This document shows, piece by piece, positions 1 through 64,000 of a DNA stretch of 64,000 nt. The notes beneath the pieces are model-generated. The model was not told the DNA's origin and made no database searches. It saw only the letters and a program-made list of their open reading frames with translations. A program made the position numbers and the translations under genes. This stretch comes from Bacteroidota bacterium. Lineage in GTDB: Bacteria; Bacteroidota; Bacteroidia; Chitinophagales; Chitinophagaceae. Location: contig JAFDXK010000002.1 of assembly GCA_018267965.1 (NCBI GenBank), forward strand, positions 806,001 to 870,000. Direction: 5' to 3'. Each line of letters starts with the position of its first letter. Position 1 is the first letter of the stretch.

Positions 1-1172
1 CCTGCGATGGGCTTGGTACTTTTTAATGTTAGTGTTACACCATTGCATATAGTAGTGTCATTACCTAATGAAAATCCAATTGTGGATGGCCCGTAAACTA
101 TGTTTATACCATTATCTGCAGAGGTAAAACGCCTGTCAGACGATTTTACTCTTACACGATAACCTGTGCCGTAAGGAACAGATGGAGGAATAGTACAAGC
201 AATACTGCCTGCGGTTGTAGATGTAACTGAACCTATAACTGTAGGGCTGGCAAAGCTGCCTGAGGCATTAGATAGTTCAACAGTAAAAGCATTGCCGGGT
301 AAAAAATGATCGGGGTTATAAGGTGTATAATTAACATTTATGGTGCCACTGCATGTAACAGTATCATTGGTACTGACAAATAAATCTCCCCATAGGTAAT
401 GATATACCGATTGTAACTCTGCGTCCGTCAATACCCTGTTGAATAATACAATTTCATCCATTGCACCATTATACCAAAATGGGAATGGTGGATTTATAGT
501 AGCGCCAATTGTTACATTATAAGTATTTGAAGTTAATGGTGAGCCGATATAAGTTGTAGAGGCCGATGTGAAAGAACCAATATAGTTGTTTGTATCCATT
601 GATACTGTATACCGTTTTGCATTAACGCCATCATATGTAGTTGCAAGGAAATACCATTTATTGGTACTTATGATAGGTCCTGTGAAAGTACCTGTATTAA
701 GACCTGGGCCTGAAAAATCAAGCGTTTCTGTAGAAGTGCTAAGAGCACTGCAATTACCATCATTATCGGCAATCCTCATTGCCCAACAACTGGTAGCATA
801 ATAATTATGGCTTTTATAGATGATGTTATTATCCTGGCAATTACCCGCATAAAACCCCGTGGGCTTAACCAAAGCAACAATAGTTATTGCAGATGGACTT
901 AATAAAGAAGAAGTTGGCACGGAAGCAAGGCTGCTTGTTCCGTTAAATGCTCCGGCTTTATCACTAAGATTTCTAAACCCGCTTGAAGTACTAACATTAG
1001 TTGTAGTGCCATTATTACCATTACCACTAACATCCGGTAGCGAGGTAAATGTGCCGGGGTTAGCGAAGTCCCAGCGTGCTATACATCCCGTTGTTCCACT
1101 GGGATAAACTGTTTGACCAAAGACAATTGTATTGACAAAAAACAAGAGAGAAAAAGATAGGAGTCTTTTCAT
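1..1172 (-). CDS. Secreted LamG-domain surface protein, partial (3' end beyond the window)
   Basis: Reading the minus strand from an ATG at 1172 gives an open frame of 390 codons that runs off the left edge. It begins with a signal peptide (MKRLLSFSLLFFVNTIVFGQ) and continues with a concanavalin A-like/LamG domain: about residues 30-65 carry a W-D-F...D-x-S-G-N-x-N-G pattern, and about 165-260 carry a K-W-Y-F-L-A-T-T-Y-D-G strand and a G-A-M-D-E-I-V-L-F-N-R end. After residue 265 there is Ig-like sequence, ending in an N-D-T-T-I-C motif of the kind repeated in Bacteroidota surface proteins. The family is usually large, adhesin-like and exported by the type IX system, but the sorting domain would lie outside the window. 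Exact function is unknown; the fold call is good. Confidence 0.85.
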   Translation of the reverse strand, partial: MKRLLSFSLLFFVNTIVFGQTVYPSGTTGCIARWDFANPGTFTSLPDVSGNGNNGTTTNVSTSSGFRNLSDKAGAFNGTSSLASVPTSSLLSPSAITIVALVKPTGFYAGNCQDNNIIYKSHNYYATSCWAMRIADNDGNCSALSTSTETLDFSGPGLNTGTFTGPIISTNKWYFLATTYDGVNAKRYTVSMDTNNYIGSFTSASTTYIGSPLTSNTYNVTIGATINPPFPFWYNGAMDEIVLFNRVLTDAELQSVYHYLWGDLFVSTNDTVTCSGTINVNYTPYNPDHFLPGNAFTVELSNASGSFASPTVIGSVTSTTAGSIACTIPPSVPYGTGYRVRVKSSDRRFTSADNGINIVYGPSTIGFSLGNDTTICNGVTLTLKSTKPIA

Positions 1173-1201
1173 GAGAAGCAGTTTATATAAAAATAACGCA
1201 A

Positions 1202-1864
1202 TTATTTTTTTACTGCATATACGTATTCAGCGAAGCCCAGTAAGTCCCAAAAGATATTTGCATGTAACCTTTTACCACGTCCCCAGAAGCTTAATATGCG
1301 AAAAGGAATAAGGGTTATATAAAACCAACTGCGTCTCATACCTGATGAAAGCACCTGAAACCCGTTTTGTTCTAAGAAATTGCTTAATTCTCTGTAATTA
1401 TAAATGCGCACGTGGGTAGTGTCATCATGGAAATTAAGTGTGCCATACATAGATGGCAGCTTGGTGCTTTGTTTACCGGGGTATTCGATATAAATATGGC
1501 CACCTTGTTTCAGCTTGGCCGACATACGCTTAATTACTTCATCACCATTATGTAAATGCTCAATGATATGAGCCATGTTGATATAGTCAAAAAAATTATC
1601 AGGAATTACATCAAATTCAAGTTTGGTAAGGTCCATTTCATAAAAACCCTTCAATGCTTTCTCATCCTCGGGGCTGTAGAAATAATCTTTATTAAGGTCA
1701 AGGCCGTAATAAGAACATCCGGGGAACAAGGTTGTTGTTTTGGACGGCGAATGGTTGCCGGCTCCTATATCTAGTAAGGTAAATGATTTATTGCCAACAG
1801 CCTTATTCATGAAATAGAATTTGGGCGTACGTGTGGATATGAATTTCTTGAATACTGATGCCAT
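1202..1864 (-). CDS. Class I SAM-dependent methyltransferase
   Basis: A 220-aa protein with the Rossmann methyltransferase signature: motif I L-L-D-I-G-A-G-N near residues 28-35, an acidic strand end Y-G-L-D-L-N for the ribose, and the motif IV/post-IV stretch Y-I-N-M-A-H-I-I-E-H-L followed by L-K-Q-G-G-H-I-Y-I-E. This resembles the Methyltransf_11/23 group; substrate unknown. An in-frame TTG at 1894 would add ten residues, but it lies in the T-run of the upstream gene's terminator, so the ATG at 1864 is preferred. The gene sits between a surface protein and a SurA-like chaperone, all on the minus strand, which does not settle its substrate. Confidence 0.8.
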   Translation of the reverse strand: MASVFKKFISTRTPKFYFMNKAVGNKSFTLLDIGAGNHSPSKTTTLFPGCSYYGLDLNKDYFYSPEDEKALKGFYEMDLTKLEFDVIPDNFFDYINMAHIIEHLHNGDEVIKRMSAKLKQGGHIYIEYPGKQSTKLPSMYGTLNFHDDTTHVRIYNYRELSNFLEQNGFQVLSSGMRRSWFYITLIPFRILSFWGRGKRLHANIFWDLLGFAEYVYAVKK

Positions 1865-1891
1865 GAGAAAGGGCAAGTTAATCGTTATTTC

Positions 1892-1920
1892 CAAAAAAAT
1901 AAGGCGCTGTTAAGCGCCTT
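1892..1920 (-). terminator. Rho-independent terminator of the SurA-like gene
   Basis: On the minus strand AAGGCGCT-gtta... pairs perfectly over 8 bp with AGCGCCTT (1901-1920) and is followed by ATTTTTTT. It lies 23 bp past the stop of the SurA-like gene and just before the methyltransferase start, so the two genes are probably transcribed separately. Confidence 0.85.
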
Positions 1921-1943
1921 AGTAAACAAAATCTTTCTTGCTG

Positions 1944-3320
1944 TTATTTATTATTCCCTTTCCATGCCTGCAGTTCTTCACAGTTGGCATATTCAGGGTC
2001 TATTTTAACATAATAGGTAGGTGATTTTTCTGCAACCCATGCCATTATCTTTTTACTCTTCTTTTGTTGCAGTGCTATTTCCTGTATACGGGCATAGTCG
2101 TCTTTCAGGTTGGCTTTATGTGGTGCAGTAATAGCTTTCATGTACACTATGCGGCATGATTTATCACCACGGCTATCGAATACCTGCGGCTGAGAGATAC
2201 TGCCTATTTTCATGCTGTCTACCATTAATGCCAATGTTGGGTCCAGTTTGTCTATTTCCATCTGGGTAGAGCCGGTTTGAGGGTCTGTTATCATACCTCC
2301 CGTACGGTTGCTCATTTCATCGGTAGAGTATTTACCAACTGCTTCCTGAAAGGTGAGTTTCCCTGCTATTATCATAGAGCGTACACTATCCAGTTTTATG
2401 AATGCGGCCTTGAAATCGGCAGAGGTATGTTCCGGTTTGATGAGTATATGCCTTACATCAGCTTCATCGCCACGGCGACGTATCATTTGAATGATGTGGT
2501 AGCCAAACTTTGTTTTGACGATAGGTGATATCTCACCGTTCTGCAGTTTGAAGGCTGCTACAACAAATTCAGTAGCCCAGTTGCCACCCTTGCGTTGCAC
2601 ACCGTCATAACGTCCGCCGTTATCGCGGCTGCCGGGGTCATCACTGTTGAGCGCTGCAGATGTTTCGAAAGATTTTTTACCATCTATTATTTCCTGGCGG
2701 ATTTCTTCTAATTTTTTGTGTGCGTACTTATCCAGTTCTTCGCTGGTTGGCGGGTCTATCACTATTTGTCCCATCTCTACAGTAGCAGGGAAGAACGGTA
2801 AGCTGTCTGCAGGAATGGTTTTGAAAAAAGCGTTAACTTCTCCGGGTGTTATTTTTACATTCTGTAGTAATTGTCCTTGTACCCTTTCTGCCGTCATCGA
2901 TTCGCGTACAACATCACGGTTTTCTTCTTTCAGTTGAAAGATAGTTTTGCCCGATGCCTCTTCTAATTTTTCTTTAGAACCGTACATGCTGGTGAAGTAA
3001 CGGATACGATTATCAAGAGTTCCTTCTACCTCTTCTTCACTGATGATGATACTGTCACGCTCTGCTTGTTCAACCAGCATTTTTTGCAGAATGATGTTTT
3101 GCATCAGCTGACATTTCATTTCCTGTGTTACCTCTGTGCCCTGCTCAGCAGATGCAGCCAGTTGTTTTTCTATATCTGACTGAAGGATAATTCTGTTTTT
3201 GCCTACTACAGCTACAATCCTGTCAGCTGGTTGCTGTGCAAAAGAAGGTGTGGTTGCTATACCGCAAAGCACTATCAGTGCTGCCTTGTAATAGCCGGAT
3301 TTTATATTGCGAATAAACAT
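1944..3320 (-). CDS. SurA-like periplasmic peptidyl-prolyl isomerase/chaperone
   Basis: A 458-aa exported protein with a signal peptide ending near residue 28 (S-F-A-QQ). A SurA N-terminal helical region follows (about 30-170, with the R-I-V-A-V-V-G-K...I-L-Q-S-D-I start). Two parvulin-type rotamase domains come next: about 175-285, with G-G-R-Y and K-T-K-F-G-Y-H-I-I-Q; and about 288-400, with R-H-I-L-I-K-P. SurA-family proteins escort outer-membrane beta-barrel proteins through the periplasm. The order SurA_N-PPIase-PPIase is the standard layout and the length is normal. Starts at ATG 3320, has its own terminator, and stands alone here. Confidence 0.9.
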   Translation of the reverse strand: MFIRNIKSGYYKAALIVLCGIATTPSFAQQPADRIVAVVGKNRIILQSDIEKQLAASAEQGTEVTQEMKCQLMQNIILQKMLVEQAERDSIIISEEEVEGTLDNRIRYFTSMYGSKEKLEEASGKTIFQLKEENRDVVRESMTAERVQGQLLQNVKITPGEVNAFFKTIPADSLPFFPATVEMGQIVIDPPTSEELDKYAHKKLEEIRQEIIDGKKSFETSAALNSDDPGSRDNGGRYDGVQRKGGNWATEFVVAAFKLQNGEISPIVKTKFGYHIIQMIRRRGDEADVRHILIKPEHTSADFKAAFIKLDSVRSMIIAGKLTFQEAVGKYSTDEMSNRTGGMITDPQTGSTQMEIDKLDPTLALMVDSMKIGSISQPQVFDSRGDKSCRIVYMKAITAPHKANLKDDYARIQEIALQQKKSKKIMAWVAEKSPTYYVKIDPEYANCEELQAWKGNNK

Positions 3321-3456
3321 TTATATGTTATAGTTATCGGGTAGGCAAAAGTAGGGTATTATTGAAAAGTTGAACCCGTTATTTAACCGTTTTGAAGGGT
3401 TTTAACAGATTTATGGGATAATAAATATGAAATACTAATATTTAACTACAGATAGC

Positions 3457-4551
3457 TTATTCACCTTTCTTTTCTTCTTTGATGAAGATGTCATCTACCT
3501 TTTTGTTGTTGTAAAAATCGCCTGCTACAGGGTGGTAGGGATTAGCTTCCAGCCACTTTTCCAAAGCTGGTAATGCTTCGGCATGAAAATTTTTCCAGGC
3601 TTCAAATACCTGCGGGTTATCTATTTTGCCAAATACCCATTGATTGTAGGCATCGAAGTATCCGTTGCGAAGCATATTGTCCATCCGTTTGAACATCGTG
3701 AACGGATATTTTTCTGAGTAGTGTGTAAACCATTCTATCAGAAAACGGGTTCGCAGCATAATAAGGTTTTCAGTATTGATACCATCACTCACGATGGGTG
3801 ATAACTTGAGATAGGTAAGTGCTACAGCATTTTCAAAATCGTTAGGGTTAATAACAGGCGCCTTCTTGTCTTTGTATTTCTGCACCTTGCCTGTGCCCAG
3901 TGAGTTGTATAAACGCATATACGCACCCAGCAACATATCGCGGGTTTCATCTGCACGTGGTGTGTGTTGTTCTATATTCAGAAATATCTCGGCATATATC
4001 ACTGCCCATATGGGTTTCTTAGTGCCCATGTACAGGCGTGCAGCATCGTAATAATTGACATGGTAAGCAGGGTCGTTTCGTATTCCATCTAAGAGGCTGC
4101 GTAATGCAGCAGGCAGGTCTTCGTCTGCTTCATACATTTTACTCATTTCATGATAAAGCATACCCGAATGAGGGTAGCGTTTCATGCCTTCCTGTATTAC
4201 TGTTTTTGCTTTTTTATTTTCTTTCGCAGCAATAAGACAAGCTGCTTTTACCTGGTAAGTTTGTTCATCAGCATCACCCGATTTCATCAGGGGCTCTATA
4301 ATTTTTAACGCATCGTCATAGCCGCCCGCCAGGTAGTATGCCTGTGCAAGGTCGCGGTAGAGCACCATTTTTTCAGGTGCTAAATTAATTGCTTGTTGGT
4401 AGGTGATGATTGCTTGTCTCAGATCTCCGGCCATCAAATATTGTTTGGCATTTTTGTACATCTGTTCCACTTCAGGCGTGGGCCATTCACTTTGCTGAGC
4501 AAATACTGCAGGAGATAATAACAGGAATAATATAGCGAGTGCTTTTTTCAA
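3457..4551 (-). CDS. Exported tetratricopeptide-repeat protein
   Basis: A 364-aa protein with a clear signal peptide (MKKALAILFLLLSPAVFAQQ) and TPR-type helices in the first 200 residues, for example A-G-D-L-R-Q-A-I-I-T-Y-Q-Q-A-I-N-L-A-P. The C-terminal 160 residues are not recognisable repeats and end in a charged K/E tail. The start codon is TTG at 4551: the signal peptide begins exactly there and no upstream ATG is in frame. TPR proteins are scaffolds, so no specific role can be given. It is transcribed in the same direction as the SurA-like gene 136 bp further on. Confidence 0.8.
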   Translation of the reverse strand: MKKALAILFLLLSPAVFAQQSEWPTPEVEQMYKNAKQYLMAGDLRQAIITYQQAINLAPEKMVLYRDLAQAYYLAGGYDDALKIIEPLMKSGDADEQTYQVKAACLIAAKENKKAKTVIQEGMKRYPHSGMLYHEMSKMYEADEDLPAALRSLLDGIRNDPAYHVNYYDAARLYMGTKKPIWAVIYAEIFLNIEQHTPRADETRDMLLGAYMRLYNSLGTGKVQKYKDKKAPVINPNDFENAVALTYLKLSPIVSDGINTENLIMLRTRFLIEWFTHYSEKYPFTMFKRMDNMLRNGYFDAYNQWVFGKIDNPQVFEAWKNFHAEALPALEKWLEANPYHPVAGDFYNNKKVDDIFIKEEKKGE

Positions 4552-4681
4552 TTTTTTGTTTAATTAATTGCTTACAGGCAGCAAAGAGGTTTAAACCGTA
4601 AAAATAACATTCATACCGCATTAACAAAAACTTATAAATAATAAGTAGCGTTAATGCTCATTTTGCATTTAATTTGCAACT

Positions 4682-4987
4682 GTGAAGACAGTTATTGCCT
4701 ACATATTTCTATTCATCTTCTCTTTTCAGGTATTGCCTGTAAAGGAGTTGGGCAAGCTGTTATTCAAGGGGCAGATGACTGAAGAGGTGCATGAGGCCGA
4801 TTGTTCTGATGATGCACCGGGTGCCAAAATCAAAAAGGAACCCGAGCCATTCAAATTGCAACAAGATTGCCGCTTCGATTATATATCTCATTTTGCCGAT
4901 GTTAAGGCAACACTTGCTATACATCTTGCCCAGCAGTTACCTGCTCATTTTGTGCCCGATATATTGACACCCCCGCCTAACTGTTAG
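4682..4987 (+). CDS. Small protein of unknown function upstream of the SulP transporter
   Basis: A 101-aa open frame starting with GTG at 4682. It has a hydrophobic N-terminal stretch of about 18 residues (signal peptide or membrane anchor), then a charged region with three cysteines and a P-P-P-N-C end. I do not recognise the family. It lies 88 bp before the SulP gene in the same direction, with no terminator between them, so it may be co-transcribed and could be an accessory of the transporter. That link rests on position only. Confidence 0.55.
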   Translation: MKTVIAYIFLFIFSFQVLPVKELGKLLFKGQMTEEVHEADCSDDAPGAKIKKEPEPFKLQQDCRFDYISHFADVKATLAIHLAQQLPAHFVPDILTPPPNC

Positions 4988-5075
4988 TACGACAGTAGTT
5001 TTTCGGTTCCTATTTTTTTAATCATGGCTCCCACGAGGAGAAGTATGTCTCATACGGGCATTCATACATCAATTT

Positions 5076-6761
5076 ATGAAGCAGCATAACGTATTCAGTT
5101 ATATCAAGAATGATTTCATATCAGGCTTAATAGTATTTCTTATAGCATTACCACTTTGTTTAGGTATTGCATTGGCGTCTGGAGCGCCTTTATTTTCAGG
5201 TATCGTATCGGGTATTGTAGGCGGTATAGTGGTAGGTTTAATCAGTAAATCGAGCCTGAGTGTTACCGGCCCGGCTGCTGGATTGATAGCATTAGTATTA
5301 AGCGGGCTGCATGAGCTGGGTACATTCCAGGTATTTCTTTGTGCCGTAATGGTAGCAGGTGCTATTCAATTAGTGCTGGGTATATTAAAGGCAGGTACAA
5401 TAGCTAATTATTTTCCCGGTAGTGTGATAGAAGGTATGCTGGCAGGTATAGGGCTTACCATCATCATCAAGCAATTGCCCGATGCGGTAGGTTATACCAA
5501 ACAAAATTTTGACAACATGGTAGATGCCGATGACGGCTTTACCGCCAACATCATAGAAGATGCACTGGCACATATAGAACCTGTTGCAGCATTGATAGCG
5601 ATTTTAGGTATAAGTATTCTGATACTATGGCAAAACAAGCGTCTTAGTAAAATGCGTTTTTTGCCCGGTGGTTTGGTAGTAGTGATATTGGCTGTATTTA
5701 TTAATGAAGCGTTTCATAAAAGCGGTTCGGCATATTACCTTGATGCTACGCATCTGGTGAACCTGCCCGTAGCACAGACCTTTGATGATTTTCTGCATCA
5801 TTTTACCCGACCCGATTTCAGTGGTTTTTCAAACCCTAAAGTATGGCAATTAGGACTGGTGATTGCTGCAGTTGCTTCCATCGAAACATTATTGTGTATA
5901 GAGGCAACAGATAAACTTGACCCGCTCAAGAGGTATACGCCTACTGACCGTGAGCTGAAGGCCCAGGGTATAGGCAATATGCTTTCGGGACTGATAGGAG
6001 GTTTGCCTGTGACATCTGTTATTGTGCGGTCATCTGCTAACATCAATGCAGGTGCTAAATCAAAGCTATCAACCATGATACATGGTGTATTGTTACTGAT
6101 ATGCGTTTCGCTGATACCTACTGTGCTGAACCTGATTCCTAAATCTGCATTGGCAGCCATACTGATATATACAGGTTATCGTTTGTGCAAGCCTGCTGTA
6201 TTTGTACATATATGGAAAGAAGGCGGCAGGTCGCAGTTCATACCTTTTGCTGTTACTGCTATATCTGTAGTATCTCTCGATTTATTGAAGGGTGTGGGTA
6301 TTGGCTTGGTGATAAGTATTTTTTACTTGTTGCGCCAGAACATGCGCATCCCCTACTATTTTCAGCGCAGTTCATTTAGCAATGGCGAACTGGTGAAACT
6401 GACGCTGGCACAGGAAGTTTCTTTTCTTAATAAAGCCAGCATTAAACAAACATTAGAAAGCATGCCTTCAGGCATCAGCCTTATCATTGACGCGAGTCAG
6501 ACGGAGTATATCGATTTTGATGTGCTGGATATCATACGCGATTTTCAAAAATCAAAAGCACCCGAGAAGAATATAAAGTTGTCCCTGATAGGTTTCAAGA
6601 ATGTATATAAAGTGCCTGCTGCTGCTACCGAGATGGAAGTAGTATCGCATCTGGCATCTAATAATGAAATGCCTAACCGTTCTGCAGGTGGATATAAAAA
6701 ACTACTTCGAGAACTGGCTACGGAGAACGAGGAAGAACATAACAATGATAACGACAAATAA
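5076..6761 (+). CDS. SulP-family anion (likely bicarbonate or sulfate) transporter
   Basis: A 561-aa inner-membrane protein with the SulP start D-F-I-S-G-L-I-V-F-L-I-A-L-P-L-C-L-G-I-A and about 10-12 membrane segments to residue 410. It carries a second family signature, A-A-V-A-S-I-E-T-L-L-C-I-E-A-T-D, near residue 270. A STAS-like domain follows at about 430-530 (S-L-I-I-D-A-S-Q-T-E-Y-I-D-F-D-V-L). SulP members move sulfate, bicarbonate or other anions. The beta-carbonic anhydrase gene starts 11 bp downstream, so bicarbonate is the best guess for the substrate (inference from context). Start ATG 5076. Confidence 0.92.
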   Translation: MKQHNVFSYIKNDFISGLIVFLIALPLCLGIALASGAPLFSGIVSGIVGGIVVGLISKSSLSVTGPAAGLIALVLSGLHELGTFQVFLCAVMVAGAIQLVLGILKAGTIANYFPGSVIEGMLAGIGLTIIIKQLPDAVGYTKQNFDNMVDADDGFTANIIEDALAHIEPVAALIAILGISILILWQNKRLSKMRFLPGGLVVVILAVFINEAFHKSGSAYYLDATHLVNLPVAQTFDDFLHHFTRPDFSGFSNPKVWQLGLVIAAVASIETLLCIEATDKLDPLKRYTPTDRELKAQGIGNMLSGLIGGLPVTSVIVRSSANINAGAKSKLSTMIHGVLLLICVSLIPTVLNLIPKSALAAILIYTGYRLCKPAVFVHIWKEGGRSQFIPFAVTAISVVSLDLLKGVGIGLVISIFYLLRQNMRIPYYFQRSSFSNGELVKLTLAQEVSFLNKASIKQTLESMPSGISLIIDASQTEYIDFDVLDIIRDFQKSKAPEKNIKLSLIGFKNVYKVPAAATEMEVVSHLASNNEMPNRSAGGYKKLLRELATENEEEHNNDNDK

Positions 6762-6772
6762 TTACATAAAAT

Positions 6773-7447
6773 ATGTATACACAAAAATATATGCAAAATG
6801 AAAAGTTAAGCCCTGCACAAGCGATGCAGATATTAAAAAACGGCAACTTCAGGTTTGTAAATAACCTGAAACTGAACAGAGATTTGCTGGAACAAGTGAA
6901 CGAAACCAAAGACGGACAGCGGCCATTTGCAGCCATATTGAGTTGCATGGATTCTCGCACATCGGCAGAACTAATATTCGACCAGGGGCTTGGAGATATC
7001 TTCAGTATACGTATTGCAGGCAATGTGATAACAGAAAATATATTGGGCTCGCTGGAGTATGCTACTGCAGTGGCAGGCAGCAAACTGATAGTGGTATTAG
7101 GCCATACGGGTTGTGGTGCTATTAAAGGTGCTTGTGATGATGTGCAAATGGGACATTTGACAGCATTATTAGAAAAAATACTGCCAGCCGTACACGCAGA
7201 AAAGACAATTACAGATAATAGGAATAGTGGGAACGCAGATTTTGTAGATGCAGTGGCAAAACTACATGTACTGAGGTCGGTAACAGAAATTGCAGAGCGC
7301 AGTGTTATAATTAATGATTTGGTAGCTCAGGGAAAAGTAGGCATCGTACCGGCATTATACAATGTGTCTACCGGTAATGTGACCTTTTTTGATAATGAAG
7401 CAATAATTAAAGAAGCTGCAATGGCAATTGCAGAAGGTGTAGTTTAA
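6773..7447 (+). CDS. Beta-class carbonic anhydrase
   Basis: A 224-aa enzyme that interconverts CO2 and bicarbonate. The zinc ligands and catalytic pair are all visible: Cys58-x-Asp60-x-Arg62 in S-C-M-D-S-R, then His111 and Cys114 in G-H-T-G-C-G. Length is normal for the family. It follows the SulP gene by 11 bp, forming a two-gene unit with a terminator at 7481-7509; together they would couple anion transport to CO2/bicarbonate balance. Met7 is an alternative start; the first ATG is kept. Confidence 0.93.
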   Translation: MYTQKYMQNEKLSPAQAMQILKNGNFRFVNNLKLNRDLLEQVNETKDGQRPFAAILSCMDSRTSAELIFDQGLGDIFSIRIAGNVITENILGSLEYATAVAGSKLIVVLGHTGCGAIKGACDDVQMGHLTALLEKILPAVHAEKTITDNRNSGNADFVDAVAKLHVLRSVTEIAERSVIINDLVAQGKVGIVPALYNVSTGNVTFFDNEAIIKEAAMAIAEGVV

Positions 7448-7480
7448 TATATAAGGGTATATCGGGGCTATCCTGATAGG

Positions 7481-7509
7481 GCCGCTGTTATCGTGCAGCG
7501 GCTTTTTTT
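7481..7509 (+). terminator. Rho-independent terminator after the carbonic anhydrase
   Basis: GCCGCTG (7481-7487) pairs with CAGCGGC (7496-7502) across an 8-nt loop and is followed directly by seven T residues. It closes the SulP/carbonic anhydrase unit before pfkA. Confidence 0.88.
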
Positions 7510-7551
7510 GTGCCTTTTTATTTGTGTAACTTTCATGCCTAATACAAACAC

Positions 7552-8523
7552 ATGAAAAACATTGGAGTTTTGACATCAGGTGGAGATGGTCCGGGTATGA
7601 ATGCGGCTATACGTGCTGTAGTGCGCACTGCTGCATATCATGGTATTGATGTGTATGGCATCAGGCGTGGTTACCAGGGCATGATAGAGGGCGACATTTA
7701 TAAGATGCAAACTACAGATGTGTCTAACACCATTCAGCGCGGAGGTACAATATTGAAAACCGCTCGCAGCAAAGAGTTCATGACTGCAGCAGGTATGCAG
7801 AAAGCGTACGAGCAATTGAAGAAACATGGCATAGAAGCGTTGGTGCTGATTGGTGGTGATGGGACTTTCAGAGGTGCTGTGGAGTTTTTTAAACATTACA
7901 CCATACCTGCTATTGGTGTGCCGGGTACAATAGATAAAGACCTTGCGGGTACAGACTTTACCATAGGGTTTGACACAGCAGTAAATACAGCTGTGCAGGC
8001 CATAGATAAAATACGAGATACCGCAGAGGCTCATGACAGGTTGTTTATTATAGAAGTGATGGGGCGCGATGCGGGATACATAGCATTACACAGCGGTTTG
8101 GCATCAGGTGCAGAAGATATACTGATACCCGAAATGAAAACGAATATGGATGAGGTGTTGCAGCGTATAGATAATGATGAGCATCGTAAAAAGACGGTGC
8201 ACATACTGGTAGTGGCAGAAGGTGATGACTTTGGTGGTGCAAAAGAAGTGTATGACGCGGTTACTAAACGTTTCCCTAATAAGGATGTACGCAGCACTGT
8301 GCTGGGGCATATACAGCGCGGTGGTAGTCCTACTTGTGCAGACAGGATATTGGCAAGCCGATTAGGGCACGCAGCAGTTGAAGCATTATGTGATGGTAAA
8401 ACACAGGTGATGGCGGGAATTGTAAATGGTGAATTGGTATATACACCGTTTGAACAATGTGTGAAAGAGAATGGTGTCATCAGCCGCGATATGGCAGAGA
8501 TGATAAGGGTGCTGGCGGTGTAG
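7552..8523 (+). CDS. pfkA: ATP-dependent 6-phosphofructokinase
   Basis: A 323-aa enzyme of upper glycolysis that phosphorylates fructose 6-phosphate. Motifs in order: G-G-D-G-P-G-M-N-A-A-I-R at 10-21, G-G-D-G-T-F at 101-106 (ATP/Mg site), P-G-T-I-D-K-D near 124-130 with the catalytic Asp128, M-G-R-D-A-G-Y for sugar phosphate, and L-G-H-I-Q-R-G-G-S-P. Length matches PfkA (about 320). One oddity is Lys129, where most family members have Asn (T-I-D-N-D). The glycine after the first GGDG loop position fits an ATP-dependent rather than PPi-dependent enzyme, but this was not tested. Flanked by a terminator upstream. Confidence 0.94.
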   Translation: MKNIGVLTSGGDGPGMNAAIRAVVRTAAYHGIDVYGIRRGYQGMIEGDIYKMQTTDVSNTIQRGGTILKTARSKEFMTAAGMQKAYEQLKKHGIEALVLIGGDGTFRGAVEFFKHYTIPAIGVPGTIDKDLAGTDFTIGFDTAVNTAVQAIDKIRDTAEAHDRLFIIEVMGRDAGYIALHSGLASGAEDILIPEMKTNMDEVLQRIDNDEHRKKTVHILVVAEGDDFGGAKEVYDAVTKRFPNKDVRSTVLGHIQRGGSPTCADRILASRLGHAAVEALCDGKTQVMAGIVNGELVYTPFEQCVKENGVISRDMAEMIRVLAV

Positions 8524-8545
8524 AGAGCAATTCAAAATAAAACCC

Positions 8546-9541
8546 ATGCAACACAAACTCTTTTTTACTTGCTTCTTTTTAATCCTGCTTACTGCCTGCA
8601 ATGCACAGCGCAGGGAAGCTAACGTATATCCTGTTGCGTTTTATAATCTCGAAAACCTGTTTGATACAGATAACGACCCGAATACGGATGATGATGATTT
8701 TACACCAGGTGGTAGTATGCATTATACCAATACCATCTACCGGCAGCGATTGCATAACATGGCAATGGTACTACAGGTAATAGGCGATGATAAAAACAAA
8801 GATGGTTTTGCATTGCTGGGTGTGGCTGAGGTTGAGAATGACAAGGTGCTGAATGATTTATTGTCGCAGCCTGAAATCAGTAACCGTCGTTATAAATACG
8901 TATGGTATAACAGTGCCGACCCTCGTGGCATTGATGTGGCATTGATATATAACCCTGCATATTTCACGGTCATTAATTCTAAACCATTACCTGTGAGGTT
9001 GAATGGCTTGGGTGGAAAGGAAGATACACGTCATGTATTGTATGTGCAGGGTGTATTGGGTAAAGATACCGTGCATGTATTGGTGAACCACTGGCCATCG
9101 CGAAGGGAAGGAGAGGAGAGTGTAGCCAAACGTGCTGCTGCTGCAATGGTGGATGCAGACATGATACGCAACATAAAAGCAAAAAATGCTACTGCAAAAA
9201 TTATCGTGATGGGCGACCTTAATGACAATCCTGCCGATGCCAGTATAACGGATGTGTTGGGTGCAGTTAATACTAAGTCATCTGCATTGTATAATCCATG
9301 GGTTGAAGTATTGCAATCGGGCAGGGGGACAGAAGTGTTTCAGCGTCATTGGAATTTGTTCGACCAGATCATCATTTCAAATAATCTGCACTATGCAGGC
9401 TGTGCTATTGAAGACAGGGATTTTATGACCTTTAGTAATAGAAATGCAGACCGTTATCCCCGCCGTGCATTCCGTGGCTTTTTCTGGAACAATGGCTACA
9501 GCGACCATTTTCCGGTGGTGTTGTATTTGAATAAAAAATAA
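8546..9541 (+). CDS. Lipoprotein with endonuclease/exonuclease/phosphatase fold
   Basis: A 331-aa protein with a lipobox-type signal (F-F-L-I-L-L-T-A-C near residue 18), so probably membrane-anchored outside the cytoplasm. The EEP-superfamily metal-site motifs are visible: F-Y-N-L-E-N-L-F near the start, G-V-A-E-V-E-N in the middle, N-H-W-P-S-R-R, G-D-L-N-D-N-P and the C-terminal Y-S-D-H-F-P-V-V. This group contains secreted nucleases and phosphoesterases; the exact substrate cannot be told. It begins 22 bp after pfkA with no terminator, so read-through is possible. Confidence 0.85.
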   Translation: MQHKLFFTCFFLILLTACNAQRREANVYPVAFYNLENLFDTDNDPNTDDDDFTPGGSMHYTNTIYRQRLHNMAMVLQVIGDDKNKDGFALLGVAEVENDKVLNDLLSQPEISNRRYKYVWYNSADPRGIDVALIYNPAYFTVINSKPLPVRLNGLGGKEDTRHVLYVQGVLGKDTVHVLVNHWPSRREGEESVAKRAAAAMVDADMIRNIKAKNATAKIIVMGDLNDNPADASITDVLGAVNTKSSALYNPWVEVLQSGRGTEVFQRHWNLFDQIIISNNLHYAGCAIEDRDFMTFSNRNADRYPRRAFRGFFWNNGYSDHFPVVLYLNKK

Positions 9542-9561
9542 AAGCACCCCTAAGGGTGCTT
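9533..9561 (-). terminator. Rho-independent terminator of the T9SS protein gene
   Basis: On the minus strand AAGCACCC-ttag-GGGTGCTT (9542-9561) is followed by TTATTTTTT. The T-run overlaps the last codons of the converging EEP gene. On the plus strand the hairpin has no T-run. Confidence 0.75.
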
Positions 9562-9585
9562 CGTAGTATAAACATCTAAAACAGT

Positions 9586-10185
9586 TTATTCCTTTATCAG
9601 CTTTTGCGTGGTTACTAACTTGGCTGCATCATCATATGCAGAAAGGGAATACGTACCCGTTGCCCAGTTGCCAGTATTGATTTGTACAGGTTGTTGTTGT
9701 AGTTTTTCTGTAGCAATGATTTTGCCTGTAATATCTCTTATAGTTACAGATAACGTATTGCCTGTGGTGTTATTAACTACCACATTGTTTTGTGCAGGGT
9801 TGGGGTAAATGCTGATGGCTTGCGTTGTGGTTACTTTATTTACATTCAGCAATTCAGGTTCATATACATACTCGAAGTAAGTGAAATATTGCGGATAGTT
9901 AACCCTCAGGTCGTGTATCAAATTAGAGTCGGCACACTGTACGTAGTATATCTCTCTCATGTATTGATAATTGGATGAGGGGAATGGGTGGTTGCAAGCA
10001 GTCACGTTATAATTAGCAATAATAGTGTTGATGCCTGCCACTGTAAAAGTGGGAGCACCTGTTGAGTTCATCGTAATAATAGTAGTGTCTGACAGACTGA
10101 AATATGCCCCTTTAAAGGTCATAGTTTGTGCATGTCCATTGAAAACTGTAAGTAAAATAAAAACAGAGAGTACAAATCTTTTCAT
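9586..10185 (-). CDS. Small secreted protein with T9SS sorting domain
   Basis: A 199-aa protein with a signal peptide (MKRFVLSVFILLTVFNGHAQ), about 100 residues of unrecognised sequence and a C-terminal type A sorting domain from about residue 122 (I-S-I-Y-P-N-P-A ... G-K-I-I-A-T-E ... G-T-Y-S-L-S ... K-L-I-K-E). The sorting domain sends proteins through the type IX system to the cell surface or medium. The mature part is too short and featureless to name. Confidence 0.8.
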   Translation of the reverse strand: MKRFVLSVFILLTVFNGHAQTMTFKGAYFSLSDTTIITMNSTGAPTFTVAGINTIIANYNVTACNHPFPSSNYQYMREIYYVQCADSNLIHDLRVNYPQYFTYFEYVYEPELLNVNKVTTTQAISIYPNPAQNNVVVNNTTGNTLSVTIRDITGKIIATEKLQQQPVQINTGNWATGTYSLSAYDDAAKLVTTQKLIKE

Positions 10186-10292
10186 AAACAGAATGTTTAA
10201 AAGGTTGAAGGATAAATAATTTGTATTATAAAGTTAACACTTTCGTAATAGCGATATTGTCATTAGTTTGTTGGGCTTAAATTAATAAATGA

Positions 10293-10314
10293 TAAAAGCA
10301 CCCTTTAAGGTGCT
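10293..10314 (-). terminator. Rho-independent terminator of the duplicated-domain secreted gene
   Basis: On the minus strand AGCACC pairs with GGTGCT (10297-10314 in plus coordinates) over a short AT-rich loop and is followed by TTTAT. It lies 30 bp beyond the stop at 10344. The T-run is short, so strength is uncertain. Confidence 0.6.
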
Positions 10315-10343
10315 CTGTACTTATACATCTAAACAATTCATTC

Positions 10344-11027
10344 TTAAGGTGTTGCCGTTATAACGATGCCTTCTTCGCCTTTGGTGGGCTTGAAACCAGC
10401 CTGTGCTTCAAACATGGTCTCGTATTTCTCTGCCATGTCGCCCTTTAGTTTTTTGCCATTCACGAAAATGCCATTCAGGTTCCATTTTACGGTATAATTA
10501 TTCTTATTGGTAATCAGCCCGTCTTGTATCATCGCTTTTACAATGCCATCTGTACTTGTGGTTTTGGTGTTGTCTATAGTGTGTGTTACGATATTGCTTG
10601 CAGCCGTTTTTATTTCTTTTGGTTGTTGCAATTCCTTATTCACACGGTTTGTTTTCCTGAAAGTAGACTCCTCGTTAAAGATGTCTTTCATCGATGCCTT
10701 AGAACCAGTGATAGAGATAAAGAAGTCGTGCCCGTTATTGAACTGGTCAAAGTATTTTTTCATTTTCTTCTCATAACCCGTGGCGAGTTTCTTGCTTAAC
10801 GCCTGCTGGTTGAAGGTAAAGCTGCCGTTAGTATACATGAAACTATAAGTCTTTTCAGGTTCGATGACACCATCTTTAATAGCATCTACAATAATGAAAT
10901 TCTCATTGCCGTTGGCAAACATCTCATCGCTGATAGCAGACAGTTGATTGTCGAGAGAGGTATACTGTGCCTGAGCAGCTAAGGGGAGCATCATAACTGC
11001 CAGTAGCAGGTTTTTAATACGTTGCAT
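10344..11027 (-). CDS. Secreted protein with two BlaR1-tail-like repeats
   Basis: A 227-aa exported protein (signal peptide ending A-A-Q-A-Q near residue 20). Two similar segments are visible. One, around residues 48-90, reads D-G-V-I-x5-Y-S-F-M-Y-T-N-G-S-F-T-F-N. The other, around 165-210, reads D-G-L-I-x5-Y-T-V-K-W-N-L-N-G-I-F-V-N-G-K-K-L followed by a helix ending in Y-E-T-M-F. From memory, the pattern D-G-L-I...L-N-x-x-G-x-x-V-N-G-K-K-Q resembles the C-terminal tail of many Bacteroidota M56/BlaR1-type proteins. Here it appears without the peptidase. Function unknown. Confidence 0.7.
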   Translation of the reverse strand: MQRIKNLLLAVMMLPLAAQAQYTSLDNQLSAISDEMFANGNENFIIVDAIKDGVIEPEKTYSFMYTNGSFTFNQQALSKKLATGYEKKMKKYFDQFNNGHDFFISITGSKASMKDIFNEESTFRKTNRVNKELQQPKEIKTAASNIVTHTIDNTKTTSTDGIVKAMIQDGLITNKNNYTVKWNLNGIFVNGKKLKGDMAEKYETMFEAQAGFKPTKGEEGIVITATP

Positions 11028-11175
11028 GTTGGTGGTTTTTTAAAGTTAATACATATGGTTGCCTAATACAACGATGAGATAAAAGTGTTAGTGTAATGAA
11101 AATGTTAAATGATCTTTTTGATTGTGAAGAAGAAAGCCATCTAACAGCAACGCTTAACTCGTATCTTAGCAATCA

Positions 11176-11676
11176 ATGGCAGACAAACCAATCGTCAAAG
11201 GCAATTACCTGCTGCAAAAAATGCAGGGCAAAGGTGGGTGGACGTATACACTTGTGCCCAAGATAATGCAGGACACAAAACGTGCCTTCAATTACGTAAA
11301 GGTGAAGGGCAGTATAGATGGTTATGAGATTAGTAAGATGAACCTGATGCCGATGAGCGGCAGCAAACATCATTTTCTACCTGTAAAAGCTGAGATACGC
11401 AAAGCAATAGGCAAACAGGCTGGCGATACGGTCAAAATCGTTTTGTATCATGATAACGAACCACAAGAGATACCCGATGAAATGATGGAGTGTATGCAGG
11501 ACGAACCCAAAGCGCTGAAGTTTTTCAATACCCTTACGGATAGTCAGAAGAAGTATTATATACAATGGGTGTACGGAGCGAAAACAGAAGCAACACGCAT
11601 CAACCGTATGGCTACAGCTATCAATAGAATGGCAGACGGATTGAAGATGTATGATACACCACCTAAAGATGAATAA
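11176..11676 (+). CDS. DUF1905 / YdeI-OmpD-associated family protein
   Basis: A 166-aa cytoplasmic protein. The first half (about 1-95) fits DUF1905: a G-G-W-T-Y strand, F-x-Y-V-K-V-K-G-S-I-D-G-Y, L-M-P-M-S-G-S-K-H-H-F-L-P-V and G-D-T-V-K-I-V-L. The second half (about 100-166) fits the YdeI/OmpD-associated helical domain with F-x-x-L-T-x-S-Q-K-K-Y-Y-I-Q-W-V and K-T-E-A-T-R-I-N-R. The family is common in Bacteroidota, but its biochemical role is not established. It is followed 11 bp later by a VOC-family gene, probably in one transcript. Confidence 0.82.
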   Translation: MADKPIVKGNYLLQKMQGKGGWTYTLVPKIMQDTKRAFNYVKVKGSIDGYEISKMNLMPMSGSKHHFLPVKAEIRKAIGKQAGDTVKIVLYHDNEPQEIPDEMMECMQDEPKALKFFNTLTDSQKKYYIQWVYGAKTEATRINRMATAINRMADGLKMYDTPPKDE

Positions 11677-11687
11677 AAACAAGTAGT

Positions 11688-12062
11688 ATGAAATTCAAAA
11701 CACTCACCCCCAATATTTTTTATGCCGATATACAGGATGGCTTAAAGCTGTTTGTACAATGCCTTGGCTTTGAGGTAGTGTATGATGATTTGGCTTCTTC
11801 TAACCCTTTTTGCGTAATAGAAAAAGACGGGCTGAAAGCCTGTCTGATACAGGATGCTGAGTTTGCAGCCAAAGACCGTCCCGAATTGCGACTGGAAACG
11901 GATAATATTGAAGAGGTATACACAAAAGTAAATGCTACGTATCCCGAGCTGCTGCATCCTAACAGCAATAAGGTAAGCCTAAAACCATGGCAGGCATTAG
12001 AGTTTGCCTTGCTGGATGCGTCGGGTGTATGCATTATCGTACAGCAATGGCCTAATCAATAA
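11688..12062 (+). CDS. VOC-superfamily (glyoxalase/bleomycin-resistance-like) protein
   Basis: A 124-aa protein of normal size for one vicinal-oxygen-chelate domain. It has paired beta-alpha-beta modules: F-Y-A-D-I-Q-D-G-L-K-L-F-V-Q-C-L-G-F-E-V-V-Y at the start, L-R-L-E-T-D-N-I-E-E-V-Y-T-K in the middle and a terminal D-A-S-G-V-C-I-I-V-Q-Q-W strand. The metal ligands of glyoxalase I are not clearly conserved, so a specific enzyme is not claimed. Its 3' end overlaps the converging GNAT gene by 11 bp. Confidence 0.78.
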   Translation: MKFKTLTPNIFYADIQDGLKLFVQCLGFEVVYDDLASSNPFCVIEKDGLKACLIQDAEFAAKDRPELRLETDNIEEVYTKVNATYPELLHPNSNKVSLKPWQALEFALLDASGVCIIVQQWPNQ

Positions 12063-12522
12063 ACATACGATATGTAGGCTCAGGAAATATTTCAAACCCT
12101 TTTTTGATGTACACTTTTTCTCCTTCGGCTGTGGCGTGTAGTTCAAATGCTTTAATGCCTCTTTCTTTGCCTGTTACCAATAGTTTATCAACGATAGTAG
12201 CAGATAATCCTTTTCGCCTGTATTCAGGTTTGGTGTATATATTCATTACATAGCCCCATATACCCGATGGGTTTTTTACATTACCAGGTTTGGTTAGAAT
12301 GATAACGCCACCTATCGATGCCACTTCGCCATTTACGGTTGCATACCAACACAAATAGTTTTTATTCAACTCACGGTTAAAATAATCTGTAAGGCTGATG
12401 CGTTGTGCCTGTTCATTGGCTGCACTTTGCTTGCCTGCATATTCTTCTGCAAACAGCATACGCATGTCTACTACCAGTGCAGTGTCATCGGGAGTGGCTA
12501 AAATGTATTGTATGTCTTCCAT
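12052..12522 (-). CDS. GNAT-family N-acetyltransferase
   Basis: A 156-aa single-domain GNAT. The acetyl-CoA pyrophosphate loop is visible as Y-R-R-K-G-L-S-A-T-I near residues 100-110. Before it lies an M-N-I-Y-T-K-P strand and after it E-L-H-A-T-A-E-G-E-K-V-Y-I-K-K-G-F, the usual GNAT end. Substrate unknown. It converges on the VOC gene with an 11-bp overlap of the two 3' ends. Confidence 0.88.
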   Translation of the reverse strand: MEDIQYILATPDDTALVVDMRMLFAEEYAGKQSAANEQAQRISLTDYFNRELNKNYLCWYATVNGEVASIGGVIILTKPGNVKNPSGIWGYVMNIYTKPEYRRKGLSATIVDKLLVTGKERGIKAFELHATAEGEKVYIKKGFEIFPEPTYRMFID

Positions 12523-12650
12523 AGGTCAATTATCTAAAACGATAACGCACTAAAAATAGTATCTGCAAATAAACGGATTCTTAACATTCACTTCATATAC
12601 TGCCTCTACCTTTACCGCGAAAATCCATCATCAAAACATATAGAGCAGTT

Positions 12651-12791
12651 ATGAAGGAGATAATAATAACATTAGTTGCATTAGCTATAGCTGCTATACC
12701 TGCTGCTTTGTTGCTGAAGTGGCTGAAACACCGTAAAGAGCATAAGTCGTGGTTGAGACTTACAGGCGGACAGGAAGCTACAGAATTGTAG
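12651..12791 (+). CDS. Possible 46-aa single-span membrane peptide
   Basis: A short open frame (ATG 12651, TAG 12789-12791) encodes a hydrophobic helix of about 22 residues (I-I-I-T-L-V-A-L-A-I-A-A-I-P-A-A-L-L-L) followed by a basic, hydrophilic tail (K-W-L-K-H-R-K-E-H-K). It fills an otherwise empty stretch between the GNAT and DHFR-like genes. The inside-positive composition fits an N-out, C-in membrane peptide. Only the composition and position support it. Confidence 0.4.
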   Translation: MKEIIITLVALAIAAIPAALLLKWLKHRKEHKSWLRLTGGQEATEL

Positions 12792-12812
12792 CCGCAGCAT
12801 GCTGGGTTGCCA

Positions 12813-12820
12813 TATATTTG
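12813..12820 (+). promoter_or_regulatory. -7 promoter box of the DHFR-like gene
   Basis: TATATTTG matches the Bacteroidota TAnnTTTG box exactly and lies 21 bp before the ATG at 12841. It falls downstream of the in-frame ATG at 12799, which argues for 12841 as the true start. Confidence 0.55.
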
Positions 12821-12840
12821 CAGTCTTATCTGCATCGCCC

Positions 12841-13365
12841 ATGCGCACTGTAATACTGTATATCGCCAGCAGCCTTGATGGCTACATTGCCAAACCCAAT
12901 GATGATCTTTCATTTCTTTCACTGGTTCAAAAAGAAGGAGAAGACTATGGCTACCACGATTTTGTTAACACTGTAGATGTCGTGATACTTGGCCGCAAAA
13001 CCTACGACTGGGTAATGAAGCAAGTGCCTGAGTTTCCGCATGCCGATAAAGAAAGTTATATCATTACCCGCACAGCCCGCCCAAGTATAGGTAATACCCA
13101 TTTTTATACAGGAGATTTAGCTGCACTTATCAATGAATTGAAAACAAAAGAAGGTAAGAACATATTTATAGACGGTGGCGCCGAAGTGGTGAATGCCCTG
13201 ATGAAAAGCCACCTGGTAGATGAATACATCATATCGGTGATACCCGTTATGTTGGGTGAAGGCGTACGCCTGTTTAATGAGGGCAGGCCCGAAGAAAGGT
13301 TGCAATTAATAAGCTCTAAAGCATTTAATACTGGGCTTGTGCAATTGCATTACAAAAGAAAGTGA
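12841..13365 (+). CDS. Dihydrofolate reductase-like (RibD C-terminal fold) protein
   Basis: A 174-aa protein beginning with the family's hallmark I-A-S-S-L-D-G-Y-I-A near residues 8-17. It then has V-V-I-L-G-R-K-T-Y, I-I-T-R-T, I-F-I-D-G-G-A-E-V-V and I-S-V-I-P-V-M-L-G-E-G for NADPH binding. This group (YyaP/YwjB-like) is structurally related to DHFR and to the RibD reductase domain but lacks a confirmed substrate. Start 12841 is chosen over 12799 because the family starts directly at the beta-strand and a promoter box lies between the two ATGs. Confidence 0.82.
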   Translation: MRTVILYIASSLDGYIAKPNDDLSFLSLVQKEGEDYGYHDFVNTVDVVILGRKTYDWVMKQVPEFPHADKESYIITRTARPSIGNTHFYTGDLAALINELKTKEGKNIFIDGGAEVVNALMKSHLVDEYIISVIPVMLGEGVRLFNEGRPEERLQLISSKAFNTGLVQLHYKRK

Positions 13366-14547
13366 TTATTTCGCATCCATCACCATATCATACCTGTTGA
13401 GTCCCGGGCCATAAGCATCGTTGGTTATCTGCGTCACTTTGAAACCCAGTTTCTCAAAAAATCCGTAAGTATGTTGTGTTGTATCGAGTATGATGCTGCA
13501 ATGCGGATATAATTTCTGTATCTGTTGCACACGGTATTGAAATAATGCTTTGCCCAAACCATGTTTGTGATAGTCCCTATGTATCATACCCCAAACCATA
13601 TTGGCCACAGGTTTTGCTTCGGGTATATAAAAGCCACCGCAACCCACTACTGCGCCGTCATGCTCCAGCACATAAAAATGTTCGGCTATATTGTTCTTGT
13701 AGGAGTGTCTGCCTTCGTCTTTCCCGGTAAGCCAGTTTTGCAGGTATTCCTTTTCCGTAGGGTCGAAGTATTGGGGTGTGTTACTATCAAATATAGTAAT
13801 GCAGGGTTCACGGTCAGAGGGTTGGTATTCGCGAATGTTCATACACCAAATTACGATGGAAGATGCTACAAAACGCACCATCTCTACTTGTTCCTGCAAA
13901 TGTTCGTTAAGAGCTTCGGTATTGATGTATGATAAACCATGCTGCGCGCAGTAGACAGATAATGAACCATCGTCTGTTACTTTTTCATTGTCTTGCAGCA
14001 ATACGTTATAACCGGCTTGTTTGATTTGTTCGAAATAACTGCGGTTGATAGTAAAGAAAAAATCTGCTTTGTTGTGCTCATTGTTCACAAACATATCAGC
14101 CATATCGTTAGCCAGTTCTCCGCCCTCTTCATAGTTAGCCATTGAATAATCGCCCGTGGTGTTGTGCAGAGCTACTATCAACTCAGGTTGATGCGATAGT
14201 AATTGTTGTGTAACCGCATCTGCAAAAGCAGCTACGAGGTGTTCAGCGTCTTCGTCGTATATGCCATTCTCCAGCAGGCTGTTTTTAATACCTGTAGCAC
14301 TAAACATACGGTTGGGGTCGAAGATGTAGGTATGGTCATTGAGATGAAAACTGATTAAACGTTCTGCCGTATGTTTGATTTCAATGAGTATGCCACATGT
14401 ATGTGGTAATACCTGTTTTGCAGTTTCTACTGCTGTCTGTTCATTCTCATGCAGGTTGATGTAAACAATCCCTGTCCCACCATACACAGTAGTTTGTAAG
14501 CAGATGGTTTCATTACCGAGTGTAAAGAATACTTGAGAGGCTGACAT
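13366..14547 (-). CDS. Fusion of an M14-like zinc peptidase domain with a GNAT acetyltransferase
   Basis: A 393-aa two-domain protein. Residues 1-230 show the active-site pattern of M14 carboxypeptidases/desuccinylases: N-L-H33-E-N-E36 (HxxE zinc ligands), D-P-N79-R80 (substrate carboxylate), A-L-H128-N-T (third zinc ligand) and Y-I-N-T-E211-A (catalytic Glu). There is no signal peptide, so it is cytoplasmic. Residues 237-393 form a GNAT domain with Y-H-K-H-G-L-G-K-A-L-F near 340 and Y-G-F-F-E-K-L-G-F near 375. The pair could remove and add acyl groups on a small molecule or peptide end, but substrates are unknown. The M14 call is motif-based. Confidence 0.75.
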   Translation of the reverse strand: MSASQVFFTLGNETICLQTTVYGGTGIVYINLHENEQTAVETAKQVLPHTCGILIEIKHTAERLISFHLNDHTYIFDPNRMFSATGIKNSLLENGIYDEDAEHLVAAFADAVTQQLLSHQPELIVALHNTTGDYSMANYEEGGELANDMADMFVNNEHNKADFFFTINRSYFEQIKQAGYNVLLQDNEKVTDDGSLSVYCAQHGLSYINTEALNEHLQEQVEMVRFVASSIVIWCMNIREYQPSDREPCITIFDSNTPQYFDPTEKEYLQNWLTGKDEGRHSYKNNIAEHFYVLEHDGAVVGCGGFYIPEAKPVANMVWGMIHRDYHKHGLGKALFQYRVQQIQKLYPHCSIILDTTQHTYGFFEKLGFKVTQITNDAYGPGLNRYDMVMDAK

Positions 14548-14559
14548 CAGGTAAAATAA

Positions 14560-15300
14560 TTATTCCTTAAGCTTCCAGTTCGTTCCGTCATCAAAAGCCA
14601 CTTCGTAAGGAAAGGCTATTTGAATTTTCTTACCATCCCTGCTGAGTGCATCCCACGTTGCAGTACGGGTCTCGCCAATACGCAATGCATCATCATCAAA
14701 ACCACCACCCCAGCCATCTATCATGCCTGTCATATCTGCTGCCTCGTTGAAAGCATTGATGCCATACCATCTGAACCTAATGGCAGATATTTTTTTGCCG
14801 CTTACATTCTTGAAGGTAAGTGTAACGTCTTTATAGGTTGAATAGTCTTTATGTGTAAACCTTGCATTCAGCACTTTTACCGGTGCTGCATACAAGCCTG
14901 TTGTGTCGTAGAGCAATGCGCCCTGTGTGCGTTCTTTAATTGTTTTGACGTTTTCTTTTAAGCTGCTGGGTATGGTATCAATACCTATTTGCGTCATGGC
15001 TACAAGGCTGTCTTTGTTTTTAAAATTTACACCTGAGATATCCTCATGTTTATCGTTTGTTATAATAAACTGAAGTGGTTGTGTGCCACTATAGTCGGCA
15101 AAAGCATCTTTCATCTCCCTGTACACCTTCAAAGAGATTTGAAATTTTTTAACAGCTTCGAGATATGCCTGAGAATCGTTGTAGGCATAAATGGTATCTT
15201 CTTTTAAGCCATCTTCGGTATAGTAATAGGCTTTCTTTCCCATGTGGCTGCAGCTTGCCAGCAAAACGGTAATACAGAATAACATAATAGAGGGTTTCAT
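14560..15300 (-). CDS. Lipoprotein of unknown function
   Basis: A 246-aa protein with a lipoprotein signal (M-L-F-C-I-T-V-L-L-A-S-C near residues 6-17). The N-terminal half is helical and rich in K/D. The C-terminal half (about 150-246) is a beta-rich segment with a Y-K-D-V-T-L-T-F-K-N-V-S-G-K-K-I run and a W-Y-G-I-N-A-F strand, resembling the beta-sandwich found in many Bacteroidota lipoproteins. I do not recognise a named family. It ends 12 bp before the M14-GNAT fusion and could share its transcript. Confidence 0.7.
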   Translation of the reverse strand: MKPSIMLFCITVLLASCSHMGKKAYYYTEDGLKEDTIYAYNDSQAYLEAVKKFQISLKVYREMKDAFADYSGTQPLQFIITNDKHEDISGVNFKNKDSLVAMTQIGIDTIPSSLKENVKTIKERTQGALLYDTTGLYAAPVKVLNARFTHKDYSTYKDVTLTFKNVSGKKISAIRFRWYGINAFNEAADMTGMIDGWGGGFDDDALRIGETRTATWDALSRDGKKIQIAFPYEVAFDDGTNWKLKE

Positions 15301-15364
15301 AAGAAGTGTTTTTTGCTTAGCACTAAGATAAACGATTCAATAAAATTTTGGTAGGAATGAGAAA

Positions 15365-15901
15365 TTATTCACCTTTCAGCCTGCCGTAATATACTAGGTC
15401 AACCGCCGCGCCTGCAGTAGTTTTATAATCGCTGCGCAAAAGCCCTTCTTTTTTAAATCCTGTTTTCTCTGCCAGTTTGCATGCAGCAGTATTATCAGGA
15501 TGTGTTCTTATAAATAACTTATTAAATCCGAGCGTATTAAAATGATAGTCGCAAATAATGGCCAGTGCTCTGGACGAAATACCCTGCGACTGATAATCTT
15601 TATCTGCAAAGTTGCCAAGCTCTGCTTTAGGCAGATTGCGGTCTATGTTTTTAACATCTATAAAGGCGGCAATACGGTTGCGTGTAGTGTCTATTATCAG
15701 ATAGGGGAAGTAGACACCGTCTTCAATACGTTTTAGTACAGAAGCCACATAGTTTTGCGTATCTGCAAAAGTTTTATTTTGTGCCATGGTGCCAGAAAAG
15801 AAATCTTCCAGCCTGCTGCGGTTACTGTCAAACAGTTCAAATAATGCTTCAGCATCTCCGTCTGCTATCAGGCGTATGGTATAGTGGTCGAAGTTTTTCA
15901 T
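15365..15901 (-). CDS. GNAT acetyltransferase, RimJ/RimL type
   Basis: A 178-aa acetyltransferase of the ribosomal-protein-serine type (Acetyltransf_3). It begins with Y-T-I-R-L-I-A-D-G-D-A-E-A-L-F, has E-L-G-N-F-A-D-K-D-Y-Q-S-Q-G-I-S-S-R-A-L as the CoA site, and ends with H-P-D-N-T-A-A-C-K-L-A-E-K-T-G-F-K-K-E-G, which is typical of RimJ/RimL relatives. Many such paralogs act on antibiotics or small amines, so a ribosomal role is not claimed. Confidence 0.88.
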   Translation of the reverse strand: MKNFDHYTIRLIADGDAEALFELFDSNRSRLEDFFSGTMAQNKTFADTQNYVASVLKRIEDGVYFPYLIIDTTRNRIAAFIDVKNIDRNLPKAELGNFADKDYQSQGISSRALAIICDYHFNTLGFNKLFIRTHPDNTAACKLAEKTGFKKEGLLRSDYKTTAGAAVDLVYYGRLKGE

Positions 15902-16040
15902 TAATGTAATTTACTTAGGAATCGAATAGCGCAACTTCTATGTGTACATTTAAAAGCGCTATCATATATCATAAATCACAAATAACTATTCGCCCAATCA
16001 AGCATAATTATTACTTTAGCAGCCCAAATCCATTGTATCA

Positions 16041-16787
16041 ATGAAACTGTTGGAAAATAAAGTAGCCCTTGTTACCGGTGCCAGTCGTGGTATAGGTGAG
16101 GCTATTGCCGTTAAGTTTGCCGAAAATGGCGCTAACATCGCCTTCACTTACCTGTCATCAGACGAAAAAGCCAAAGCCCTCGAAGCCCGTCTCCAAGAAT
16201 TGGGTGTAAAAGCCAAAGCTTATAAAAGTGATGCAGGAGATTTTGCCGCCGCTGAGCAATTAGCTAACGATGTGGTAAAAGAATTCGGCACTATAGATAT
16301 ATGTGTAAACAACGCTGGTATCTCTAAAGATAATTTGTTGCTGCGCCTTACGCCCGACCAATGGGATGATGTAATGGCAGCCAACCTGAAGTCTGTTTAC
16401 AATCTTACCAAGCAGGTGATACGCCCGATGATGAAAGCCCGCAGCGGCAGCATCATCAATATGAGCAGTGTGGTAGGTGTGGAAGGCAACGGCGGACAGG
16501 CAAGCTATGCAGCATCTAAAGCAGGTATCATAGGTTTTACAAAAAGTATAGCACAGGAGCTGGGCAGCCGCAATATTCGTTGCAATGCCATAGCCCCGGG
16601 TTTTATAGAAACAGATATGACACATTACCTGAAAGATGGTGGTGCAGAAAAATGGTTTGAGAAAATACCGATGGCACGTTTCGGCAAGCCCGAAGAGGTA
16701 GCAGGTGTGGCATTGTTCCTCGCTTGCGATATGAGCAGCTATGTAAGCGGGCAGGTCATCAATGCCTGTGGTGCTATGTGCACATAA
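16041..16787 (+). CDS. fabG: 3-oxoacyl-[ACP] reductase
   Basis: A 248-aa short-chain dehydrogenase with the full signature: T-G-A-S-R-G-I-G at 12-19 for NADPH, N-N-A-G at 90-93, Ser142/143, and Y156-A-A-S-K160 as catalytic pair. The Arg in the nucleotide loop and the P-x-x-R-F-G-x-P-E-E end fit FabG. It reduces 3-oxoacyl-ACP in fatty acid elongation. fabH follows 146 bp downstream behind its own promoter box. The final residues (I-N-A-C-G-A-M-C-T) differ from the usual V-N-G-G-M end but the enzyme looks intact. Confidence 0.92.
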   Translation: MKLLENKVALVTGASRGIGEAIAVKFAENGANIAFTYLSSDEKAKALEARLQELGVKAKAYKSDAGDFAAAEQLANDVVKEFGTIDICVNNAGISKDNLLLRLTPDQWDDVMAANLKSVYNLTKQVIRPMMKARSGSIINMSSVVGVEGNGGQASYAASKAGIIGFTKSIAQELGSRNIRCNAIAPGFIETDMTHYLKDGGAEKWFEKIPMARFGKPEEVAGVALFLACDMSSYVSGQVINACGAMCT

Positions 16788-16804
16788 TAAATGGCTTAAT
16801 GTCG

Positions 16805-16898
16805 CAATTGCTCAATGTGTAACTGCATTATTACTAAGTCTTATTGCATTATAAATATCTGTAATTGAGCAATTGAGTTATTGAGTTATTGAGCAATT
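16805..16898. repeat. Four tandem 8-bp repeats with an upstream inverted copy
   Basis: Four perfect-length units ATTGAGCA, ATTGAGTT, ATTGAGTT, ATTGAGCA run from 16864 to 16895, followed by ATT. Upstream at 16805-16816 lies CAATTGCTCAAT, the exact reverse complement of the first 12 bases of the array, so a 12-bp stem with a 47-nt loop is possible. It occupies the fabG-fabH intergenic space just before the fabH promoter box. Confidence 0.8.
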
Positions 16899-16906
16899 AA
16901 AAAAAC

Positions 16907-16914
16907 TAACTTTG
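16907..16914 (+). promoter_or_regulatory. -7 promoter box of fabH
   Basis: TAACTTTG is an exact TAnnTTTG match 19 bp before the fabH ATG at 16934, directly after the 8-bp repeat array. A TTG within the array could serve as the -33 element, but its spacing is imperfect. Confidence 0.6.
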
Positions 16915-16933
16915 CATCCTTAAAGAATAATTA

Positions 16934-17950
16934 ATGCAGAAGATTCACGCTGCGATAACAGCTGTAGGCGGTTATGTTCCCGACTACATATTGACGAACC
17001 AAGAGCTTGAGACCATAGTAGATACTACAGACGAATGGATTACTACCCGTACAGGCATTAAAGAACGACACATACTGAAAGGCGAAGGCAAGGGCTCATC
17101 TGATATAGCAGTTGAGGCGGTAAAAGAATTACTTAAAAAACGCCCTGATGTAAAACCCGAAGATATTGAACTGCTGATATGCGCTACTACTACGCCCGAT
17201 ATGCAGTTTCCGGCTACTGCCAATATCATTACCGATAAAGCAGGATTAGTAAACGCTTTTGGTTACGACGTGAATGCCGCATGCAGCGGCTTTTTGTTTG
17301 CGCTGAATACAGGTGCGCAATTCATAACCAACGGCACCTATAAGAAAGTGATAGTAGTGGGTGTAGACAAAATGAGTTCTATACTCAACTATGAAGACCG
17401 TACTACCTGCATCATCTTTGGTGATGGCGGTGGTGCCGTGTTGTTAGAACCTAACGACGAGGGCAACGGTATTATAGATGCGATACTGAAAAGTGACGGC
17501 GCAGGCCGTGCACACTTGCACCAAAAAGCAGGTGGTTCTGCCAAGCCTGCCAGTTTGGAAACAGTGATGAATAAAGAGCATTATGTGTACCAGGAAGGAC
17601 AAACAGTGTTCAAGTTTGCGGTAAAAAATATGGCTGATGTTGCCCACCAGATAATGGAGCGCAATGCCCTCACTGCCGAGAATGTAGCATGGCTGGTACC
17701 TCATCAGGCTAATAAACGTATCATAGCTGCTACATCAGAACGCATGGGGCTGCCTGATGAAAAAGTAATGCTGAACATTGAGCGTTATGGTAATACCACC
17801 AATGGTACATTACCTCTCTGCCTGTGGGATTATGAAAAGCAATTGAAGAAAGGAGATAACATAGTACTGGCTGCATTTGGTGGTGGCTTTACATGGGGTG
17901 CTACTTATATCAAGTGGGCATATGATGGGGCTAAGTATAGTCTTAAGTAG
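16934..17950 (+). CDS. fabH: Beta-ketoacyl-ACP synthase III
   Basis: A 338-aa condensing enzyme that starts fatty acid synthesis by joining acyl-CoA to malonyl-ACP. The catalytic triad is visible: Cys117 in N-A-A-C-S-G-F, His257 in V-P-H-Q-A-N, and Asn287 in E-R-Y-G-N-T-T-N. The start (G-x-Y-V-P-D-Y-I-L-T-N-Q-E-L) is typical. Bacteroidota often carry several FabH paralogs for branched primers; specificity cannot be told here. It follows fabG and ends at a strong terminator. Confidence 0.94.
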   Translation: MQKIHAAITAVGGYVPDYILTNQELETIVDTTDEWITTRTGIKERHILKGEGKGSSDIAVEAVKELLKKRPDVKPEDIELLICATTTPDMQFPATANIITDKAGLVNAFGYDVNAACSGFLFALNTGAQFITNGTYKKVIVVGVDKMSSILNYEDRTTCIIFGDGGGAVLLEPNDEGNGIIDAILKSDGAGRAHLHQKAGGSAKPASLETVMNKEHYVYQEGQTVFKFAVKNMADVAHQIMERNALTAENVAWLVPHQANKRIIAATSERMGLPDEKVMLNIERYGNTTNGTLPLCLWDYEKQLKKGDNIVLAAFGGGFTWGATYIKWAYDGAKYSLK

Positions 17951-17975
17951 AAAGTAATAAGTAGTAAGATATTAG

Positions 17976-18002
17976 AGCCTGTGCGAAAGTGCAGGCTTTT
18001 TT
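17976..18002 (+). terminator. Rho-independent terminator after fabH
   Basis: AGCCTGtgc-gaaa-gtgCAGGCT forms a 9-bp stem (with two G-T pairs) capped by a GAAA tetraloop and followed by TTTTTT, 25 bp past the fabH stop. Confidence 0.85.
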
Positions 18003-18040
18003 GTTTTATGTAAGTTCCCTGTGAGGAGATTTAGGGGACA

Positions 18041-18070
18041 ATTAAAAAGCCCGCCTATCAGACGAGCTTT
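18041..18070 (-). terminator. Terminator of the small lipoprotein genes
   Basis: On the minus strand AAAGCTCGTC-tgata-GGCGGGCTTT (18046-18070) forms a 10-bp stem with two G-T pairs and is followed by TTAAT. It lies 25 bp beyond the stop of the 66-aa lipoprotein gene. Confidence 0.75.
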
Positions 18071-18095
18071 GTATTAAATGTTGTAAGTAACAATA

Positions 18096-18296
18096 TCATT
18101 GCAATACGCAAATTCTATCGCTGTTTGATTTTGCTACACAAGTAGTAGCAGCGGCATCTTTGTTCACACCGCGTACTGTAGATGTAGTTTCTAAACCGCT
18201 AGAGTACTCTTCGCATACACAATTGTATTTTTTACCACAAGAGGCACCGCCAATCAATAATGTACCGAGAGCAATAAAGTAAATAACTTTTTTCAT
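18096..18296 (-). CDS. Small cysteine-containing lipoprotein (66 aa)
   Basis: A 66-aa protein with a lipobox (L-L-I-G-G-A-S-C near residue 20), then K-K-Y-N-C-V-C-E and further cysteines near positions 53 and 64. The layout (lipid-anchored Cys, C-x-C pair, central V-N-K-D-A-A-A segment, terminal Cys-rich tail) is shared with the neighbouring 68-aa gene, so the two look like diverged copies. Function unknown. Size suggests a small periplasm-facing surface protein. Confidence 0.7.
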   Translation of the reverse strand: MKKVIYFIALGTLLIGGASCGKKYNCVCEEYSSGLETTSTVRGVNKDAAATTCVAKSNSDRICVLQ

Positions 18297-18356
18297 ATCT
18301 GTTTTTTAGTTGTTGCAAATTTATCACTAACGGTAACAATAACCAATAATGCTATG

Positions 18357-18563
18357 TTATTTTGTTACTAAGCAATTGATGGTAGCACTGCCGTATTGTT
18401 CACACTGTGGGCGTGCTGTGTGCTCACTCATCGATTTAATGTCGTTTTTGTAGGTCACTTTGTTGCTGGTAGTATCTGTACAGGTGCAATGCCATGTTTT
18501 ATTGCATGATGTGCCTGTGTAAGCTGCAGTAAAAAGCATGGCTGTAATAAGGATGTATTTCAT
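18357..18563 (-). CDS. Small cysteine-containing lipoprotein (68 aa), paralog of its neighbour
   Basis: A 68-aa protein starting at ATG 18563, where a signal peptide begins (MKYILITAMLFTAAYTGTSC). An in-frame upstream codon at 18593 would add ten hydrophilic residues before the signal and is rejected. After the lipid Cys it has W-H-C-T-C-T and later Cys near 54 and 64, matching the layout of the adjacent 66-aa protein. Both lie on the minus strand 60 bp apart, so they form a tandem pair. Function unknown. Confidence 0.68.
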   Translation of the reverse strand: MKYILITAMLFTAAYTGTSCNKTWHCTCTDTTSNKVTYKNDIKSMSEHTARPQCEQYGSATINCLVTK

Positions 18564-18606
18564 TCGATGGTCGTTTTGCTGTTGTGAATCCAAAACTGTG
18601 CCAATG

Positions 18607-18948
18607 TTATTCTATACGGTATTTGTCCGCCAGTTTTTTTGGTGCTACAGTGCAGTAGGCAACCGTCAATACATCCTTCAGCATCTCTTTGCGTATTTTA
18701 GGCAGGTGCACATTCGTCCATCCGTGTTTGCCCCATGCGTTGGGTACGGCATGTATCACTTCTTTATCAAAACTGCAAAACACATCCTGGTCTATTGGTG
18801 ACAGCCTGACAGTGATGCGTTTTTCTTTTTCGTTCATGGTGGCAAATATCTTTTTGCCCACACGGAAAGAAGTCAATTCGAAGTGAGGTGCTTCACTCAC
18901 TTCATCAAAAGCTAATGCCAGTTCGCGTGTTGTTTTTATGGAGACCAT
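18607..18948 (-). CDS. MmcQ/YjbR family protein
   Basis: A 113-aa cytoplasmic protein of the MmcQ/YjbR group, with the usual F-E-L-T-S-F-R-V-G-K-K-I-F-A-T-M, L-S-P-I-D-Q-D-V-F, and W-G-K-H-G-W-T-N-V-H-L-P pattern ending in a helix A-Y-x-x-V-A-P-K-K-L. The fold is a CyaY-like double-wing; some members were described as DNA-binding, but no role is proven. It starts 10 bp after the rlmN stop, so it is probably co-transcribed with rlmN. Confidence 0.87.
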   Translation of the reverse strand: MVSIKTTRELALAFDEVSEAPHFELTSFRVGKKIFATMNEKEKRITVRLSPIDQDVFCSFDKEVIHAVPNAWGKHGWTNVHLPKIRKEMLKDVLTVAYCTVAPKKLADKYRIE

Positions 18949-18958
18949 TAATTAGTAT

Positions 18959-19999
18959 CTACATTTTATGGTCCACATTAGCCAGTTGCCCGCAGGCAGC
19001 ATCAATGTCTTTGCCACGGCTACGGCGCAGGCGTGCATTTACACGTTTGCTCTCCAGGTATTTCATGAATTGCTCTACCACATCATCTTCGGGTTTGGTA
19101 AAACGTGCTTTTTCTATGCTGTTGTATTCGATGATATTCACCAGGTCAACAGGTACCTGCTTGTATAGCTGCACCAGTTCGTCAGCATCTGATATACCAT
19201 CGTTAAAATCTTTGAATAGGATATATTCAAACGTTATCTCGTTTTTGGTTTGCTTGTAGAAATAATTGAGTGCGTCAACAAGGTCTTCCAAATTACTCGT
19301 CTCATTAATAGGCATGATCTTATCGCGCTTGTGGTCGTTGGCAGCGTGTAAGGATAAGGCGAGTTTAAAACGCACACCATCATCACCCAGTTGACGAATC
19401 ATTTTACTGATGCCTGCTGTTGATACCGTTATGCGCCTCGGGCTCATACCCAAACCATCGGGCGAAGTGATTTTATCAATCGCCTTCAATACGTTTTTAT
19501 AATTCAGCAAAGGTTCGCCCATCCCCATGAACACGATATTGGTAATGCCCTTGCCATAGTGCTGCAATGCTTGTTCGTTAGCCAGTGTCACTTCGTCTAC
19601 TATCTCATCAAAATCGATATTGCGTTTGCGCTCCATAAAACCTGTAGCACAAAATTTACACGCCAATGAGCAGCCCACCTGGCTCGAAACGCAAACCGTC
19701 AACCTTTTTTCAGTAGGTATCAGCACACTTTCTACAAAATGCCCGTCGTGCAGCATCAGGCGGTTTTTAATGGTGCCATCGCTGCTGAACTGGCTATGGT
19801 GCACCTTTACTTTTGGTATATAATATTGCTCTGAGAGCTTCTCTCTCAATGATTTAGATAAATTGGTCATATCAGCAATGCTTGCCGCGTGTTTCTGCCA
19901 TATCCATTCGTACACCTGTTTTGCCCTGAATTTTGGTTCGTCCAGGTCAAAAACCAGCTTCTCCAAATCCTGCAAACTGCAATTCCTGATATTTTTCAT
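18959..19999 (-). CDS. rlmN: Dual-specificity 23S rRNA/tRNA adenine C2-methyltransferase
   Basis: A 346-aa radical SAM enzyme. The cluster-binding Cys110-x3-Cys114-x2-Cys117 lies in V-G-C-S-L-A-C-K-F-C-A-T-G, which is diagnostic for RlmN/Cfr. The F-M-G-M-G-E-P-L-L-N segment, R-R-I-T-V-S-T-A-G and the C-terminal Cys336 (D-A-A-C-G-Q-L), which takes part in methyl transfer, are all present. It methylates A2503 of 23S rRNA and A37 of some tRNAs. Start ATG 19999; normal length. Confidence 0.95.
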   Translation of the reverse strand: MKNIRNCSLQDLEKLVFDLDEPKFRAKQVYEWIWQKHAASIADMTNLSKSLREKLSEQYYIPKVKVHHSQFSSDGTIKNRLMLHDGHFVESVLIPTEKRLTVCVSSQVGCSLACKFCATGFMERKRNIDFDEIVDEVTLANEQALQHYGKGITNIVFMGMGEPLLNYKNVLKAIDKITSPDGLGMSPRRITVSTAGISKMIRQLGDDGVRFKLALSLHAANDHKRDKIMPINETSNLEDLVDALNYFYKQTKNEITFEYILFKDFNDGISDADELVQLYKQVPVDLVNIIEYNSIEKARFTKPEDDVVEQFMKYLESKRVNARLRRSRGKDIDAACGQLANVDHKM

Positions 20000-20122
20000 G
20001 GCGCAAAGGTACGATATAGAAAAATGGGTTATAAAAACATTAATCTTTCTTAAAAAAGCCCCAAAACACTATATGTGTTAAGTATTTTTTTATATTTTGT
20101 TTGTCCAAATAATACTATTCAT

Positions 20123-21124
20123 ATGAAGATCTTACGTTTTTTATTAATCCTTATTTTAATACTTGCTGCAGGGTATTTAGTGCTTTGTGCAGTATCTGAT
20201 AAGGAATTAAAAGTTGAGCGTACTACAATGATAAGCGCTCCTAAAGCAGTTGTTTTTGAACAAATGGTAAAATTCAAGAATTGGGATAACTGGAGCCCAT
20301 GGAAAGAACAGGATTCTACCATCACATCAGATATCACAGGCACAGACGGTGAAAAAGGTAGCGTATACCATTACGTTGGTAAAAATAGTGGTGAAGGAAA
20401 GAGCATCAATGAGGGTGTGAGTGATGGCGAAATGAAATATACAATGGAGTTTATTAAACCTTTCAAATCTGTAGCTGATGGTTATTATAAAGCTGCTGAA
20501 GAAGGCGGACAAACAAAGGCATCATGGTATTTCCACCAGGAAATTGGCTTCTTCATGCGTGGTTTTGCGGCATTGATGATTAAACCGATGCTGGAAAAAA
20601 GTTTTGAACGCGGCTTAGAGCTGATGAAAATATATTGTGAGGCACATAAAGAGGCGGCACCTGCTGCTAATAATAGTATGACCATCACTGAAACCGATTA
20701 TGCAGCACATATATATGCCGGTGTAAGAGCCAATGTAAAATGGGCAGATATGCATAAGTTCTTTGGAGATGCATACGCATTAGTTGGTAAAGAAGCAGGC
20801 CAGAGTATTGCAGGCCCTGCAAGTGGTTTATACTGGACTTGGGATACAACAAAGATGGAGGCGAACATGATGGCATGTTTCCCGGTAAAGGATGAAAAAC
20901 CTGTAAAAGGCGCAACAATAGAAAAAGTAGCTGCGGGCAAAGCATATATGATGCATTATGTAGGCCCTTATGGCGGTTTTATGGCTGCGCACAATGCTAT
21001 GCATGCTAAACTGGTTGCAGATAAAAAAGAACACAGGCTGGTAATTGAAGAATACATCAAGACCGCTGATAACGAAACTGATAGTAATAAATACGAAACC
21101 AATATATATTACTTGTTAAAATAA
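20123..21124 (+). CDS. SRPBCC - GyrI-like two-domain protein
   Basis: A 333-aa protein with one N-terminal membrane helix (I-L-R-F-L-L-I-L-I-L-I-L-A-A-G-Y-L-V-L), then an SRPBCC (START-like) domain at about 25-175 (E-R-T-T-M-I-S-A-P-K-A-V-V-F-E-Q-M), then a GyrI/SOUL-like effector-binding domain from about 190 (Y-A-G-V-R-A-N-V... K-A-Y-M-M-H-Y-V-G-P-Y). Both domains bind small hydrophobic ligands in other proteins; the ligand is unknown here. An in-frame ATG at 20075 lies in AT-rich non-coding sequence, so 20123 is preferred. Confidence 0.82.
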   Translation: MKILRFLLILILILAAGYLVLCAVSDKELKVERTTMISAPKAVVFEQMVKFKNWDNWSPWKEQDSTITSDITGTDGEKGSVYHYVGKNSGEGKSINEGVSDGEMKYTMEFIKPFKSVADGYYKAAEEGGQTKASWYFHQEIGFFMRGFAALMIKPMLEKSFERGLELMKIYCEAHKEAAPAANNSMTITETDYAAHIYAGVRANVKWADMHKFFGDAYALVGKEAGQSIAGPASGLYWTWDTTKMEANMMACFPVKDEKPVKGATIEKVAAGKAYMMHYVGPYGGFMAAHNAMHAKLVADKKEHRLVIEEYIKTADNETDSNKYETNIYYLLK

Positions 21125-21142
21125 ACATTCTGAATAAGTTGA

Positions 21143-21174
21143 AGCCGCCGGTACAATCTATCGGCGGCTTTTTC
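21143..21174 (+). terminator. Rho-independent terminator after the SRPBCC-GyrI gene
   Basis: AGCCGCCG (21143-21150) pairs with CGGCGGCT (21162-21169) and is followed by TTTT. Good stem, 19 bp beyond the stop. Confidence 0.85.
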
Positions 21175-21221
21175 GTTATTAAGGATACCCAACTTATATT
21201 CGCAGACTGTATCGTGCCTGA

Positions 21222-23162
21222 ATGAAGCTATCTGTAATTATTGTCAACTATAACGTCAAGTATTTTCTTGAGGTATGCCTGCACAGTGTGTTCAGGGCAG
21301 CCTCGGGTATAGCTGCCGAGGTGATAGTAGTAGATAATGACTCGAAAGATGGCAGCATAGCCATGATAAAGAGTAAATATCCGCAGGTAAGGTTAATTGA
21401 GAATAAAGAAAACGTGGGCTTTGGTAAAGCCAACAACCAGGGAGTAGAGATAGCACAAGGAGAGTACATCCTCTTCCTGAACCCCGATACCGTAATGCCC
21501 GAAGATTTCTTTACCAAAATGCTGGGGTATATGGATGCACATCCTGAGGCCGGCAGCATAGGCCCTAAGCTGATTGATGGTAAAGGACAGTTTGCACCTG
21601 ATGGAAAGAAATCTTTTCCTTCATTATCGGTAGCCATATTCAAAACAACGGGTATCAATAAAATATTCAGCAAGTCGCCTTACTTCAATAAATATTATGC
21701 AGTACATATAGGCGATAACGAAACTGCTGCTGTAGAAGTATTGTCAGGTTGCTGTATGCTGGTGCGCAAAACAGTGATTGATAAAATAGGCGGAGCATTT
21801 GATGAAGACTATTTTATGTATTGCGAGGATGTAGACCTTTCATGGCGCATCAAACAGGCAGGATATCAGAATGTTTACTACCCCGAAGCAACACTCATAC
21901 ATTATAAAGGAGAAAGCACACGCAAGGCCACATTGTCTTATGTGCGTATTTTCAACGAAGCACTGGTAACGTTTGTAAAGAAACATTATAGCAAAAGCAA
22001 TGCGCGTCTGTTTATACTGTTCATCAATGTAGGTATCGTATTGAGGGCAGTGTTGAGTGCTGTAAAGCAAGTGCTGAAAGTATTACGTATGCCTATGTTC
22101 GACGCGTTGATATTATTGGCTACACTATCCATCATGACCAATTTTTGGGTAGAGACAGTTAAGAATATTAACCCCATCCCGCTCAGTTCGGTGGCTATCA
22201 CCTTCCCTGTATATATCGGTCTGTGGTTATTGAGTCTGTATATGAATGGCGCTTACGACCAATCGTACCGTGCACTGCGTGTGATACGTGCTATGATAAT
22301 AGGTACAGTAGTGATACTGGCTTTCTATGGCTTACTACCAGCTGAACTCAGATACTCAAGGGCTATTATTGTGTTCAGTGGTTTTGCAGGCACAGTATCT
22401 ATGCTGGCTTTGCACGAGTTGTTTTACCGTCTGGGTATTTTCAAATTCATACCTTACGACAAGCTGCCACGTAAAGCTATTATTATAGCGGGAGAAGACG
22501 CTTATAAAGAAACTGCAGGTACATTGCAACGTGTACATTATGCTCCTGAATTATCAGGGCGCATCAGTAGTACTACAGATAAGGGTAATGCATTGGCATC
22601 AATCAACGAAATGAAACCTTTGCTATACACCGCAGGCATCAATGAGGTGATTTTTTGCGTGAATGATTTACATTACTCAGAGATATTCGCACAGATGCAG
22701 CATTGCGGTGCGGAGTATGAATACAAAATTCATATACCGGGTAGCAATAGTTTTGTAGGCAGCAACAGCAGCCATACCGCAGGCGATTTATATACACTCG
22801 ATAAACGCTATAACCTTTCTAAGTTTTCGCAACAGCGCAATAAACGCATATTGGATATAGGCTTTGCCCTTTTCTTTTTACTTACTTATCCGCTAACATT
22901 GTTTTTTGTACGGAATACCTTCCAGTTTTGGGTAAACAGTGTAAAAGTGCTGGCAGGCAGCAGAACATGGGTAGGTTACAGCCACCCTACGAAGTACCTG
23001 CCTTATATGCGTGCTGGTATTATAAAACCTTATTTTATGATGAAGGATTATGCGCCTTCAAAAGATATTGAAGAACAGATGGATAGTGTCTATGCCCAAC
23101 AGTACACACCCGGCGCAGATATAACCCTGATACTTAAGAATTTTAAATATTTGGGTGGGTAG
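21222..23162 (+). CDS. GT2 glycosyltransferase fused to a degenerate sugar-phosphotransferase-like membrane domain
   Basis: A 646-aa protein. Residues 1-240 form a family 2 glycosyltransferase: L-S-V-I-I-V-N-Y-N-V, V-V-D-N-D-S-K-D-G-S, G-F-G-K-A-N-N-Q-G, F-L-N-P-D-T, and E-D-V-D-L-S-W-R. Four or five membrane segments follow (about 265-400), then a nucleotide-fold segment (K-A-I-I-I-A-G-E-D). The end from about 540 resembles WcaJ-type polyprenyl-phosphate sugar transferases (N-K-R-I-L-D-I-G-F-A-L and G-S-R-T-W-V-G-Y), but the usual V-G-P-R-P core is altered. It probably works at the membrane in polysaccharide or glycolipid assembly; the second domain may be inactive. Confidence 0.8.
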   Translation: MKLSVIIVNYNVKYFLEVCLHSVFRAASGIAAEVIVVDNDSKDGSIAMIKSKYPQVRLIENKENVGFGKANNQGVEIAQGEYILFLNPDTVMPEDFFTKMLGYMDAHPEAGSIGPKLIDGKGQFAPDGKKSFPSLSVAIFKTTGINKIFSKSPYFNKYYAVHIGDNETAAVEVLSGCCMLVRKTVIDKIGGAFDEDYFMYCEDVDLSWRIKQAGYQNVYYPEATLIHYKGESTRKATLSYVRIFNEALVTFVKKHYSKSNARLFILFINVGIVLRAVLSAVKQVLKVLRMPMFDALILLATLSIMTNFWVETVKNINPIPLSSVAITFPVYIGLWLLSLYMNGAYDQSYRALRVIRAMIIGTVVILAFYGLLPAELRYSRAIIVFSGFAGTVSMLALHELFYRLGIFKFIPYDKLPRKAIIIAGEDAYKETAGTLQRVHYAPELSGRISSTTDKGNALASINEMKPLLYTAGINEVIFCVNDLHYSEIFAQMQHCGAEYEYKIHIPGSNSFVGSNSSHTAGDLYTLDKRYNLSKFSQQRNKRILDIGFALFFLLTYPLTLFFVRNTFQFWVNSVKVLAGSRTWVGYSHPTKYLPYMRAGIIKPYFMMKDYAPSKDIEEQMDSVYAQQYTPGADITLILKNFKYLGG

Positions 23163-23173
23163 AGAAAATAGAT

Positions 23174-23203
23174 TTTGCAGAAATAGGAAAACGATTATTT
23201 TTG
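23174..23203 (+). promoter_or_regulatory. Promoter of tRNA-Asn
   Basis: TTTG at 23174-23177 and TATTTTTG at 23196-23203 match the Bacteroidota -33/-7 consensus with an 18-bp gap. The 17 bases TATTTTTGCAATCCCAA are identical to those in front of tRNA-Phe at 59702. Confidence 0.8.
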
Positions 23204-23218
23204 CAATCCCAATTGAAT

Positions 23219-23292
23219 TCCTCCTTAGCTCAGTTGGTTAGAGCACCTGACTGTTAATCAGGGGGTCTCAGGTTCAAGTCCTGAAGGGGGAG
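23219..23292 (+). tRNA. tRNA-Asn (anticodon GTT)
   Basis: A 74-nt cloverleaf. Acceptor TCCTCCT pairs with AGGGGGA (one G-T), the D arm is GCTC-AGTTGGTTA-GAGC, the anticodon loop contains GTT, and the T arm is TCAGG-TTCAAGT-CCTGA. The discriminator base is G and CCA is not encoded. A strong hairpin terminator follows. Confidence 0.96.
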
Positions 23293-23302
23293 CTTGATTT
23301 AC

Positions 23303-23340
23303 AAAGGGTTATACTTTAGTATAACCCTTTGTTATTTTTT
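23303..23340 (+). terminator. Terminator after tRNA-Asn
   Basis: AAAGGGTTATACT and AGTATAACCCTTT (23303-23330) form a perfect 13-bp inverted repeat, followed by gTTATTTTTT. Confidence 0.88.
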
Positions 23341-23378
23341 GTTCTCCTATATTTCTCCAAATATTGAGGTTATTTAAA

Positions 23379-23403
23379 TAAAAAAGGCAGTACGAATACT
23401 GCC
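23379..23403 (-). terminator. Terminator of the multicopper oxidase cluster
   Basis: On the minus strand GGCAGTA-ttcg-TACTGCC (23386-23403) is followed by TTTTTT (A-run at 23380-23385 on plus). It lies 24 bp beyond the oxidase stop and ends the whole minus-strand cluster. Confidence 0.88.
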
Positions 23404-23427
23404 TTCAAATCTTATTTAAACACGGTA

Positions 23428-25143
23428 TTACTCCTTATTAATTTTTATCACTGTCCTTTCTCCATTGGCATCTGTAAGCTGTAACACGTAGTTACCTGCA
23501 ACAAGATTAGCTAAACTGATAGTTGTTTTATCCTGTATAGATTGTGCTTTATACACTTCCCTGCCAAACACATCATACAGTTGTATGGTGGTATTCTTGT
23601 TTAGTCCTTCAACGTGCAATTCATCGTGTGCAGGATTAGGATAAATATTCACAGAAATATTCATATTCGCATAGCCCTTAATCGACGTAGTTGAATCAAT
23701 AACAACAAATGACCCCATCATGCCCTCGTCCTCGTGGTGGAGTAAATGACAGTGATACATAAATGGCACGACAGGGTCGGCAAAATCTTCAAACTTGCTT
23801 ATAAACCTTAGCGTATCTCCCGGCATTACAAGCACAACATCTTTTTTACCCCTGTCAGATAGTGAGGGTGGATTGACATTAATATTAAGAACATTAAAAA
23901 ACACATCATGTATGTGAAATGGATGAGCAATAAGGGTTTTATTTATCAATTCCCATATTTCTGTCTGCCCAAGTTTTACAGTGTCATTAATTACTGTCAT
24001 GTCAAAAGATTTTCCATTCATCAAAAATGGGCCTTCTGTCATTTTGCTTGAATCTACTGGCGGTTGAGGTTCTAATAATATCCTGCGCACTTTCTGTGCT
24101 GTTGCAGGATTTATGGGTGTTTGTGCAATAAGTGTGGTTGGTGTTGTAGTAACCGGTGATGATGTTTGAGCTACAACATTTAACTGAAGAATATTGTAGT
24201 TACCTCCATTTAAAGGATTCAAATTATAATCCTGTATTGCAGCTGCGCCTGTTGCAACAATCGCAGCACCATGTATGCCATTCGGCAACTCTGCTCCATA
24301 ATTTTTCAAATAAACAGTTTGGCTTTGCATACCTGTAAGGTTCACCAATATTTCTGCACGTTCGCCGGGAGATAGTCTTATTCTGGTAAGTGTCGTAGCA
24401 GTATCAAGTAATCCATCATCAGTACCGATAAGTTTGAATGGTATATTGCCGCTAAACCCAAACAAATACGTTCTCATGGTAGAACCATTCAATAATCGCA
24501 TTCTGATAACCTGCGCCGGAGCATTCAGATAAGGATACATTGTGCCATTAACCATAATAGTTGAATCGTCTTCTGTAGCTATAGCAAGTTGCTTTAGCAC
24601 GTCAAAAGCTTTTGATTGCACTATTATCGGGAAATCATCTACTCCATATGTTCGAGGGAGTGTTAATGCTGCTTCTGCCACATCCTTTACTATTATCATA
24701 CCTGCAATCCCTTTCGTTACATGAAGCTCTGTTTTCATGTCGCCATGCGGATGATACCAATACGTAGCGGCATCGTTCATCACTTTGAAACGAGGACTCC
24801 ATGTGCTTGTAGGGGTAATGATTTGATGTGGTCCTCCATCCCATTTAGACGGCAAATGCAAACCATGCCAATGTATAGTAGTATTAACAGGCAAATTGTT
24901 GGTTACGTTAAATGTTACACTATCACCCTTATTAATAATAAGAGTTGGTGCCATCCAAACTCCATTGATACCATAAGTAGGTGTATTATATCCTGAATAA
25001 AAAGTTGTTGTTCCTGATTGAATGGTCAGGTTAAAATTTGTTCCTGTAAGAGCAGGTGGTATTGTTAATGGATTTTGAGCAACAGTACTCCATGTTGCAA
25101 ATATTAAAAGGCCTAATGTTATGTTTAATCTTAAAAAGTTCAT
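23428..25143 (-). CDS. Secreted multicopper oxidase with T9SS sorting domain
   Basis: A 571-aa exported enzyme (signal peptide ending V-A-Q near 23). All four copper-ligand blocks of laccase/CueO-type oxidases are present: H-W-H-G-L-H near 92, W-Y-H-P-H-G-D near 133, H-P-F-H-I-H near 417 and H-C-H-L-L-H-H-E-D-E-G-M-M near 475-487, with Met as axial ligand of the type 1 copper. From about 500 a T9SS sorting domain follows (I-N-I-Y-P-N-P-A). Such enzymes oxidise Cu(I), Fe(II), Mn(II), phenols or bilirubin with O2. It is the last gene of a minus-strand group with metal-linked members, so copper handling is likely. Confidence 0.92.
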   Translation of the reverse strand: MNFLRLNITLGLLIFATWSTVAQNPLTIPPALTGTNFNLTIQSGTTTFYSGYNTPTYGINGVWMAPTLIINKGDSVTFNVTNNLPVNTTIHWHGLHLPSKWDGGPHQIITPTSTWSPRFKVMNDAATYWYHPHGDMKTELHVTKGIAGMIIVKDVAEAALTLPRTYGVDDFPIIVQSKAFDVLKQLAIATEDDSTIMVNGTMYPYLNAPAQVIRMRLLNGSTMRTYLFGFSGNIPFKLIGTDDGLLDTATTLTRIRLSPGERAEILVNLTGMQSQTVYLKNYGAELPNGIHGAAIVATGAAAIQDYNLNPLNGGNYNILQLNVVAQTSSPVTTTPTTLIAQTPINPATAQKVRRILLEPQPPVDSSKMTEGPFLMNGKSFDMTVINDTVKLGQTEIWELINKTLIAHPFHIHDVFFNVLNINVNPPSLSDRGKKDVVLVMPGDTLRFISKFEDFADPVVPFMYHCHLLHHEDEGMMGSFVVIDSTTSIKGYANMNISVNIYPNPAHDELHVEGLNKNTTIQLYDVFGREVYKAQSIQDKTTISLANLVAGNYVLQLTDANGERTVIKINKE

Positions 25144-25154
25144 TTCTCAATAGT

Positions 25155-25832
25155 TTAATCGCCAATAAAGATTCGTCTCTTTAAGTTGGCTTCGGGGATA
25201 TAAATAAGGTAAATCCCATTGTTAAAGGAGGACATATCAATTACATCATTTGTTGCAGTTATTTTTCTTGATAATATCTCCCTTCCTGATAGATCGTGAA
25301 TATTGACCCTGCAACTGTAGCTACACTCAATATAGATTTTCTTATTATAGCTATAGACTTTCAATGCTGGTTCGGGAAAATTTGTAATGCCTGTAGGAAA
25401 TGCAGTAACAATCCATGTCAAGGTATCGATTTGCGAAGGATGTTTTACGTCCCAAATGGTGTACCTCACGATAGCAGTTCCAGGTGTTACGGATGCATCT
25501 ATATGCAAACTTAGAAGACCATAATCACCCTGGAGTATTGCTGCCATTGTACCGGTATCTTGCAATGTATTGTAGCACGTACCATTATCACAGATATAAG
25601 CAGTCCATTGGTTAGGCAGAAATACAGATATTTTTTTCCACGCAAGCAATAGAGTATCAGAGCCCGTTGCGGTTTGCTTTATATCAATAACTTTTTTTGC
25701 ACCTAATTCAATGATGTCTTTTACAGTATCGGCCGGTGTGTTTGTAAAAGTCGCTTGGGCAAAAGAAGTATTGGTGGCTAGCACAATAGCAATAACCACC
25801 AATACCTTTTTATGTAATAAACTCCTAAGCAC
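25155..25832 (-). CDS. Secreted protein with a degenerate T9SS-like C-terminus
   Basis: A 225-aa protein starting with GTG at 25832, which overlaps the stop of the upstream gene by one base. It has a signal peptide (L-V-V-I-A-I-V-L-A-T-N-T-S-F-A-Q near 11-26) and a beta-rich middle with one Cys pair (Y-I-C-D-N-G-T-C-Y). The C-terminus has the sorting-domain rhythm (D-L-S-G-R-E-I-L...G-I-Y-L-I-Y-I-P...R-R-I-F-I-G-D), but the Y-P-N-P motif is replaced by Y-S-Y-N. The C-D-N-G-T-C pattern recalls small redox or metal sites, but no function can be assigned. Only 11 bp separate it from the multicopper oxidase. Confidence 0.72.
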   Translation of the reverse strand: MLRSLLHKKVLVVIAIVLATNTSFAQATFTNTPADTVKDIIELGAKKVIDIKQTATGSDTLLLAWKKISVFLPNQWTAYICDNGTCYNTLQDTGTMAAILQGDYGLLSLHIDASVTPGTAIVRYTIWDVKHPSQIDTLTWIVTAFPTGITNFPEPALKVYSYNKKIYIECSYSCRVNIHDLSGREILSRKITATNDVIDMSSFNNGIYLIYIPEANLKRRIFIGD

Positions 25833-26626
25833 TATCTTACAATATTGAATGATTTAACTACAGTGTTGCCATTAATATGAACACACAGTAAATAGCTTCC
25901 TGATGGCAAATCAGCAACAGCAATTGTTTTTGTTACAATACCGTTGTTCACCTGCTCGTTCTCTGTATGCTTAACAACCTGTCCTATATAGTTTAAAACC
26001 TGGATGGTCGTTTCTGTCTGTGCAGTCACCCCCATTTTAACAGTGATTGTTTCGCTTGCCGGATTAGGATAAATAGCTACATCATTTACAACAGATTGAT
26101 TCCTGCCTATGCCGGTTGGATTAAAGAAATTATTTACACTGGTATGTATCTTAGAAGTATCTCCGTTGGTATATCCTCCGTTATTAGGATTAGCAGTATA
26201 AATAATCTTATGGTCTGTGCCCGCAACAGCTACTATTGTAGGCATTGAAAATCCGCCGTAATAAGCAACCTGTGTAGCGCCAGAATCCATAGGAATGGCA
26301 GACAGGCTTTGGCTTGATACCCAGTTTGTAACCGTTAAACAAGTATAGCTATTTTGAAAGCCTATTGCATATGTCATTACTTTGCCTGGATTAGCAATAA
26401 GCAGTTTAGCCTTAAGGCTTTCTATTTCTGTTGCTGCATCCATACATGACTGGCAATTAGGGCCCATGAAAAACTCAAGTATTACTACTTTGCCTGAATC
26501 GAGGTCTGTAAACAAATGGCGCGTTGTCCCGTTACAATCTTGTCTGTTAAAATCCATTGCAGTTGTTTGTGCACATGCTGCAGAAACCCAAATTGAAAAT
26601 GTTAACAGGTTTAATATTTTTTTCAT
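25832..26626 (-). CDS. Thioredoxin-like secreted protein with T9SS sorting domain (copy 1)
   Basis: A 264-aa exported protein. Residues 20-175 fit a thioredoxin-like fold: G-K-V-V-I-L-E-F-F-M-G-P-N-C-Q-S-C puts a C-x-x-C pair near 57-60, and M-P-T-I-V-A-V-A-G has the cis-Pro strand. The end from about 185 is a type A sorting domain (V-A-I-Y-P-N-P-A ... G-S-Y-L-L-C-V). A related protein is encoded directly upstream. Surface thiol proteins next to a multicopper oxidase may reduce or ferry copper, but this is inferred from neighbours only. Confidence 0.82.
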   Translation of the reverse strand: MKKILNLLTFSIWVSAACAQTTAMDFNRQDCNGTTRHLFTDLDSGKVVILEFFMGPNCQSCMDAATEIESLKAKLLIANPGKVMTYAIGFQNSYTCLTVTNWVSSQSLSAIPMDSGATQVAYYGGFSMPTIVAVAGTDHKIIYTANPNNGGYTNGDTSKIHTSVNNFFNPTGIGRNQSVVNDVAIYPNPASETITVKMGVTAQTETTIQVLNYIGQVVKHTENEQVNNGIVTKTIAVADLPSGSYLLCVHINGNTVVKSFNIVR

Positions 26627-26645
26627 CGTCTCTACTTTTTAATGA

Positions 26646-27413
26646 TTATTCTTTTACAATTTTTTGCATAGCAGTTGCACCATCTGCATCAGTAATGCTT
26701 ATCATGTAATTGCCCGATGCAACATTTGACAAACTGATTACAGGGTTCACTTTACCATTTTTGTAGTTTTCTTCTTTCACTAATTGTCCTGTCATAGAAG
26801 TGATAATTACTTTTTGAATAGCTTTAGAGCAATTGATGGCAATATTACCTTTTACAGGGTTTGGAGACACAGAGAAAATAGCTTTAGTATTAACACTGTT
26901 TACTCCCGCTGTCGAAAGGGCGTTAGTGATGGCAGTTGTGATACCACTTGATGTTATGGCACTACCTTTTTGATTGTAGTATATTTTATGGTCTGTACCA
27001 CTCATTACTACCACATGTGGCATACCCGAACCTCCAAAATTGGTCTCGTCAATAGTATTGCCTGCGTTTCCAAATACTGTAAAATTAGTACCGACGCTAT
27101 TTGAACTCATCCAAGTAGATAAATCTGAACATGTTTGGTCGCCCATATCATCGGATAAATATGCTAATACTTTACCCGGATTAGATGTGGCAAACCCCTG
27201 TACTGCGCTTGATACTGCTTTCGCACCATTCACACAGCTTGGACAAGGCATTACCCATATCATTACTATTACTTTCCCGTTATCCAATTCATTGAATAAA
27301 GTATGAGATGTACTATTGCAATCAGTAGCAGTCCAATTTGTAGCTGTTGTTTGAGCGAAAGTATTAGTGAGAGATGCCGATAAAAGAGCCGTAATTGTAA
27401 TTAGTTTTGTCAT
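26646..27413 (-). CDS. Thioredoxin-like secreted protein with T9SS sorting domain (copy 2)
   Basis: A 255-aa exported protein, paralogous to the next gene. Shared features are the T-D-C-N-S-T start after the signal peptide, a C-x-x-C pair in M-P-C-P-S-C near 55-58, a G-M-P-H-V-V-V-M-S-G-T-D-H-K-I strand with cis-Pro, and a sorting domain from about 178 (F-S-V-S-P-N-P-V ... G-N-Y-M-I-S-I). The pair probably arose by tandem duplication. No membrane anchor is visible apart from surface sorting. Confidence 0.82.
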   Translation of the reverse strand: MTKLITITALLSASLTNTFAQTTATNWTATDCNSTSHTLFNELDNGKVIVMIWVMPCPSCVNGAKAVSSAVQGFATSNPGKVLAYLSDDMGDQTCSDLSTWMSSNSVGTNFTVFGNAGNTIDETNFGGSGMPHVVVMSGTDHKIYYNQKGSAITSSGITTAITNALSTAGVNSVNTKAIFSVSPNPVKGNIAINCSKAIQKVIITSMTGQLVKEENYKNGKVNPVISLSNVASGNYMISITDADGATAMQKIVKE

Positions 27414-27439
27414 TATATTTAGTTTTATGTTTATGATAA

Positions 27440-27622
27440 TTATTCAATTCCTTTGAGTTTCATTCCACAAACAGGGCATTTACCCGGTTGATTATACGTT
27501 TTTTCATTTTCGCACTTCATGGGACAACCGTATTTAGAATACTTTTTTTCGGTACATCCTATTGAGCAGATACTCACAATAGTTACAAAAGCTATTGCAG
27601 ATAGTTTCAATGGTATATTCAT
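27440..27622 (-). CDS. Small lipoprotein with heavy-metal-binding domain
   Basis: A 60-aa protein: lipobox (I-C-S-I-G-C near 23) followed by a single metal-binding module Y-G-C-P-M-K-C ... G-K-C-P-V-C-G-M-K-L. The form Y-x-C-P-M-x5-10-G-x-C-P-x-C-G-M is the heavy-metal-binding domain common at the front of CusB/CzcB-like efflux adaptors and copper ATPases of Bacteroidota; here it stands alone. It is the first gene of the minus-strand copper-type cluster. Confidence 0.85.
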   Translation of the reverse strand: MNIPLKLSAIAFVTIVSICSIGCTEKKYSKYGCPMKCENEKTYNQPGKCPVCGMKLKGIE

Positions 27623-27724
27623 AATAAATAATTTCCTGTGCAGAATATCGCTTAATGCAGAACCACATTAAACGTTTTTAGCCATTTATCTAACGACAAT
27701 GGCACACCATGATACTACTGGGTA

Positions 27725-28126
27725 TCAAATACGGAATACAGAATTGAGAATGTATAGAGGTTGTCCTACCGTTCGTAAGGGTGGAGGACGTAAATAGAAA
27801 TTACCTGCATCTATATGTTGTGTTTTATGAGTGTATATGGTACAGGTAGGAGTATTCAGGCAAATATCATCAAACTTAGGAGTTGGCATAACAAACTTAG
27901 AAACTGTTTGTTTATGCTCCTTTATCGTCATTTTAACTACTTTGTCATGGCAGCATCTATCATTCTTTTTGCCACAACAAGATTCGCGACAAGCTTTTTT
28001 GTCTGTATGCGATGTCTCCAGCTCAACATACATAAAAGTATCACCACAATAATGGTATGACACACTAAGCCCTGTAAGGCCTAACGTATACATGCACATT
28101 ACTAATATGGCAATGGTCTGTTTCAC
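27725..28126 (-). CDS. HYC_CC_PP-family exported protein
   Basis: A 133-aa protein if started at GTG 28126; a GTG at 28162 would add 12 residues before the signal peptide. The signal (K-Q-T-I-A-I-L-V-M-C-M-Y-T-L-G-L) is followed by Y-H-Y-C-G-D, a double-Cys block E-S-C-C-G-K-K-N-D-R-C-C-H, and a terminal R-P-P-P-L. That order (HYC, CC, PP) defines a small Bacteroidota family usually found near copper or metal efflux genes. A -7 box TATATTTG (28140 down to 28133) lies very close to the start, so the exact start is uncertain. Confidence 0.78.
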   Translation of the reverse strand: MKQTIAILVMCMYTLGLTGLSVSYHYCGDTFMYVELETSHTDKKACRESCCGKKNDRCCHDKVVKMTIKEHKQTVSKFVMPTPKFDDICLNTPTCTIYTHKTQHIDAGNFYLRPPPLRTVGQPLYILNSVFRI

Positions 28127-28164
28127 TGATGTCAAATATAGCGAAATTTTAATGAATCGCACCT

Positions 28165-28230
28165 TTGATAAGAGTCACTTGTATGGCTGACTTTGATCAT
28201 GGCCCATCGTAGTGCATATAGATATTTTTG
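28165..28230 (+). promoter_or_regulatory. Tandem Crp/Fnr-type operators and -7 box before the DUF6544/CoA-transferase operon
   Basis: Two sites, TTGATAAGAGTCAC (28165-28178) and CTGACTTTGATCAT (28187-28200), have centres 22 bp apart. The -7 box TATTTTTG (28223-28230) begins 29.5 bp after the second centre. The gene start is at 28258. The same geometry recurs at the other candidate operators of this window. Confidence 0.65.
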
Positions 28231-28257
28231 GCGTTTATCAGTGATAATGAATATATA

Positions 28258-29088
28258 ATGAAGACCATATTGACAAATAGTGTCATTGTCATATTGCTGC
28301 TGATAGTAACTGCGGCTATTGCATATTGGAATTTTAACAGGTCTACGCAAACCGAAGCTGCAAGAATTTTACAAACTTCTCAGCATACCCAATCTGAAAT
28401 AGTAACATTGTCAATGATTCAACATTTGCCTTTGTCCGTGCAGAAATGGCAAATCAATTCAGGGGTTATCGGAAAAGAGTTAACCAGAACTGTGCATCTT
28501 AAACAACAAGGCTATATGCGTACAAGCCTTGATGGTAAATGGATGCATACAAAAGCAGAACAATGGTTTAACGTTAGCAAGCCTGCATTTGTTTGGGCTG
28601 CTAAAGTGAATATGAATTCAATGCTGTTTTTTACAGGCTGCGACAAGTTTGAAAACGGCAAGGGAGATATGCGTATCAAAATTCTTGCGCTTATACCAGT
28701 AGTGCATGGTACCGGAAAAGAAACAGACCAGGGAACGATGCTCAGGTACCTGGGCGAGATATGTTGGTTCCCCTCTGCAGCATTAAGCGCATATTTGCAT
28801 TGGGAACCTATCAATGATTATTCTGCAAAAGCCACCATGACATATAACGGGATGAGTGTGTCAGCTGTTTTCGAATTTGATGCTGACTACAATTTGAAAG
28901 GTATATCTGCCAAACGTTATAAAGGCAGTGGCGATGAGGCAGCATTAGAGGATTGGTATATACCATGCACTGAATGGAAGGTATTGAACGGAGTAAAAAT
29001 ACCTGTAAAAGGAGATGCTATTTGGAAACTGAAAGAAGGAGATTTGAATTATTATAAATGGGAGATAACTTCGATAGAATATAACTGA
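28258..29088 (+). CDS. DUF6544-like membrane-anchored protein
   Basis: A 276-aa protein with one N-terminal membrane helix (S-V-I-V-I-L-L-L-I-V-T-A-A-I-A-Y-W) followed by a beta-rich domain. Visible runs are L-P-x-S-V-Q-K-W near 54, the W-F-x-V-x-x-P-A-F-V-W-A strand, G-x-M-L-R-Y-L-x-E-x-x-W-F-P-S-A in the middle and the final Y-Y-K-W-E-I-T-S-I-E-Y. These match what I remember of DUF6544, a family of unknown role. An upstream in-frame ATG at 28228 is rejected because it lies within the -7 box. It starts a two-gene operon with the CoA-transferase. Confidence 0.72.
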   Translation: MKTILTNSVIVILLLIVTAAIAYWNFNRSTQTEAARILQTSQHTQSEIVTLSMIQHLPLSVQKWQINSGVIGKELTRTVHLKQQGYMRTSLDGKWMHTKAEQWFNVSKPAFVWAAKVNMNSMLFFTGCDKFENGKGDMRIKILALIPVVHGTGKETDQGTMLRYLGEICWFPSAALSAYLHWEPINDYSAKATMTYNGMSVSAVFEFDADYNLKGISAKRYKGSGDEAALEDWYIPCTEWKVLNGVKIPVKGDAIWKLKEGDLNYYKWEITSIEYN

Positions 29089-29090
29089 CA

Positions 29091-30398
29091 ATGAGAAATA
29101 ATAAGATGACTGTAGTAAGTGCCGAACAGGCTGTAGCGATGGTGCAGAGCGGAGACAGGGTGTTTTTGCAGGGAGGGGCTGCTACGCCAACCTACCTTAT
29201 CAATACACTACTGAAACGTGGAGGTGAGATAACCAATGTAGAGCTGGTATCTATAAGTCTGCACGGACAAATAGACTGGAACCATCAGTATGTACTGAAC
29301 AACTTCTACCTGAATTCTCTTTTTGTTTCTCAGAATGTGCGTGAATGGGTAAATAGTGACAGGGGAGAGTATGTGCCAGCGTTTCTTAGCGAGATACCTG
29401 CCATGTTCAGGAACAGGATATTACCGCTTGATGTGGCTATTGTGCAAATATCAATGCCAGATGAAAATGGATATTGTACGCTGGGCCCTTCCGTAGATGT
29501 TGTTGCAAGTGCTGTACAATGTGCCAAAAAGGTAATAGCACAAGTGAACCCTAACATGCCAAGAGTGTTTGGTGACGGCGTTTTTCATGTGTCCCAGTTT
29601 GATGCCATAGTGACTTGCGATGATGAGCTGACTGAGGTGATGTACAGCAGTAGAGAGGATGAACACTTTACAAAAATTGGTAACCATGTAGCCAGCCTTA
29701 TTGACGACGGAGCTACGCTGCAAATGGGTATAGGACATATACCCGATGCAGTGTTAAGTTGCCTTACACATCATCAGCATTTAGGAATACATACAGAAAT
29801 GTTTTCCGATGGTGTAATACCGTTAATAGAGAAGGGCATAATTACCAATGAAAGAAAAAAACTGAACAAGGGAAAAACAGTCAGTTCTTTTGTATTGGGT
29901 TCAAAAAAATTATACAAATTTATTGACAACAACCCGGTGGTTCGTTGCCTTGAATCGAGCTATGTCAACGACAGGGATATCATAAGAAAGAACCCTAACG
30001 TTGTTGCCATTAATAGCGCTATAGAAGTAGATATTACAGGGCAGGTATGTGCAGATTCGATAGGTACCTACCAATATTCGGGCATTGGCGGACAAATGGA
30101 TTTTATGCGTGGTGCATCATTGTCAGAAGGCGGAAAACCGATAATAGCGCTGCCATCTGTAACAGATAAGGGTGTTTCAAGAATAGTCCCCTTCCTGAAA
30201 CAGGGTGCAGGGGTGGTTACCACTCGCGGACATATACATTATGTGGCTACTGAATACGGTGTTGTGAATTTATATGGTAAAAATTTGGCCCAGCGTGCAA
30301 AATTGCTCATAAGTATTGCTCATCCTATGCACAGAGATATGCTGGAGAAGAGTTACTACGACAGGTTTGTAAAAAACAAACCAATGTCAGCGTCTTAA
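29091..30398 (+). CDS. Acetyl-CoA hydrolase/transferase family CoA-transferase
   Basis: A 435-aa class I CoA-transferase related to 4-hydroxybutyrate/acetate CoA-transferases. The attacking Glu236 lies in G-I-H-T-E-M-F-S-D-G. The acyl-CoA-binding stretches D-F-M-R-G-A and T-R-G-H-I-H-Y-V-A-T-E-Y-G-V-V-N-L-Y-G are intact. Length is normal (430-440). It would move CoA between a short-chain acid and acetyl-CoA. Only 2 bp separate it from the preceding DUF6544-like gene. Shared control with cbb3 genes suggests a role in low-oxygen carbon flow (inference). Confidence 0.88.
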   Translation: MRNNKMTVVSAEQAVAMVQSGDRVFLQGGAATPTYLINTLLKRGGEITNVELVSISLHGQIDWNHQYVLNNFYLNSLFVSQNVREWVNSDRGEYVPAFLSEIPAMFRNRILPLDVAIVQISMPDENGYCTLGPSVDVVASAVQCAKKVIAQVNPNMPRVFGDGVFHVSQFDAIVTCDDELTEVMYSSREDEHFTKIGNHVASLIDDGATLQMGIGHIPDAVLSCLTHHQHLGIHTEMFSDGVIPLIEKGIITNERKKLNKGKTVSSFVLGSKKLYKFIDNNPVVRCLESSYVNDRDIIRKNPNVVAINSAIEVDITGQVCADSIGTYQYSGIGGQMDFMRGASLSEGGKPIIALPSVTDKGVSRIVPFLKQGAGVVTTRGHIHYVATEYGVVNLYGKNLAQRAKLLISIAHPMHRDMLEKSYYDRFVKNKPMSAS

Positions 30399-30399
30399 A

Positions 30400-30443
30400 G
30401 TGACGGCGGTCATATTTTATAAAGGTATGACTGAAGAAATTTG
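30400..30443 (+). promoter_or_regulatory. Crp/Fnr-type operator and -7 box before the persulfide dioxygenase
   Basis: GTGACGGCGGTCAT (30400-30413) begins two bases after the CoA-transferase stop. GAAATTTG (30436-30443), one mismatch from TAnnTTTG, starts 29.5 bp after its centre. The ATG follows at 30461. No clear second site is seen 22 bp upstream, where the sequence is still coding. Confidence 0.6.
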
Positions 30444-30460
30444 CTGTTCAAAATATATTT

Positions 30461-31879
30461 ATGATAGTTGAACAGTTATATACAGGATGTCTCGCTCAGG
30501 CAGCCTATTACATTGAAAGTAATGGTGAAGCTGCAGTGATAGACCCATTGCGCGATATTGAAGCGTACACTCAAAAAGCAAAACAGAATAATGCTGTCAT
30601 TAAATACGTATTTGAGACCCATTTTCACGCAGATTTTGTTTCCGGGCATGTTGATCTGGCAAAACAGACCGGGGCTCAGATAGTATATGGCCCAACTGCG
30701 AAACCGGGCTTTGATGCTCTGGTTGCTGCTGACGAACAGGTTTTTAAATTAGGCAATGTCAGTATTAAACTGTTGCACACTCCAGGGCATACACTCGAAA
30801 GCTGTTGTTATTTGTTGATAGACGAAGCAGGTGAAGAAAAAATACTTTTTTCGGGAGATACCATTTTTCTGGGGGATGTTGGCCGCCCTGACCTTGCACA
30901 GAAAGCTGCAAACATGACACAAGAGGAACTTGCCGGTATGTTGTATGATTCAATTCAAACTAAAATAATGCCTCTTGCTGACAGTATAGTAGTTTACCCT
31001 GCACATGGTGCGGGCAGTGCTTGTGGCAAAAATATGAGTGCTGATAAGTTTGACAATCTTGGTCATCAGAAGCAAACCAACTACGCTATGCGAAAAGGCA
31101 TTAGTCGTGAGGAATTTATTACAGAAGTGCTCACTGGGCTTGTAAAGCCACCTCAGTATTTTCCTTTCAATGTAGCAATGAACAAGCAAGGGTACAAAAA
31201 TATTGATGAAGTGATAAAAAGAGGGCTTACGCCATTGTCTGTTGAGGCATTTGAAGTAGCAGCAGAAGAAACAGAAGCACTGATACTGGATACAAGAAGT
31301 GAAAAATTGTTTGTGAAAGGATTTGTACCCGGTGCTATCAATATTGGTTTAGGTGGTGATTTCGCCCCCTGGGTTGGTACATTGATTACTAACATCGAAC
31401 AGCCCATTCTTTTTATAGCAGAACGCGGGAAAGAAAAAGAAGTTATTACAAGGTTGGCAAGGGTAGGATATAATAATACCATAGGCTATCTTGATGGCGG
31501 ACTGGAAGAATGGCAAATGGCAGGCAAACCTGTCAATACTATTAAATCAATAACTCCTGATGAACTGGCTGATACACTCGAAGAACATCCTACTGCAATG
31601 CTGTTGGATGTGCGACGTAAGAGTGAGTATGATTCACAACATATTATAGGTGCTGAGAGTGTACCATTGGATACTATCAATGAAACAATGGGGCAATTGG
31701 ACAAGGAAACAACATATTTAGTGCATTGTGCAGCAGGTTATCGTTCAGTAATATTTATATCCATCCTGATGGCAAGAGGATACAATAACTTTGTAAATGT
31801 GGAAGGTGGGTTTAATGCGATACTTGCCAACGGCAGATTCAATACCAGTCATTATGAGAAACCTATAACTATGTTATAA
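30461..31879 (+). CDS. Persulfide dioxygenase (ETHE1-like) with two rhodanese domains
   Basis: A 472-aa fusion. Residues 1-240 are a metallo-beta-lactamase-fold dioxygenase: T-H54-F-H56-A-D58-F-V-S-G-H63, then H-T-P-G-H-T, G-D-T-I-F-L-G-D-V-G-R-P-D and Y-P-A-H-G-A-G-S. Two rhodanese domains follow. The first (about 265-360) has A-E-R where the catalytic Cys should be and is probably inactive. The second (about 375-465) has Cys423 in H-C-A-A-G-Y-R-S. The protein oxidises persulfides to sulfite and moves sulfane sulfur, detoxifying H2S. It has its own operator-type site and shares a transcript with the next gene. Confidence 0.93.
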   Translation: MIVEQLYTGCLAQAAYYIESNGEAAVIDPLRDIEAYTQKAKQNNAVIKYVFETHFHADFVSGHVDLAKQTGAQIVYGPTAKPGFDALVAADEQVFKLGNVSIKLLHTPGHTLESCCYLLIDEAGEEKILFSGDTIFLGDVGRPDLAQKAANMTQEELAGMLYDSIQTKIMPLADSIVVYPAHGAGSACGKNMSADKFDNLGHQKQTNYAMRKGISREEFITEVLTGLVKPPQYFPFNVAMNKQGYKNIDEVIKRGLTPLSVEAFEVAAEETEALILDTRSEKLFVKGFVPGAINIGLGGDFAPWVGTLITNIEQPILFIAERGKEKEVITRLARVGYNNTIGYLDGGLEEWQMAGKPVNTIKSITPDELADTLEEHPTAMLLDVRRKSEYDSQHIIGAESVPLDTINETMGQLDKETTYLVHCAAGYRSVIFISILMARGYNNFVNVEGGFNAILANGRFNTSHYEKPITML

Positions 31880-32286
31880 TGCTCAGGTTGCTGAGGATAC
31901 TCTCTGTTATCCTGCTACTGGTTACGGGTATTACCGCGATAGGAGGCGGTATCGTATTGTTAATGGATACTACGGGAGAGACCATGCAATTTCCTATAGA
32001 AGCACGCATGGCAATTCAGAACAGTATTCTTGGTTCATTTCTCATACCGGGGCTTAGCTTATTGTTTTTAATAGGCGTAGCAAGTATTATCATAGCCGTT
32101 CTCGGAATCAGGAAATCAAAATTATACCCATGGGGTTTATTTTACCAGGGTGCTGCGTTACTGATATGGCTGAGTATTCAATTGCTGCTTATAGAGGATA
32201 AAAGCCCTCTACAAATAGTGTACGGGGTATTGGGGCTGATATTTATTTCGATTGGAACATTGATAAAACTACAAAAGGAGTATTAG
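31879..32286 (+). CDS. Integral membrane protein of unknown function
   Basis: A 135-aa protein with four predicted membrane helices (about 7-30, 45-80, 85-103, 110-130) and no recognised motif. Its ATG overlaps the stop of the persulfide dioxygenase (TAATG), so the two are translationally coupled and probably work together in sulfur or redox handling. That is inferred from the coupling only. Confidence 0.7.
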   Translation: MLRLLRILSVILLLVTGITAIGGGIVLLMDTTGETMQFPIEARMAIQNSILGSFLIPGLSLLFLIGVASIIIAVLGIRKSKLYPWGLFYQGAALLIWLSIQLLLIEDKSPLQIVYGVLGLIFISIGTLIKLQKEY

Positions 32287-32290
32287 CCCA

Positions 32291-33001
32291 TCATTTTTTA
32301 TGACAACAGCAGGCTTTTACTTCGGTTTGAGTAATCTCCAATTTCGGGCTTAAATAAGGTATACCAAGGTTCATTCCCCTCACTACAAATAAACTGCCCA
32401 TTACAAACATAGTAAGCGGTACAAGTTTTTTAACATGATTCAGCTTCAGAAAAACCATTCTGTTCTTTATTATGGTAAGCCCTATCAGCATAGGCATTGT
32501 ACCCAGTCCGAAAGCGTACATCAGGCCTGCTGCATTTGCAATGCCGGTACTGGTAACAGAAGCTGCCAACGCCATATATACCAAGCCACATGGCAACAAA
32601 CCGTTCAATGCGCCTGTGATAAATAATGAGCCTATAGACGGATTACCAATAAACTTACCTAATTGTTTCTTGATATACTCTGCCCACGGAAGCTTGAATT
32701 TTATTTTGCTTGTAGGCATGAATGATAACAAACCCATAAATAGCAAGCCTGTGCCCAGTACTATAGAGATGATCTGCTGTATTTGCGGATTAAAAAAACT
32801 GCGAAAGGAGTGCAATACTACCGCCAGTAAAGCATATACACTGATACGTGCAACGTGATAAGAGAATATTCCCAGCCATTTGTGAACACCTTTCATAAAA
32901 TTGAAAGGCATTACCCATACAATAGGCCCGCACATACCCGCACAGTGCAGGCTGCCTGCCAATCCCATAGCAAATGCCATTGATAATGATAGTGCGTTCA
33001 T
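32291..33001 (-). CDS. TauE/SafE (UreH-like) membrane protein of the cbb3 locus
   Basis: A 236-aa membrane protein with about six helices. It starts with M-A-F-A-M-G-L-A-G-S-L-H-C-A-G-M-C-G-P, the H-C-x-G-M-C-G-P motif typical of the UreH-like members found beside cbb3 oxidase genes and thought to help copper supply. A second P-C-G-L-V-Y motif lies near 140. The end C-C-C-H-K-K adds a possible metal site. The start at ATG 33001 is preferred over 33046, which would overlap ccoH. It is the last gene of the cbb3 operon, 1 bp after ccoH. Confidence 0.85.
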   Translation of the reverse strand: MNALSLSMAFAMGLAGSLHCAGMCGPIVWVMPFNFMKGVHKWLGIFSYHVARISVYALLAVVLHSFRSFFNPQIQQIISIVLGTGLLFMGLLSFMPTSKIKFKLPWAEYIKKQLGKFIGNPSIGSLFITGALNGLLPCGLVYMALAASVTSTGIANAAGLMYAFGLGTMPMLIGLTIIKNRMVFLKLNHVKKLVPLTMFVMGSLFVVRGMNLGIPYLSPKLEITQTEVKACCCHKK

Positions 33002-33002
33002 T

Positions 33003-33452
33003 TTAGTGCAGGTTGATATCAGTTTCTTGGTAATAGTTTTTACCATCGGCTACCCAGCTTAGCTTGACAGTGTATGTGGTTGGTTGTAATTGTTGCCTCG
33101 GTACTGTCATTGTATTGTTGGTAACAGCTAAATTCATTTTTTTATCCCATGCTGTCTTGATGGGAGAATAGAATTGCACTGTGCCATTCAATGTTTTACC
33201 ACCAAATTCTGCGGGAAAGGAAATGACAACGTCGTTAGCGGTAACATCCATTTTAGCTTTTGATGATAATTGTGACAAGTTCTTGTCAGCATCTATCACT
33301 TGCTGGTATTTTATTTCCTGGCTATAGTAGTCAGGTGTTACCAGGTCAAAGCTTTGTCGCATACTGCCGGCTACCAGTATTACTATCAATACTACAAAGC
33401 TTCCGTACAGTAGTGCTATTCGTGTTCCCCAGCTTAGTTTTAATGTGCTCAT
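33003..33452 (-). CDS. ccoH: FixH/CcoH-family cbb3 oxidase assembly protein
   Basis: A 149-aa protein with one N-terminal membrane helix (I-A-L-L-Y-G-S-F-V-V-L-I-V-I-L-V) and the FixH feature V-T-P-D-Y-Y-S-Q-E-I-K-Y-Q directly after it. A periplasmic beta domain follows with P-x-x-x-K-W-D-K-K-M-N and W-V-A-D-G-K-N-Y-Y-Q-E. FixH/CcoH is needed for assembly and stability of cbb3 oxidase. It sits between ccoG and the TauE/SafE-like gene with gaps of 11 and 1 bp. Confidence 0.88.
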   Translation of the reverse strand: MSTLKLSWGTRIALLYGSFVVLIVILVAGSMRQSFDLVTPDYYSQEIKYQQVIDADKNLSQLSSKAKMDVTANDVVISFPAEFGGKTLNGTVQFYSPIKTAWDKKMNLAVTNNTMTVPRQQLQPTTYTVKLSWVADGKNYYQETDINLH

Positions 33453-33463
33453 AATGATTTTTT

Positions 33464-34867
33464 TTAGTTTGCTGTGAAAGGCCCGAGGAATGAAGTATTG
33501 ATTACCTGTATCCTTTTACCATCTTCGTATACACCGATGTTTAATTTTGTTTTTCTCTTTTTTACATTTGCTTTATTCATGTAAATGAACAACGTACCTG
33601 AAGCGTACCCTTCTTTTGGCACTTTTAACTCTTTCTCTCCTACTAAAGTGATAGTGCCTTCGAAATTTTCAGGTTTTAATTCAAGCTTTTTATCCTGGTA
33701 TGTTTTATTGAGAAATTTATAGTTATATAAATTGCTTAACTGATTGTTCTGCTGCTGCTGGAAAAGCTGCCCCGGAGTGCGCAATACTGTAACGCCCACA
33801 TCCGTACGGCTGGCAAGCAAGTATCCTTCCACTGCCAAAAGCAATATCATTACAGCAGTATAGGCTTTCATTCTGCCGGTAAAACGATATGGCTGTTTTT
33901 TACTGATGCTGTTTTCTGATGCATATTTTATTAATCCTGTAGGCAGGTTTACAGCTTCCATCATACGGTTACAGGCATCAATACATGCAGTACAATTGGT
34001 GCATTCTAATTGTGTACCGTTGCGTATATCTATGCCTGTAGGACAAACTTTTACACATTGAAGACAGTCTATACAATCACCAAACTCGCGCTCTTCATTC
34101 TTTTTAAACTTACCTCTCGGTTCACCGCGCACATGGTCATAGCTTACTACTACAGAGTTTTTGTCGAGTAACACACCTTGCATACGGCCATAAGGACAGA
34201 TTACGGTACAAACCTGTTCGCGCATCCAGGAGTAAATGAAGAAGAATATTGTTGTAAATATTATAATTGCAGTAAAACCGCCCAGGTGTTGGCTTACAGG
34301 TTCTGACATTATTTTTTCTAATTCATCAATGCCAATGATGTATGACAAGAACATATTAGATATCAAAAAGCTCAGCGCCCAGAATGCAGCCCATTTCGCT
34401 ACCTTTTTAAGTATTTTTTCTGTATTCCAAGCTTGTTTTTTCAAGATGCGTTGCTCAGCGGCATCCCCTTCTATCCAGTATTCTATTTTGCGAAATACCA
34501 TCTCCATAAAGATGGTTTGCGGGCATATCCAGCCACAAAACACCCTGCCAAAAACTACTGTAAATAGTGCAATGAATACAATGAACAGTACCATGCCTAA
34601 GCCAAAGATGAAAAAATCCTGTGGCCAGAATATCTGACCAAACAGGATGAATTTTCGCTCCAATATATTGATAAGAAATATTGGATGGCCTTTATATTTA
34701 ATAAACGGGAGAGTAAAAAGTATTATCAAATACAATACACTTAGCAGTGTACGTGCATTATATAATTTGCCTTTAGGTTTCTGTGGAAATATCCATATGC
34801 GTTTACCTTGTTTGTCTACTGTTGCTACTTTATCTCTAAAAGATCCTGGCTCCATATTCGTGCTCAT
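33464..34867 (-). CDS. ccoG: cbb3 oxidase accessory protein CcoG (polyferredoxin, FixG)
   Basis: A 467-aa membrane protein with five helices, a membrane C-G-W-I-C-P-Q-T motif, another C-P-Y-G-R-M-Q-G motif and two 4Fe-4S clusters of ferredoxin type (C-I-D-C-L-Q-C-V-K-V-C-P-T and C-T-N-C-T-A-C-I-D-A-C-N-R). The C-terminal FixG domain (about 350-467) is Ig-like. In other bacteria CcoG reduces Cu(II) for cbb3 biogenesis. The ATG at 34867 is chosen over the TTG just before it. It follows ccoP by 26 bp in the same operon. Confidence 0.93.
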   Translation of the reverse strand: MSTNMEPGSFRDKVATVDKQGKRIWIFPQKPKGKLYNARTLLSVLYLIILFTLPFIKYKGHPIFLINILERKFILFGQIFWPQDFFIFGLGMVLFIVFIALFTVVFGRVFCGWICPQTIFMEMVFRKIEYWIEGDAAEQRILKKQAWNTEKILKKVAKWAAFWALSFLISNMFLSYIIGIDELEKIMSEPVSQHLGGFTAIIIFTTIFFFIYSWMREQVCTVICPYGRMQGVLLDKNSVVVSYDHVRGEPRGKFKKNEEREFGDCIDCLQCVKVCPTGIDIRNGTQLECTNCTACIDACNRMMEAVNLPTGLIKYASENSISKKQPYRFTGRMKAYTAVMILLLAVEGYLLASRTDVGVTVLRTPGQLFQQQQNNQLSNLYNYKFLNKTYQDKKLELKPENFEGTITLVGEKELKVPKEGYASGTLFIYMNKANVKKRKTKLNIGVYEDGKRIQVINTSFLGPFTAN

Positions 34868-34893
34868 CAATGATTGTTTTAGTTCGTCGTCAC

Positions 34894-36036
34894 TTACTTC
34901 ATTGCAATAGGTTTAGCCTTCGAACTATCTGTACTTGGCTTACCATCCTCAATATATAATTCGCCTTGTTTGTCTTTAGGTGCTGCAGGTTTAGTGCCTT
35001 TCAGAGATTTTACATAGCTGGCGAGCTGTGCTATTTGCACAGGTGAAAAATCATCTTTCCAGCTTTTCATCCCTTTGTCAACCCATCCGTACTTAATGCT
35101 TTTGAACACATCTTTGATACCACCGCCGTGCAACCAATATTCGTCTGTAAGGTTAGGCCCTACACCCCCACCGCCATCTTTAGCGTGGCATGCAGCGCAC
35201 GTGTTCTGAAATATAGTTTGACCTGCGGCAATGCCAGTTGCATCTAACATCGTTATCGTATTCTCATCAACATTATTGGCTGATTTGGCAAGAAAAGCAG
35301 CTTTTGCTTCTTCTCCGGCCTGAACTTCTGCCAGATATTCATCACGTGAACTTGGCCCGTTACCTCCTGCATGGTAATACCAGAGATAAATAACACCGGT
35401 AAAAATGGTCAGATAGAAGCCATATTTCCACCATGGGGGCAAACTGTTATCCAATTCTTGTATACCGTCGTAGTTATGGTCAAGCAAGATGTCGTGTTCT
35501 TTCTCAAGAGGCACAACTTTATTAAACCTATCCCAAAAGTTAATTTTAATCACTTTCTTCGCTTCGGTAGCTTTTTCAGGTTCTGCGCTTATCAAGCGAA
35601 CTACTGTACGAATCATGAATACCAATGCAGTGATAACAATTAACTCAAGAGCTAATATTGTCATTAGTGTATAATACTCACTCGAAGATAACCCGCCAAT
35701 GCTGGTAGGTAGCTTAATGTAACCTGTATCTTTTGTTACATTTTCTGCAGTTGCACTTAGACTACTTACAGACAATGCTACTAAAAGCAATAATGTTTTG
35801 ACGATGCCTGAAGAACGTTCTTTGCGCATTTTGTCCCTATAGGCAAATCCCAGATTTTTCAAGGTATTGCCTAATACAAGTATTGCTATAAGTAATGCTA
35901 CTGCTAAAGTAGACAGGCTTACCAGCATAGTGTCGAATGAAGCCCCGTTAGAAGCTTGAGGTGTAGCACCTTCCGCAAAAAGAATTGCCGGTAGTATGCT
36001 AAATGCTGTTGTTGTGATTATTTTATTGAAACGCAT
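34894..36036 (-). CDS. ccoP: cbb3-type cytochrome c oxidase subunit III (single-heme CcoP)
   Basis: A 380-aa protein: signal/first helix (I-L-P-A-I-L-F-A), more membrane helices to about 135, then the CcoP N-terminal domain pattern H-D-I-L-L-D-H-N-Y-D-G-I-Q-E-L-D-N-S-L-P-P-W-W. A single cytochrome c domain follows with C-A-A-C-H near 280 and Met in K-G-M-K-S-W near 318. Proteobacterial CcoP has two hemes c; here one CxxCH is visible. It passes electrons to CcoO/CcoN. The ATG at 36036 starts a clear signal peptide; an earlier ATG at 36063 would overlap ccoQ by 14 bp. Confidence 0.9.
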   Translation of the reverse strand: MRFNKIITTTAFSILPAILFAEGATPQASNGASFDTMLVSLSTLAVALLIAILVLGNTLKNLGFAYRDKMRKERSSGIVKTLLLLVALSVSSLSATAENVTKDTGYIKLPTSIGGLSSSEYYTLMTILALELIVITALVFMIRTVVRLISAEPEKATEAKKVIKINFWDRFNKVVPLEKEHDILLDHNYDGIQELDNSLPPWWKYGFYLTIFTGVIYLWYYHAGGNGPSSRDEYLAEVQAGEEAKAAFLAKSANNVDENTITMLDATGIAAGQTIFQNTCAACHAKDGGGGVGPNLTDEYWLHGGGIKDVFKSIKYGWVDKGMKSWKDDFSPVQIAQLASYVKSLKGTKPAAPKDKQGELYIEDGKPSTDSSKAKPIAMK

Positions 36037-36049
36037 AGTCTGCGGTTTT

Positions 36050-36226
36050 TTAGTTAATGTCATTATTGTTTCCGAACGGGATATTTTTCATCTCATTGAT
36101 GTATGACTTGTTTGCCTTAACAGCCCACATGGTCAGTGCAGTAAAAAAGATGAAGAAAATGAACAGCGAAGCCATTGGGTACATGCCCACACCTGTTATA
36201 TGCTCGAGATAATGTTTGAATTTCAT
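36050..36226 (-). CDS. ccoQ: cbb3 oxidase small subunit CcoQ/FixQ-like
   Basis: A 58-aa peptide read from ATG 36226 to a TAA at 36050-36052. It has one membrane helix (M-A-S-L-F-I-F-F-I-F-F-T-A-L-T-M-W) and a hydrophilic tail ending N-N-N-D-I-N. Position between ccoNO and ccoP, size and topology are those of CcoQ. It starts 12 bp after the ccoNO stop. Confidence 0.85.
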   Translation of the reverse strand: MKFKHYLEHITGVGMYPMASLFIFFIFFTALTMWAVKANKSYINEMKNIPFGNNNDIN

Positions 36227-36238
36227 TGTTTACTATTT

Positions 36239-38377
36239 TTAGTTGCTTGCTGTTTTTTGTTCCAGTTTAATGTCTCTGCCTATGCGTTGCAAATAAGCTA
36301 TCAGTGCTACTATTTCTTTATTGCTTTTCACTTGTATGTTATCCTTGCTGAGGCCTGCAACTATTTGTTCTGCCTGCTTTTTAAGGTCATCGTTTGCTTT
36401 CATATCATAACCCTTTTCATAAGGCACGCCCAGTGTTTGCATCGCCCTAATCTTTGCAGGTGTTATCGCCATGTCAATTTCATTTTCAAATAACCATGGA
36501 TACGAAGGCATGATAGAACCCGGAGACATACTTGACGGCTCGTACATGTGGTTGAAGTGCCAGCTGTCAGGATATTTACCGCCAACCCGTGCCAAATCCG
36601 GACCAGTGCGTTTACTACCCCATTGGAAAGGGTGGTCGTACACAAACTCACCTGCTTTAGAGTATTCACCATAACGAGCCACCTCACTGCGGAAAGGACG
36701 TACCATTTGGCTGTGGCAGGTATAGCAACCTTCACGAACATATATATCGCGGCCTTGCAACTCAAGCGGTGTATATGGTTTAACACTGCTAATGGTTGGT
36801 ATATTAGATTTAACAAGGAAAGTTGGAATAATTTCTATTGCACCACCTATTGCTACTAATACCAGGCTCAATACCATCATTTGTACAGGACGACGTTCTA
36901 TCCACCTGTGCCAGTGATGACTGCCATGATCTACATATTCTTTAGTTAATGGAGCTGCTTCTGCTGCTTCATCATTTACAGCTTTACCCATTCTTACTGT
37001 TCTGATGAGGTTATAAGTCATCATTACAGCACCCAGCAAATACAGTGTACCACCTATACCACGCATCATGTAGAAAGGACGCATTTGCGTTACTGTTTCC
37101 ATGAACTGGTATTTCAATTGGCCTTCTGGTGTAAACTCTTTCCATGCAAGACTCTGCATAAAACCAGCCCAGTACATTGGTACAGCGTAGAATACTATAC
37201 CCAAAGTGCCTATCCAGAAGTGCCAGTTAGCCATCTTTGTAGAATACAGGTTAGTCTTGAATATTTTAGGGATCAACCAGTATAGTACGCCGAACGTCAT
37301 GAAACCGTTCCAGCCTAAAGCACCAACGTGCACGTGAGCAATTGTCCAATCGGTAAAGTGGCTGATAGCATTTACATTTTTCAAACTCAGCATCGGGCCT
37401 TCAAACGTAGCCATACCATAAGCTGTTACGGCTACCACCAGGAATTTCAACACTACATCCTCGCGTACTTTATCCCATGCGCCACGTAGTGTCAACAGAC
37501 CATTCAACATACCACCCCAGGATGGGGCAATCAGCATTACTGAGAATACAGTACCTAATGATTGTGCCCAGTCAGGTAATGCTGTATATAACAAGTGGTG
37601 AGGGCCTGCCCAGATGTAAATGAAAATCAGCGCCCAGAAGTGAATGATGGAAAGTCTGTAAGAGTATACCGGACGATTTGCGATCTTAGGGAGGAAGTAA
37701 TACATCACACCCAGATATGGAGTAGTAAGGAAGAATGCCACGGCATTGTGTCCGTACCACCATTGCACCAAAGCGTCTTGCACACCCGCATACCAAGAGT
37801 ATGATTTCAGCATACTGAATGGGATTTCCCATGAGTTAACGATATGCAGCATGGCCACAGTAACAAACGTGGCTATATAGAACCATATCGCAACGTACAG
37901 GTGGCGTTCACGGCGTTTGATGATAGTACCAAACATGTTGACACCAAATGTTACCCATACCAGTGCTATTAAAATATCAATAGGCCATTCCAACTCTGCA
38001 TATTCTTTACCCGTTGTATACCCGAGTAATAATGTCAGAGCTGCAAGAACTATTATCAACTGCCATCCCCAGAAATGTAATTTGCTGAGGAAGTCGCTGA
38101 ACATTCTTGCTTTACACAGGCGTTGCAACGAATAGTACACACCCATGAAAATACCGTTACCCACAAATGCGAATATCACCGCATTGGTGTGTACCGGCCT
38201 TACGCGGCCAAATGTAGTGGCAGCAGTATTCAGGTTTAAAACAGGGAATACCAATTGAAATGCAGCAAGTAACCCTGCCAGCATACCAACTAATCCCCAT
38301 AAGATTGTGGCATACGCAAACCATTTTACGATCTTATTATCATAAAAGAATTTGTCTAATTGTGCTGTGTTGGTCAT
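36239..38377 (-). CDS. ccoNO: cbb3-type cytochrome c oxidase, fused subunits I and II
   Basis: A 712-aa fusion. Residues 1-465 are the CcoN heme-copper core with about 12 helices and the ligand histidines in W-W-Y-G-H-N-A-V-A-F-F, A-G-P-H-H-L-L-Y and D-W-T-I-A-H-V-H-V-G-A-L-G-W. From about 500 a membrane anchor leads to CcoO with one heme c site C-Y-T-C-H-S-Q and P-S-Y-P-W near the axial Met region. It reduces O2 with high affinity and pumps protons. The fusion is usual in Bacteroidota. The start at 38377 (M-T-N-T-A-Q-L) is chosen because the upstream extension overlaps ccoS. Confidence 0.94.
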   Translation of the reverse strand: MTNTAQLDKFFYDNKIVKWFAYATILWGLVGMLAGLLAAFQLVFPVLNLNTAATTFGRVRPVHTNAVIFAFVGNGIFMGVYYSLQRLCKARMFSDFLSKLHFWGWQLIIVLAALTLLLGYTTGKEYAELEWPIDILIALVWVTFGVNMFGTIIKRRERHLYVAIWFYIATFVTVAMLHIVNSWEIPFSMLKSYSWYAGVQDALVQWWYGHNAVAFFLTTPYLGVMYYFLPKIANRPVYSYRLSIIHFWALIFIYIWAGPHHLLYTALPDWAQSLGTVFSVMLIAPSWGGMLNGLLTLRGAWDKVREDVVLKFLVVAVTAYGMATFEGPMLSLKNVNAISHFTDWTIAHVHVGALGWNGFMTFGVLYWLIPKIFKTNLYSTKMANWHFWIGTLGIVFYAVPMYWAGFMQSLAWKEFTPEGQLKYQFMETVTQMRPFYMMRGIGGTLYLLGAVMMTYNLIRTVRMGKAVNDEAAEAAPLTKEYVDHGSHHWHRWIERRPVQMMVLSLVLVAIGGAIEIIPTFLVKSNIPTISSVKPYTPLELQGRDIYVREGCYTCHSQMVRPFRSEVARYGEYSKAGEFVYDHPFQWGSKRTGPDLARVGGKYPDSWHFNHMYEPSSMSPGSIMPSYPWLFENEIDMAITPAKIRAMQTLGVPYEKGYDMKANDDLKKQAEQIVAGLSKDNIQVKSNKEIVALIAYLQRIGRDIKLEQKTASN

Positions 38378-38393
38378 TATTGAATCTTTATTA

Positions 38394-38555
38394 TTATTCT
38401 TGAATGGTTTTATCAATGTTGTTGTCGTATAGCATACGCATTGCAGCCCCTTCTTTGTCATCGAACTGGTCGCTGTTTACGCTCCACACAAAGGCCAAAA
38501 GGAAAAAGCCTGCTACCAGTAAACTTGCTGCAATCATTATATACAATGCACTCAT
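38394..38555 (-). CDS. ccoS: cbb3 oxidase maturation protein CcoS
   Basis: A 53-aa protein from ATG 38555. It has a single helix (L-Y-I-M-I-A-A-S-L-L-V-A-G-F-F-L-L-A-F-V-W) followed by the diagnostic S-V-N-S-D-Q-F-D-D-K-E-G-A-A-M-R-M-L. CcoS is needed to insert heme and copper into cbb3 oxidase. It is the first gene of the structural operon, 16 bp ahead of ccoNO, and lies directly behind the tandem operator at 38610-38645. Confidence 0.92.
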   Translation of the reverse strand: MSALYIMIAASLLVAGFFLLAFVWSVNSDQFDDKEGAAMRMLYDNNIDKTIQE

Positions 38556-38579
38556 CGTGGGTGTTTCGAATTAATGAGT

Positions 38580-38645
38580 CAAAACTAATTTCACGTCAAT
38601 GGCCGTTTGATGACTTCACTCCAGCTAAAACATGATTTTCGTCAT
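38580..38645 (-). promoter_or_regulatory. Tandem Crp/Fnr-type operators and -7 box before the cbb3 operon
   Basis: ATGATTTTCGTCAT (38632-38645, inside a longer ACATGA...TCATGT palindrome) and a degenerate site with a perfect half, ATGACTTCACTCCA (38610-38623), have centres 22 bp apart. On the minus strand the -7 box TAGTTTTG begins at 38587, exactly 29.5 bp from the nearer centre. ccoS starts at 38555. Confidence 0.68.
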
Positions 38646-38652
38646 GTTTTTA

Positions 38653-41085
38653 CTAGCCTATAAGAGATAACCCGTGACGTTTTGCTACAATACTGCTGAT
38701 GCCCGTAGAAATCATTACAATGCTCAGTGTGCTGATAGGCATTAGTATTGCAGCTATCATAGGGCTCATTAAGCCCTGCATAGATATGGTCAACCCTACA
38801 ACATTGTATAGAATAGATATTACAAATGCTGTATTGATGATATGTTTAGCTGCATTGGCTAATCTTAGTAATGAAGAAAATTTTGATATTTTACTGGCAT
38901 CTAATATGGCATCGCAGGAAGGCGAAAAATTGTTAATGTCATCAGACAGGGTAATACCAACATTGCTCTGTTGCAGCGCTCCTGCGTCATTGAGGCCGTC
39001 ACCTACCATCAGCACTTTTTTGCCCGATTGTTGTAGTAGTTCTATGTAACGCAACTTATCCATAGGTTTCTGCTCAAATAATAATGTAGCCCTGCTGCCA
39101 AAAATATCCGTTAAAACACCTCTTTGCCTATCGTTATCACCCGAGAGCATTGATAATTGATAGTTGTGTGCCAGCTTGGGAATTAGGTTGGGAATATTAT
39201 CCCTGAACTCCGGTGTGATGTGAAATGCAGTTACACTATCATTATAACGTATATAAACTGCTGCAGTATCTTTTTCAGAAGGAACTACACCTGTATGAAA
39301 TGCGGAACCAATACGTATTGAGTCGCCATTGTAAGATGCAGTAATACCTTTGCCGGGTATTTCGTTCCAGCTAGTCAGCTCAATCTTAGGGTATGCTCCC
39401 AGATGAGATGCCAATGATTTGCTGTACGGATGTGTGCTCTGTACTGCAATGTTATACAGTACAGCTTTTTCTTGCTCATTTAGTGCATGGCCTGAGAATG
39501 AATACTGATTACTGCCTGCTGTAAGTGTTCCTGTTTTGTCAAATACAATATGGTCAATGTTACCCAGTTGTTCTATAACAGTAGCATCGCGCAGGAACAA
39601 GCCGTTATTGCTGAGCAGCCTTAGTATATTACCGTTGGTATAGCTGGCCGCCAGCAACAATGCGCAAGGACACGCTACTATCAACATTGCTGATACACTT
39701 GGCAATATATTGGCAGGGTTAACAACGTACCAATACATAGCAGTAAGCGTGGCAAGGCTTAATAATATAATTGTAAAATACCTGCTGAGTTTGTGAATAA
39801 CACTATGCTTATTGTTTTGCTCAGCTTTGTCTTTTGAGAAACTATAGTGATTCCATAAAGATGTCAGATAGCTGCCGGCAACAGGTTTTATCAACTGTAA
39901 TTTGAGTTTTTCTCCAGTTTGTTTACCGCCTGCATATACAATATTGCCCTTAATGATATTCACAGGCTCAGACTCCCCGGTTACGAAACTGTAATCGATG
40001 TTAGCAACCCCGTCCAATACTATCGCGTCGGCGGGAATAATCTCGCCGTTATGTAATTCTACAATGTCTTTTTCCTTTAGTTCTTGCAGTGCACAAGGTT
40101 TAGCTACTCCGTCTTTTATAACATTTACCGCTATTGGGAAGTATGATTTATAATCCCTGTGAAAGGATATAGATTTATATGCTCTTTCCTGTACTATGCG
40201 CCCTATAAGCATAAAGAATACAATGCCTGTCATGCTATCCAGGTATCCGCTGCCCGTATTGGTAGCTATTTCATAAATACTACGTCCGAAAGTAATAATG
40301 AGAGCCAGTACAATAGGGGCATCAATATTCAGCATACGTTGTTTCAGCCCGGCCCATGCTGAACTGAAAAATTCTGATGCACTGTAGAAAAAAACAGGCA
40401 GTGCCAATGCCAGATTCAGATAGCGGAATAGTTGTGCATATTGATGCTCAATACCTAAGTCACTGGACAGGTATTCGGGGAAACTCATAAGCATGATGTT
40501 TCCGAAACAAAAGCCTGCAACTCCCAGTTTGTATATTTTCTTTTTAGATGCAGGAGATTTTTTTTGTTCTTCATTAGCATCAAGGCTTATGTAAGGCTCA
40601 TAACCTATTGTTGCCAGTAGCTCAACTATCTTTCTCAAGCTGATTTTTGATTCAAGAAAGTGGATGGTAAGCTCCTTAGCCCCGAAGTTCAGCCTACTTT
40701 CTGTAATGCCATCATTGAGTTTTGTCATGTGTTCCAGCAACCACATACAAGAACTGCAATGAATGCCGGGTATATATAGCTTCACAATGGAATGTTTCCC
40801 ATTGGTAAAAGTGTATAGCTTGTTTGCAATGGCTTTATCGTCCAAATAGGCATATTTGTCCGCTCTTATTCCTTTTATTTGAGAAAGCCCCGGATGCGAT
40901 TGCAGGGCATAATAGTCACAAAGCCCGTTCTCATTCAGTATTTCATATACCAACTTGCAACCCTCGCAGCAAAATGTCTTATCGTCTTTGCTTATGGCTG
41001 TTGTTACACATTCCACACCGCAATGAAAGCAGGGCGTATTAGGTTTTTGTATTTGTTCTAAAGGCTTTTCCTTAGCTGTAAACAT
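38653..41085 (-). CDS. ccoI: Copper-transporting P1B-type ATPase CcoI
   Basis: An 810-aa copper pump for cbb3 assembly. In order: an N-terminal Cys-rich module (C-F-H-C-G-V-E-C ... F-C-C-E-G-C), a heavy-metal-associated domain (G-I-H-C-S-S-C-M-W), membrane helices, the actuator loop T-G-E-S, the transport motif C-P-C-A-L-L-L-A, the phosphorylation site D-K-T-G-T-L-T and the hinge G-D-G-L-N-D-A. The N-terminal layout (metal-binding Cys4 before HMA) is that of FixI/CcoI rather than CopA. Its start overlaps the stop of the preceding 139-aa gene by 14 bp. Confidence 0.94.
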   Translation of the reverse strand: MFTAKEKPLEQIQKPNTPCFHCGVECVTTAISKDDKTFCCEGCKLVYEILNENGLCDYYALQSHPGLSQIKGIRADKYAYLDDKAIANKLYTFTNGKHSIVKLYIPGIHCSSCMWLLEHMTKLNDGITESRLNFGAKELTIHFLESKISLRKIVELLATIGYEPYISLDANEEQKKSPASKKKIYKLGVAGFCFGNIMLMSFPEYLSSDLGIEHQYAQLFRYLNLALALPVFFYSASEFFSSAWAGLKQRMLNIDAPIVLALIITFGRSIYEIATNTGSGYLDSMTGIVFFMLIGRIVQERAYKSISFHRDYKSYFPIAVNVIKDGVAKPCALQELKEKDIVELHNGEIIPADAIVLDGVANIDYSFVTGESEPVNIIKGNIVYAGGKQTGEKLKLQLIKPVAGSYLTSLWNHYSFSKDKAEQNNKHSVIHKLSRYFTIILLSLATLTAMYWYVVNPANILPSVSAMLIVACPCALLLAASYTNGNILRLLSNNGLFLRDATVIEQLGNIDHIVFDKTGTLTAGSNQYSFSGHALNEQEKAVLYNIAVQSTHPYSKSLASHLGAYPKIELTSWNEIPGKGITASYNGDSIRIGSAFHTGVVPSEKDTAAVYIRYNDSVTAFHITPEFRDNIPNLIPKLAHNYQLSMLSGDNDRQRGVLTDIFGSRATLLFEQKPMDKLRYIELLQQSGKKVLMVGDGLNDAGALQQSNVGITLSDDINNFSPSCDAILDASKISKFSSLLRLANAAKHIINTAFVISILYNVVGLTISMQGLMSPMIAAILMPISTLSIVMISTGISSIVAKRHGLSLIG

Positions 41086-41491
41086 TGATCTCCTTTTGGG
41101 CTTCGATAATTTTAGGCAGCAATATTTGTTCTTCTACGAACAGTAATTCATTTATGATGACCGCCATGTCTGATGCAGCAGGGTAAGATTCACCCTGTTT
41201 CATATTGTTGATGGAACCTGTAAATTCAACTGTTTTTAATTTATGTTGTACTTCACATTTACCTGAGCAGTTGCTGCAATCATGCCCGGTTGCTGCTTTG
41301 CCGTGTAATTCATACACATAAGGTACTATGATATCTTTCCTGAGTTGTATAAAGTCTTTAAGCCCCTGTGCGGTACTGTAATTTTCACTGTCAAAAAAGC
41401 CTTCAATAACTCTGTAATAGTCTGTATTGATGTTGTCTACCAACTCGGGCAGTGTCAGGTTGTTATATTTTAGATATAAGTGGTCGGCCAT
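41072..41491 (-). CDS. Helical protein with a Cys cluster, translationally coupled to ccoI
   Basis: A 139-aa predicted cytoplasmic, mostly helical protein. Its middle has H-D-C-S-N-C-S-G-K-C-E-V-Q-H, three cysteines and two histidines within 14 residues, a likely metal or cluster site. Scattered E/H in the helices would also allow a hemerythrin-like bundle, but the classic H-x3-E spacing is not clear. The gene overlaps ccoI by 14 bp and is the first gene behind the divergent operator, so it probably acts in copper delivery or redox sensing for cbb3 assembly. I do not recognise the family. Confidence 0.7.
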   Translation of the reverse strand: MADHLYLKYNNLTLPELVDNINTDYYRVIEGFFDSENYSTAQGLKDFIQLRKDIIVPYVYELHGKAATGHDCSNCSGKCEVQHKLKTVEFTGSINNMKQGESYPAASDMAVIINELLFVEEQILLPKIIEAQKEINVYS

Positions 41492-41496
41492 AGATG

Positions 41497-41592
41497 TAAA
41501 AGTATTGGCGCCTATAAGCTTAAAACATGATTATAGTATCCCCAAAGAATGACATTGGTCATCTCTTGTAGGGTGGTTTTAGGTTAATATTG
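41497..41592. promoter_or_regulatory. Divergent promoter region with two Crp/Fnr-type operators
   Basis: ATGATTATAGTATC (41527-41540) and the perfect palindrome ATGACATTGGTCAT (41549-41562) have centres 22 bp apart. A -7-like box lies 29.5 bp outside each: TACTTTTA on the minus strand (41504 down to 41497) for the ccoI operon and TAATATTG on the plus strand (41585-41592) for the coiled-coil gene. The layout is symmetric about the pair. Confidence 0.65.
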
Positions 41593-41691
41593 CCTTAGTG
41601 ATAAGAATCAGTGTTGCGGCTGACAAAGGTTCTATTCGCTCATTAAAGGCATATTTACTTTTACCAAAAATGGAAAGTGCTACGAACAAAC

Positions 41692-42015
41692 ATGATTAAT
41701 ACTAAACAACAGGACGAAAGGTATACATGGCTGCGTATGCTTGATATTATCCAGTTGGAAAATATCGAGTTGAAGAATCAATTGGCCGAATTGGTCAGGA
41801 ATGGAATTGGAAGTAAAACACTGGAAAAGGCGGAATACTATCAAAATGAATTTCTGAATAAAGATACTGTAGTCGCACTGTTACGCCGCGACGTTATAAG
41901 ATATAGCGATGCTGATAATTCTCAGCAAGGTAAATTACGCAGAGATATGGACCTGATGCAAAAGGAATTCAGCCGTCTTAAAACGGAATTTAATAATTAC
42001 CTTATCAGAAAATAG
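41692..42015 (+). CDS. Coiled-coil protein of unknown function
   Basis: A 107-aa hydrophilic protein from ATG 41692 (a GTG at 41677 would add five residues). Heptad-like runs are seen at about 12-45 (M-L-D-I-I-Q-L-E-N-I-E-L-K-N-Q-L-A-E-L) and 78-105 (L-R-R-D-M-D-L-M-Q-K-E-F-S-R-L-K-T-E-F-N-N-Y-L). The middle contains V-A-L-L-R-R-D-V-I-R-Y. No enzyme motif or membrane segment. It converges on the response regulator gene and diverges from the ccoI operon, sharing its operators, so a link to the kinase system is possible. Confidence 0.7.
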   Translation: MINTKQQDERYTWLRMLDIIQLENIELKNQLAELVRNGIGSKTLEKAEYYQNEFLNKDTVVALLRRDVIRYSDADNSQQGKLRRDMDLMQKEFSRLKTEFNNYLIRK

Positions 42016-42024
42016 CGTTAGAGA

Positions 42025-43089
42025 TTAATTTACAAGGTTAGAAAGTTTTTTCTCATCCAGTATTGTTATATCACCATGTTCTATACTGATAAGTCTTTCA
42101 TCTTTAAAGTCGCTTAAAGTTCTGATCACTGATTCTTTGGCTGTACCTGCAATGTTTGCCAGATTCTCCCGGCTAATATCTATTTTAAAACCATTCTTTC
42201 CGCCACTGTATTTAGATTGTATGATAAGTAAAGCATCGGCTACTTTTTTGCGCAACGAGTTATAAGCAAGTTTCAATAGTTGTTGCTCCATATCAGTAAC
42301 ATTATTTGCCAATAACCTGATAAACTTTTGCATCACCTCCTTGTTGTTATTAATCAGTTGTTCAAAGTCTTCCTGGGGTATAATTGCCAGTTCCGTATCT
42401 TCTAGCGTTTCGGCAGTTTCTTTATAATTTGTTCCTTCCAGCATGGCCATATATCCAAAGAAGTCACCGGCATTGTATAAGCCGGTAACCAATTCTTTGC
42501 CATCATCATTGGTTTTATAAACTTTTACTTTACCGCTTTCAACATAGTACATCCTGTATGGTTTACCACCTTCAGAATAAATTACCTGTTTCTTTTTTAA
42601 AGTATTCGTGCTTCTGTTTTGTGCAATATTTTTTAGGGCATCTGCGCCTCCTGCTGCACTTACCAACTCATCAAAACCACTCATGCCCGATGGAAGTTCC
42701 TTTTTTACCAGGTCAGATTTTCTCAGTCTTGCCTCAATGGCGTTGAGCAATTCTGTGCCGTTAAATGGCTTGGTTATGTAGTCATCCGCACCCAGATCCA
42801 TTCCCTTTCGTATTTCAGAACGTTCGGCTTTTGCTGTAAGGAATATGAATGGTATGTTTTGAGTGTCAGGATTTTTTTGCAACATATGAATCACACCGTA
42901 CCCATCCAGCACAGGCATCATAATATCGCATACTATAAGGTCTGGTTTATACTGCACAGCTAATGCAACACCCTCCTTTCCGTCAGGTGCCAGGTATACC
43001 TTATAATTTGACATTTCAAGTATTTCCGACATATTGTCGCGTATCTCGTCATTGTCCTCTATCAGCAGGATGCTTTTCATGTTATTCAT
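42025..43089 (-). CDS. Response regulator fused to a Crp/Fnr-type DNA-binding module
   Basis: A 354-aa hybrid. Residues 4-125 are a receiver domain: acidic pair E11-D12, phospho-acceptor Asp55 in V-C-D-I-M-M-P, and the F-L-T-A-K lysine. Residues about 150-270 form a cyclic-nucleotide-binding-type beta barrel (V-I-Y-S-E-G-G-K-P-Y-R-M-Y-Y-V-E-S-G-K-V-K). Residues about 285-354 are a Crp-type winged helix, with S-R-E-N-L-A-N-I-A-G-T-A-K-E-S-V-I-R-T-L as helix-turn-helix. No Cys cluster for O2 is seen, so the signal should come by phosphorylation. The kinase gene lies upstream and overlaps by 8 bp. It is the best candidate to bind the TGAY-N4-RTCA operators. Confidence 0.92.
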   Translation of the reverse strand: MNNMKSILLIEDNDEIRDNMSEILEMSNYKVYLAPDGKEGVALAVQYKPDLIVCDIMMPVLDGYGVIHMLQKNPDTQNIPFIFLTAKAERSEIRKGMDLGADDYITKPFNGTELLNAIEARLRKSDLVKKELPSGMSGFDELVSAAGGADALKNIAQNRSTNTLKKKQVIYSEGGKPYRMYYVESGKVKVYKTNDDGKELVTGLYNAGDFFGYMAMLEGTNYKETAETLEDTELAIIPQEDFEQLINNNKEVMQKFIRLLANNVTDMEQQLLKLAYNSLRKKVADALLIIQSKYSGGKNGFKIDISRENLANIAGTAKESVIRTLSDFKDERLISIEHGDITILDEKKLSNLVN

Positions 43090-44263
43090 TATGTGCTAAG
43101 TTAAAATTAATAGTGAATGTAGTGCCCTCACCTAAATCGCTCTTCCCGGAAATTACTCCATTCATCAATTCAGTATATTTTGCCACAATATGCAACCCAA
43201 GGCCGGTGCCTTGTATGTTGGTAACATTAGCTCCCCTGAAGAAGCGTTCAAATAAATGTTCCTGGTCTTCTTTTGAAATGCCTATGCCGCTATCTTTTAT
43301 AGATAGTAATAGTGTTTTATTCTCTTCGTTTACTGTAACAATCTCAATCGTAGACCCCTCGGGTGAAAACTTGACAGCATTTGACAATAGGTTCATGACT
43401 ATATGTTTCAGCAATGTTGAGTCAAGATGAATTACTTCGGGGCCGGTATGTTTATAAGATACATGTTGTCCGTTTTTAAATATAGGTTGCATCTCAGACG
43501 TCAGCTCATTAATAAATTGAGGTAGGTTAAAGTCTGAATAGCGAATTTGTATACGGCCTTCTTCTATCTTACCCACTGATAAGAAGTCATTCAGTATATC
43601 ATTCAGCATATTTACAGAAGAGATAACACGCTGTATGTGTTTATCTCTTTTGGGCTGCTCATCTGTATTATGATACTTTGAAAGCAGGTATGCGGAAGAT
43701 AATACAGTACTCAGAGGGGTTCTGAATTCGTGCGATGCCATAGAGACAAATCTGGATTTCAGTTCATTCAGTTCCTTTTCTTTCTCCAGGGCCTCGCTCA
43801 ATGACTGTGTTCTTTGCTTTACTTTTTCTTCCAGTTCTGCATTGAGTTGTAACAATGCATTTTCTGATTCTTTCCTTATACTGATGTCGCTGATAAAGGC
43901 TATTGCATATTGCCCCTCTTCTGTCATATAAGGACTCAAACTAACCTCTACAGGAAATTCAGTTCCGTCTTTTTTTACGGCAAATAGGTCCATTCCTACG
44001 CCCATAGGCCTGCTGTGGGCATTTTTACCATGATATCTGTCCCTGTGGCCTATATGTGTTTCCCTAAACCTGCGCGGTATCAGGATTTCTATTTTTTGAC
44101 CAATTAACTCTTCGGAACTGTAGCCAAACTGTTTGATGCCAAAATCGTTGATAGTGATTATTTCGCCGTTATTATTGGTCATAATGATGCCAATAGCAGC
44201 ATTGTTAAATAGTGCTTTAAATTCTCTGGTTTGATTATTATAATTCACATCGAAAAATAACAT
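43082..44263 (-). CDS. PAS-domain sensor histidine kinase, FixL-like
   Basis: A 393-aa soluble kinase if started at ATG 44263; upstream in-frame codons reach 44371 but would cross the operator and are rejected. Residues 14-130 are a PAS domain of the FixL sequence type: G-I-I-M-T-N-N-N-G-E-I, F-G-Y-S-S-E-E-L-I-G-Q, then R-F-R-E-T-H70-I-G-H-R-D-R-Y, where His70 aligns with the heme ligand of FixL. A coiled coil follows (135-172), then the H-box with His178 (S-H-E-F-R-T-P-L) and an ATPase domain (N-box N-L-L-S-N-A-V-K-F, G-I-G-I and G-T-G-L-G-L-H). Many non-heme PAS domains share the H-x2-H motif, so oxygen sensing is possible but unproven. Partner: the receiver-Crp protein. Confidence 0.9.
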   Translation of the reverse strand: MLFFDVNYNNQTREFKALFNNAAIGIIMTNNNGEIITINDFGIKQFGYSSEELIGQKIEILIPRRFRETHIGHRDRYHGKNAHSRPMGVGMDLFAVKKDGTEFPVEVSLSPYMTEEGQYAIAFISDISIRKESENALLQLNAELEEKVKQRTQSLSEALEKEKELNELKSRFVSMASHEFRTPLSTVLSSAYLLSKYHNTDEQPKRDKHIQRVISSVNMLNDILNDFLSVGKIEEGRIQIRYSDFNLPQFINELTSEMQPIFKNGQHVSYKHTGPEVIHLDSTLLKHIVMNLLSNAVKFSPEGSTIEIVTVNEENKTLLLSIKDSGIGISKEDQEHLFERFFRGANVTNIQGTGLGLHIVAKYTELMNGVISGKSDLGEGTTFTINFNLAHNE

Positions 44264-44332
44264 TTTCCACGGATATATATATGATACTTGTATTAATTGA
44301 ATGCAATATTCCCATACCGCAACCATTAAAAA

Positions 44333-44398
44333 ATGAATACAATCATCCCAAAGGGTGACAACGGTCATCATTTTCGTATTTACCCCAATCTACCTTGC
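44333..44398 (+). promoter_or_regulatory. Tandem Crp/Fnr-type operators before the PLP decarboxylase
   Basis: ATGAATACAATCAT (44333-44346) and GTGACAACGGTCAT (44355-44368) have centres 22 bp apart. TACCTTGC at 44391, a weak -7 box, starts 29.5 bp after the second centre and the ATG is at 44413. The 23 bases 44347-44369 match 41541-41563 at 19 positions. The pair also lies 70-106 bp ahead of the divergent kinase start. Confidence 0.6.
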
Positions 44399-44412
44399 CC
44401 GGAAGTAGAGTT

Positions 44413-45651
44413 ATGAGGTATCAATTTTGGAGGAGGCTTTCTGCACCAGAACAGGAAGCTCGGATAACTGAGGCCCTTAAAGGAAACATTGATTATACAG
44501 AAAAGGTATCATTAGGTATACCGGCATCTAAGCTTGACCCTAATGTCTTTAATGACCAGGTGAGCTTCCTAAAAGATGCGCCATTACTGCGTGCGTATGT
44601 GCAAAACCCAAATCATATCGGATGCCACACAATGGGTAGCTCCGAAACTTTTTTCAGAGGCACACAAGAAATAGAAAAAGATGTAATATCATTATTAAGT
44701 GTTGACTTACTTGGCGCGGAAATTGACAGTTGTGACGGATATATTGCTGCCGGCGGTACCGAAGCCAACATGCAGGCAATCTGGATATATAGAAATTATT
44801 TTATACGTGACTTTGGAGCTAATATTGATGAAATAGCCATACTTAGCTCTGTTGATACTCATTATTCTATTGCAAAAGCTGCCAATCTGCTAAATATTAA
44901 ATGGTTAAGTGTTCCTGTCAATGACGATAGAACTATTGACGAGGGCGAACTGGATAGAATAATAATTAATGCGAAAAAAGCAGGTATCAAGTATTTTATA
45001 ATAGTATCGAATATGGGAACCACCATGTTTGGCAGCGTTGATGACCCATCTGTTTATGCGAATTGCTTAATACGGCATGAGGTACAATTCAAATTGCATG
45101 TGGACGGTGCGTTTGGCGGATTCGTTTACCCTGTCAGTCGTGCAGGGAATTCTATTAATTTCAGCAATAAGCATGTATCCTCAATAACGTTGGATGCTCA
45201 TAAGATGTTGCAGGCACCCTATGGTACAGGCATATTCATAGTGCGGAAAGGCCTGATGGAATATGTATATACCAAAGAGGCCGATTATGTGAATGGTATG
45301 GATATCACCCTTAGTGGCAGTCGCTCCGGCACAAATGCCATAGCTATCTGGATGATTTTAATGACTTATGGCCCGCACGGATGGTTTGAAAAAATAAACA
45401 AGCTATTATACCGTACCGATTGGCTTTGCAAGCAATTGGATGGGCTGGGAATAGAATATTATCGCAATCCGTCTATGAATATCGTTACCATAAAGGCACA
45501 ATATGTTCAGCCCGAAGTTGTTCATAAGTTCGGACTGGTTCCGGATTCACACCAGGGGCAGGCAAACTGGTACAAAATTGTGGTGATGGATCACGTGCAG
45601 GTAGAGCATTTACATGAATTCATAGAAGAAGTCAGTTTGAAAAATGACTAA
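44413..45651 (+). CDS. Group II pyridoxal-phosphate amino acid decarboxylase
   Basis: A 412-aa fold type I PLP decarboxylase. Key residues: A-G-G-T-E-A-N near 113, His150 stacking on PLP (V-D-T-H), Asp231 in H-V-D-G-A-F, and Lys264 in D-A-H-K-M, which forms the Schiff base. The family covers glutamate, histidine, aromatic-amino-acid and related decarboxylases; the substrate cannot be read from motifs. An earlier TTG at 44395 is rejected in favour of ATG 44413. Its tandem operators tie it to the cbb3-type genes; amino acid decarboxylation could consume protons or make polyamine-like or GABA-like products when oxygen is low. Confidence 0.88.
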   Translation: MRYQFWRRLSAPEQEARITEALKGNIDYTEKVSLGIPASKLDPNVFNDQVSFLKDAPLLRAYVQNPNHIGCHTMGSSETFFRGTQEIEKDVISLLSVDLLGAEIDSCDGYIAAGGTEANMQAIWIYRNYFIRDFGANIDEIAILSSVDTHYSIAKAANLLNIKWLSVPVNDDRTIDEGELDRIIINAKKAGIKYFIIVSNMGTTMFGSVDDPSVYANCLIRHEVQFKLHVDGAFGGFVYPVSRAGNSINFSNKHVSSITLDAHKMLQAPYGTGIFIVRKGLMEYVYTKEADYVNGMDITLSGSRSGTNAIAIWMILMTYGPHGWFEKINKLLYRTDWLCKQLDGLGIEYYRNPSMNIVTIKAQYVQPEVVHKFGLVPDSHQGQANWYKIVVMDHVQVEHLHEFIEEVSLKND

Positions 45652-45716
45652 ATGAAGTAGTTCCCACACTGCATTTCAATAAATAAAAACTAACTTGTTG
45701 TTACAATCACAGGCAA

Positions 45717-46748
45717 GTGGAAAGTAATTCTCGTAGGAAATTTATCCGAACAATAGGTCTTGGTTCAGCATTTTTAGCGTTGAAAGGTCAGGTATATGCA
45801 GCTTCAAAAAAAACTGTTCAAAAACCAGTAGTACTTGCTACATGGTATAACCAGGCAACAAGGGCTAATGAAGCGGCATGGAAAGTGCTTTCAGAACAAG
45901 GGCGGGCGTTAGATGCTGTAGAACAGGGTGTGCGCGTGACTGAAAGTGAAACGGAAAACTGTTGTGTGGGTTTAAATGCTATGCCCGACAGGGATGGTAT
46001 CGTAACATTAGATGCTTGCATTATGGATGAATTCAATAACTGTGGTTCGGTTGCAGCAATAGAACAAATCGATCATCCGATATCTGTGGCTCGCCTCATA
46101 ATGGAGAAAACACCGCATGTAATGTTAGTAGGTGCAGGCGCACAGCAGTTTGCAGTTGCCAATGGTTTTAAGTTGAAAGGATTGAAATTAACTCCCGGAC
46201 AAGAAGCAGCGTATAAAGCATGGCGCGAAAAATCACACTATGAGCCTGTAAAAAATATTGAAAAGGGCGAACACGGACCATTTGCCCCTGAGATAATGGA
46301 AAGTGGGGAATACAACCACGACACAATTGGCATGATAGCCATTGATAGCAAAGGCAACTTAAGCGGAGCATGTACTACCAGCGGCATGGCATATAAAATG
46401 CATGGTCGAGTAGGAGATTCTCCTATCATTGGTGCAGGCTTGTTTGTAGATAACGAAGTTGGCGCAGCTGTGGCAACAGGTGTGGGCGAAGAAGTGATTC
46501 GTATTTGCGGCTCACATCTCGTAGTTGAATTTATGAGACAGGGATTATCTCCTGAAGTGGCTTGTAGAAAAGCGGTAGAACGCATAATAAAAAAATCACC
46601 GAAAAATTTAGGTGATTCTCAAGTAGGTTTTTTAGCTATAAATAAAATGGGAGAGTATGGCGGATATGCTATTCGTGAAGGGTTTGATTATGCAGTATGT
46701 ACATCTCAGTTACATAATCAAAAAGTAAACGCCAAGTTTTTATTGTAA
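45717..46748 (+). CDS. N4-glycosylasparaginase/isoaspartyl peptidase-type Ntn hydrolase
   Basis: A 343-aa exported enzyme starting with GTG at 45717. It has a twin-arginine-type signal (S-R-R-K-F-I-R-T-I-G-L-G). The chain is cleaved before the nucleophile Thr203 in N-H-D-T-I-G-M-I-A, with the beta-chain signature G-N-L-S-G-A-C-T-T-S-G-M-A-Y-K and G-R-V-G-D-S-P-I-I-G-A-G downstream. These are the glycosylasparaginase family hallmarks. It would remove asparagine-linked sugars or isoaspartyl residues in the periplasm. The cutC gene begins at the next base, so they form one operon. Confidence 0.9.
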   Translation: MESNSRRKFIRTIGLGSAFLALKGQVYAASKKTVQKPVVLATWYNQATRANEAAWKVLSEQGRALDAVEQGVRVTESETENCCVGLNAMPDRDGIVTLDACIMDEFNNCGSVAAIEQIDHPISVARLIMEKTPHVMLVGAGAQQFAVANGFKLKGLKLTPGQEAAYKAWREKSHYEPVKNIEKGEHGPFAPEIMESGEYNHDTIGMIAIDSKGNLSGACTTSGMAYKMHGRVGDSPIIGAGLFVDNEVGAAVATGVGEEVIRICGSHLVVEFMRQGLSPEVACRKAVERIIKKSPKNLGDSQVGFLAINKMGEYGGYAIREGFDYAVCTSQLHNQKVNAKFLL

Positions 46749-47462
46749 ATGGGAACTATCCTCGAGATTGCCGCTAATTCCTATCAATCATGCCTTGCTG
46801 CGCAACAAGGCGGAGCAGATCGAATAGAACTTTTTGAAAACTTACCTGAAGGTGGTTGCACACCTTCTTATGGTATGCTCAAGTATGTGCGCGAAAAAAT
46901 AACAATACCCGTTTATGTAATGATTCGCCCCAGAGGGGGAGATTTTTTATATACTGACGAAGAGTTCGAGATTATGGAGCGCGATGTACAATTATGCAGT
47001 CAGTTGGGATTTAAGGGTGTAGTTTTTGGCATTTTAGATGCGCAGGGTAATGTGGATGTCGCGAGGTGTAAACAATTATTATCTCTTTGTGGAAATATGA
47101 AAGCAACATTTCACAGGGCTTTCGACAGGGCAAATGATTTAGACGTTAGTATCAGGCAATTGATAGATTTGGGTTTTGAACGCATACTGACAAGCGGTGG
47201 CGAACCAGATGTAGTAAAAGGGAAAGACATAATAAAACACCTGCAAAAAGAATACGGCGACGATATTATTATTATGCCCGGATGTGGTGTGACCGCTGAT
47301 AATGCTGCGATGATAGCAGGCTATTGCGGCGTCAGTGAAATACACGCTACAGCCAAAGAACAAATACTATCAAACATGCAATTTCATAAAGCACATTTTG
47401 CAGATAATCGTTTTGAGAGTGCTTTAGACGCAATAAAGGCTATCAGAAAAACTCTGCAGTAA
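46749..47462 (+). CDS. cutC: CutC family protein
   Basis: A 237-aa TIM-barrel protein with the CutC pattern: R-I-E-L-F-E-N-L-P-E-G-G-C-T-P-S-Y-G near 27-44, V-M-I-R-P-R-G-G-D-F, F-H-R-A-F-D near 119, and I-L-T-S-G-G near 143. CutC was first tied to copper homeostasis, but its enzyme activity is uncertain. Its ATG starts directly after the stop of the asparaginase gene, and it converges with the LuxR-type regulator with no gap. Confidence 0.9.
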   Translation: MGTILEIAANSYQSCLAAQQGGADRIELFENLPEGGCTPSYGMLKYVREKITIPVYVMIRPRGGDFLYTDEEFEIMERDVQLCSQLGFKGVVFGILDAQGNVDVARCKQLLSLCGNMKATFHRAFDRANDLDVSIRQLIDLGFERILTSGGEPDVVKGKDIIKHLQKEYGDDIIIMPGCGVTADNAAMIAGYCGVSEIHATAKEQILSNMQFHKAHFADNRFESALDAIKAIRKTLQ

Positions 47463-48095
47463 TTATATTTTTACCAATCCTGTTTTAAGAGCAAACAACA
47501 CCATGTCAGTTCTGTTGGTCAGGTTAAACCTTGCAAACATCATATCTCTGTGCCAGTCCATAGTACGAAGACTAACACCTGTTTTGTCTGCCATCTCCTG
47601 GTAAGATAATTCCGAACAGCACATGTTAAGAAACTCAAGTTGTTTTTTTGTTAGTTCGTGTACTTCGTTAGTATGTGCATCTTCAAAAAACTGTTTCGAT
47701 GCAATTTTGTTGTAGTGGTATCCTTTATTACTGATATCGTTCAGTGCTTTTAATATTGCTTTATCATCTGAATCAATGGAGATGTAAGCTGCAGCACCGT
47801 TTTTAAGCATGTAATTGACAGCATACGGATGAACAATTTCAGACGCTACCAATATCTTGACTTTCGGGTAAGTTTCATGTATCTTTTTGATAGCACTATA
47901 ACCATTTACCGCAACGTCTAATACCAGTATGTCAGGTATAATTTTGCGCTCCAGTTTATTTATCAGGTCTTTATCTGTGTTCGTTTCGAACAATACTGTA
48001 TATCCACCGAATGATTCAATAAGAGAGGAAAGTCCTCTACTCAACAAACGATGTTTATTACAAATAGCTATGCGTGTGGCAGTTTTAGCACTCAT
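47463..48095 (-). CDS. LuxR/NarL-family response regulator
   Basis: A 210-aa regulator. Residues 5-125 form a receiver-like domain with the acceptor Asp60 in I-L-V-L-D-V-A and a Lys-bearing beta-5 strand (Y-M-L-K-N-G-A-A-A-Y). Residues about 143-205 form a GerE/LuxR helix-turn-helix (L-T-K-K-Q-L-E-F-L ... L-S-Y-Q-E-M-A-D-K-T-G-V-S-L-R-T-M-D-W-H). The first acidic pair of the receiver is weak (I-C-N-K), so phosphorylation may be impaired. No kinase is adjacent. Its stop abuts the cutC stop. Confidence 0.87.
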   Translation of the reverse strand: MSAKTATRIAICNKHRLLSRGLSSLIESFGGYTVLFETNTDKDLINKLERKIIPDILVLDVAVNGYSAIKKIHETYPKVKILVASEIVHPYAVNYMLKNGAAAYISIDSDDKAILKALNDISNKGYHYNKIASKQFFEDAHTNEVHELTKKQLEFLNMCCSELSYQEMADKTGVSLRTMDWHRDMMFARFNLTNRTDMVLFALKTGLVKI

Positions 48096-48279
48096 AAAAA
48101 ATAATTATGCCACGAAAGTATTTGGCACTGACATATCAAACATCATGAAATACCATGTTTAACCGGACGTTTAGTTTTTAAAAACAACAAATATGTAAAT
48201 CAAATAACAAGTTATTTACATTGTCATATTATCGGTCACATCCCTTTTTGCTAAAGAAAATATAAATGTTTGATTTTCA

Positions 48280-48323
48280 TTGACAAGAGTGATAATAATA
48301 CCAAAACAGTATCGTTATTTTTA
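48280..48323 (+). promoter_or_regulatory. Possible degenerate Crp/Fnr-type operator and -7 box before the Rieske gene
   Basis: TTGACAAGAGTGAT (48280-48293) has one good half-site and one mismatch in the other. TATTTTTA (48316-48323) begins 29.5 bp after its centre and the Rieske ATG is at 48346. The rest of the 250-bp gap 48096-48345 is AT-rich with only a short AAACAT...ATGTTT inverted repeat at 48138-48160. Confidence 0.45.
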
Positions 48324-48345
48324 ACTATCAAATAAAACAGACAAT

Positions 48346-48750
48346 ATGGAAAGAAGGGATTTTATTAAAGCGTCATGTGCTTTTTGTGGTATTGCAATGA
48401 TACCCGGAGTAATTAGCAGTTGCAAAAAAACGCCTTCAAATAAAAGCGTAAACTTTACGTTAGATTTAACCAATAGTTCAAACTCAGCACTAAAGAGCGT
48501 TGGAGGATCTGTTGTCTCAAACGATGTGTTGGTTATGTGCACGGCTGCCAATACTTATGCTGCAGTTGCTGATGCTTGCACGCATGAAGGTTGCGCACTC
48601 AACTACGATGCTTCTTCAAAACAAGTGGCATGCCCTTGCCACGGCGGCAGGTTTAGTACAGCCGGAGATGTGATTTCAGGGCCTCCGAAAACAGCCTTGC
48701 AAAAGTTTAATGTCTCTAAGTCAGGAGATATTTTGACTATTACTTCGTAG
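48346..48750 (+). CDS. Rieske 2Fe-2S lipoprotein
   Basis: A 134-aa exported Rieske protein. The N-terminus has a short R-R-D-F-I-K signal and a lipobox-like V-I-S-S-C near residue 26. The cluster ligands are Cys78-x-His80 (A-C-T-H-E-G-C) and Cys96-x2-His99 (C-P-C-H-G-G-R-F), with Cys83 and Cys98 for the stabilising disulfide. It is a single-domain electron carrier not linked to bc1 genes here, likely passing electrons in the periplasm. A weak operator-like site precedes it. Confidence 0.9.
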   Translation: MERRDFIKASCAFCGIAMIPGVISSCKKTPSNKSVNFTLDLTNSSNSALKSVGGSVVSNDVLVMCTAANTYAAVADACTHEGCALNYDASSKQVACPCHGGRFSTAGDVISGPPKTALQKFNVSKSGDILTITS

Positions 48751-48763
48751 TGGTATATTCTAA

Positions 48764-49432
48764 TTACGATAAGTATAAATAGGCAGCTATCTGTACTATG
48801 ATACCCAGTGTATAGCCCATCCAAATTTCGAATTGCTTGTGTGTATTGAGCAGCATGCGCGCCGTGCCTACCATGCCTGCAATCAACAACGACAGGAAGA
48901 AGGGCATCATCATATTCACAGGATTAACTATCAGCAGCACTATCATGATGCCGGCAAAACCACCAATGGCACTGGTGTGCATGCTTATTTTGTAAAAGAT
49001 ATTGATAAGGAACACCATGATTACGCCCCAGAAATTGCCAAGCAACATAGTACGCAGGATGAATGGAGATTCGGTATTTCTGAAAACCCAATAAGCCCAG
49101 AAATAAAATATCATTGTGGCTATGAGTGGTATGGTTCGGTCTTTAGGGTCGTGCATATATATGCTCTGAATGAACCCGAGACGTTTTAGCAAGAAAGAAG
49201 TTAATAGGGGATAGAGTAATGTGATGTTAGCAATGATCAAAATGAACTTGCCAAAGTGCTTAGTATCAATTCCAATGAAATTAGATGGCGCCAATACATA
49301 CAATAGGTATGCTAGTAATGTAGGCATAAATACCGGATGAAATATCCATGATACTACATGTGCAAAAAACCTTACTACTGGCGATTTTGAGCCTTTACGT
49401 TCTTCTATAACCGATTTTACTACTTCGCTCAT
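48764..49432 (-). CDS. PAP2-like membrane protein
   Basis: A 222-aa membrane protein with about six helices. A reduced phosphatidic acid phosphatase pattern remains: K-I-S-M-H-T-S-A-I-G-G near 145 and R-M-L-L-N-T-H-K-Q-F-E-I-W-M-G-Y near 190, matching the central SGH and terminal R-x5-H-x3-D motifs, but with SGH changed to S-M-H and the last Asp replaced by Glu. The first motif (KX6RP) is missing. It may be a divergent or inactive phosphatase. It lies 3 bp after metH in the same direction. Confidence 0.68.
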   Translation of the reverse strand: MSEVVKSVIEERKGSKSPVVRFFAHVVSWIFHPVFMPTLLAYLLYVLAPSNFIGIDTKHFGKFILIIANITLLYPLLTSFLLKRLGFIQSIYMHDPKDRTIPLIATMIFYFWAYWVFRNTESPFILRTMLLGNFWGVIMVFLINIFYKISMHTSAIGGFAGIMIVLLIVNPVNMMMPFFLSLLIAGMVGTARMLLNTHKQFEIWMGYTLGIIVQIAAYLYLS

Positions 49433-49435
49433 TGT

Positions 49436-52111
49436 TTAACCTTCAAGTACAGGTGATAACCATTTAGTTGCTTCTTCAATACTCATGCCCTTACGTTTCG
49501 CATAGTCTTCCAGTTGGTCTTGTTGTATTTTGCCAATACCGAAATAAGTGCTTTCAGGATGGCTGAAATACCAACCACATACCGATGCACCGGGATACAT
49601 AGCCAATGACTCGGTGAGCTGTATATCAGCATTGTCTTGTGCCTTCAGCAAATCGAACAATTTATGTTTCTCTGTATGGTCTGGGCATGCAGGGTAGCCA
49701 GGCGCAGGACGGATACCTAAGTATTGTTCTTTTATCAGTTCTTCGTTGCCTAAATGTTCATCTTTTGCATAACCCCAGTATTCTGTACGTACTTTTTTAT
49801 GCAAAGCCTCTGCAAAGGCCTCTGCAAGACGGTCTGCAATTGCCTGTAACATGATTTTGTTATAATCATCGTGGCTGTCCGCAAAACGTTTTAAGTGTGG
49901 TTCAATACCATGTATAGAAACAGCAAACGCACCAACATGGTCATCAGTCACCGGGCTTACAAAATCTGCCAGTGAGAAATGAGGCTGGTTAGCAGCTTTC
50001 TTCTGCTGTTGGCGCAGCATCTCCAAATTATACAGGTGGTTGCCTTTGTCATCTTTTAATGCGATAGTGTCAGGTGCCGTTTTGTTAGCATTCCAGAAAC
50101 CAATGACACCTTTAGCTGTCAGCCATTTTTCAGCTACTATTTTATCGAGCAATGCATTGGCATCATTGTACAGCTTCGTAGCTTCAGTGCCTATTTTTTC
50201 ATCTGTAAGTATCGCCGGGAATTTGCCGTGCATTTCCCAGGTAATGAAGAAAGGCCCCCAGTCAATATACTGGCGTACGTCTGCAAGGTTATAATTGTCA
50301 AACACTTTTGTTCCTGTAAACTGCGGCACTGGTGGATGATAGTTGTCCCAATTGATTTTTACAGGGTTATTCTGAGCTTCTGCAAAAGAAATATATTCTT
50401 TTACAGCACGCTTGCTGGCAAAGTCTTCGCGCAGCTTTTTATATTCTGTATCTACATTTTCAAGGAAGCCTGTTTTTTGCTCTTTGCTTAGTAAACTACC
50501 AGCTACCGTTACACTACGGCTCGCATCTAATACATACACTACGCCATTATCATATTCAGGGGCAATCTTCACGGCTGTGTGTGTGCGTGATGTTGTAGCA
50601 CCGCCAATTAGCAAAGGCTGCTTCATGCCGCGACGTTTCATTTCCTTTGCAACGTGCACCATCTCATCCAACGAAGGGGTGATAAGTCCGCTAAGGCCTA
50701 TCATGTCCACATTCTCTTTCTGGGCAGTTTCTAATATTTTGTCAGCAGGCACCATCACTCCTAAGTCTATGATGTCATAGCCATTGCAGCCCAATACCAC
50801 GCCCACAATATTTTTACCTATATCATGCACATCACCTTTTACTGTTGCCATCAATACTTTGGCTGCACCGCCGGCTTGTGCATTAGGGTTATTCTTTTTT
50901 TCTTCTTCAATATATGGTGTTAACCATGCCACACTTTTCTTCATTACACGAGCACTCTTCACTACCTGTGGCAGAAACATTTTACCACTGCCAAACAAAT
51001 CACCTACTACATTCATTCCGTCCATCAAAGGGCCTTCTATTACCTCAAGCGGTCTGCTGTATTTCTGACGTGCTTCTTCCGTATCAATATCTATGTAGTC
51101 AGTAATTCCATTTACAAGGGCATGCTTCAAACGTTCTTCTACTGTATTATTACGCCATGCTTCATCTTTTATTTCTTCTTTGCCTTTTGCTTTTACTGTT
51201 TCAGCAAATGCAACCAACTTTTCTGTAGAATCAGGATGACGGTTCAATACTACATCTTCACACAACTCGCGAAGCTTCGGCTCTATTTCATCATACACTA
51301 CCAATTGCCCTGCATTAACGATGCCCATATCCATACCTGCTTTGATGGCATGATACAGAAATACACTGTGTATTGCTTCGCGCACGTGGTCATTACCTCG
51401 GAAAGAGAACGATACGTTACTTACGCCACCACTAACTTTAGTTAGTGGCATACGTTGTTTGATGATACGAGTAGCTTCAATAAAGTCTACTGCGTAGTTA
51501 TTATGCTCTTCAATGCCGGTAGCTACTGCAAATATGTTAGGGTCAAAGATGATGTCCTGTGGTTTAAAACCAACTTTTTCTGTAAGAATATTATAAGCTC
51601 TTTCGCATATTTCTACACGACGTTGTAATGTATCAGCCTGGCCGTATTCATCAAAAGCCATTACTATAACCGACGCACCAAAGCTTTTGCAAATAATAGC
51701 CTGCTCAATAAACTTCTCTTCACCTTCTTTAAGTGATATAGAGTTAACGATACATTTACCCTGTATGCATTTAAGCCCTGCAAGAATGATAGAGAACTTA
51801 GATGAGTCGAGCATGATGGGTATTTTGGCAATATCAGGCTCACTTTGCAAAAGGTTCACAAAAGTGGTCATGGCCTTTTCGCCATCCAGCAGGGCGTCAT
51901 CCATGTTGATGTCAAGCACCTGTGCACCATTTTCTACCTGCTGACGGGCAACAGATAATGCCTCCTCATACTTATTTTCCTTTATTAACCTTGCAAATTT
52001 TTTAGAGCCGGTAACATTGGTACGCTCGCCCACGTTCACAAAATTGGTCTCTGGGCGAACAATCAAAGGTTCCAGTCCACTTAATCGTAAAAACGGCCTT
52101 ATCTCAGACAT
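49436..52111 (-). CDS. metH: Cobalamin-dependent methionine synthase lacking the homocysteine-binding domain
   Basis: An 891-aa protein with three of the four MetH modules: pterin-binding ([17 protein letters not shown] near 24), cap plus cobalamin-binding ([11 protein letters not shown] near 420, His as lower cobalt ligand) and the SAM-dependent reactivation domain ([14 protein letters not shown] near 820). The N-terminal homocysteine/zinc domain of the 1200-aa enzyme is absent. In Bacteroidota that domain is usually a separate gene, which is not in this window. The frame is intact. Confidence 0.95.
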
Positions 52112-52170
52112 TAGTTAGATATATATTCAAAACGCTTGCAAAGGTAATATAATGGGAGCTACTATGCACT

Positions 52171-52195
52171 AAAAATGCCCTCATAAAGGGCATTT
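52171..52195 (-). terminator. Hairpin terminator of the 137-aa lipoprotein gene
   Basis: AAATGCCCT pairs with AGGGCATTT (52173-52195) around a 5-nt loop, with TTTTTA on the minus strand after it. It lies 24 bp beyond the stop at 52220 and upstream of metH, so metH has its own promoter. Confidence 0.7.
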
Positions 52196-52219
52196 CATAC
52201 ATATTTTATACATATTGGT

Positions 52220-52633
52220 TTATTTGTCGGGCATGGCGCTCACTATGTCTATCGCTACTGAAGATGTGCCTTTAGGCTTTTTCATCTTGAATTTGAAAGA
52301 AACAGTAGACCCGGGCTTTATGATGTCATTCACTGTTTTTATGGCTTTTTCAATGGTACTGCCTGATTGGTCTTTGAAGGTAATTTTTACTTCCACATCT
52401 TTAAATGATGCCAGTGTAGCTTTATTGTTTATTTCACCTTCTATTACTTCCTGGTTCAGCAAGTTGACATGGTTGTCTCCTGTTACACGCAGAAATTGCA
52501 AGGGGTTCTCGCGTTCCGTTTCTTCCAGCGATTTTTTGCCGGCTTCGTATTTTTCTGAAGGTCTTTCGGTATTTGCAGAGTTACATGCAGCAAATGATAG
52601 AGCCGCTAATGAATAGATGAGTATTCGTTTCAT
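52220..52633 (-). CDS. Lipoprotein of unknown function
   Basis: A 137-aa protein with a lipobox (A-A-L-S-F-A-A-C-N near 17). A charged helix follows to about 45, then a compact beta-sandwich-like part: V-I-E-G-E-I-N-N-K-A-T-L-A-S-F-K-D-V-E-V-K-I-T-F and I-I-K-P-G-S-T-V-S-F-K-F-K-M. This F-K-D-V-x-V-x-x-x-F...P-G-x-x-x-x-F pattern resembles FxLYD-type small domains. No function is known. Confidence 0.7.
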   Translation of the reverse strand: MKRILIYSLAALSFAACNSANTERPSEKYEAGKKSLEETERENPLQFLRVTGDNHVNLLNQEVIEGEINNKATLASFKDVEVKITFKDQSGSTIEKAIKTVNDIIKPGSTVSFKFKMKKPKGTSSVAIDIVSAMPDK

Positions 52634-52754
52634 AATATGAAAATAGGATAATCGTTTGAAATTTAATGCTTTAAAAGATTAAAAAATCACCCTAAATGAG
52701 TGTCTTACAAATAGCTAAATAAAGTACATTGCGATACATCTGCTATCACTGAAT

Positions 52755-54197
52755 ATGCTATTTAACTCTTTACAGTTTTTTCTTTTTTTCCCGATTGTAA
52801 CCCTGGTTTATTTTTTGTTGCCGCATAAATGGAGATGGTTACATCTTTTAATTGCCAGCTGTGTGTTTTACATGGCGTTTATCCCTATTTATATACTTGT
52901 CTTGTTTTTTACGATAATTATTGATTACATAGCAGGAAGAGTCATAGAAGGAGCAGAGGGTAAAAAAAGAAAGCTACTACTGATTATGAGCCTTGTTTCT
53001 AATATAGGCGTGCTGGCAGTATTTAAATACTATAACTTCTTTATCGGTAACATCAACGATTTATTCGGAGGAAGCGAGGCATTACTCCCTTTACTAAATA
53101 TTGCTCTTCCGATAGGGTTATCCTTTCACACTTTTCAGGCAATGAGCTATACTATAGAGGTGTATCGTGGCAATTATAAAGCAGAAAGGCATTTGGGTAT
53201 CTATGCACTATATGTGATGTTTTACCCCCAGTTGGTTGCCGGACCTATTGAGCGTCCGCAAGGATTGTTAAAACAATTACATGAGAAAAAATATTTTGAA
53301 TACGACAATGTAACCACAGGATTGAAACTCATGATGTGGGGTTTGTTTAAAAAAGTAGTGATTGCTGACCGCTTAGCACTTATTGTAGACCCTGTATATC
53401 AACATCCGCAAGCACATAGTGCAGTTGATTTATTAGTAGCTACATTCTTTTTTGCTTTTCAGATTTTCTGTGATTTTTCTGGCTATACTGATATAGCAAT
53501 TGGTGCTGCCCGTGTAATGGGTTTCAAGTTGATGAAGAATTTTAATCGCCCATACCATGCACAAAGTATTGCCGATTTCTGGAGCCGTTGGCATATCTCA
53601 CTGTCAACATGGTTTCGCGATTACGTATACATTTCGTTGGGTGGCAACAGGGTAAGTATACCACGCTGGTATTTTAATATTATGCTGGTATTTCTTATCA
53701 GCGGTTTCTGGCATGGAGCTAACTGGACATTTATAGCCTGGGGCGCATTACATGGCATTTATTATTTGTCAGGTGCCGTCATTCAAAAAACAAGAAAAGC
53801 TATTGGAAGAGAAGCAAATAACAAAGCTTCGTTGCTAAGAAAAGGCATAAACATATTTGTTACTTTTTGGCTGGTTACAATTGCATGGGTGTTTTTCAGG
53901 GCAAACAATGTAAACGATGCTTTTTTTATTTTAAAACAATTCCCCGCTGCAGTGCACAATGTGTATTCATGGGTAATTGGTGTTGATGGAATCATGATAC
54001 ACAAAGAATGGCCGGCTGCATTTATTGCAGTAGCATTTTTGGAATTAGTACACGTGGTACAAGCTAAATGGAATGTATTGACGTTGATTAGCCGCAGCCC
54101 AGTTTATGTGCGATGGGCAACATACTATATGCTATTGCTGGCACTTGTATTTTTTGGTGTTTGGGATCATAGACAATTTATATACTTCCAGTTTTAA
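52755..54197 (+). CDS. MBOAT-family O-acyltransferase, AlgI-like
   Basis: A 480-aa membrane protein with about 11-12 helices and MBOAT hallmarks: P-L-L-N-I-A-L-P-I-G-L-S-F-H-T-F-Q-A-M-S-Y near 120, P-Q-L-V-A-G-P-I-E-R near 156, D-F-S-G-Y-T-D-I-A-I-G near 240 and the catalytic His in F-W-H-G-A-N-W near 320. It matches alginate O-acetylase AlgI and DltB-type proteins, which pass acyl groups across the membrane onto extracellular polymers. The SGNH-like partner gene starts 5 bp downstream, the usual arrangement for such systems. Confidence 0.92.
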   Translation: MLFNSLQFFLFFPIVTLVYFLLPHKWRWLHLLIASCVFYMAFIPIYILVLFFTIIIDYIAGRVIEGAEGKKRKLLLIMSLVSNIGVLAVFKYYNFFIGNINDLFGGSEALLPLLNIALPIGLSFHTFQAMSYTIEVYRGNYKAERHLGIYALYVMFYPQLVAGPIERPQGLLKQLHEKKYFEYDNVTTGLKLMMWGLFKKVVIADRLALIVDPVYQHPQAHSAVDLLVATFFFAFQIFCDFSGYTDIAIGAARVMGFKLMKNFNRPYHAQSIADFWSRWHISLSTWFRDYVYISLGGNRVSIPRWYFNIMLVFLISGFWHGANWTFIAWGALHGIYYLSGAVIQKTRKAIGREANNKASLLRKGINIFVTFWLVTIAWVFFRANNVNDAFFILKQFPAAVHNVYSWVIGVDGIMIHKEWPAAFIAVAFLELVHVVQAKWNVLTLISRSPVYVRWATYYMLLLALVFFGVWDHRQFIYFQF

Positions 54198-54202
54198 GAA
54201 TA

Positions 54203-55141
54203 ATGAAAAGATTTCTGTTTAAACTCCTGCTGTTTCTTGCGCCTTTGGTAGCATGTGGCATTTATATGGAAGTGAAATTGTCACAGTTGCCCAATACTTA
54301 TAGCAAAAAGAAAACAGATTTTGAAAAGAAGATGCAAGATGTTAATGTGCTGGTATTAGGTACGTCTCATGCATTACATGATATCAATCCTCAATATTTT
54401 TCATACAATGGGTTTAATCTCGCCAATGCAAGCCAGACATTGTATTACGATAAGGAGTTGGTGTTTCGGTATATTGATTCTATGCCTAAACTGAAGGTGG
54501 TTATGCTGACAATGAATTACTATTCGTTTTTTGCAAAGTTGTCAGAAACCCATGAAGCGTTTCGTTGTTTCTTTTATAGCACCTATTGGAATATTGATGA
54601 ACCCGGATTGCCTAGATGGGATATGAAAAGGTATTCTAAAATAGCTTTATACACTCCGGAAACATCTTTGGGTTTTGCATTTAAAGGGTTCAAGGTTGAC
54701 CTTACCCAAAATCTCAATGCACTGGGTTACCTGGCTTATGATACGGTGAATAACCTGAAAAATATCTCTTATAAAGAAGGTGCCAAACGTGTGGAACTTT
54801 ACCGCAGGATGATGAAAGATGAACACCTAATTGAAAATAAAACCTATTTATCAGACCTTGTTACTACACTAAGAAGAAGGGGTGTCTTGGTGTATATCAT
54901 TAATACTCCTGTGTACAAGACTTTTACTCGGTTTTGTGACCCTGCAGTTCTTGAAGGGAACAGTGCAACCATTAAATATATTTGCCGTATTGCGAATTGC
55001 AAATATCTTGATTATTCAAACGATCCACGTTTTGATATCAGTGACTTTTACGATAATGACCATCTCAATGACCGTGGCGCTACTAAATTTAGCCTTATAC
55101 TTGACAATGAGATATTGAAGACTGTAAATTTTAACCGTTAA
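54203..55141 (+). CDS. SGNH-like membrane-anchored partner of the MBOAT protein
   Basis: A 312-aa protein with one N-terminal membrane helix (L-L-L-F-L-A-P-L-V-A-C-G-I-Y). It carries an AlgJ/AlgX-like SGNH layout: V-L-V-L-G-T-S-H-A-L-H-D-I near 50 (block I, nucleophile Ser), N-A-S-Q-T-L near 75, and D-N-D-H-L-N-D-R-G-A near 293 holding the Asp-x-x-His pair. It would place acetyl groups, supplied by the MBOAT protein, on an extracellular polysaccharide. Its 3' end overlaps ligA by 11 bp. Confidence 0.8.
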   Translation: MKRFLFKLLLFLAPLVACGIYMEVKLSQLPNTYSKKKTDFEKKMQDVNVLVLGTSHALHDINPQYFSYNGFNLANASQTLYYDKELVFRYIDSMPKLKVVMLTMNYYSFFAKLSETHEAFRCFFYSTYWNIDEPGLPRWDMKRYSKIALYTPETSLGFAFKGFKVDLTQNLNALGYLAYDTVNNLKNISYKEGAKRVELYRRMMKDEHLIENKTYLSDLVTTLRRRGVLVYIINTPVYKTFTRFCDPAVLEGNSATIKYICRIANCKYLDYSNDPRFDISDFYDNDHLNDRGATKFSLILDNEILKTVNFNR

Positions 55142-57221
55142 GGCCTGCTAAGCTCATAAACTCTTCTTCTGTCAATATAGCTACAGTACCCAGCTTCTTG
55201 GCTTTCTCCAGTTTACTACCTGCATCTTCACCAACAACCAGGTAGTTGAGTTTACTGCTGACGCCACCTAATATGCTTCCACCTTTTTCTTCTACGAGTG
55301 CTTCTGCATCGCTACGTTTAAATCGACTGAGTGTGCCTGTAAACAAGAATGTTTTGCCAGCTAATTCTCCACTGGCAGGTGCTGCTTTTTTTTGATTGGT
55401 AAGGTTTACCCCTGCTTGTTCCAGCAAGTCTATCATGTGCCTGTTTTCAGGAGTATGAAAAAAGTGCATGACCGTTGCTGCTACTTTAGGACCCACATCT
55501 TCAAGCGCTAAAAGCATCTCTTCGGTATAGTCATATAAATCGCGGATATGGTCTACAGCATTGGCCAGTGTTTTTGCCATGGTTTCGCCTACATGACGTA
55601 TGCCCAAACCATATATCACACGATTAAGGGGTTGTTGTTTAGAATTATCAATCGCAGTTTGCAGATTCGTTATTGATTTAGAACCAAACCCGCCAAGCTT
55701 GGCCACTTCTTCCCAATTGATGGTATATATTCCCGGTATGTTTTTAAGTAATCCCAACTCATAAAACTTACGCACATTGGCATCGCCCATATTGCGTATA
55801 TCCATAGCATCTTTGCTGGCAAAGTGTATGATACGCTCTACTACTTGCGCAGGGCAACTGATGTTGATACAGCGCCATACCGCCTCTTCTTCCGGCTTTT
55901 CTAAGGCTTCATTACAGATAGGGCAGTGCGTAGGGAATACAATATCTTCTTCAGTGCCATTACGTAATTCGCTGAGTGGTTTAACAATGTACGGTATCAC
56001 ATCCCCGGCTCGTTCTACTAACACTGTATCACCAATATGAAGGTCTTTTTCACGCACTACGTCTTCATTGAACAACGATATAGAACTAACCGTTACGCCA
56101 CCTATAGGCACCGGTTCAATTTTAGCTACAGGTGTTACAGAGCCCGTACGCCCCACCTGGAACTCTACACGCAACAACTTACTGGTAGCTTGCCTTGCCT
56201 TGAATTTATAAGCTACAGCCCATCGCGGGTGGTGGCTGGTCATACCCATCTTGTCCTGCATATCAAAACTGTTCACTTTGATAACAAGCCCGTCTACTTC
56301 GTATGCAAGGTCATCACGATGTTGTTCAAATTCAGCACAATAATTAATTACATCGTTGATGTTGTTAAATCTTTTCATCTCCTTTACAGGAGTAGGGAAA
56401 CCGAGTTGATATAGCCAGTTCAATGAATCGTAGTGTGTATGAAGCATATCCGGCGTGCCATCACTAGTATAATAGCTGATATGGTACAGAATAGCTGATA
56501 GTTTACGTTTACTTACTTCTTTTGGGTCCAGTATGCGTAGAGTGCCGGATGCAGCGTTGCGTGGATTGGCTAATGGTGCTAATCCTTCCGCAGCACGTTG
56601 TGCATTGTATTCTGCAAACACATCTTTATGTATCACTACCTCACCACGAATCTCTATCTGGTTCACATTGCTTTTGGCAAATGCTGCAGATAAAGGAATA
56701 GAACGTATTTGCCTGATGTTAGTTGTTATTTCTTCGCCCATTACACCGTCACCACGAGTAGCACCACGTACCAACGTTCCATTCTCATATATCAATGAGA
56801 TACTTGCGCCATCATATTTAGGCTCTACGCAATATTCAATATTCTCTGTGCCTGCAAATTCTTTACATTTTCTGTCCCAGTCTAATAAATCATCTGCATT
56901 GTATGTATTATCTAGGCTCAGCATAGGTACCAGGTGGCTTACCGTCGGGAAACGTTCACTCAATCCTTTTGCTACACGTTGGGTAGGAGAGTCGGCAGAT
57001 ACATGTTCGGGATATTGACCTTCTAAATGAGTTAACTTTTTAAATAGAGTATCGTATTCAAAATCAGCCAGCACAGGTTCGCTTTGTACGTAGTATTTCC
57101 AATCAGCATAATTAATTACCTCGCGCAATTGCTGAATGGTTTCTTCAAGATTACTGCTGTCTGCACTCAATAGTGTCTTTGCCTGTTGGTATAAACGCTG
57201 TTCGTCCTGTGCCGTATACAT
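55131..57221 (-). CDS. ligA: NAD-dependent DNA ligase
   Basis: A 696-aa replication/repair ligase of normal length. The adenylated Lys135 lies in E-P-K-Y-D-G-A-S. In order it has domain Ia and the nucleotidyltransferase, an OB-fold (V-G-R-T-G-S-V-T-P-V-A near 352), a four-Cys zinc finger (C-P-I-C ... C-I-N-I-S-C-P-A-Q near 415-440), helix-hairpin-helix repeats and a C-terminal BRCT domain (L-A-G-K-T-F-L-F-T-G-T-L). Start ATG 57221. Confidence 0.96.
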   Translation of the reverse strand: MYTAQDEQRLYQQAKTLLSADSSNLEETIQQLREVINYADWKYYVQSEPVLADFEYDTLFKKLTHLEGQYPEHVSADSPTQRVAKGLSERFPTVSHLVPMLSLDNTYNADDLLDWDRKCKEFAGTENIEYCVEPKYDGASISLIYENGTLVRGATRGDGVMGEEITTNIRQIRSIPLSAAFAKSNVNQIEIRGEVVIHKDVFAEYNAQRAAEGLAPLANPRNAASGTLRILDPKEVSKRKLSAILYHISYYTSDGTPDMLHTHYDSLNWLYQLGFPTPVKEMKRFNNINDVINYCAEFEQHRDDLAYEVDGLVIKVNSFDMQDKMGMTSHHPRWAVAYKFKARQATSKLLRVEFQVGRTGSVTPVAKIEPVPIGGVTVSSISLFNEDVVREKDLHIGDTVLVERAGDVIPYIVKPLSELRNGTEEDIVFPTHCPICNEALEKPEEEAVWRCINISCPAQVVERIIHFASKDAMDIRNMGDANVRKFYELGLLKNIPGIYTINWEEVAKLGGFGSKSITNLQTAIDNSKQQPLNRVIYGLGIRHVGETMAKTLANAVDHIRDLYDYTEEMLLALEDVGPKVAATVMHFFHTPENRHMIDLLEQAGVNLTNQKKAAPASGELAGKTFLFTGTLSRFKRSDAEALVEEKGGSILGGVSSKLNYLVVGEDAGSKLEKAKKLGTVAILTEEEFMSLAGLNG

Positions 57222-57248
57222 AGGACAAAGAAAGTTGGTATAAAGGAA

Positions 57249-57869
57249 TTACCCAAAGATTTTTTCCCATTCACCTGCACCTTCACGTATCAGTTCAGGT
57301 TCCCCTGACGTGCAGTCGATAACTGTAGATGGTACAATACTGCCAATACCGCTGTCAATAACGATGTCTACCTTATCCTCAAATATTTCGTGCATGATGA
57401 GAGGGTCAGTATAATATTCAACTTCATCATCCATGGGCAATGATACACTCATAATAGGGTTACCTAATTGCTTCACGAGTTCATGACATACTTTATTGTC
57501 AGGCACACGTATACCCACTGTATCTTTTTTTGTCTTTAGCATCTTAGGTACCAGCTTGCTGGCTTCAAGGATAAATGTATAAGGACCGGGGAGGCTCTTT
57601 TTCAACAAGCGAAATATCGGAGTATCGATGCTTTTGGCATAATCACTGATGTGGCTCAGGTCGCTGCATACAAAAGAAAATTGTGCTTTTTTCGGATCGA
57701 TATTTTTGATTCGACAAATGCGTTCTATTGCCTCAACATTATATATATCGCAGCCTAAACCGTAAATCGTGTCTGTTGGATAAATAATAACCCCGCCATT
57801 ATGCAGGCAGTCTACAACAGTCTTGATATTTCTTTGCTGCGGATCTTTGGGGTGAATTGATAATAACAT
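57249..57869 (-). CDS. Sua5/YciO/YrdC-family threonylcarbamoyl-AMP synthase-like protein
   Basis: A 206-aa YrdC-domain protein, with V-I-I-Y-P-T-D-T-I-Y-G-L-G-C-D at 28-42, R-I-C-R-I-K-N-I-D-P-K-K near 52, P-G-P-Y-T-F-I-L near 95, V-G-I-R-V-P-D near 118 and S-T-V-I-D-C near 188. The family makes threonylcarbamoyl-AMP for the t6A modification of ANN-reading tRNAs. It is closer to YciO in length; whether it is the essential enzyme or the YciO paralog was not settled. It is 27 bp past the ligA start on the same strand. Confidence 0.87.
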   Translation of the reverse strand: MLLSIHPKDPQQRNIKTVVDCLHNGGVIIYPTDTIYGLGCDIYNVEAIERICRIKNIDPKKAQFSFVCSDLSHISDYAKSIDTPIFRLLKKSLPGPYTFILEASKLVPKMLKTKKDTVGIRVPDNKVCHELVKQLGNPIMSVSLPMDDEVEYYTDPLIMHEIFEDKVDIVIDSGIGSIVPSTVIDCTSGEPELIREGAGEWEKIFG

Positions 57870-57889
57870 AACCTGTATGTAAATATAAG

Positions 57890-58426
57890 TTATAACAACA
57901 AATGAACTGCATTTGTTGCAAGCTCTAATCGTTCTTTTTCATTCCCCTTAACAGACGCCCATGGTACCCCTGATTGAATAACTATATCCCTGTACAGATT
58001 ATAAAAATATGCTCTCTCATGCGGCAAGGGATGCTCCCTTAGGGGGTCTTCCTGCCAGGGGATATCAATATTGGTAAGCAAGTACAGATCATATCTGCGT
58101 TTTGCTATCTCTTCCAATATCCATTTGTGGCATCTGCCGTAACTGGCTTCACTCCATACCTTCAACACATATAAGTCTGTATCACAAACAAGATATTTGT
58201 TTGCACGGACAGCATACTCGTTTTCAGACTCAATCTGTCCTTTCGCTATAGCAAGTAAATCAACTTCAGTATAGTTGTGTCCAAGTGTTTCTAAATAGCC
58301 ACGGGCATATTCAGGCACCCAAACGGTATGCAAAGCATTAGCAAGTTGTTCACTCAATGTGCTTTTGCCTGTTGATTCAGGACCAATCACCACTATTTTT
58401 TTGAGCTCATTCAACCCGGGCACCAT
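57890..58426 (-). CDS. NadR-like nicotinamide riboside kinase (AAA ATPase domain)
   Basis: A 178-aa P-loop protein with Walker A G-P-E-S-T-G-K-S-T at 15-23, V-P-E-Y-A-R near 37, L-V-C-D-T-D-L near 80 and D-L-Y-L-L-T-N near 112. This is the kinase domain of NadR, here without the NMN adenylyltransferase half. It phosphorylates nicotinamide riboside. Its ATG overlaps the preceding PAP2 gene by 20 bp, and pnuC lies upstream in the same unit, a clear riboside-salvage group. Confidence 0.85.
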   Translation of the reverse strand: MVPGLNELKKIVVIGPESTGKSTLSEQLANALHTVWVPEYARGYLETLGHNYTEVDLLAIAKGQIESENEYAVRANKYLVCDTDLYVLKVWSEASYGRCHKWILEEIAKRRYDLYLLTNIDIPWQEDPLREHPLPHERAYFYNLYRDIVIQSGVPWASVKGNEKERLELATNAVHLLL

Positions 58427-59036
58427 TTGCCTGTTTAGTTTTTCGTTTCAAAAGCCATTGTTGTCCTTTGTATGCTATAAATGCAGACCCTGCACCTACC
58501 ACAGCACCTACCAATACATCACTGGGGTAATGCACGCCAAGATACAGCCGTGAATAACCCACTGCTCCTGCCCATAAATATGCAGGAGCTATCACATACC
58601 ATTTAGGGTATTGCAAGCTGATGGATGTGGCAGCCGAAAAAGCAAAGCTGGTATGTCCTGAAGGCATAGAGTTACTGGTGTAGTACTCATAGGGAACAAT
58701 GTCCGGGTGGTCTATGAATGGCCTGTTCCTGTTAACAGTGTGTTTGATACCATAAGTAACAACAGTATTGATACCTATACCCGCTAAAGTCTGAATCCCA
58801 TTATACAATGCTTGTTTATCGTGTCTGGCAAAACCATATATCAATTCTCCTGCTGGTATGCAAAATCCAACAGCATAATGTGTATTACTGATACCCTTCA
58901 TTATACCATCTGCATTGCGGGATTGATTGCTGTGTATGCTGCGAAGCCAGTTAATATCTGTTTGCGCAAATGATAGGTTGACAAATAATAACAATGTCAG
59001 GAGGCAAGCTGCTGTTCGCGATACAATTTTTTCCAT
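58407..59036 (-). CDS. PAP2-family phosphatase
   Basis: A 209-aa membrane or exported phosphatase with a signal-like N-terminus (A-C-L-L-T-L-L-L-F-V-N-L-S-F-A-Q). All three catalytic motifs are visible: K-H-T-V-N-R-N-R-P near 108, P-S-G-H-T near 135 and S-R-L-Y-L-G-V-H-Y-P-S-D near 183. It is nested between pnuC (40-bp overlap) and the NadR-like kinase (20-bp overlap). PAP2 enzymes dephosphorylate lipids or small phosphates outside the cytoplasm; here NMN-to-riboside conversion before uptake is an attractive but unproven role. Confidence 0.9.
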   Translation of the reverse strand: MEKIVSRTAACLLTLLLFVNLSFAQTDINWLRSIHSNQSRNADGIMKGISNTHYAVGFCIPAGELIYGFARHDKQALYNGIQTLAGIGINTVVTYGIKHTVNRNRPFIDHPDIVPYEYYTSNSMPSGHTSFAFSAATSISLQYPKWYVIAPAYLWAGAVGYSRLYLGVHYPSDVLVGAVVGAGSAFIAYKGQQWLLKRKTKQANGARVE

Positions 59037-59614
59037 CTGAAGTAACCGAAGATAGCAACAATAAAAAGAAATAGCGTAAGGCAGGCTGTAAGTGGTAATT
59101 GTTTGTATACCAAAAGAGGTATGGCAAAAATGTTCGACAGGTTCAGCAACAGCCAGTTCTCAATTTTTCGTTTAGCCAGTAACCACATACCCGCCCATGC
59201 GGTTGCAGATACCCAGCTATCCCAAACAGGAACAGTAGAGGATGTGAAACGGTGTAATATGATATATGTTATAAGCCATCCAACGCCAACTATAGCAATG
59301 GTAGTGCTCCAGTCTTTTTTGTTGTTGTGAGTTACCGGTAATGGCGGTTCATTTTTTCTTTTTATCCAATGATACCAACCATAAACACTCATAACAAGAT
59401 AATATACATTCAAGCCTGATTCGGCATAGAGCCCCGCATCGGACATTATATATATATATATTATTGTGCTGATGATACCTGTGGGATATAGTAAAACATT
59501 ATTGCGTTGAGCAAGCAATACTTCGGCTACGCCCATAATAACAGCTATCCATTCTAATCGAGGTGTTTTCTGCACCTGCTGCGTAAATAAACTAAGCCAG
59601 TCCTGATTGTTCAT
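58997..59614 (-). CDS. pnuC: Nicotinamide riboside transporter PnuC
   Basis: A 205-aa membrane protein with seven helices and PnuC features: E-W-I-A-V-I-M-G-V-A-E-V-L-L-A near 17, S-G-L-N-V-Y-Y-L-V-M-S-V-Y-G-W-Y-H-W-I-K-R-K near 65-85, W-D-S-W-V near 130 and W-L-L-A-K-R-K-I-E-N-W near 146. It imports nicotinamide riboside. The ATG at 59614 is used; a TTG three codons earlier is possible. It is the first gene of the salvage group. Confidence 0.9.
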   Translation of the reverse strand: MNNQDWLSLFTQQVQKTPRLEWIAVIMGVAEVLLAQRNNVLLYPTGIISTIIYIYIMSDAGLYAESGLNVYYLVMSVYGWYHWIKRKNEPPLPVTHNNKKDWSTTIAIVGVGWLITYIILHRFTSSTVPVWDSWVSATAWAGMWLLAKRKIENWLLLNLSNIFAIPLLVYKQLPLTACLTLFLFIVAIFGYFRWKKLYREQQLAS

Positions 59615-59678
59615 GCGTTGCAAATGTATAAAAGCAACTCATGCCATCTATTGAATGAAAAATGTATATGAATGTATT

Positions 59679-59709
59679 TTTGGAAAATCCGAGTGAAAAC
59701 CTATTTTTG
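59679..59709 (+). promoter_or_regulatory. Promoter of tRNA-Phe
   Basis: TTTG (59679-59682) and TATTTTTG (59702-59709) match the -33/-7 consensus with a 19-bp gap. TATTTTTGCAATCCCAA is identical to the tRNA-Asn promoter at 23196. Confidence 0.82.
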
Positions 59710-59726
59710 CAATCCCAAAACGGGAA

Positions 59727-59799
59727 GGTGCGGTAGCTCAGTTGGTAGAGCAAAGGACTGAAAATCCTTGTGTCGGGGGTTCAATTCCCTCCCGCACCA
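59727..59799 (+). tRNA. tRNA-Phe (anticodon GAA)
   Basis: A 73-nt cloverleaf. Acceptor GGTGCGG pairs with CCGCACC, the D arm is GCTC-AGTTGGTA-GAGC, the anticodon stem AGGA(C)/..TCCT encloses a loop with GAA, and the T arm carries TTCAATT. The discriminator is A and CCA is not encoded. Confidence 0.96.
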
Positions 59800-59805
59800 C
59801 ACTCA

Positions 59806-59837
59806 AAAAAAGCCTCGAAATTTTTCGGGGCTTTTTT
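59806..59837 (+). terminator. Terminator after tRNA-Phe
   Basis: AAAAAGCCTCGAAA and TTTCGGGGCTTTTT form a long stem with one G-T pair, seven bases past the tRNA end, followed by T-rich sequence. It could act in both directions. Confidence 0.88.
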
Positions 59838-59888
59838 ATATCATCGTTTTATTGATTCTATGTCCGTACCTTATGATGAATATATCCG

Positions 59889-61547
59889 ATGGTTATGGAT
59901 AACATACTCAATTCGCTATCAGTAGTTTATAATAAATACTCTGCAGAAGATACTGCAACAAAACAGAGGTTGTTACTTGGCCTTGAAGAAACTATAAAGT
60001 TCAGTACAAAGCAGTTGTTGCGTTATCACGATTATCTTTTGTTTTTACTGGCATATCCTGATGATAAAAGCATCCTCAAACTTGCCACCGCTGAGTTAGA
60101 GCGATTAACATCTCTTATTTCCGGTTATAGTGATAACAACAAAGCGAGACTATCTGGTAGTGGATTGCCCTATACTACAACTATATGCAGCTACAGTTTT
60201 GAGCTAACTAAATGGTTGTCCGAAAGTTTTGGCAAAGATGTGGATATTGATTCTTCAGGTGCTGACAAATTTGCTATAAGAGAAACTATGCGTTTGTTTT
60301 TTCCTGAACCTGAATACTGGCAAACTACACAGGATGAATTGTCGATAGAGCGAAGAATTCGATTATTAAAAGGGAAAAACAATAACAGCAATAATCTGGT
60401 ATGGCTACTGAAGCAGTTATCCGGTGTCGAAAATGCAAACTTGATGCAAGAATATTTATTTGCCAATCTTAAACTGTTCGTCAAATGGCAAATACAGAAA
60501 GAAAATTCCCGCAGCTATTTAAGGGCGTTAGACGCTCCTGTTTACTATCATGACGACTTAATTAAAAAATCTGATGCTGAAGCTATTATTGAAAAAACCT
60601 TGCCTAAGCCAAGGTTTTTAAGTCGTGAAGAGCAGTTACAGTTATGCAATGCTGCAAAGGCTTCATTGGCATTGTTATACAGGGAAACTGACCCGGTAAC
60701 ATATGCCAACCCGAAAGAGGTTGTGTATTTTGAATTAGAAAGAGGAATAAGCATAGCGCTATATGGTATGAAAACTGGAAAGAGATTTTCTATGGAATCA
60801 TACGTTGGTTATATGGCTTTTAAGAATGGACTGCCTGTTGCTTACGGAGGAGGCTGGATGTTAGGTGGTCGCTGTAAAATAGGAGTGAATATATATGAGC
60901 CATACAGAGGAGGGGAGTCTGCTTATGTATTTTCCCAGATAATAAGAGCTTACAGGCAATATTTTGGTATGGAACGCTTCGTTGTGAAGCCATATCAATA
61001 TGGGAAGGGTAATCCCGAGGGCATTAAGAGCGGAGCATACTGGTTTTATTATAAGTTGGGATTCCGTTCTGTAGAGAAAGAAATAGCAACGATTGCCAAG
61101 AACGAATGGGACAAAATAACTAGTCAAAAAGGCTACAGAACTTCTGAAAAAAAATTGAAACAACTTACCGGTTGTAACATAGAACTATCATTAAACGATA
61201 ATTCAAAACCGGGTTATGATGCAAGTAATATCAGCATGGCTGTTACAAACATGATAAATGAGCGATATGCAGGAGACAGACAAATTGCAACTAGTCAATG
61301 TGTTAGTAATATAAAACGAGTTTTATCATTGAATACTCGAATGAATGAAATACAGATAATGCACTGCAAACAAATGTCTCTATGGTTTTCGCTTATTTCA
61401 GATTTGGACAACTGGTCAACTTCAGATAAAAACAAACTTAAAGATCTGATTTTTCTGAAAGCTGGTGACAATGAACGTAATTATATTTTAAAGCTGAAGG
61501 CCCATAAAAAGCTCTGGGCAAGTATCCAAGAGGTTATTAAGTCATGA
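59889..61547 (+). CDS. Large protein of unknown family with a GNAT-like segment
   Basis: A 552-aa soluble protein. The first 230 residues are helical. A region at about 300-400 has the feel of a GNAT fold: Y-M-A-F-K-N-G-L-P-V-A-Y-G-G-G-W-M, I-G-V-N-I-Y-E-P-Y-R-G-G-E-S-A-Y-V-F as a possible CoA loop, and Y-W-F-Y-Y-K-L-G-F-R-S as the usual last strand. The C-terminal 150 residues are helical. I know no named family. ATG 59889 or 59895 can start it. It stands alone behind tRNA-Phe. Confidence 0.75.
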   Translation: MVMDNILNSLSVVYNKYSAEDTATKQRLLLGLEETIKFSTKQLLRYHDYLLFLLAYPDDKSILKLATAELERLTSLISGYSDNNKARLSGSGLPYTTTICSYSFELTKWLSESFGKDVDIDSSGADKFAIRETMRLFFPEPEYWQTTQDELSIERRIRLLKGKNNNSNNLVWLLKQLSGVENANLMQEYLFANLKLFVKWQIQKENSRSYLRALDAPVYYHDDLIKKSDAEAIIEKTLPKPRFLSREEQLQLCNAAKASLALLYRETDPVTYANPKEVVYFELERGISIALYGMKTGKRFSMESYVGYMAFKNGLPVAYGGGWMLGGRCKIGVNIYEPYRGGESAYVFSQIIRAYRQYFGMERFVVKPYQYGKGNPEGIKSGAYWFYYKLGFRSVEKEIATIAKNEWDKITSQKGYRTSEKKLKQLTGCNIELSLNDNSKPGYDASNISMAVTNMINERYAGDRQIATSQCVSNIKRVLSLNTRMNEIQIMHCKQMSLWFSLISDLDNWSTSDKNKLKDLIFLKAGDNERNYILKLKAHKKLWASIQEVIKS

Positions 61548-61598
61548 TAAACTTTTATGAAACGCTATATGAAATAGTTATTTAGGTATTGATGCAAT

Positions 61599-61606
61599 TA
61601 TTTTTG
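61599..61606 (+). promoter_or_regulatory. -7 promoter box of the FMN reductase gene
   Basis: TATTTTTG is an exact TAnnTTTG match 29 bp before the ATG at 61636. No Crp/Fnr-type site is found 29.5 bp ahead of it, which serves as an internal contrast to the other promoters. Confidence 0.55.
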
Positions 61607-61635
61607 ATTGTCCGAAAAACAATGAAAATTGCACT

Positions 61636-62169
61636 ATGCCAAACATCATAGCCATATCAGGTAGTCTGAAAAGCAACTCATCTAATACACGCATACTAAA
61701 GGCAGCAATGCAATTAGCGCCAGAGGAAATGCTGATTGAATTATATGAAGGCATTGGCAACCTACCGCATTTCAATCCTGATATTGATGGAGATAAATCG
61801 CCTGAAGTTGTAAAGCAATATCGTGAGATAATCAAAAATGCAGATGGCGTTTTGATTTGTACTCCGGAATATGCATTTGGAATGCCGGGAGTATTGAAAA
61901 ATGCACTTGATTGGTTGGTAGCATCCGGAGAATTCATGAACAAACCTACAATGGCTATCAGTGCTTCTCCATTAGTATCCGGTGGCAATAAAGCACATGC
62001 ATCGTTGGTGCTAACACTCAAAACTATATCTGCTGATGTAGTAGATGATGCCTCATTGAATATAGGAGCTGTAGCTACAAAACTGGATGCAGAAGGTAAT
62101 CTCGCAGATGATGAAACTATAAATCAGATAAAGAAAGCACTAATTGTTTTTAAAGAAAGTATTAATTAA
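61636..62169 (+). CDS. NADPH-dependent FMN reductase-family flavoprotein
   Basis: A 177-aa flavodoxin-like reductase. The FMN phosphate loop is G-S-L-K-S-N-S-S-N-T at 9-18, then T-P-E-Y-A-F-G-M-P-G-V-L-K-N-A-L-D-W near 77-94 and a S-A-S-P-L-V-S-G-G loop near 115. The family (YhdA/AzoR2/ChrR-like) reduces quinones, azo dyes or chromate with NAD(P)H through FMN. Its 3' end overlaps the converging cytochrome gene by 4 bp. Confidence 0.9.
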   Translation: MPNIIAISGSLKSNSSNTRILKAAMQLAPEEMLIELYEGIGNLPHFNPDIDGDKSPEVVKQYREIIKNADGVLICTPEYAFGMPGVLKNALDWLVASGEFMNKPTMAISASPLVSGGNKAHASLVLTLKTISADVVDDASLNIGAVATKLDAEGNLADDETINQIKKALIVFKESIN

Positions 62170-62837
62170 TTGTTGAGCATTCCTGCAGAAACCCACTTTT
62201 CAATTTGTCTTATCTGGCATGTAGATAAATGTAAACCACTATTGGGCATACCAGGATAGCCTGTTTCATAGTTAATGCATTTGATAAGATTTCTGCTTTG
62301 TACAGCACCCTTTATTTCGGAATATGAGGTTAATAGCAAATTGCCCTGCGGAGCGCTACCTGAATGACAACCGGTGCAATATTTGTTTACTATTGGCTGA
62401 ACACCTGCACTAAAAACATAGTTATCAGAATCACATAGAGGGGTACAATTATTGTCCTTTATTGCACCTTTAACTATCCAGCGTTTGATGAGTGTTATTT
62501 GTTCTTCTGTTAAATTGTCGGCTCCTTTAGGCATCATTTCTTCTGTGGTGCCTGTTACAGACATGTAAATACGGCTTGCCGCATAGTTGCCGGGTACTAT
62601 GCCCTTTTTAATAATATTATCATAGCTGTCTAAAATATAGCCTTTTTTATGTGTGCCCGCATCATGACAACCACTCTTTGCACATTGAGAAATAAATATG
62701 GGAAGAAGGTCTCTGTCAAAACATAACGCAGAGTCACCGGTACGTTCAGAAACAGGTAATACATAGGGTTGATGTTCGCAGGCTGAAAATAGAGCAATAC
62801 CACAGATGAAACCTATTAATAAACCGGTTTTTAGCAT
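62166..62837 (-). CDS. c-type cytochrome lipoprotein with an unusual CX4CH site
   Basis: A 223-aa lipoprotein (lipobox A-L-F-S-A-C near 20). Two heme-site candidates are seen: Cys52-A-K-S-G-Cys57-His58, a CX4CH spacing, and the normal Cys154-T-G-Cys157-His158. Each is followed by the pattern of the PSCyt1 type (G-Y-I-L-D-S-Y-D-N-I-I-K-K-G and G-N-L-L-L-T-S-Y-S-E-I-K-G, then M-P and a W-x-x-x-G-A end). So it looks like a duplicated domain in which the first heme site is variant. It is preceded by an operator-like palindrome at the standard spacing. Confidence 0.83.
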   Translation of the reverse strand: MLKTGLLIGFICGIALFSACEHQPYVLPVSERTGDSALCFDRDLLPIFISQCAKSGCHDAGTHKKGYILDSYDNIIKKGIVPGNYAASRIYMSVTGTTEEMMPKGADNLTEEQITLIKRWIVKGAIKDNNCTPLCDSDNYVFSAGVQPIVNKYCTGCHSGSAPQGNLLLTSYSEIKGAVQSRNLIKCINYETGYPGMPNSGLHLSTCQIRQIEKWVSAGMLNN

Positions 62838-62856
62838 GTTTGTCGTTTTGTTCCGA

Positions 62857-62900
62857 CAAAAATAGTATTATCCGATAGAATAAATTATGATTGCAATCAC
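62857..62900 (-). promoter_or_regulatory. Crp/Fnr-type operator and -7 box before the cytochrome c gene
   Basis: ATGATTGCAATCAC (62887-62900) contains the perfect palindrome TGATTGCAATCA. On the minus strand an exact TATTTTTG box starts at 62864, 29.5 bp from its centre, and the cytochrome ATG follows at 62837. No second site is evident 22 bp further on. Confidence 0.62.
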
Positions 62901-62936
62901 AATGAAATCTTAATACTTAGTAACGGATGTAAACGC

Positions 62937-63578
62937 ATGCAAATTCTTGATAACAAATTATGGTTTCCTCCTGCTAATGAAGCGTTGGAAGATGGGCTGC
63001 TGGCTATTGGCGGTGATTTGAGTTCTGAGAGGTTGTTGCTGGCATACCGCAATGGTATATTCCCCTGGTTTGATGATGAGATTCCATTATGGTGGTGTCC
63101 TGACCCCAGGTTTGTGATATTGCCTGACGAATTGAAAGTGAGTAAAAGCATGAAACAATTGATAAGACGAAATGCTTTTGATTTCAGGGTAAACACTGCT
63201 TTCGAACAGGTAATAATGAATTGTAAAGAAGTGTACAGGCCCGACCAGCAAGGTACATGGATAACTGATAAAGTTGCAGAAGCCTATATTAAAATGCATA
63301 AACTGGGTTATGCTCATAGCGCTGAGGCTTGGTTGAACGGAGAGTTAGTGGGTGGATTATATGGCATACGTCTGGGCAAGGTTTTTTTCGGAGAGAGTAT
63401 GTTTACCCATGTAAGTAATGCCAGTAAATATGCTTTTATCAGGTATTTAGAAAAGCTGAGACAAGAAGATGTACAGCTTGTAGATTGCCAGGTGTATACA
63501 GAGCATTTAGAAAGCTTGGGTGCAAGAATGATTTCTAGAGATGAGTTTTTACAACTGCTGGCGCAGCTGATTTCGTAA
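62937..63578 (+). CDS. aat: Leucyl/phenylalanyl-tRNA--protein transferase
   Basis: A 213-aa enzyme with the complete family pattern: F-P-P-A-N-E-A-L at 10-17, G-L-L-A-I-G-G-D-L-S near 20-29, Y-R-N-G-I-F-P-W-F near 37-45, W-W-C-P-D-P-R near 52 and G-G-L-Y-G-I-R-L-G-K-V-F-F-G-E-S-M-F near 139-156. It adds Leu or Phe from tRNA to N-terminal Lys/Arg of proteins, marking them for ClpAP under the N-end rule. It diverges from the cytochrome gene. Confidence 0.94.
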   Translation: MQILDNKLWFPPANEALEDGLLAIGGDLSSERLLLAYRNGIFPWFDDEIPLWWCPDPRFVILPDELKVSKSMKQLIRRNAFDFRVNTAFEQVIMNCKEVYRPDQQGTWITDKVAEAYIKMHKLGYAHSAEAWLNGELVGGLYGIRLGKVFFGESMFTHVSNASKYAFIRYLEKLRQEDVQLVDCQVYTEHLESLGARMISRDEFLQLLAQLIS

Positions 63579-63630
63579 CTATGACAATTCTATAAAATAC
63601 ACAAGACTTTTATTTTGATTTTATCCATAT

Positions 63631-63638
63631 TATATTTG
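63631..63638 (+). promoter_or_regulatory. -7 promoter box of the last gene
   Basis: TATATTTG is an exact TAnnTTTG match 37 bp before the ATG at 63676. A well-spaced -33 element is not clear. Confidence 0.45.
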
Positions 63639-63675
63639 ATTATACTTTTAAAGGGAATTTTCAAATTAAATAAAC

Positions 63676-64000
63676 ATGCGGGCCTCCAAAGTTCTATCCT
63701 TAGCGCTGTTGTTATTTGCTGTGCAAATAGCAGCCATAGCACAGGATACTAAAATTCTTGGCTTTGTAGATGTAACTACTGCATTGCCAATAACATCTAC
63801 CAAAACAGGGCCTTTGTCATTTAGTCTCGGCGAGCAAGACTTGTTTATTACTTCAGACATCAGCGACAGGGTTTCTTTTCTCGGAGAAACGGTATTTAAG
63901 TTCAGTAATAGCTCACCTACTAAATTTGATATCAGTGTTGAGCGTATTGTTATCAAGTATAACATATATGGTAATCACAACATTTTGATAGGTAAACATC
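63676..64000 (+). CDS. Probable outer-membrane beta-barrel protein, partial (3' end beyond the window)
   Basis: An open frame of 108 codons from ATG 63676 to the window edge. It has a signal peptide (V-L-S-L-A-L-L-L-F-A-V-Q-I-A-A-I-A-Q) and then alternating short strands: G-F-V-D-V, F-S-L-G-E-Q-D-L-F-I-T-S, V-S-F-L-G-E-T-V-F-K-F, F-D-I-S-V-E-R-I-V-I-K-Y and I-L-I-G-K-H. The strand rhythm and the G-K-H turn suit porin-like beta barrels of Bacteroidota. No substrate can be named from this part. Confidence 0.7.
   Translation, partial: MRASKVLSLALLLFAVQIAAIAQDTKILGFVDVTTALPITSTKTGPLSFSLGEQDLFITSDISDRVSFLGETVFKFSNSSPTKFDISVERIVIKYNIYGNHNILIGKH

Follow-up and report, generated by a model that had tools for sequence, protein, structure and literature searches.

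The window, a 64,000-nucleotide stretch of Bacteroidota DNA, contains genes for a cbb3 oxidase (CcoNO), a CcoI-type ATPase, a persulfide dioxygenase-like protein, a Rieske protein and a cytochrome c, as well as a regulator and its partner kinase (Table 1). Upstream of several of these and of other genes lie TGAYN4RTCA dyads, followed by a box resembling the Bacteroidota sigma-ABfr -7 element TAnnTTTG. Because the longest ORFs of the DUF6544 and PLP-decarboxylase genes overlap their boxes, translation probably starts at in-frame ATG codons (28258 and 44413, respectively); the kinase likely starts at 44263, clear of the operator.

Table 1. Predicted operators, -7 boxes and genes in the window.
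Feature	Position	Strand	Remarks
Far dyad TGATAAGAGTCA, DUF6544/CoA-transferase promoter	28166..28177	+	22 bp upstream of 28188
Near dyad TGACTTTGATCA, DUF6544/CoA-transferase promoter	28188..28199	+	exact N23 site
-7 box TATTTTTG, DUF6544/CoA-transferase promoter	28223..28230	+	
DUF6544 family target gene	28228..29088	+	longest ORF, TTG start
Acetyl-CoA hydrolase/transferase family target gene	29091..30398	+	
Single dyad TGACGGCGGTCA, persulfide dioxygenase-like promoter	30401..30412	+	
-7 box GAAATTTG, persulfide dioxygenase-like promoter	30436..30443	+	TA absent
Persulfide dioxygenase-like gene	30461..31879	+	metallo-beta-lactamase fold and rhodanese stretches; name inferred
CcoNO fusion, cbb3 oxidase	36239..38461	-	COX1 and FixO domains
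-7 box TAGTTTTG, ccoN promoter	38580..38587	-	
Near dyad GGAGTGAAGTCA, ccoN promoter	38611..38622	-	degenerate
Far dyad TGACGAAAATCA, ccoN promoter	38633..38644	-	exact
CcoI-type heavy-metal P-type ATPase	38653..41085	-	
Small gene preceding ccoI (g41072)	41072..41491	-	no family matches
-7 box TACTTTTA, g41072-ccoI promoter	41497..41504	-	
Near dyad ATACTATAATCA, g41072-ccoI promoter	41528..41539	-	
Dyad TGACATTGGTCA	41550..41561	both	near dyad for + strand, far dyad for - strand
-7 box TAATATTG, paired with dyad 41550	41585..41592	+	
Extra weak tandem pair	41599..41632	+	41599 exact, 41621 degenerate; 23 bp before box TACTTTTA at 41656
Proposed regulator, Response_reg + cNMP_binding + HTH_Crp_2 fusion	42025..43089	-	
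Partner histidine kinase, PAS + HisKA + HATPase	43082..44263	-	ORF extends to 44371
Far dyad TGAATACAATCA, PLP-decarboxylase promoter	44334..44345	+	doubles as weak near dyad toward kinase
Near dyad TGACAACGGTCA, PLP-decarboxylase promoter	44356..44367	+	
Weak -7 box TACCTTGC, PLP-decarboxylase promoter	44391..44398	+	
PLP-dependent decarboxylase	44395..45651	+	longest ORF, TTG start
Single degenerate dyad TGACAAGAGTGA, Rieske promoter	48281..48292	+	
-7 box TATTTTTA, Rieske promoter	48316..48323	+	
Rieske 2Fe-2S protein	48346..48750	+	
Cytochrome c, PSCyt1 / Cytochrome_CBB3	62166..62837	-	
-7 box TATTTTTG, cytochrome c promoter	62857..62864	-	
Single dyad TGATTGCAATCA, cytochrome c promoter	62888..62899	-	

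All seven exact cores of the original prediction occur in the window, with positions shifted rightwards by one base (28166, 28188, 30401, 38633, 41550, 44356 and 62888), and in every near-dyad/box pair it listed the gap is exactly 23 bp, equivalent to 29.5 bp when measured from the centre of the dyad to where the box begins. Five boxes are imperfect; those at 30436, 41585 and 44391 deviate from TAnnTTTG, and those at 41504 and 48316 have a terminal A. The core occurs nine times in the window against an expectation of 4.5, consistent with the earlier estimate of about four, and nine is reached in 4 of 100 shuffles. Two cores were missing from the earlier list: one at 6488 lies within an ORF, and that at 41599 belongs to a pair (41599/41621) with a score of 12.1, where the window's reversed control goes up to 15.3.

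Many targets carry a tandem pair of dyads, which corrects the unit as first described. Of the supposed degenerate copies, those placed at 38610, 41527 and 44333 each partner another dyad exactly 22 bp away, as does the exact core placed at 28165, whereas that at 48281 stands alone; among the window sites checked, no 22 bp partner was found for 30401, 48281 or 62888. Class II Crp/Fnr activation typically involves a site centred at -41.5 and at a constant distance from the -7 box. The near dyads have this arrangement (with starts deduced from box positions), since the published -7 numbering of Bacteroidota -33/-7 promoters (PMC6847099) puts their centres at -41.5, in agreement with the prediction, and the far dyad centres at -63.5. 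The near half-site continues as RTCATRTTTT into the -33 region.

The pattern extends well past the window, confirming the original observation. Of 25 exact TGAYN4RTCA and TAnnTTTG pairs in the same genome (31 spacings scanned), eight have the 23 bp spacing (binomial 8e-7), six of them outside the window. Allowing up to one mismatch, there are 38 matches at 23 bp versus seven in the reversed control. Across 15 genomes of the genus, including this one, 54 of 100 pairs have the 23 bp spacing (21 spacings scanned), as do 46 of 87 with this genome left out, and the control gives 21 pairs over all spacings together. Tandem dyads peak independently of the -7 box at a gap of 10 bp (13 of 61; 29 gaps scanned; next highest gap 4; binomial 1e-7; control 45 over all gaps). 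We estimate a single regulon of 20-30 promoters in this genome.

The cbb3 oxidase gene is the only target examined throughout the class, and also the one with the widest conservation. Its promoters were compared in 56 related, not independent, genomes (this one, 26 relatives and 29 further members of the class). The gap between dyad and box is 23 bp in 36 of the 56, in 43 another dyad begins exactly 22 bp further upstream, and no other gap or repeat value occurs more than once except a gap of 45 bp (23+22). The strict whole pattern (dyad pair, 22 bp repeat and 23 bp gap) is present in 40 of 56 promoters and in 0 of 56 reversed controls, so the predicted conservation at orthologous promoters withstood this comparison. 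With a matrix trained solely on sites from the window's own genome, 47 promoters score above the best control; nine fail (G015, G030, G036, G060, G084, G091, G092, G098 and G104), seven of them from genomes carrying the regulator fusion described below, and six of 12 further class regions also fail (scores 3.7-12.9). The strict pattern is retained in 7 of 10 fusion-less genomes, and the operator alone therefore does not indicate the fusion; genome G076 has the operator with no regulator match at E 1e-28.

The proposed regulator at 42025-43089 had been predicted to be a Crp/Fnr protein; it does have a Crp-type part, yet it is a response-regulator/Crp fusion with its presumed cognate kinase gene adjacent (43082-44263). 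Its receiver domain (PF00072, 98.7 bits) contains the phospho-acceptor Asp motif CDIMMP and takes the place of the N-terminal Cys cluster that is the FNR 4Fe-4S hallmark, which is absent. Crp contacts cAMP through Glu72, Arg82 and Ser83, and these residues were not found in the window regulator by alignment with E. coli CRP. Among 57 fusion loci scanned, the recognition helix was read in 50; it is E[ST]xIR in 49 and ECVIR in the other. The helix Glu, retained in the fusions, correlates with half-site A in this regulator family, according to PMC1274295.

In 10 of 20 ccoN neighbourhoods (window not counted), the stretch that contains the cco cluster also includes the kinase and fusion genes, and in the other 10 the stretch read lacks the pair; at three of five named fusion loci (L010, L012 and L014) no cco gene was seen. 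Of 80 class genomes, including this one, 31 combine CcoNO with the fusion (E 1e-60 or better), 11 have the fusion alone, 10 have CcoNO alone and 28 lack both (Fisher 4e-5, uncorrected for kinship). The two lie within 15 kb in 12 of the 31, and CcoNO is missing from 11 of the 42 fusion-bearing genomes. Relatives G001 and G003 have the fusion and few sites (14 versus 6 each). The fusion gene of G023 has a strong site of its own 20 bp upstream.

Several fusion-less genomes encode an FNR-like protein that stands alone and shares the E[ST]xIR helix, located beside ccoI in three relatives within the genus; a C-x2-C...C motif is present in those of several relatives. The proteins beside ccoI (CxxCx8C, helix GTATETAIR) share with the fusion the ccoN operator, the E[ST]xIR core and a neighbouring genomic place, but lack the receiver and have the N-terminal Cys cluster. 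A quick tree separates 50 standalone proteins from 51 fusions by a single branch (SH-aLRT 100), with one protein from this genome (L005), on a very long branch, outside the split. Genome-wide enrichment of sites was not found in G030 and G034 (10 versus 10 and 10 versus 12), both of which encode an E[ST]xIR protein of the standalone type.

The analysis shows the geometry, the tandem repeat, its conservation, the anatomy of the regulator, its linkage to the cco cluster and the shared recognition helix, whereas binding, activation, phosphorylation and a low-oxygen signal are inferred; the overall interpretation first offered is supported. The sites are probably class II operators of one Crp/Fnr-family activator regulon, read here most likely by the fusion. 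The activator would act on the housekeeping promoter from a dyad near -41.5, often with a second dimer exactly two helical turns (22 bp) further up at -63.5, on a regulon including cbb3 oxidase and its assembly genes, persulfide dioxygenase, cytochromes c and the Rieske protein. The likeliest reader is the fusion at 42025-43089, possibly joined by a paralogue encoded on contig C8 of the same genome, and the adjacent PAS kinase would phosphorylate and so activate it. We lean towards the tandem-dyad design (-63.5, -41.5, TAnnTTTG) being kept class-wide at the cbb3 gene with the sensor swapped, so that some genomes use an FNR-type protein and others a two-component receiver-Crp fusion under the control of a FixL-like kinase. 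As judged from sequence, one class II promoter design may thus serve two interchangeable inputs.

The regulon's proposed microaerobic character comes from gene content and homology, and a signal other than oxygen (redox, NO or sulfide), acting on a sulfur/redox-stress regulon that includes cbb3, is a less likely but serious alternative that differs in the signal only. In 20 neighbourhoods the persulfide dioxygenase site is kept in six relatives (G004, G005, G006, G007, G009 and G012), which would suit such a signal; sites also precede ccoI or its leader gene in several relatives, and the CoA-transferase site recurs in one (G003). Some sites in this genome precede genes without an evident redox role (polyphosphate kinase, fasciclin and HSP20). 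Own-genome sites also precede peroxidase, HSP20 and MbnP-like genes, a set compatible with redox stress. The heme PAS of FixL has a proximal His and a distal-pocket Arg. The best solved matches of the kinase PAS are FixL (E 1e-14) and DosP, and a His aligning with theirs, presumably the heme ligand position, is present in all 17 kinases read (including those of G006 and G013 and the own paralogue). The Arg position is Met in the window kinase and Met or Leu across the genus, which makes heme binding and oxygen sensing uncertain, but Arg is retained in the L014, G016, G023 and G025 kinases. Oxygen is also favoured by cbb3, the most widely conserved target though the sole one tested class-wide, and by the rise of cbb3 under oxygen limitation in Flavobacterium psychrophilum, as given in PMC9723704.

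It is improbable that the operators are real but read here by another Crp/Fnr protein, with the fusion serving other targets. Candidates would be a protein with a Cys-rich N-terminus encoded on contig C2 or a protein that the family search overlooked. The nine cNMP-domain proteins of this genome and the standalone proteins beside ccoI in three fusion-less relatives of the genus lend this some weight. Of the nine, only the two fusions have the E[ST]xIR helix (that of the C2 protein is KEQVSK), and the fusion adjoins the cco cluster in the window.

Aerobic repression, from the sites generally or from the far site, is very unlikely: the -41.5 centre and fixed spacing are typical of activation, pure repression does not require a constant distance, and several -7 boxes are imperfect. 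In its favour, the near half-site extends over the -33 region (elements as in PMC6847099), and protein bound at this position might equally act as a block. Chance palindromes picked by eye, suggested by a core count just twice expectation in the window, are refuted by the spacing and tandem peaks and by ccoN conservation beyond it.

FNR, FnrN and FixK bind TTGAY-N4-RTCAA operators. The sites described here share the TGAY-N4-RTCA core and class II position at -41.5, but the outer base is conserved on the promoter side only (T, RTCAT), followed by RTTTT, and a second dyad lies 22 bp upstream at ccoN and other targets. HcpR and MalR are Crp/Fnr-family proteins of the same phylum, and neither is known to have a receiver. 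PMC1274295 gives TTGACnnnnGTCAA as the HcpR variant of the FNR-type operator and GTAACnnnnGTTAC as the HcpR2 motif at hcp genes, and PMC8510549 links MalR to carbon sources. Among the matches listed in open-licence literature (titles and abstract starts), none describes control of a Bacteroidota high-affinity oxidase by such sites or such a fusion.

One of the closest parallels is FixL-FixJ-FixK of the Alphaproteobacteria, which likewise combines a FixL-heme-like PAS kinase, a receiver and a Crp-family activator with cbb3 and ccoGHI-type targets. Since the fusion is paired with a kinase whose PAS most resembles the FixL/DosP heme PAS, it may work in a similar way with FixJ and FixK merged; instead of a separate FixJ activating fixK, receiver and Crp domain are in one protein, and the pathway would be one step shorter. 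The system described here also differs in its Bacteroidota -7 promoter, its tandem dyads and the Met or Leu at the FixL Arg position in the genus. Replacement between FnrN and FixK at unchanged sites has been proposed for the Caulobacterales (PMC4999443), and the promoters described here may represent a further regulator replacement at unchanged DNA sites, in this case with a fused two-component protein.

All seven exact TGAY-N4-RTCA cores listed in the original prediction, which placed such dyads 29.5 bp from a TAnnTTTG-like -7 box upstream of redox genes, are present in the window, although each starts one base further right than had been given. The spacing stands as proposed: in every promoter exactly 23 bases separate the box from the dyad closer to it (the near dyad). 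The core alone proves little, as had been anticipated, because it occurs nine times in the window versus 4.5 expected.

The genome that contains the window (G000, the own genome) comprises 3.74 Mb on 13 contigs; in it, a search for TGAYN4RTCA followed by TANNTTTG at 31 gaps returns 25 pairs, eight of them at exactly 23 bp (two in the window), and the reversed control returns eight pairs over all 31 gaps. With the gap fixed and one mismatch allowed there are 38 matches versus seven in the reversed control. Across 15 genomes of the genus, own genome included, 54 of 100 pairs have the 23-bp gap (46/87 with the own genome removed); the gap is shorter by one base in nine pairs, longer by one base in 12 and longer by ten in nine, and the control gives 21 pairs over all gaps. 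The nine pairs with ten additional bases, about one helical turn, include several that are near-identical among related genomes.

Many own-genome sites have a second (far) dyad beginning exactly 22 bp upstream. When the box is ignored, RTCA precedes TGAYN4RTCAT in 61 matches, 13 of them with the 10-bp gap corresponding to a 22-bp repeat; the other 48 are spread over 28 gaps with no more than four at any one. In the Flavobacterium johnsoniae numbering, taken from an excerpt of PMC6847099, the -7 element spans T-12 to G-5 and the start comes 4 or 5 nt later; on this scale the near dyad, centred 29.5 bp upstream of T-12, has a predicted position of -41.5, and the far one of -63.5. A position matrix was built from 25 own-genome sites (21 of the 38 one-mismatch matches and four window sites with more mismatches). 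Most of the 17 matches left out lack a T after RTCA and four are inside ORFs; another duplicates, on the opposite strand, a window dyad that was already in the matrix, and two were excluded by judgement. The near half-site continues as RTCATRTTTT, and the T after RTCA, although partly our own selection in the matrix, is present in all eight exact 23-bp-gap sites. The upstream TCA, which played no part in choosing the sites, is kept in 20, 15 and 18 of the 25 at its three bases.

Conservation at orthologous promoters, on which the original prediction was staked, is found upstream of genes for CcoNO, a cbb3 oxidase fusion protein. Of the 56 ccoN promoters in the set, one is from the own genome, 26 are from relatives and 29 from additional genomes of the class, so that the samples are related and not independent; loci L099–L101, of 30, are fragments or non-orthologues and were kept out. 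The strict whole pattern occurs in 40 of the 56; among the same number of reversed controls it occurs in none. Measured from exact TGAN6TCA to TAnnTTT[GA], the gap is 23 in 36 promoters and 45 (23+22) in 39, any other gap being found in at most one, and the dyad-to-dyad gap is 10 in 43. The own-genome-only matrix scores 47 of the 56 above the highest control, leaving nine below it (G015, G030, G036, G060, G084, G091, G092, G098 and G104). Twelve further ccoN upstream regions from 11 genomes of the class, scored apart, divide evenly, six exceeding the best control (G042, G049, G076, G093, G103 and G116) and six not. Chance, or an artefact of reading, is ruled out by the spacing peaks, the tandem repeat and the class-wide ccoN conservation.

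At a matrix score of 14, 20 ccoN neighbourhoods (390 kb) contain 58 matches versus six in the control. These include sites upstream of persulfide dioxygenase in six genomes (G004, G005, G006, G007, G009 and G012), CoA-transferase in G003, the gene for the fusion regulator described below in G023 and, in several neighbourhoods, ccoI or the leader gene that precedes it. For a further group of targets the analysis covered the own genome, where sites are upstream of genes for a short-chain dehydrogenase, HSP20, a second cytochrome c, two MbnP-like proteins, a catalase-peroxidase-like protein, an HgmA/cupin-like protein, polyphosphate kinase and a fasciclin protein; family searches gave no match for several other own-genome targets.

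Coordinates of regulators, additional sites and rejected candidates
Location	Strand	Feature	Observation
Window 6488		Dyad	Within an ORF; dropped as a site
Window 41599-41663		Further weak tandem pair	23-bp gap to TACTTTTA; precedes the small ORF in the next row
Window 41677-42015	+	Small ORF	Downstream of the weak tandem pair above
Window 42025-43089		Fusion regulator ORF	
Window 44303-44367	-	Decarboxylase operator, towards kinase-regulator operon	Score 15.7 (best reversed control 15.3); 22-bp gap
G000:C2:8607-8864 (L003)		Own Crp-family protein	Cys-rich N-terminus; recognition helix differs (KEQVSK)
G000:C8:65698-66756 (L025, 3199-4257)		Second kinase and receiver-Crp pair	64% identical to the window's regulator; kinase PAS also keeps the conserved His
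C5:465470		Match	Left out of matrix by judgement
C8:67269		Match	Left out of matrix by judgement
C6:359425	+	MutL gene	Rejected as target, box 36 bp away; 23-bp site points the opposite way, to an unannotated ORF
L014 8696-8761	-	Dyad and box-like sequence	Towards the gene beside the kinase
G095:C1:1599608-1600661		Fusion gene	Matches in two pieces, one with a stop; may be broken; counted among the 42

The proposed reader of these sites is a fusion of receiver, cNMP-binding and Crp-type HTH domains, encoded after a PAS-kinase gene; judged by this gene, the named relatives of the own genome are a MAG of Flavipsychrobacter (77% identity), a member of the Chitinophagaceae, and other Bacteroidota MAGs. 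The operator of the decarboxylase gene may in addition control the oppositely oriented kinase-regulator operon, which would constitute autoregulation. The best solved matches of the kinase PAS domain are FixL (E 1e-14) and DosP, and all 17 kinases read have a His aligning with the heme-ligand His of FixL and DosP. The position of the FixL Arg is Met or Leu in the own genus and Arg in G016, G023, G025 and L014, the last a locus of a distant MAG with a FixL-like kinase pocket (RIIGVGREV). In 10 of the 20 ccoN neighbourhoods the kinase-fusion pair lies in one stretch with ccoI-ccoNO-ccoP-ccoG-ccoH; at two of five named fusion loci it is accompanied by part of the cco cluster. Among 80 genomes of the class, own genome included, 42 have the fusion, 41 CcoNO, 31 both and 28 neither (Fisher 4e-5, uncorrected for kinship). 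Within the genus, matches with at most one mismatch number 14–43 in genomes with the fusion and 14–25 in those without (controls 2–12 per genome), which is only a trend and is not used as proof.

A second family consists of standalone Crp/Fnr proteins without a receiver. Three genomes of the genus (G004, G007 and G012) lack the fusion and encode one, flanked by persulfide dioxygenase and the leader gene of ccoI, with a CxxCx8C motif and the helix GTATETAIR; G009, G014, G020 and G025 have both families. The recognition helix core E[ST]xIR is present in 49 of the 50 fusions printed, from 57 loci scanned, and in the own genome only the two fusions, among nine cNMP-domain proteins, carry it. Ten genomes of the class have CcoNO and no fusion: six encode an E[ST]xIR standalone protein (G040, G065, G107 and G114, where the Cys motif is also present, and G042 and G108), and G059, G076, G098 and G103 have no Crp-domain match at the threshold used. 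In a quick tree 50 standalone proteins and 51 fusions fall on opposite sides of a branch supported by an SH-aLRT of 100; L005, an own-genome protein that is very long-branched, lies outside both groups. Of the 56 promoters, ten are from genomes lacking the fusion, and seven of these show the complete strict pattern (G004, G007, G012, G040, G065, G107 and G114), G034 has one dyad with a box, and G030 and G098 have neither.

The simplest reading of these sequences is that both families would recognise the same predicted sites and could replace one another. Some genomes fit a shared operator poorly: G030 and G034 have the E[ST]xIR helix yet no genome-wide enrichment, G001 and G003 have few sites though the fusion is present, fusion-bearing genomes are found among the nine ccoN promoters below the control mark, and 11 genomes have the fusion without CcoNO at the threshold used (G044, G045, G050, G053, G056, G064, G073, G082, G083, G097 and G106).

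Titles and abstract openings among the literature matches listed contain no description of a receiver-Crp fusion system, which reviews may describe. In F. psychrophilum cbb3 is up under oxygen limitation, and neither Fnr nor Crp is matched in the main text of the paper describing this (PMC9723704). HcpR motifs and residue-base rules are given in PMC1274295, and the FixLJ, FixK and FnrN systems of Alphaproteobacteria are covered in PMC4999443, an excerpt of which proposes that in Caulobacterales FixLJ-FixK replaced FnrN at existing sites.
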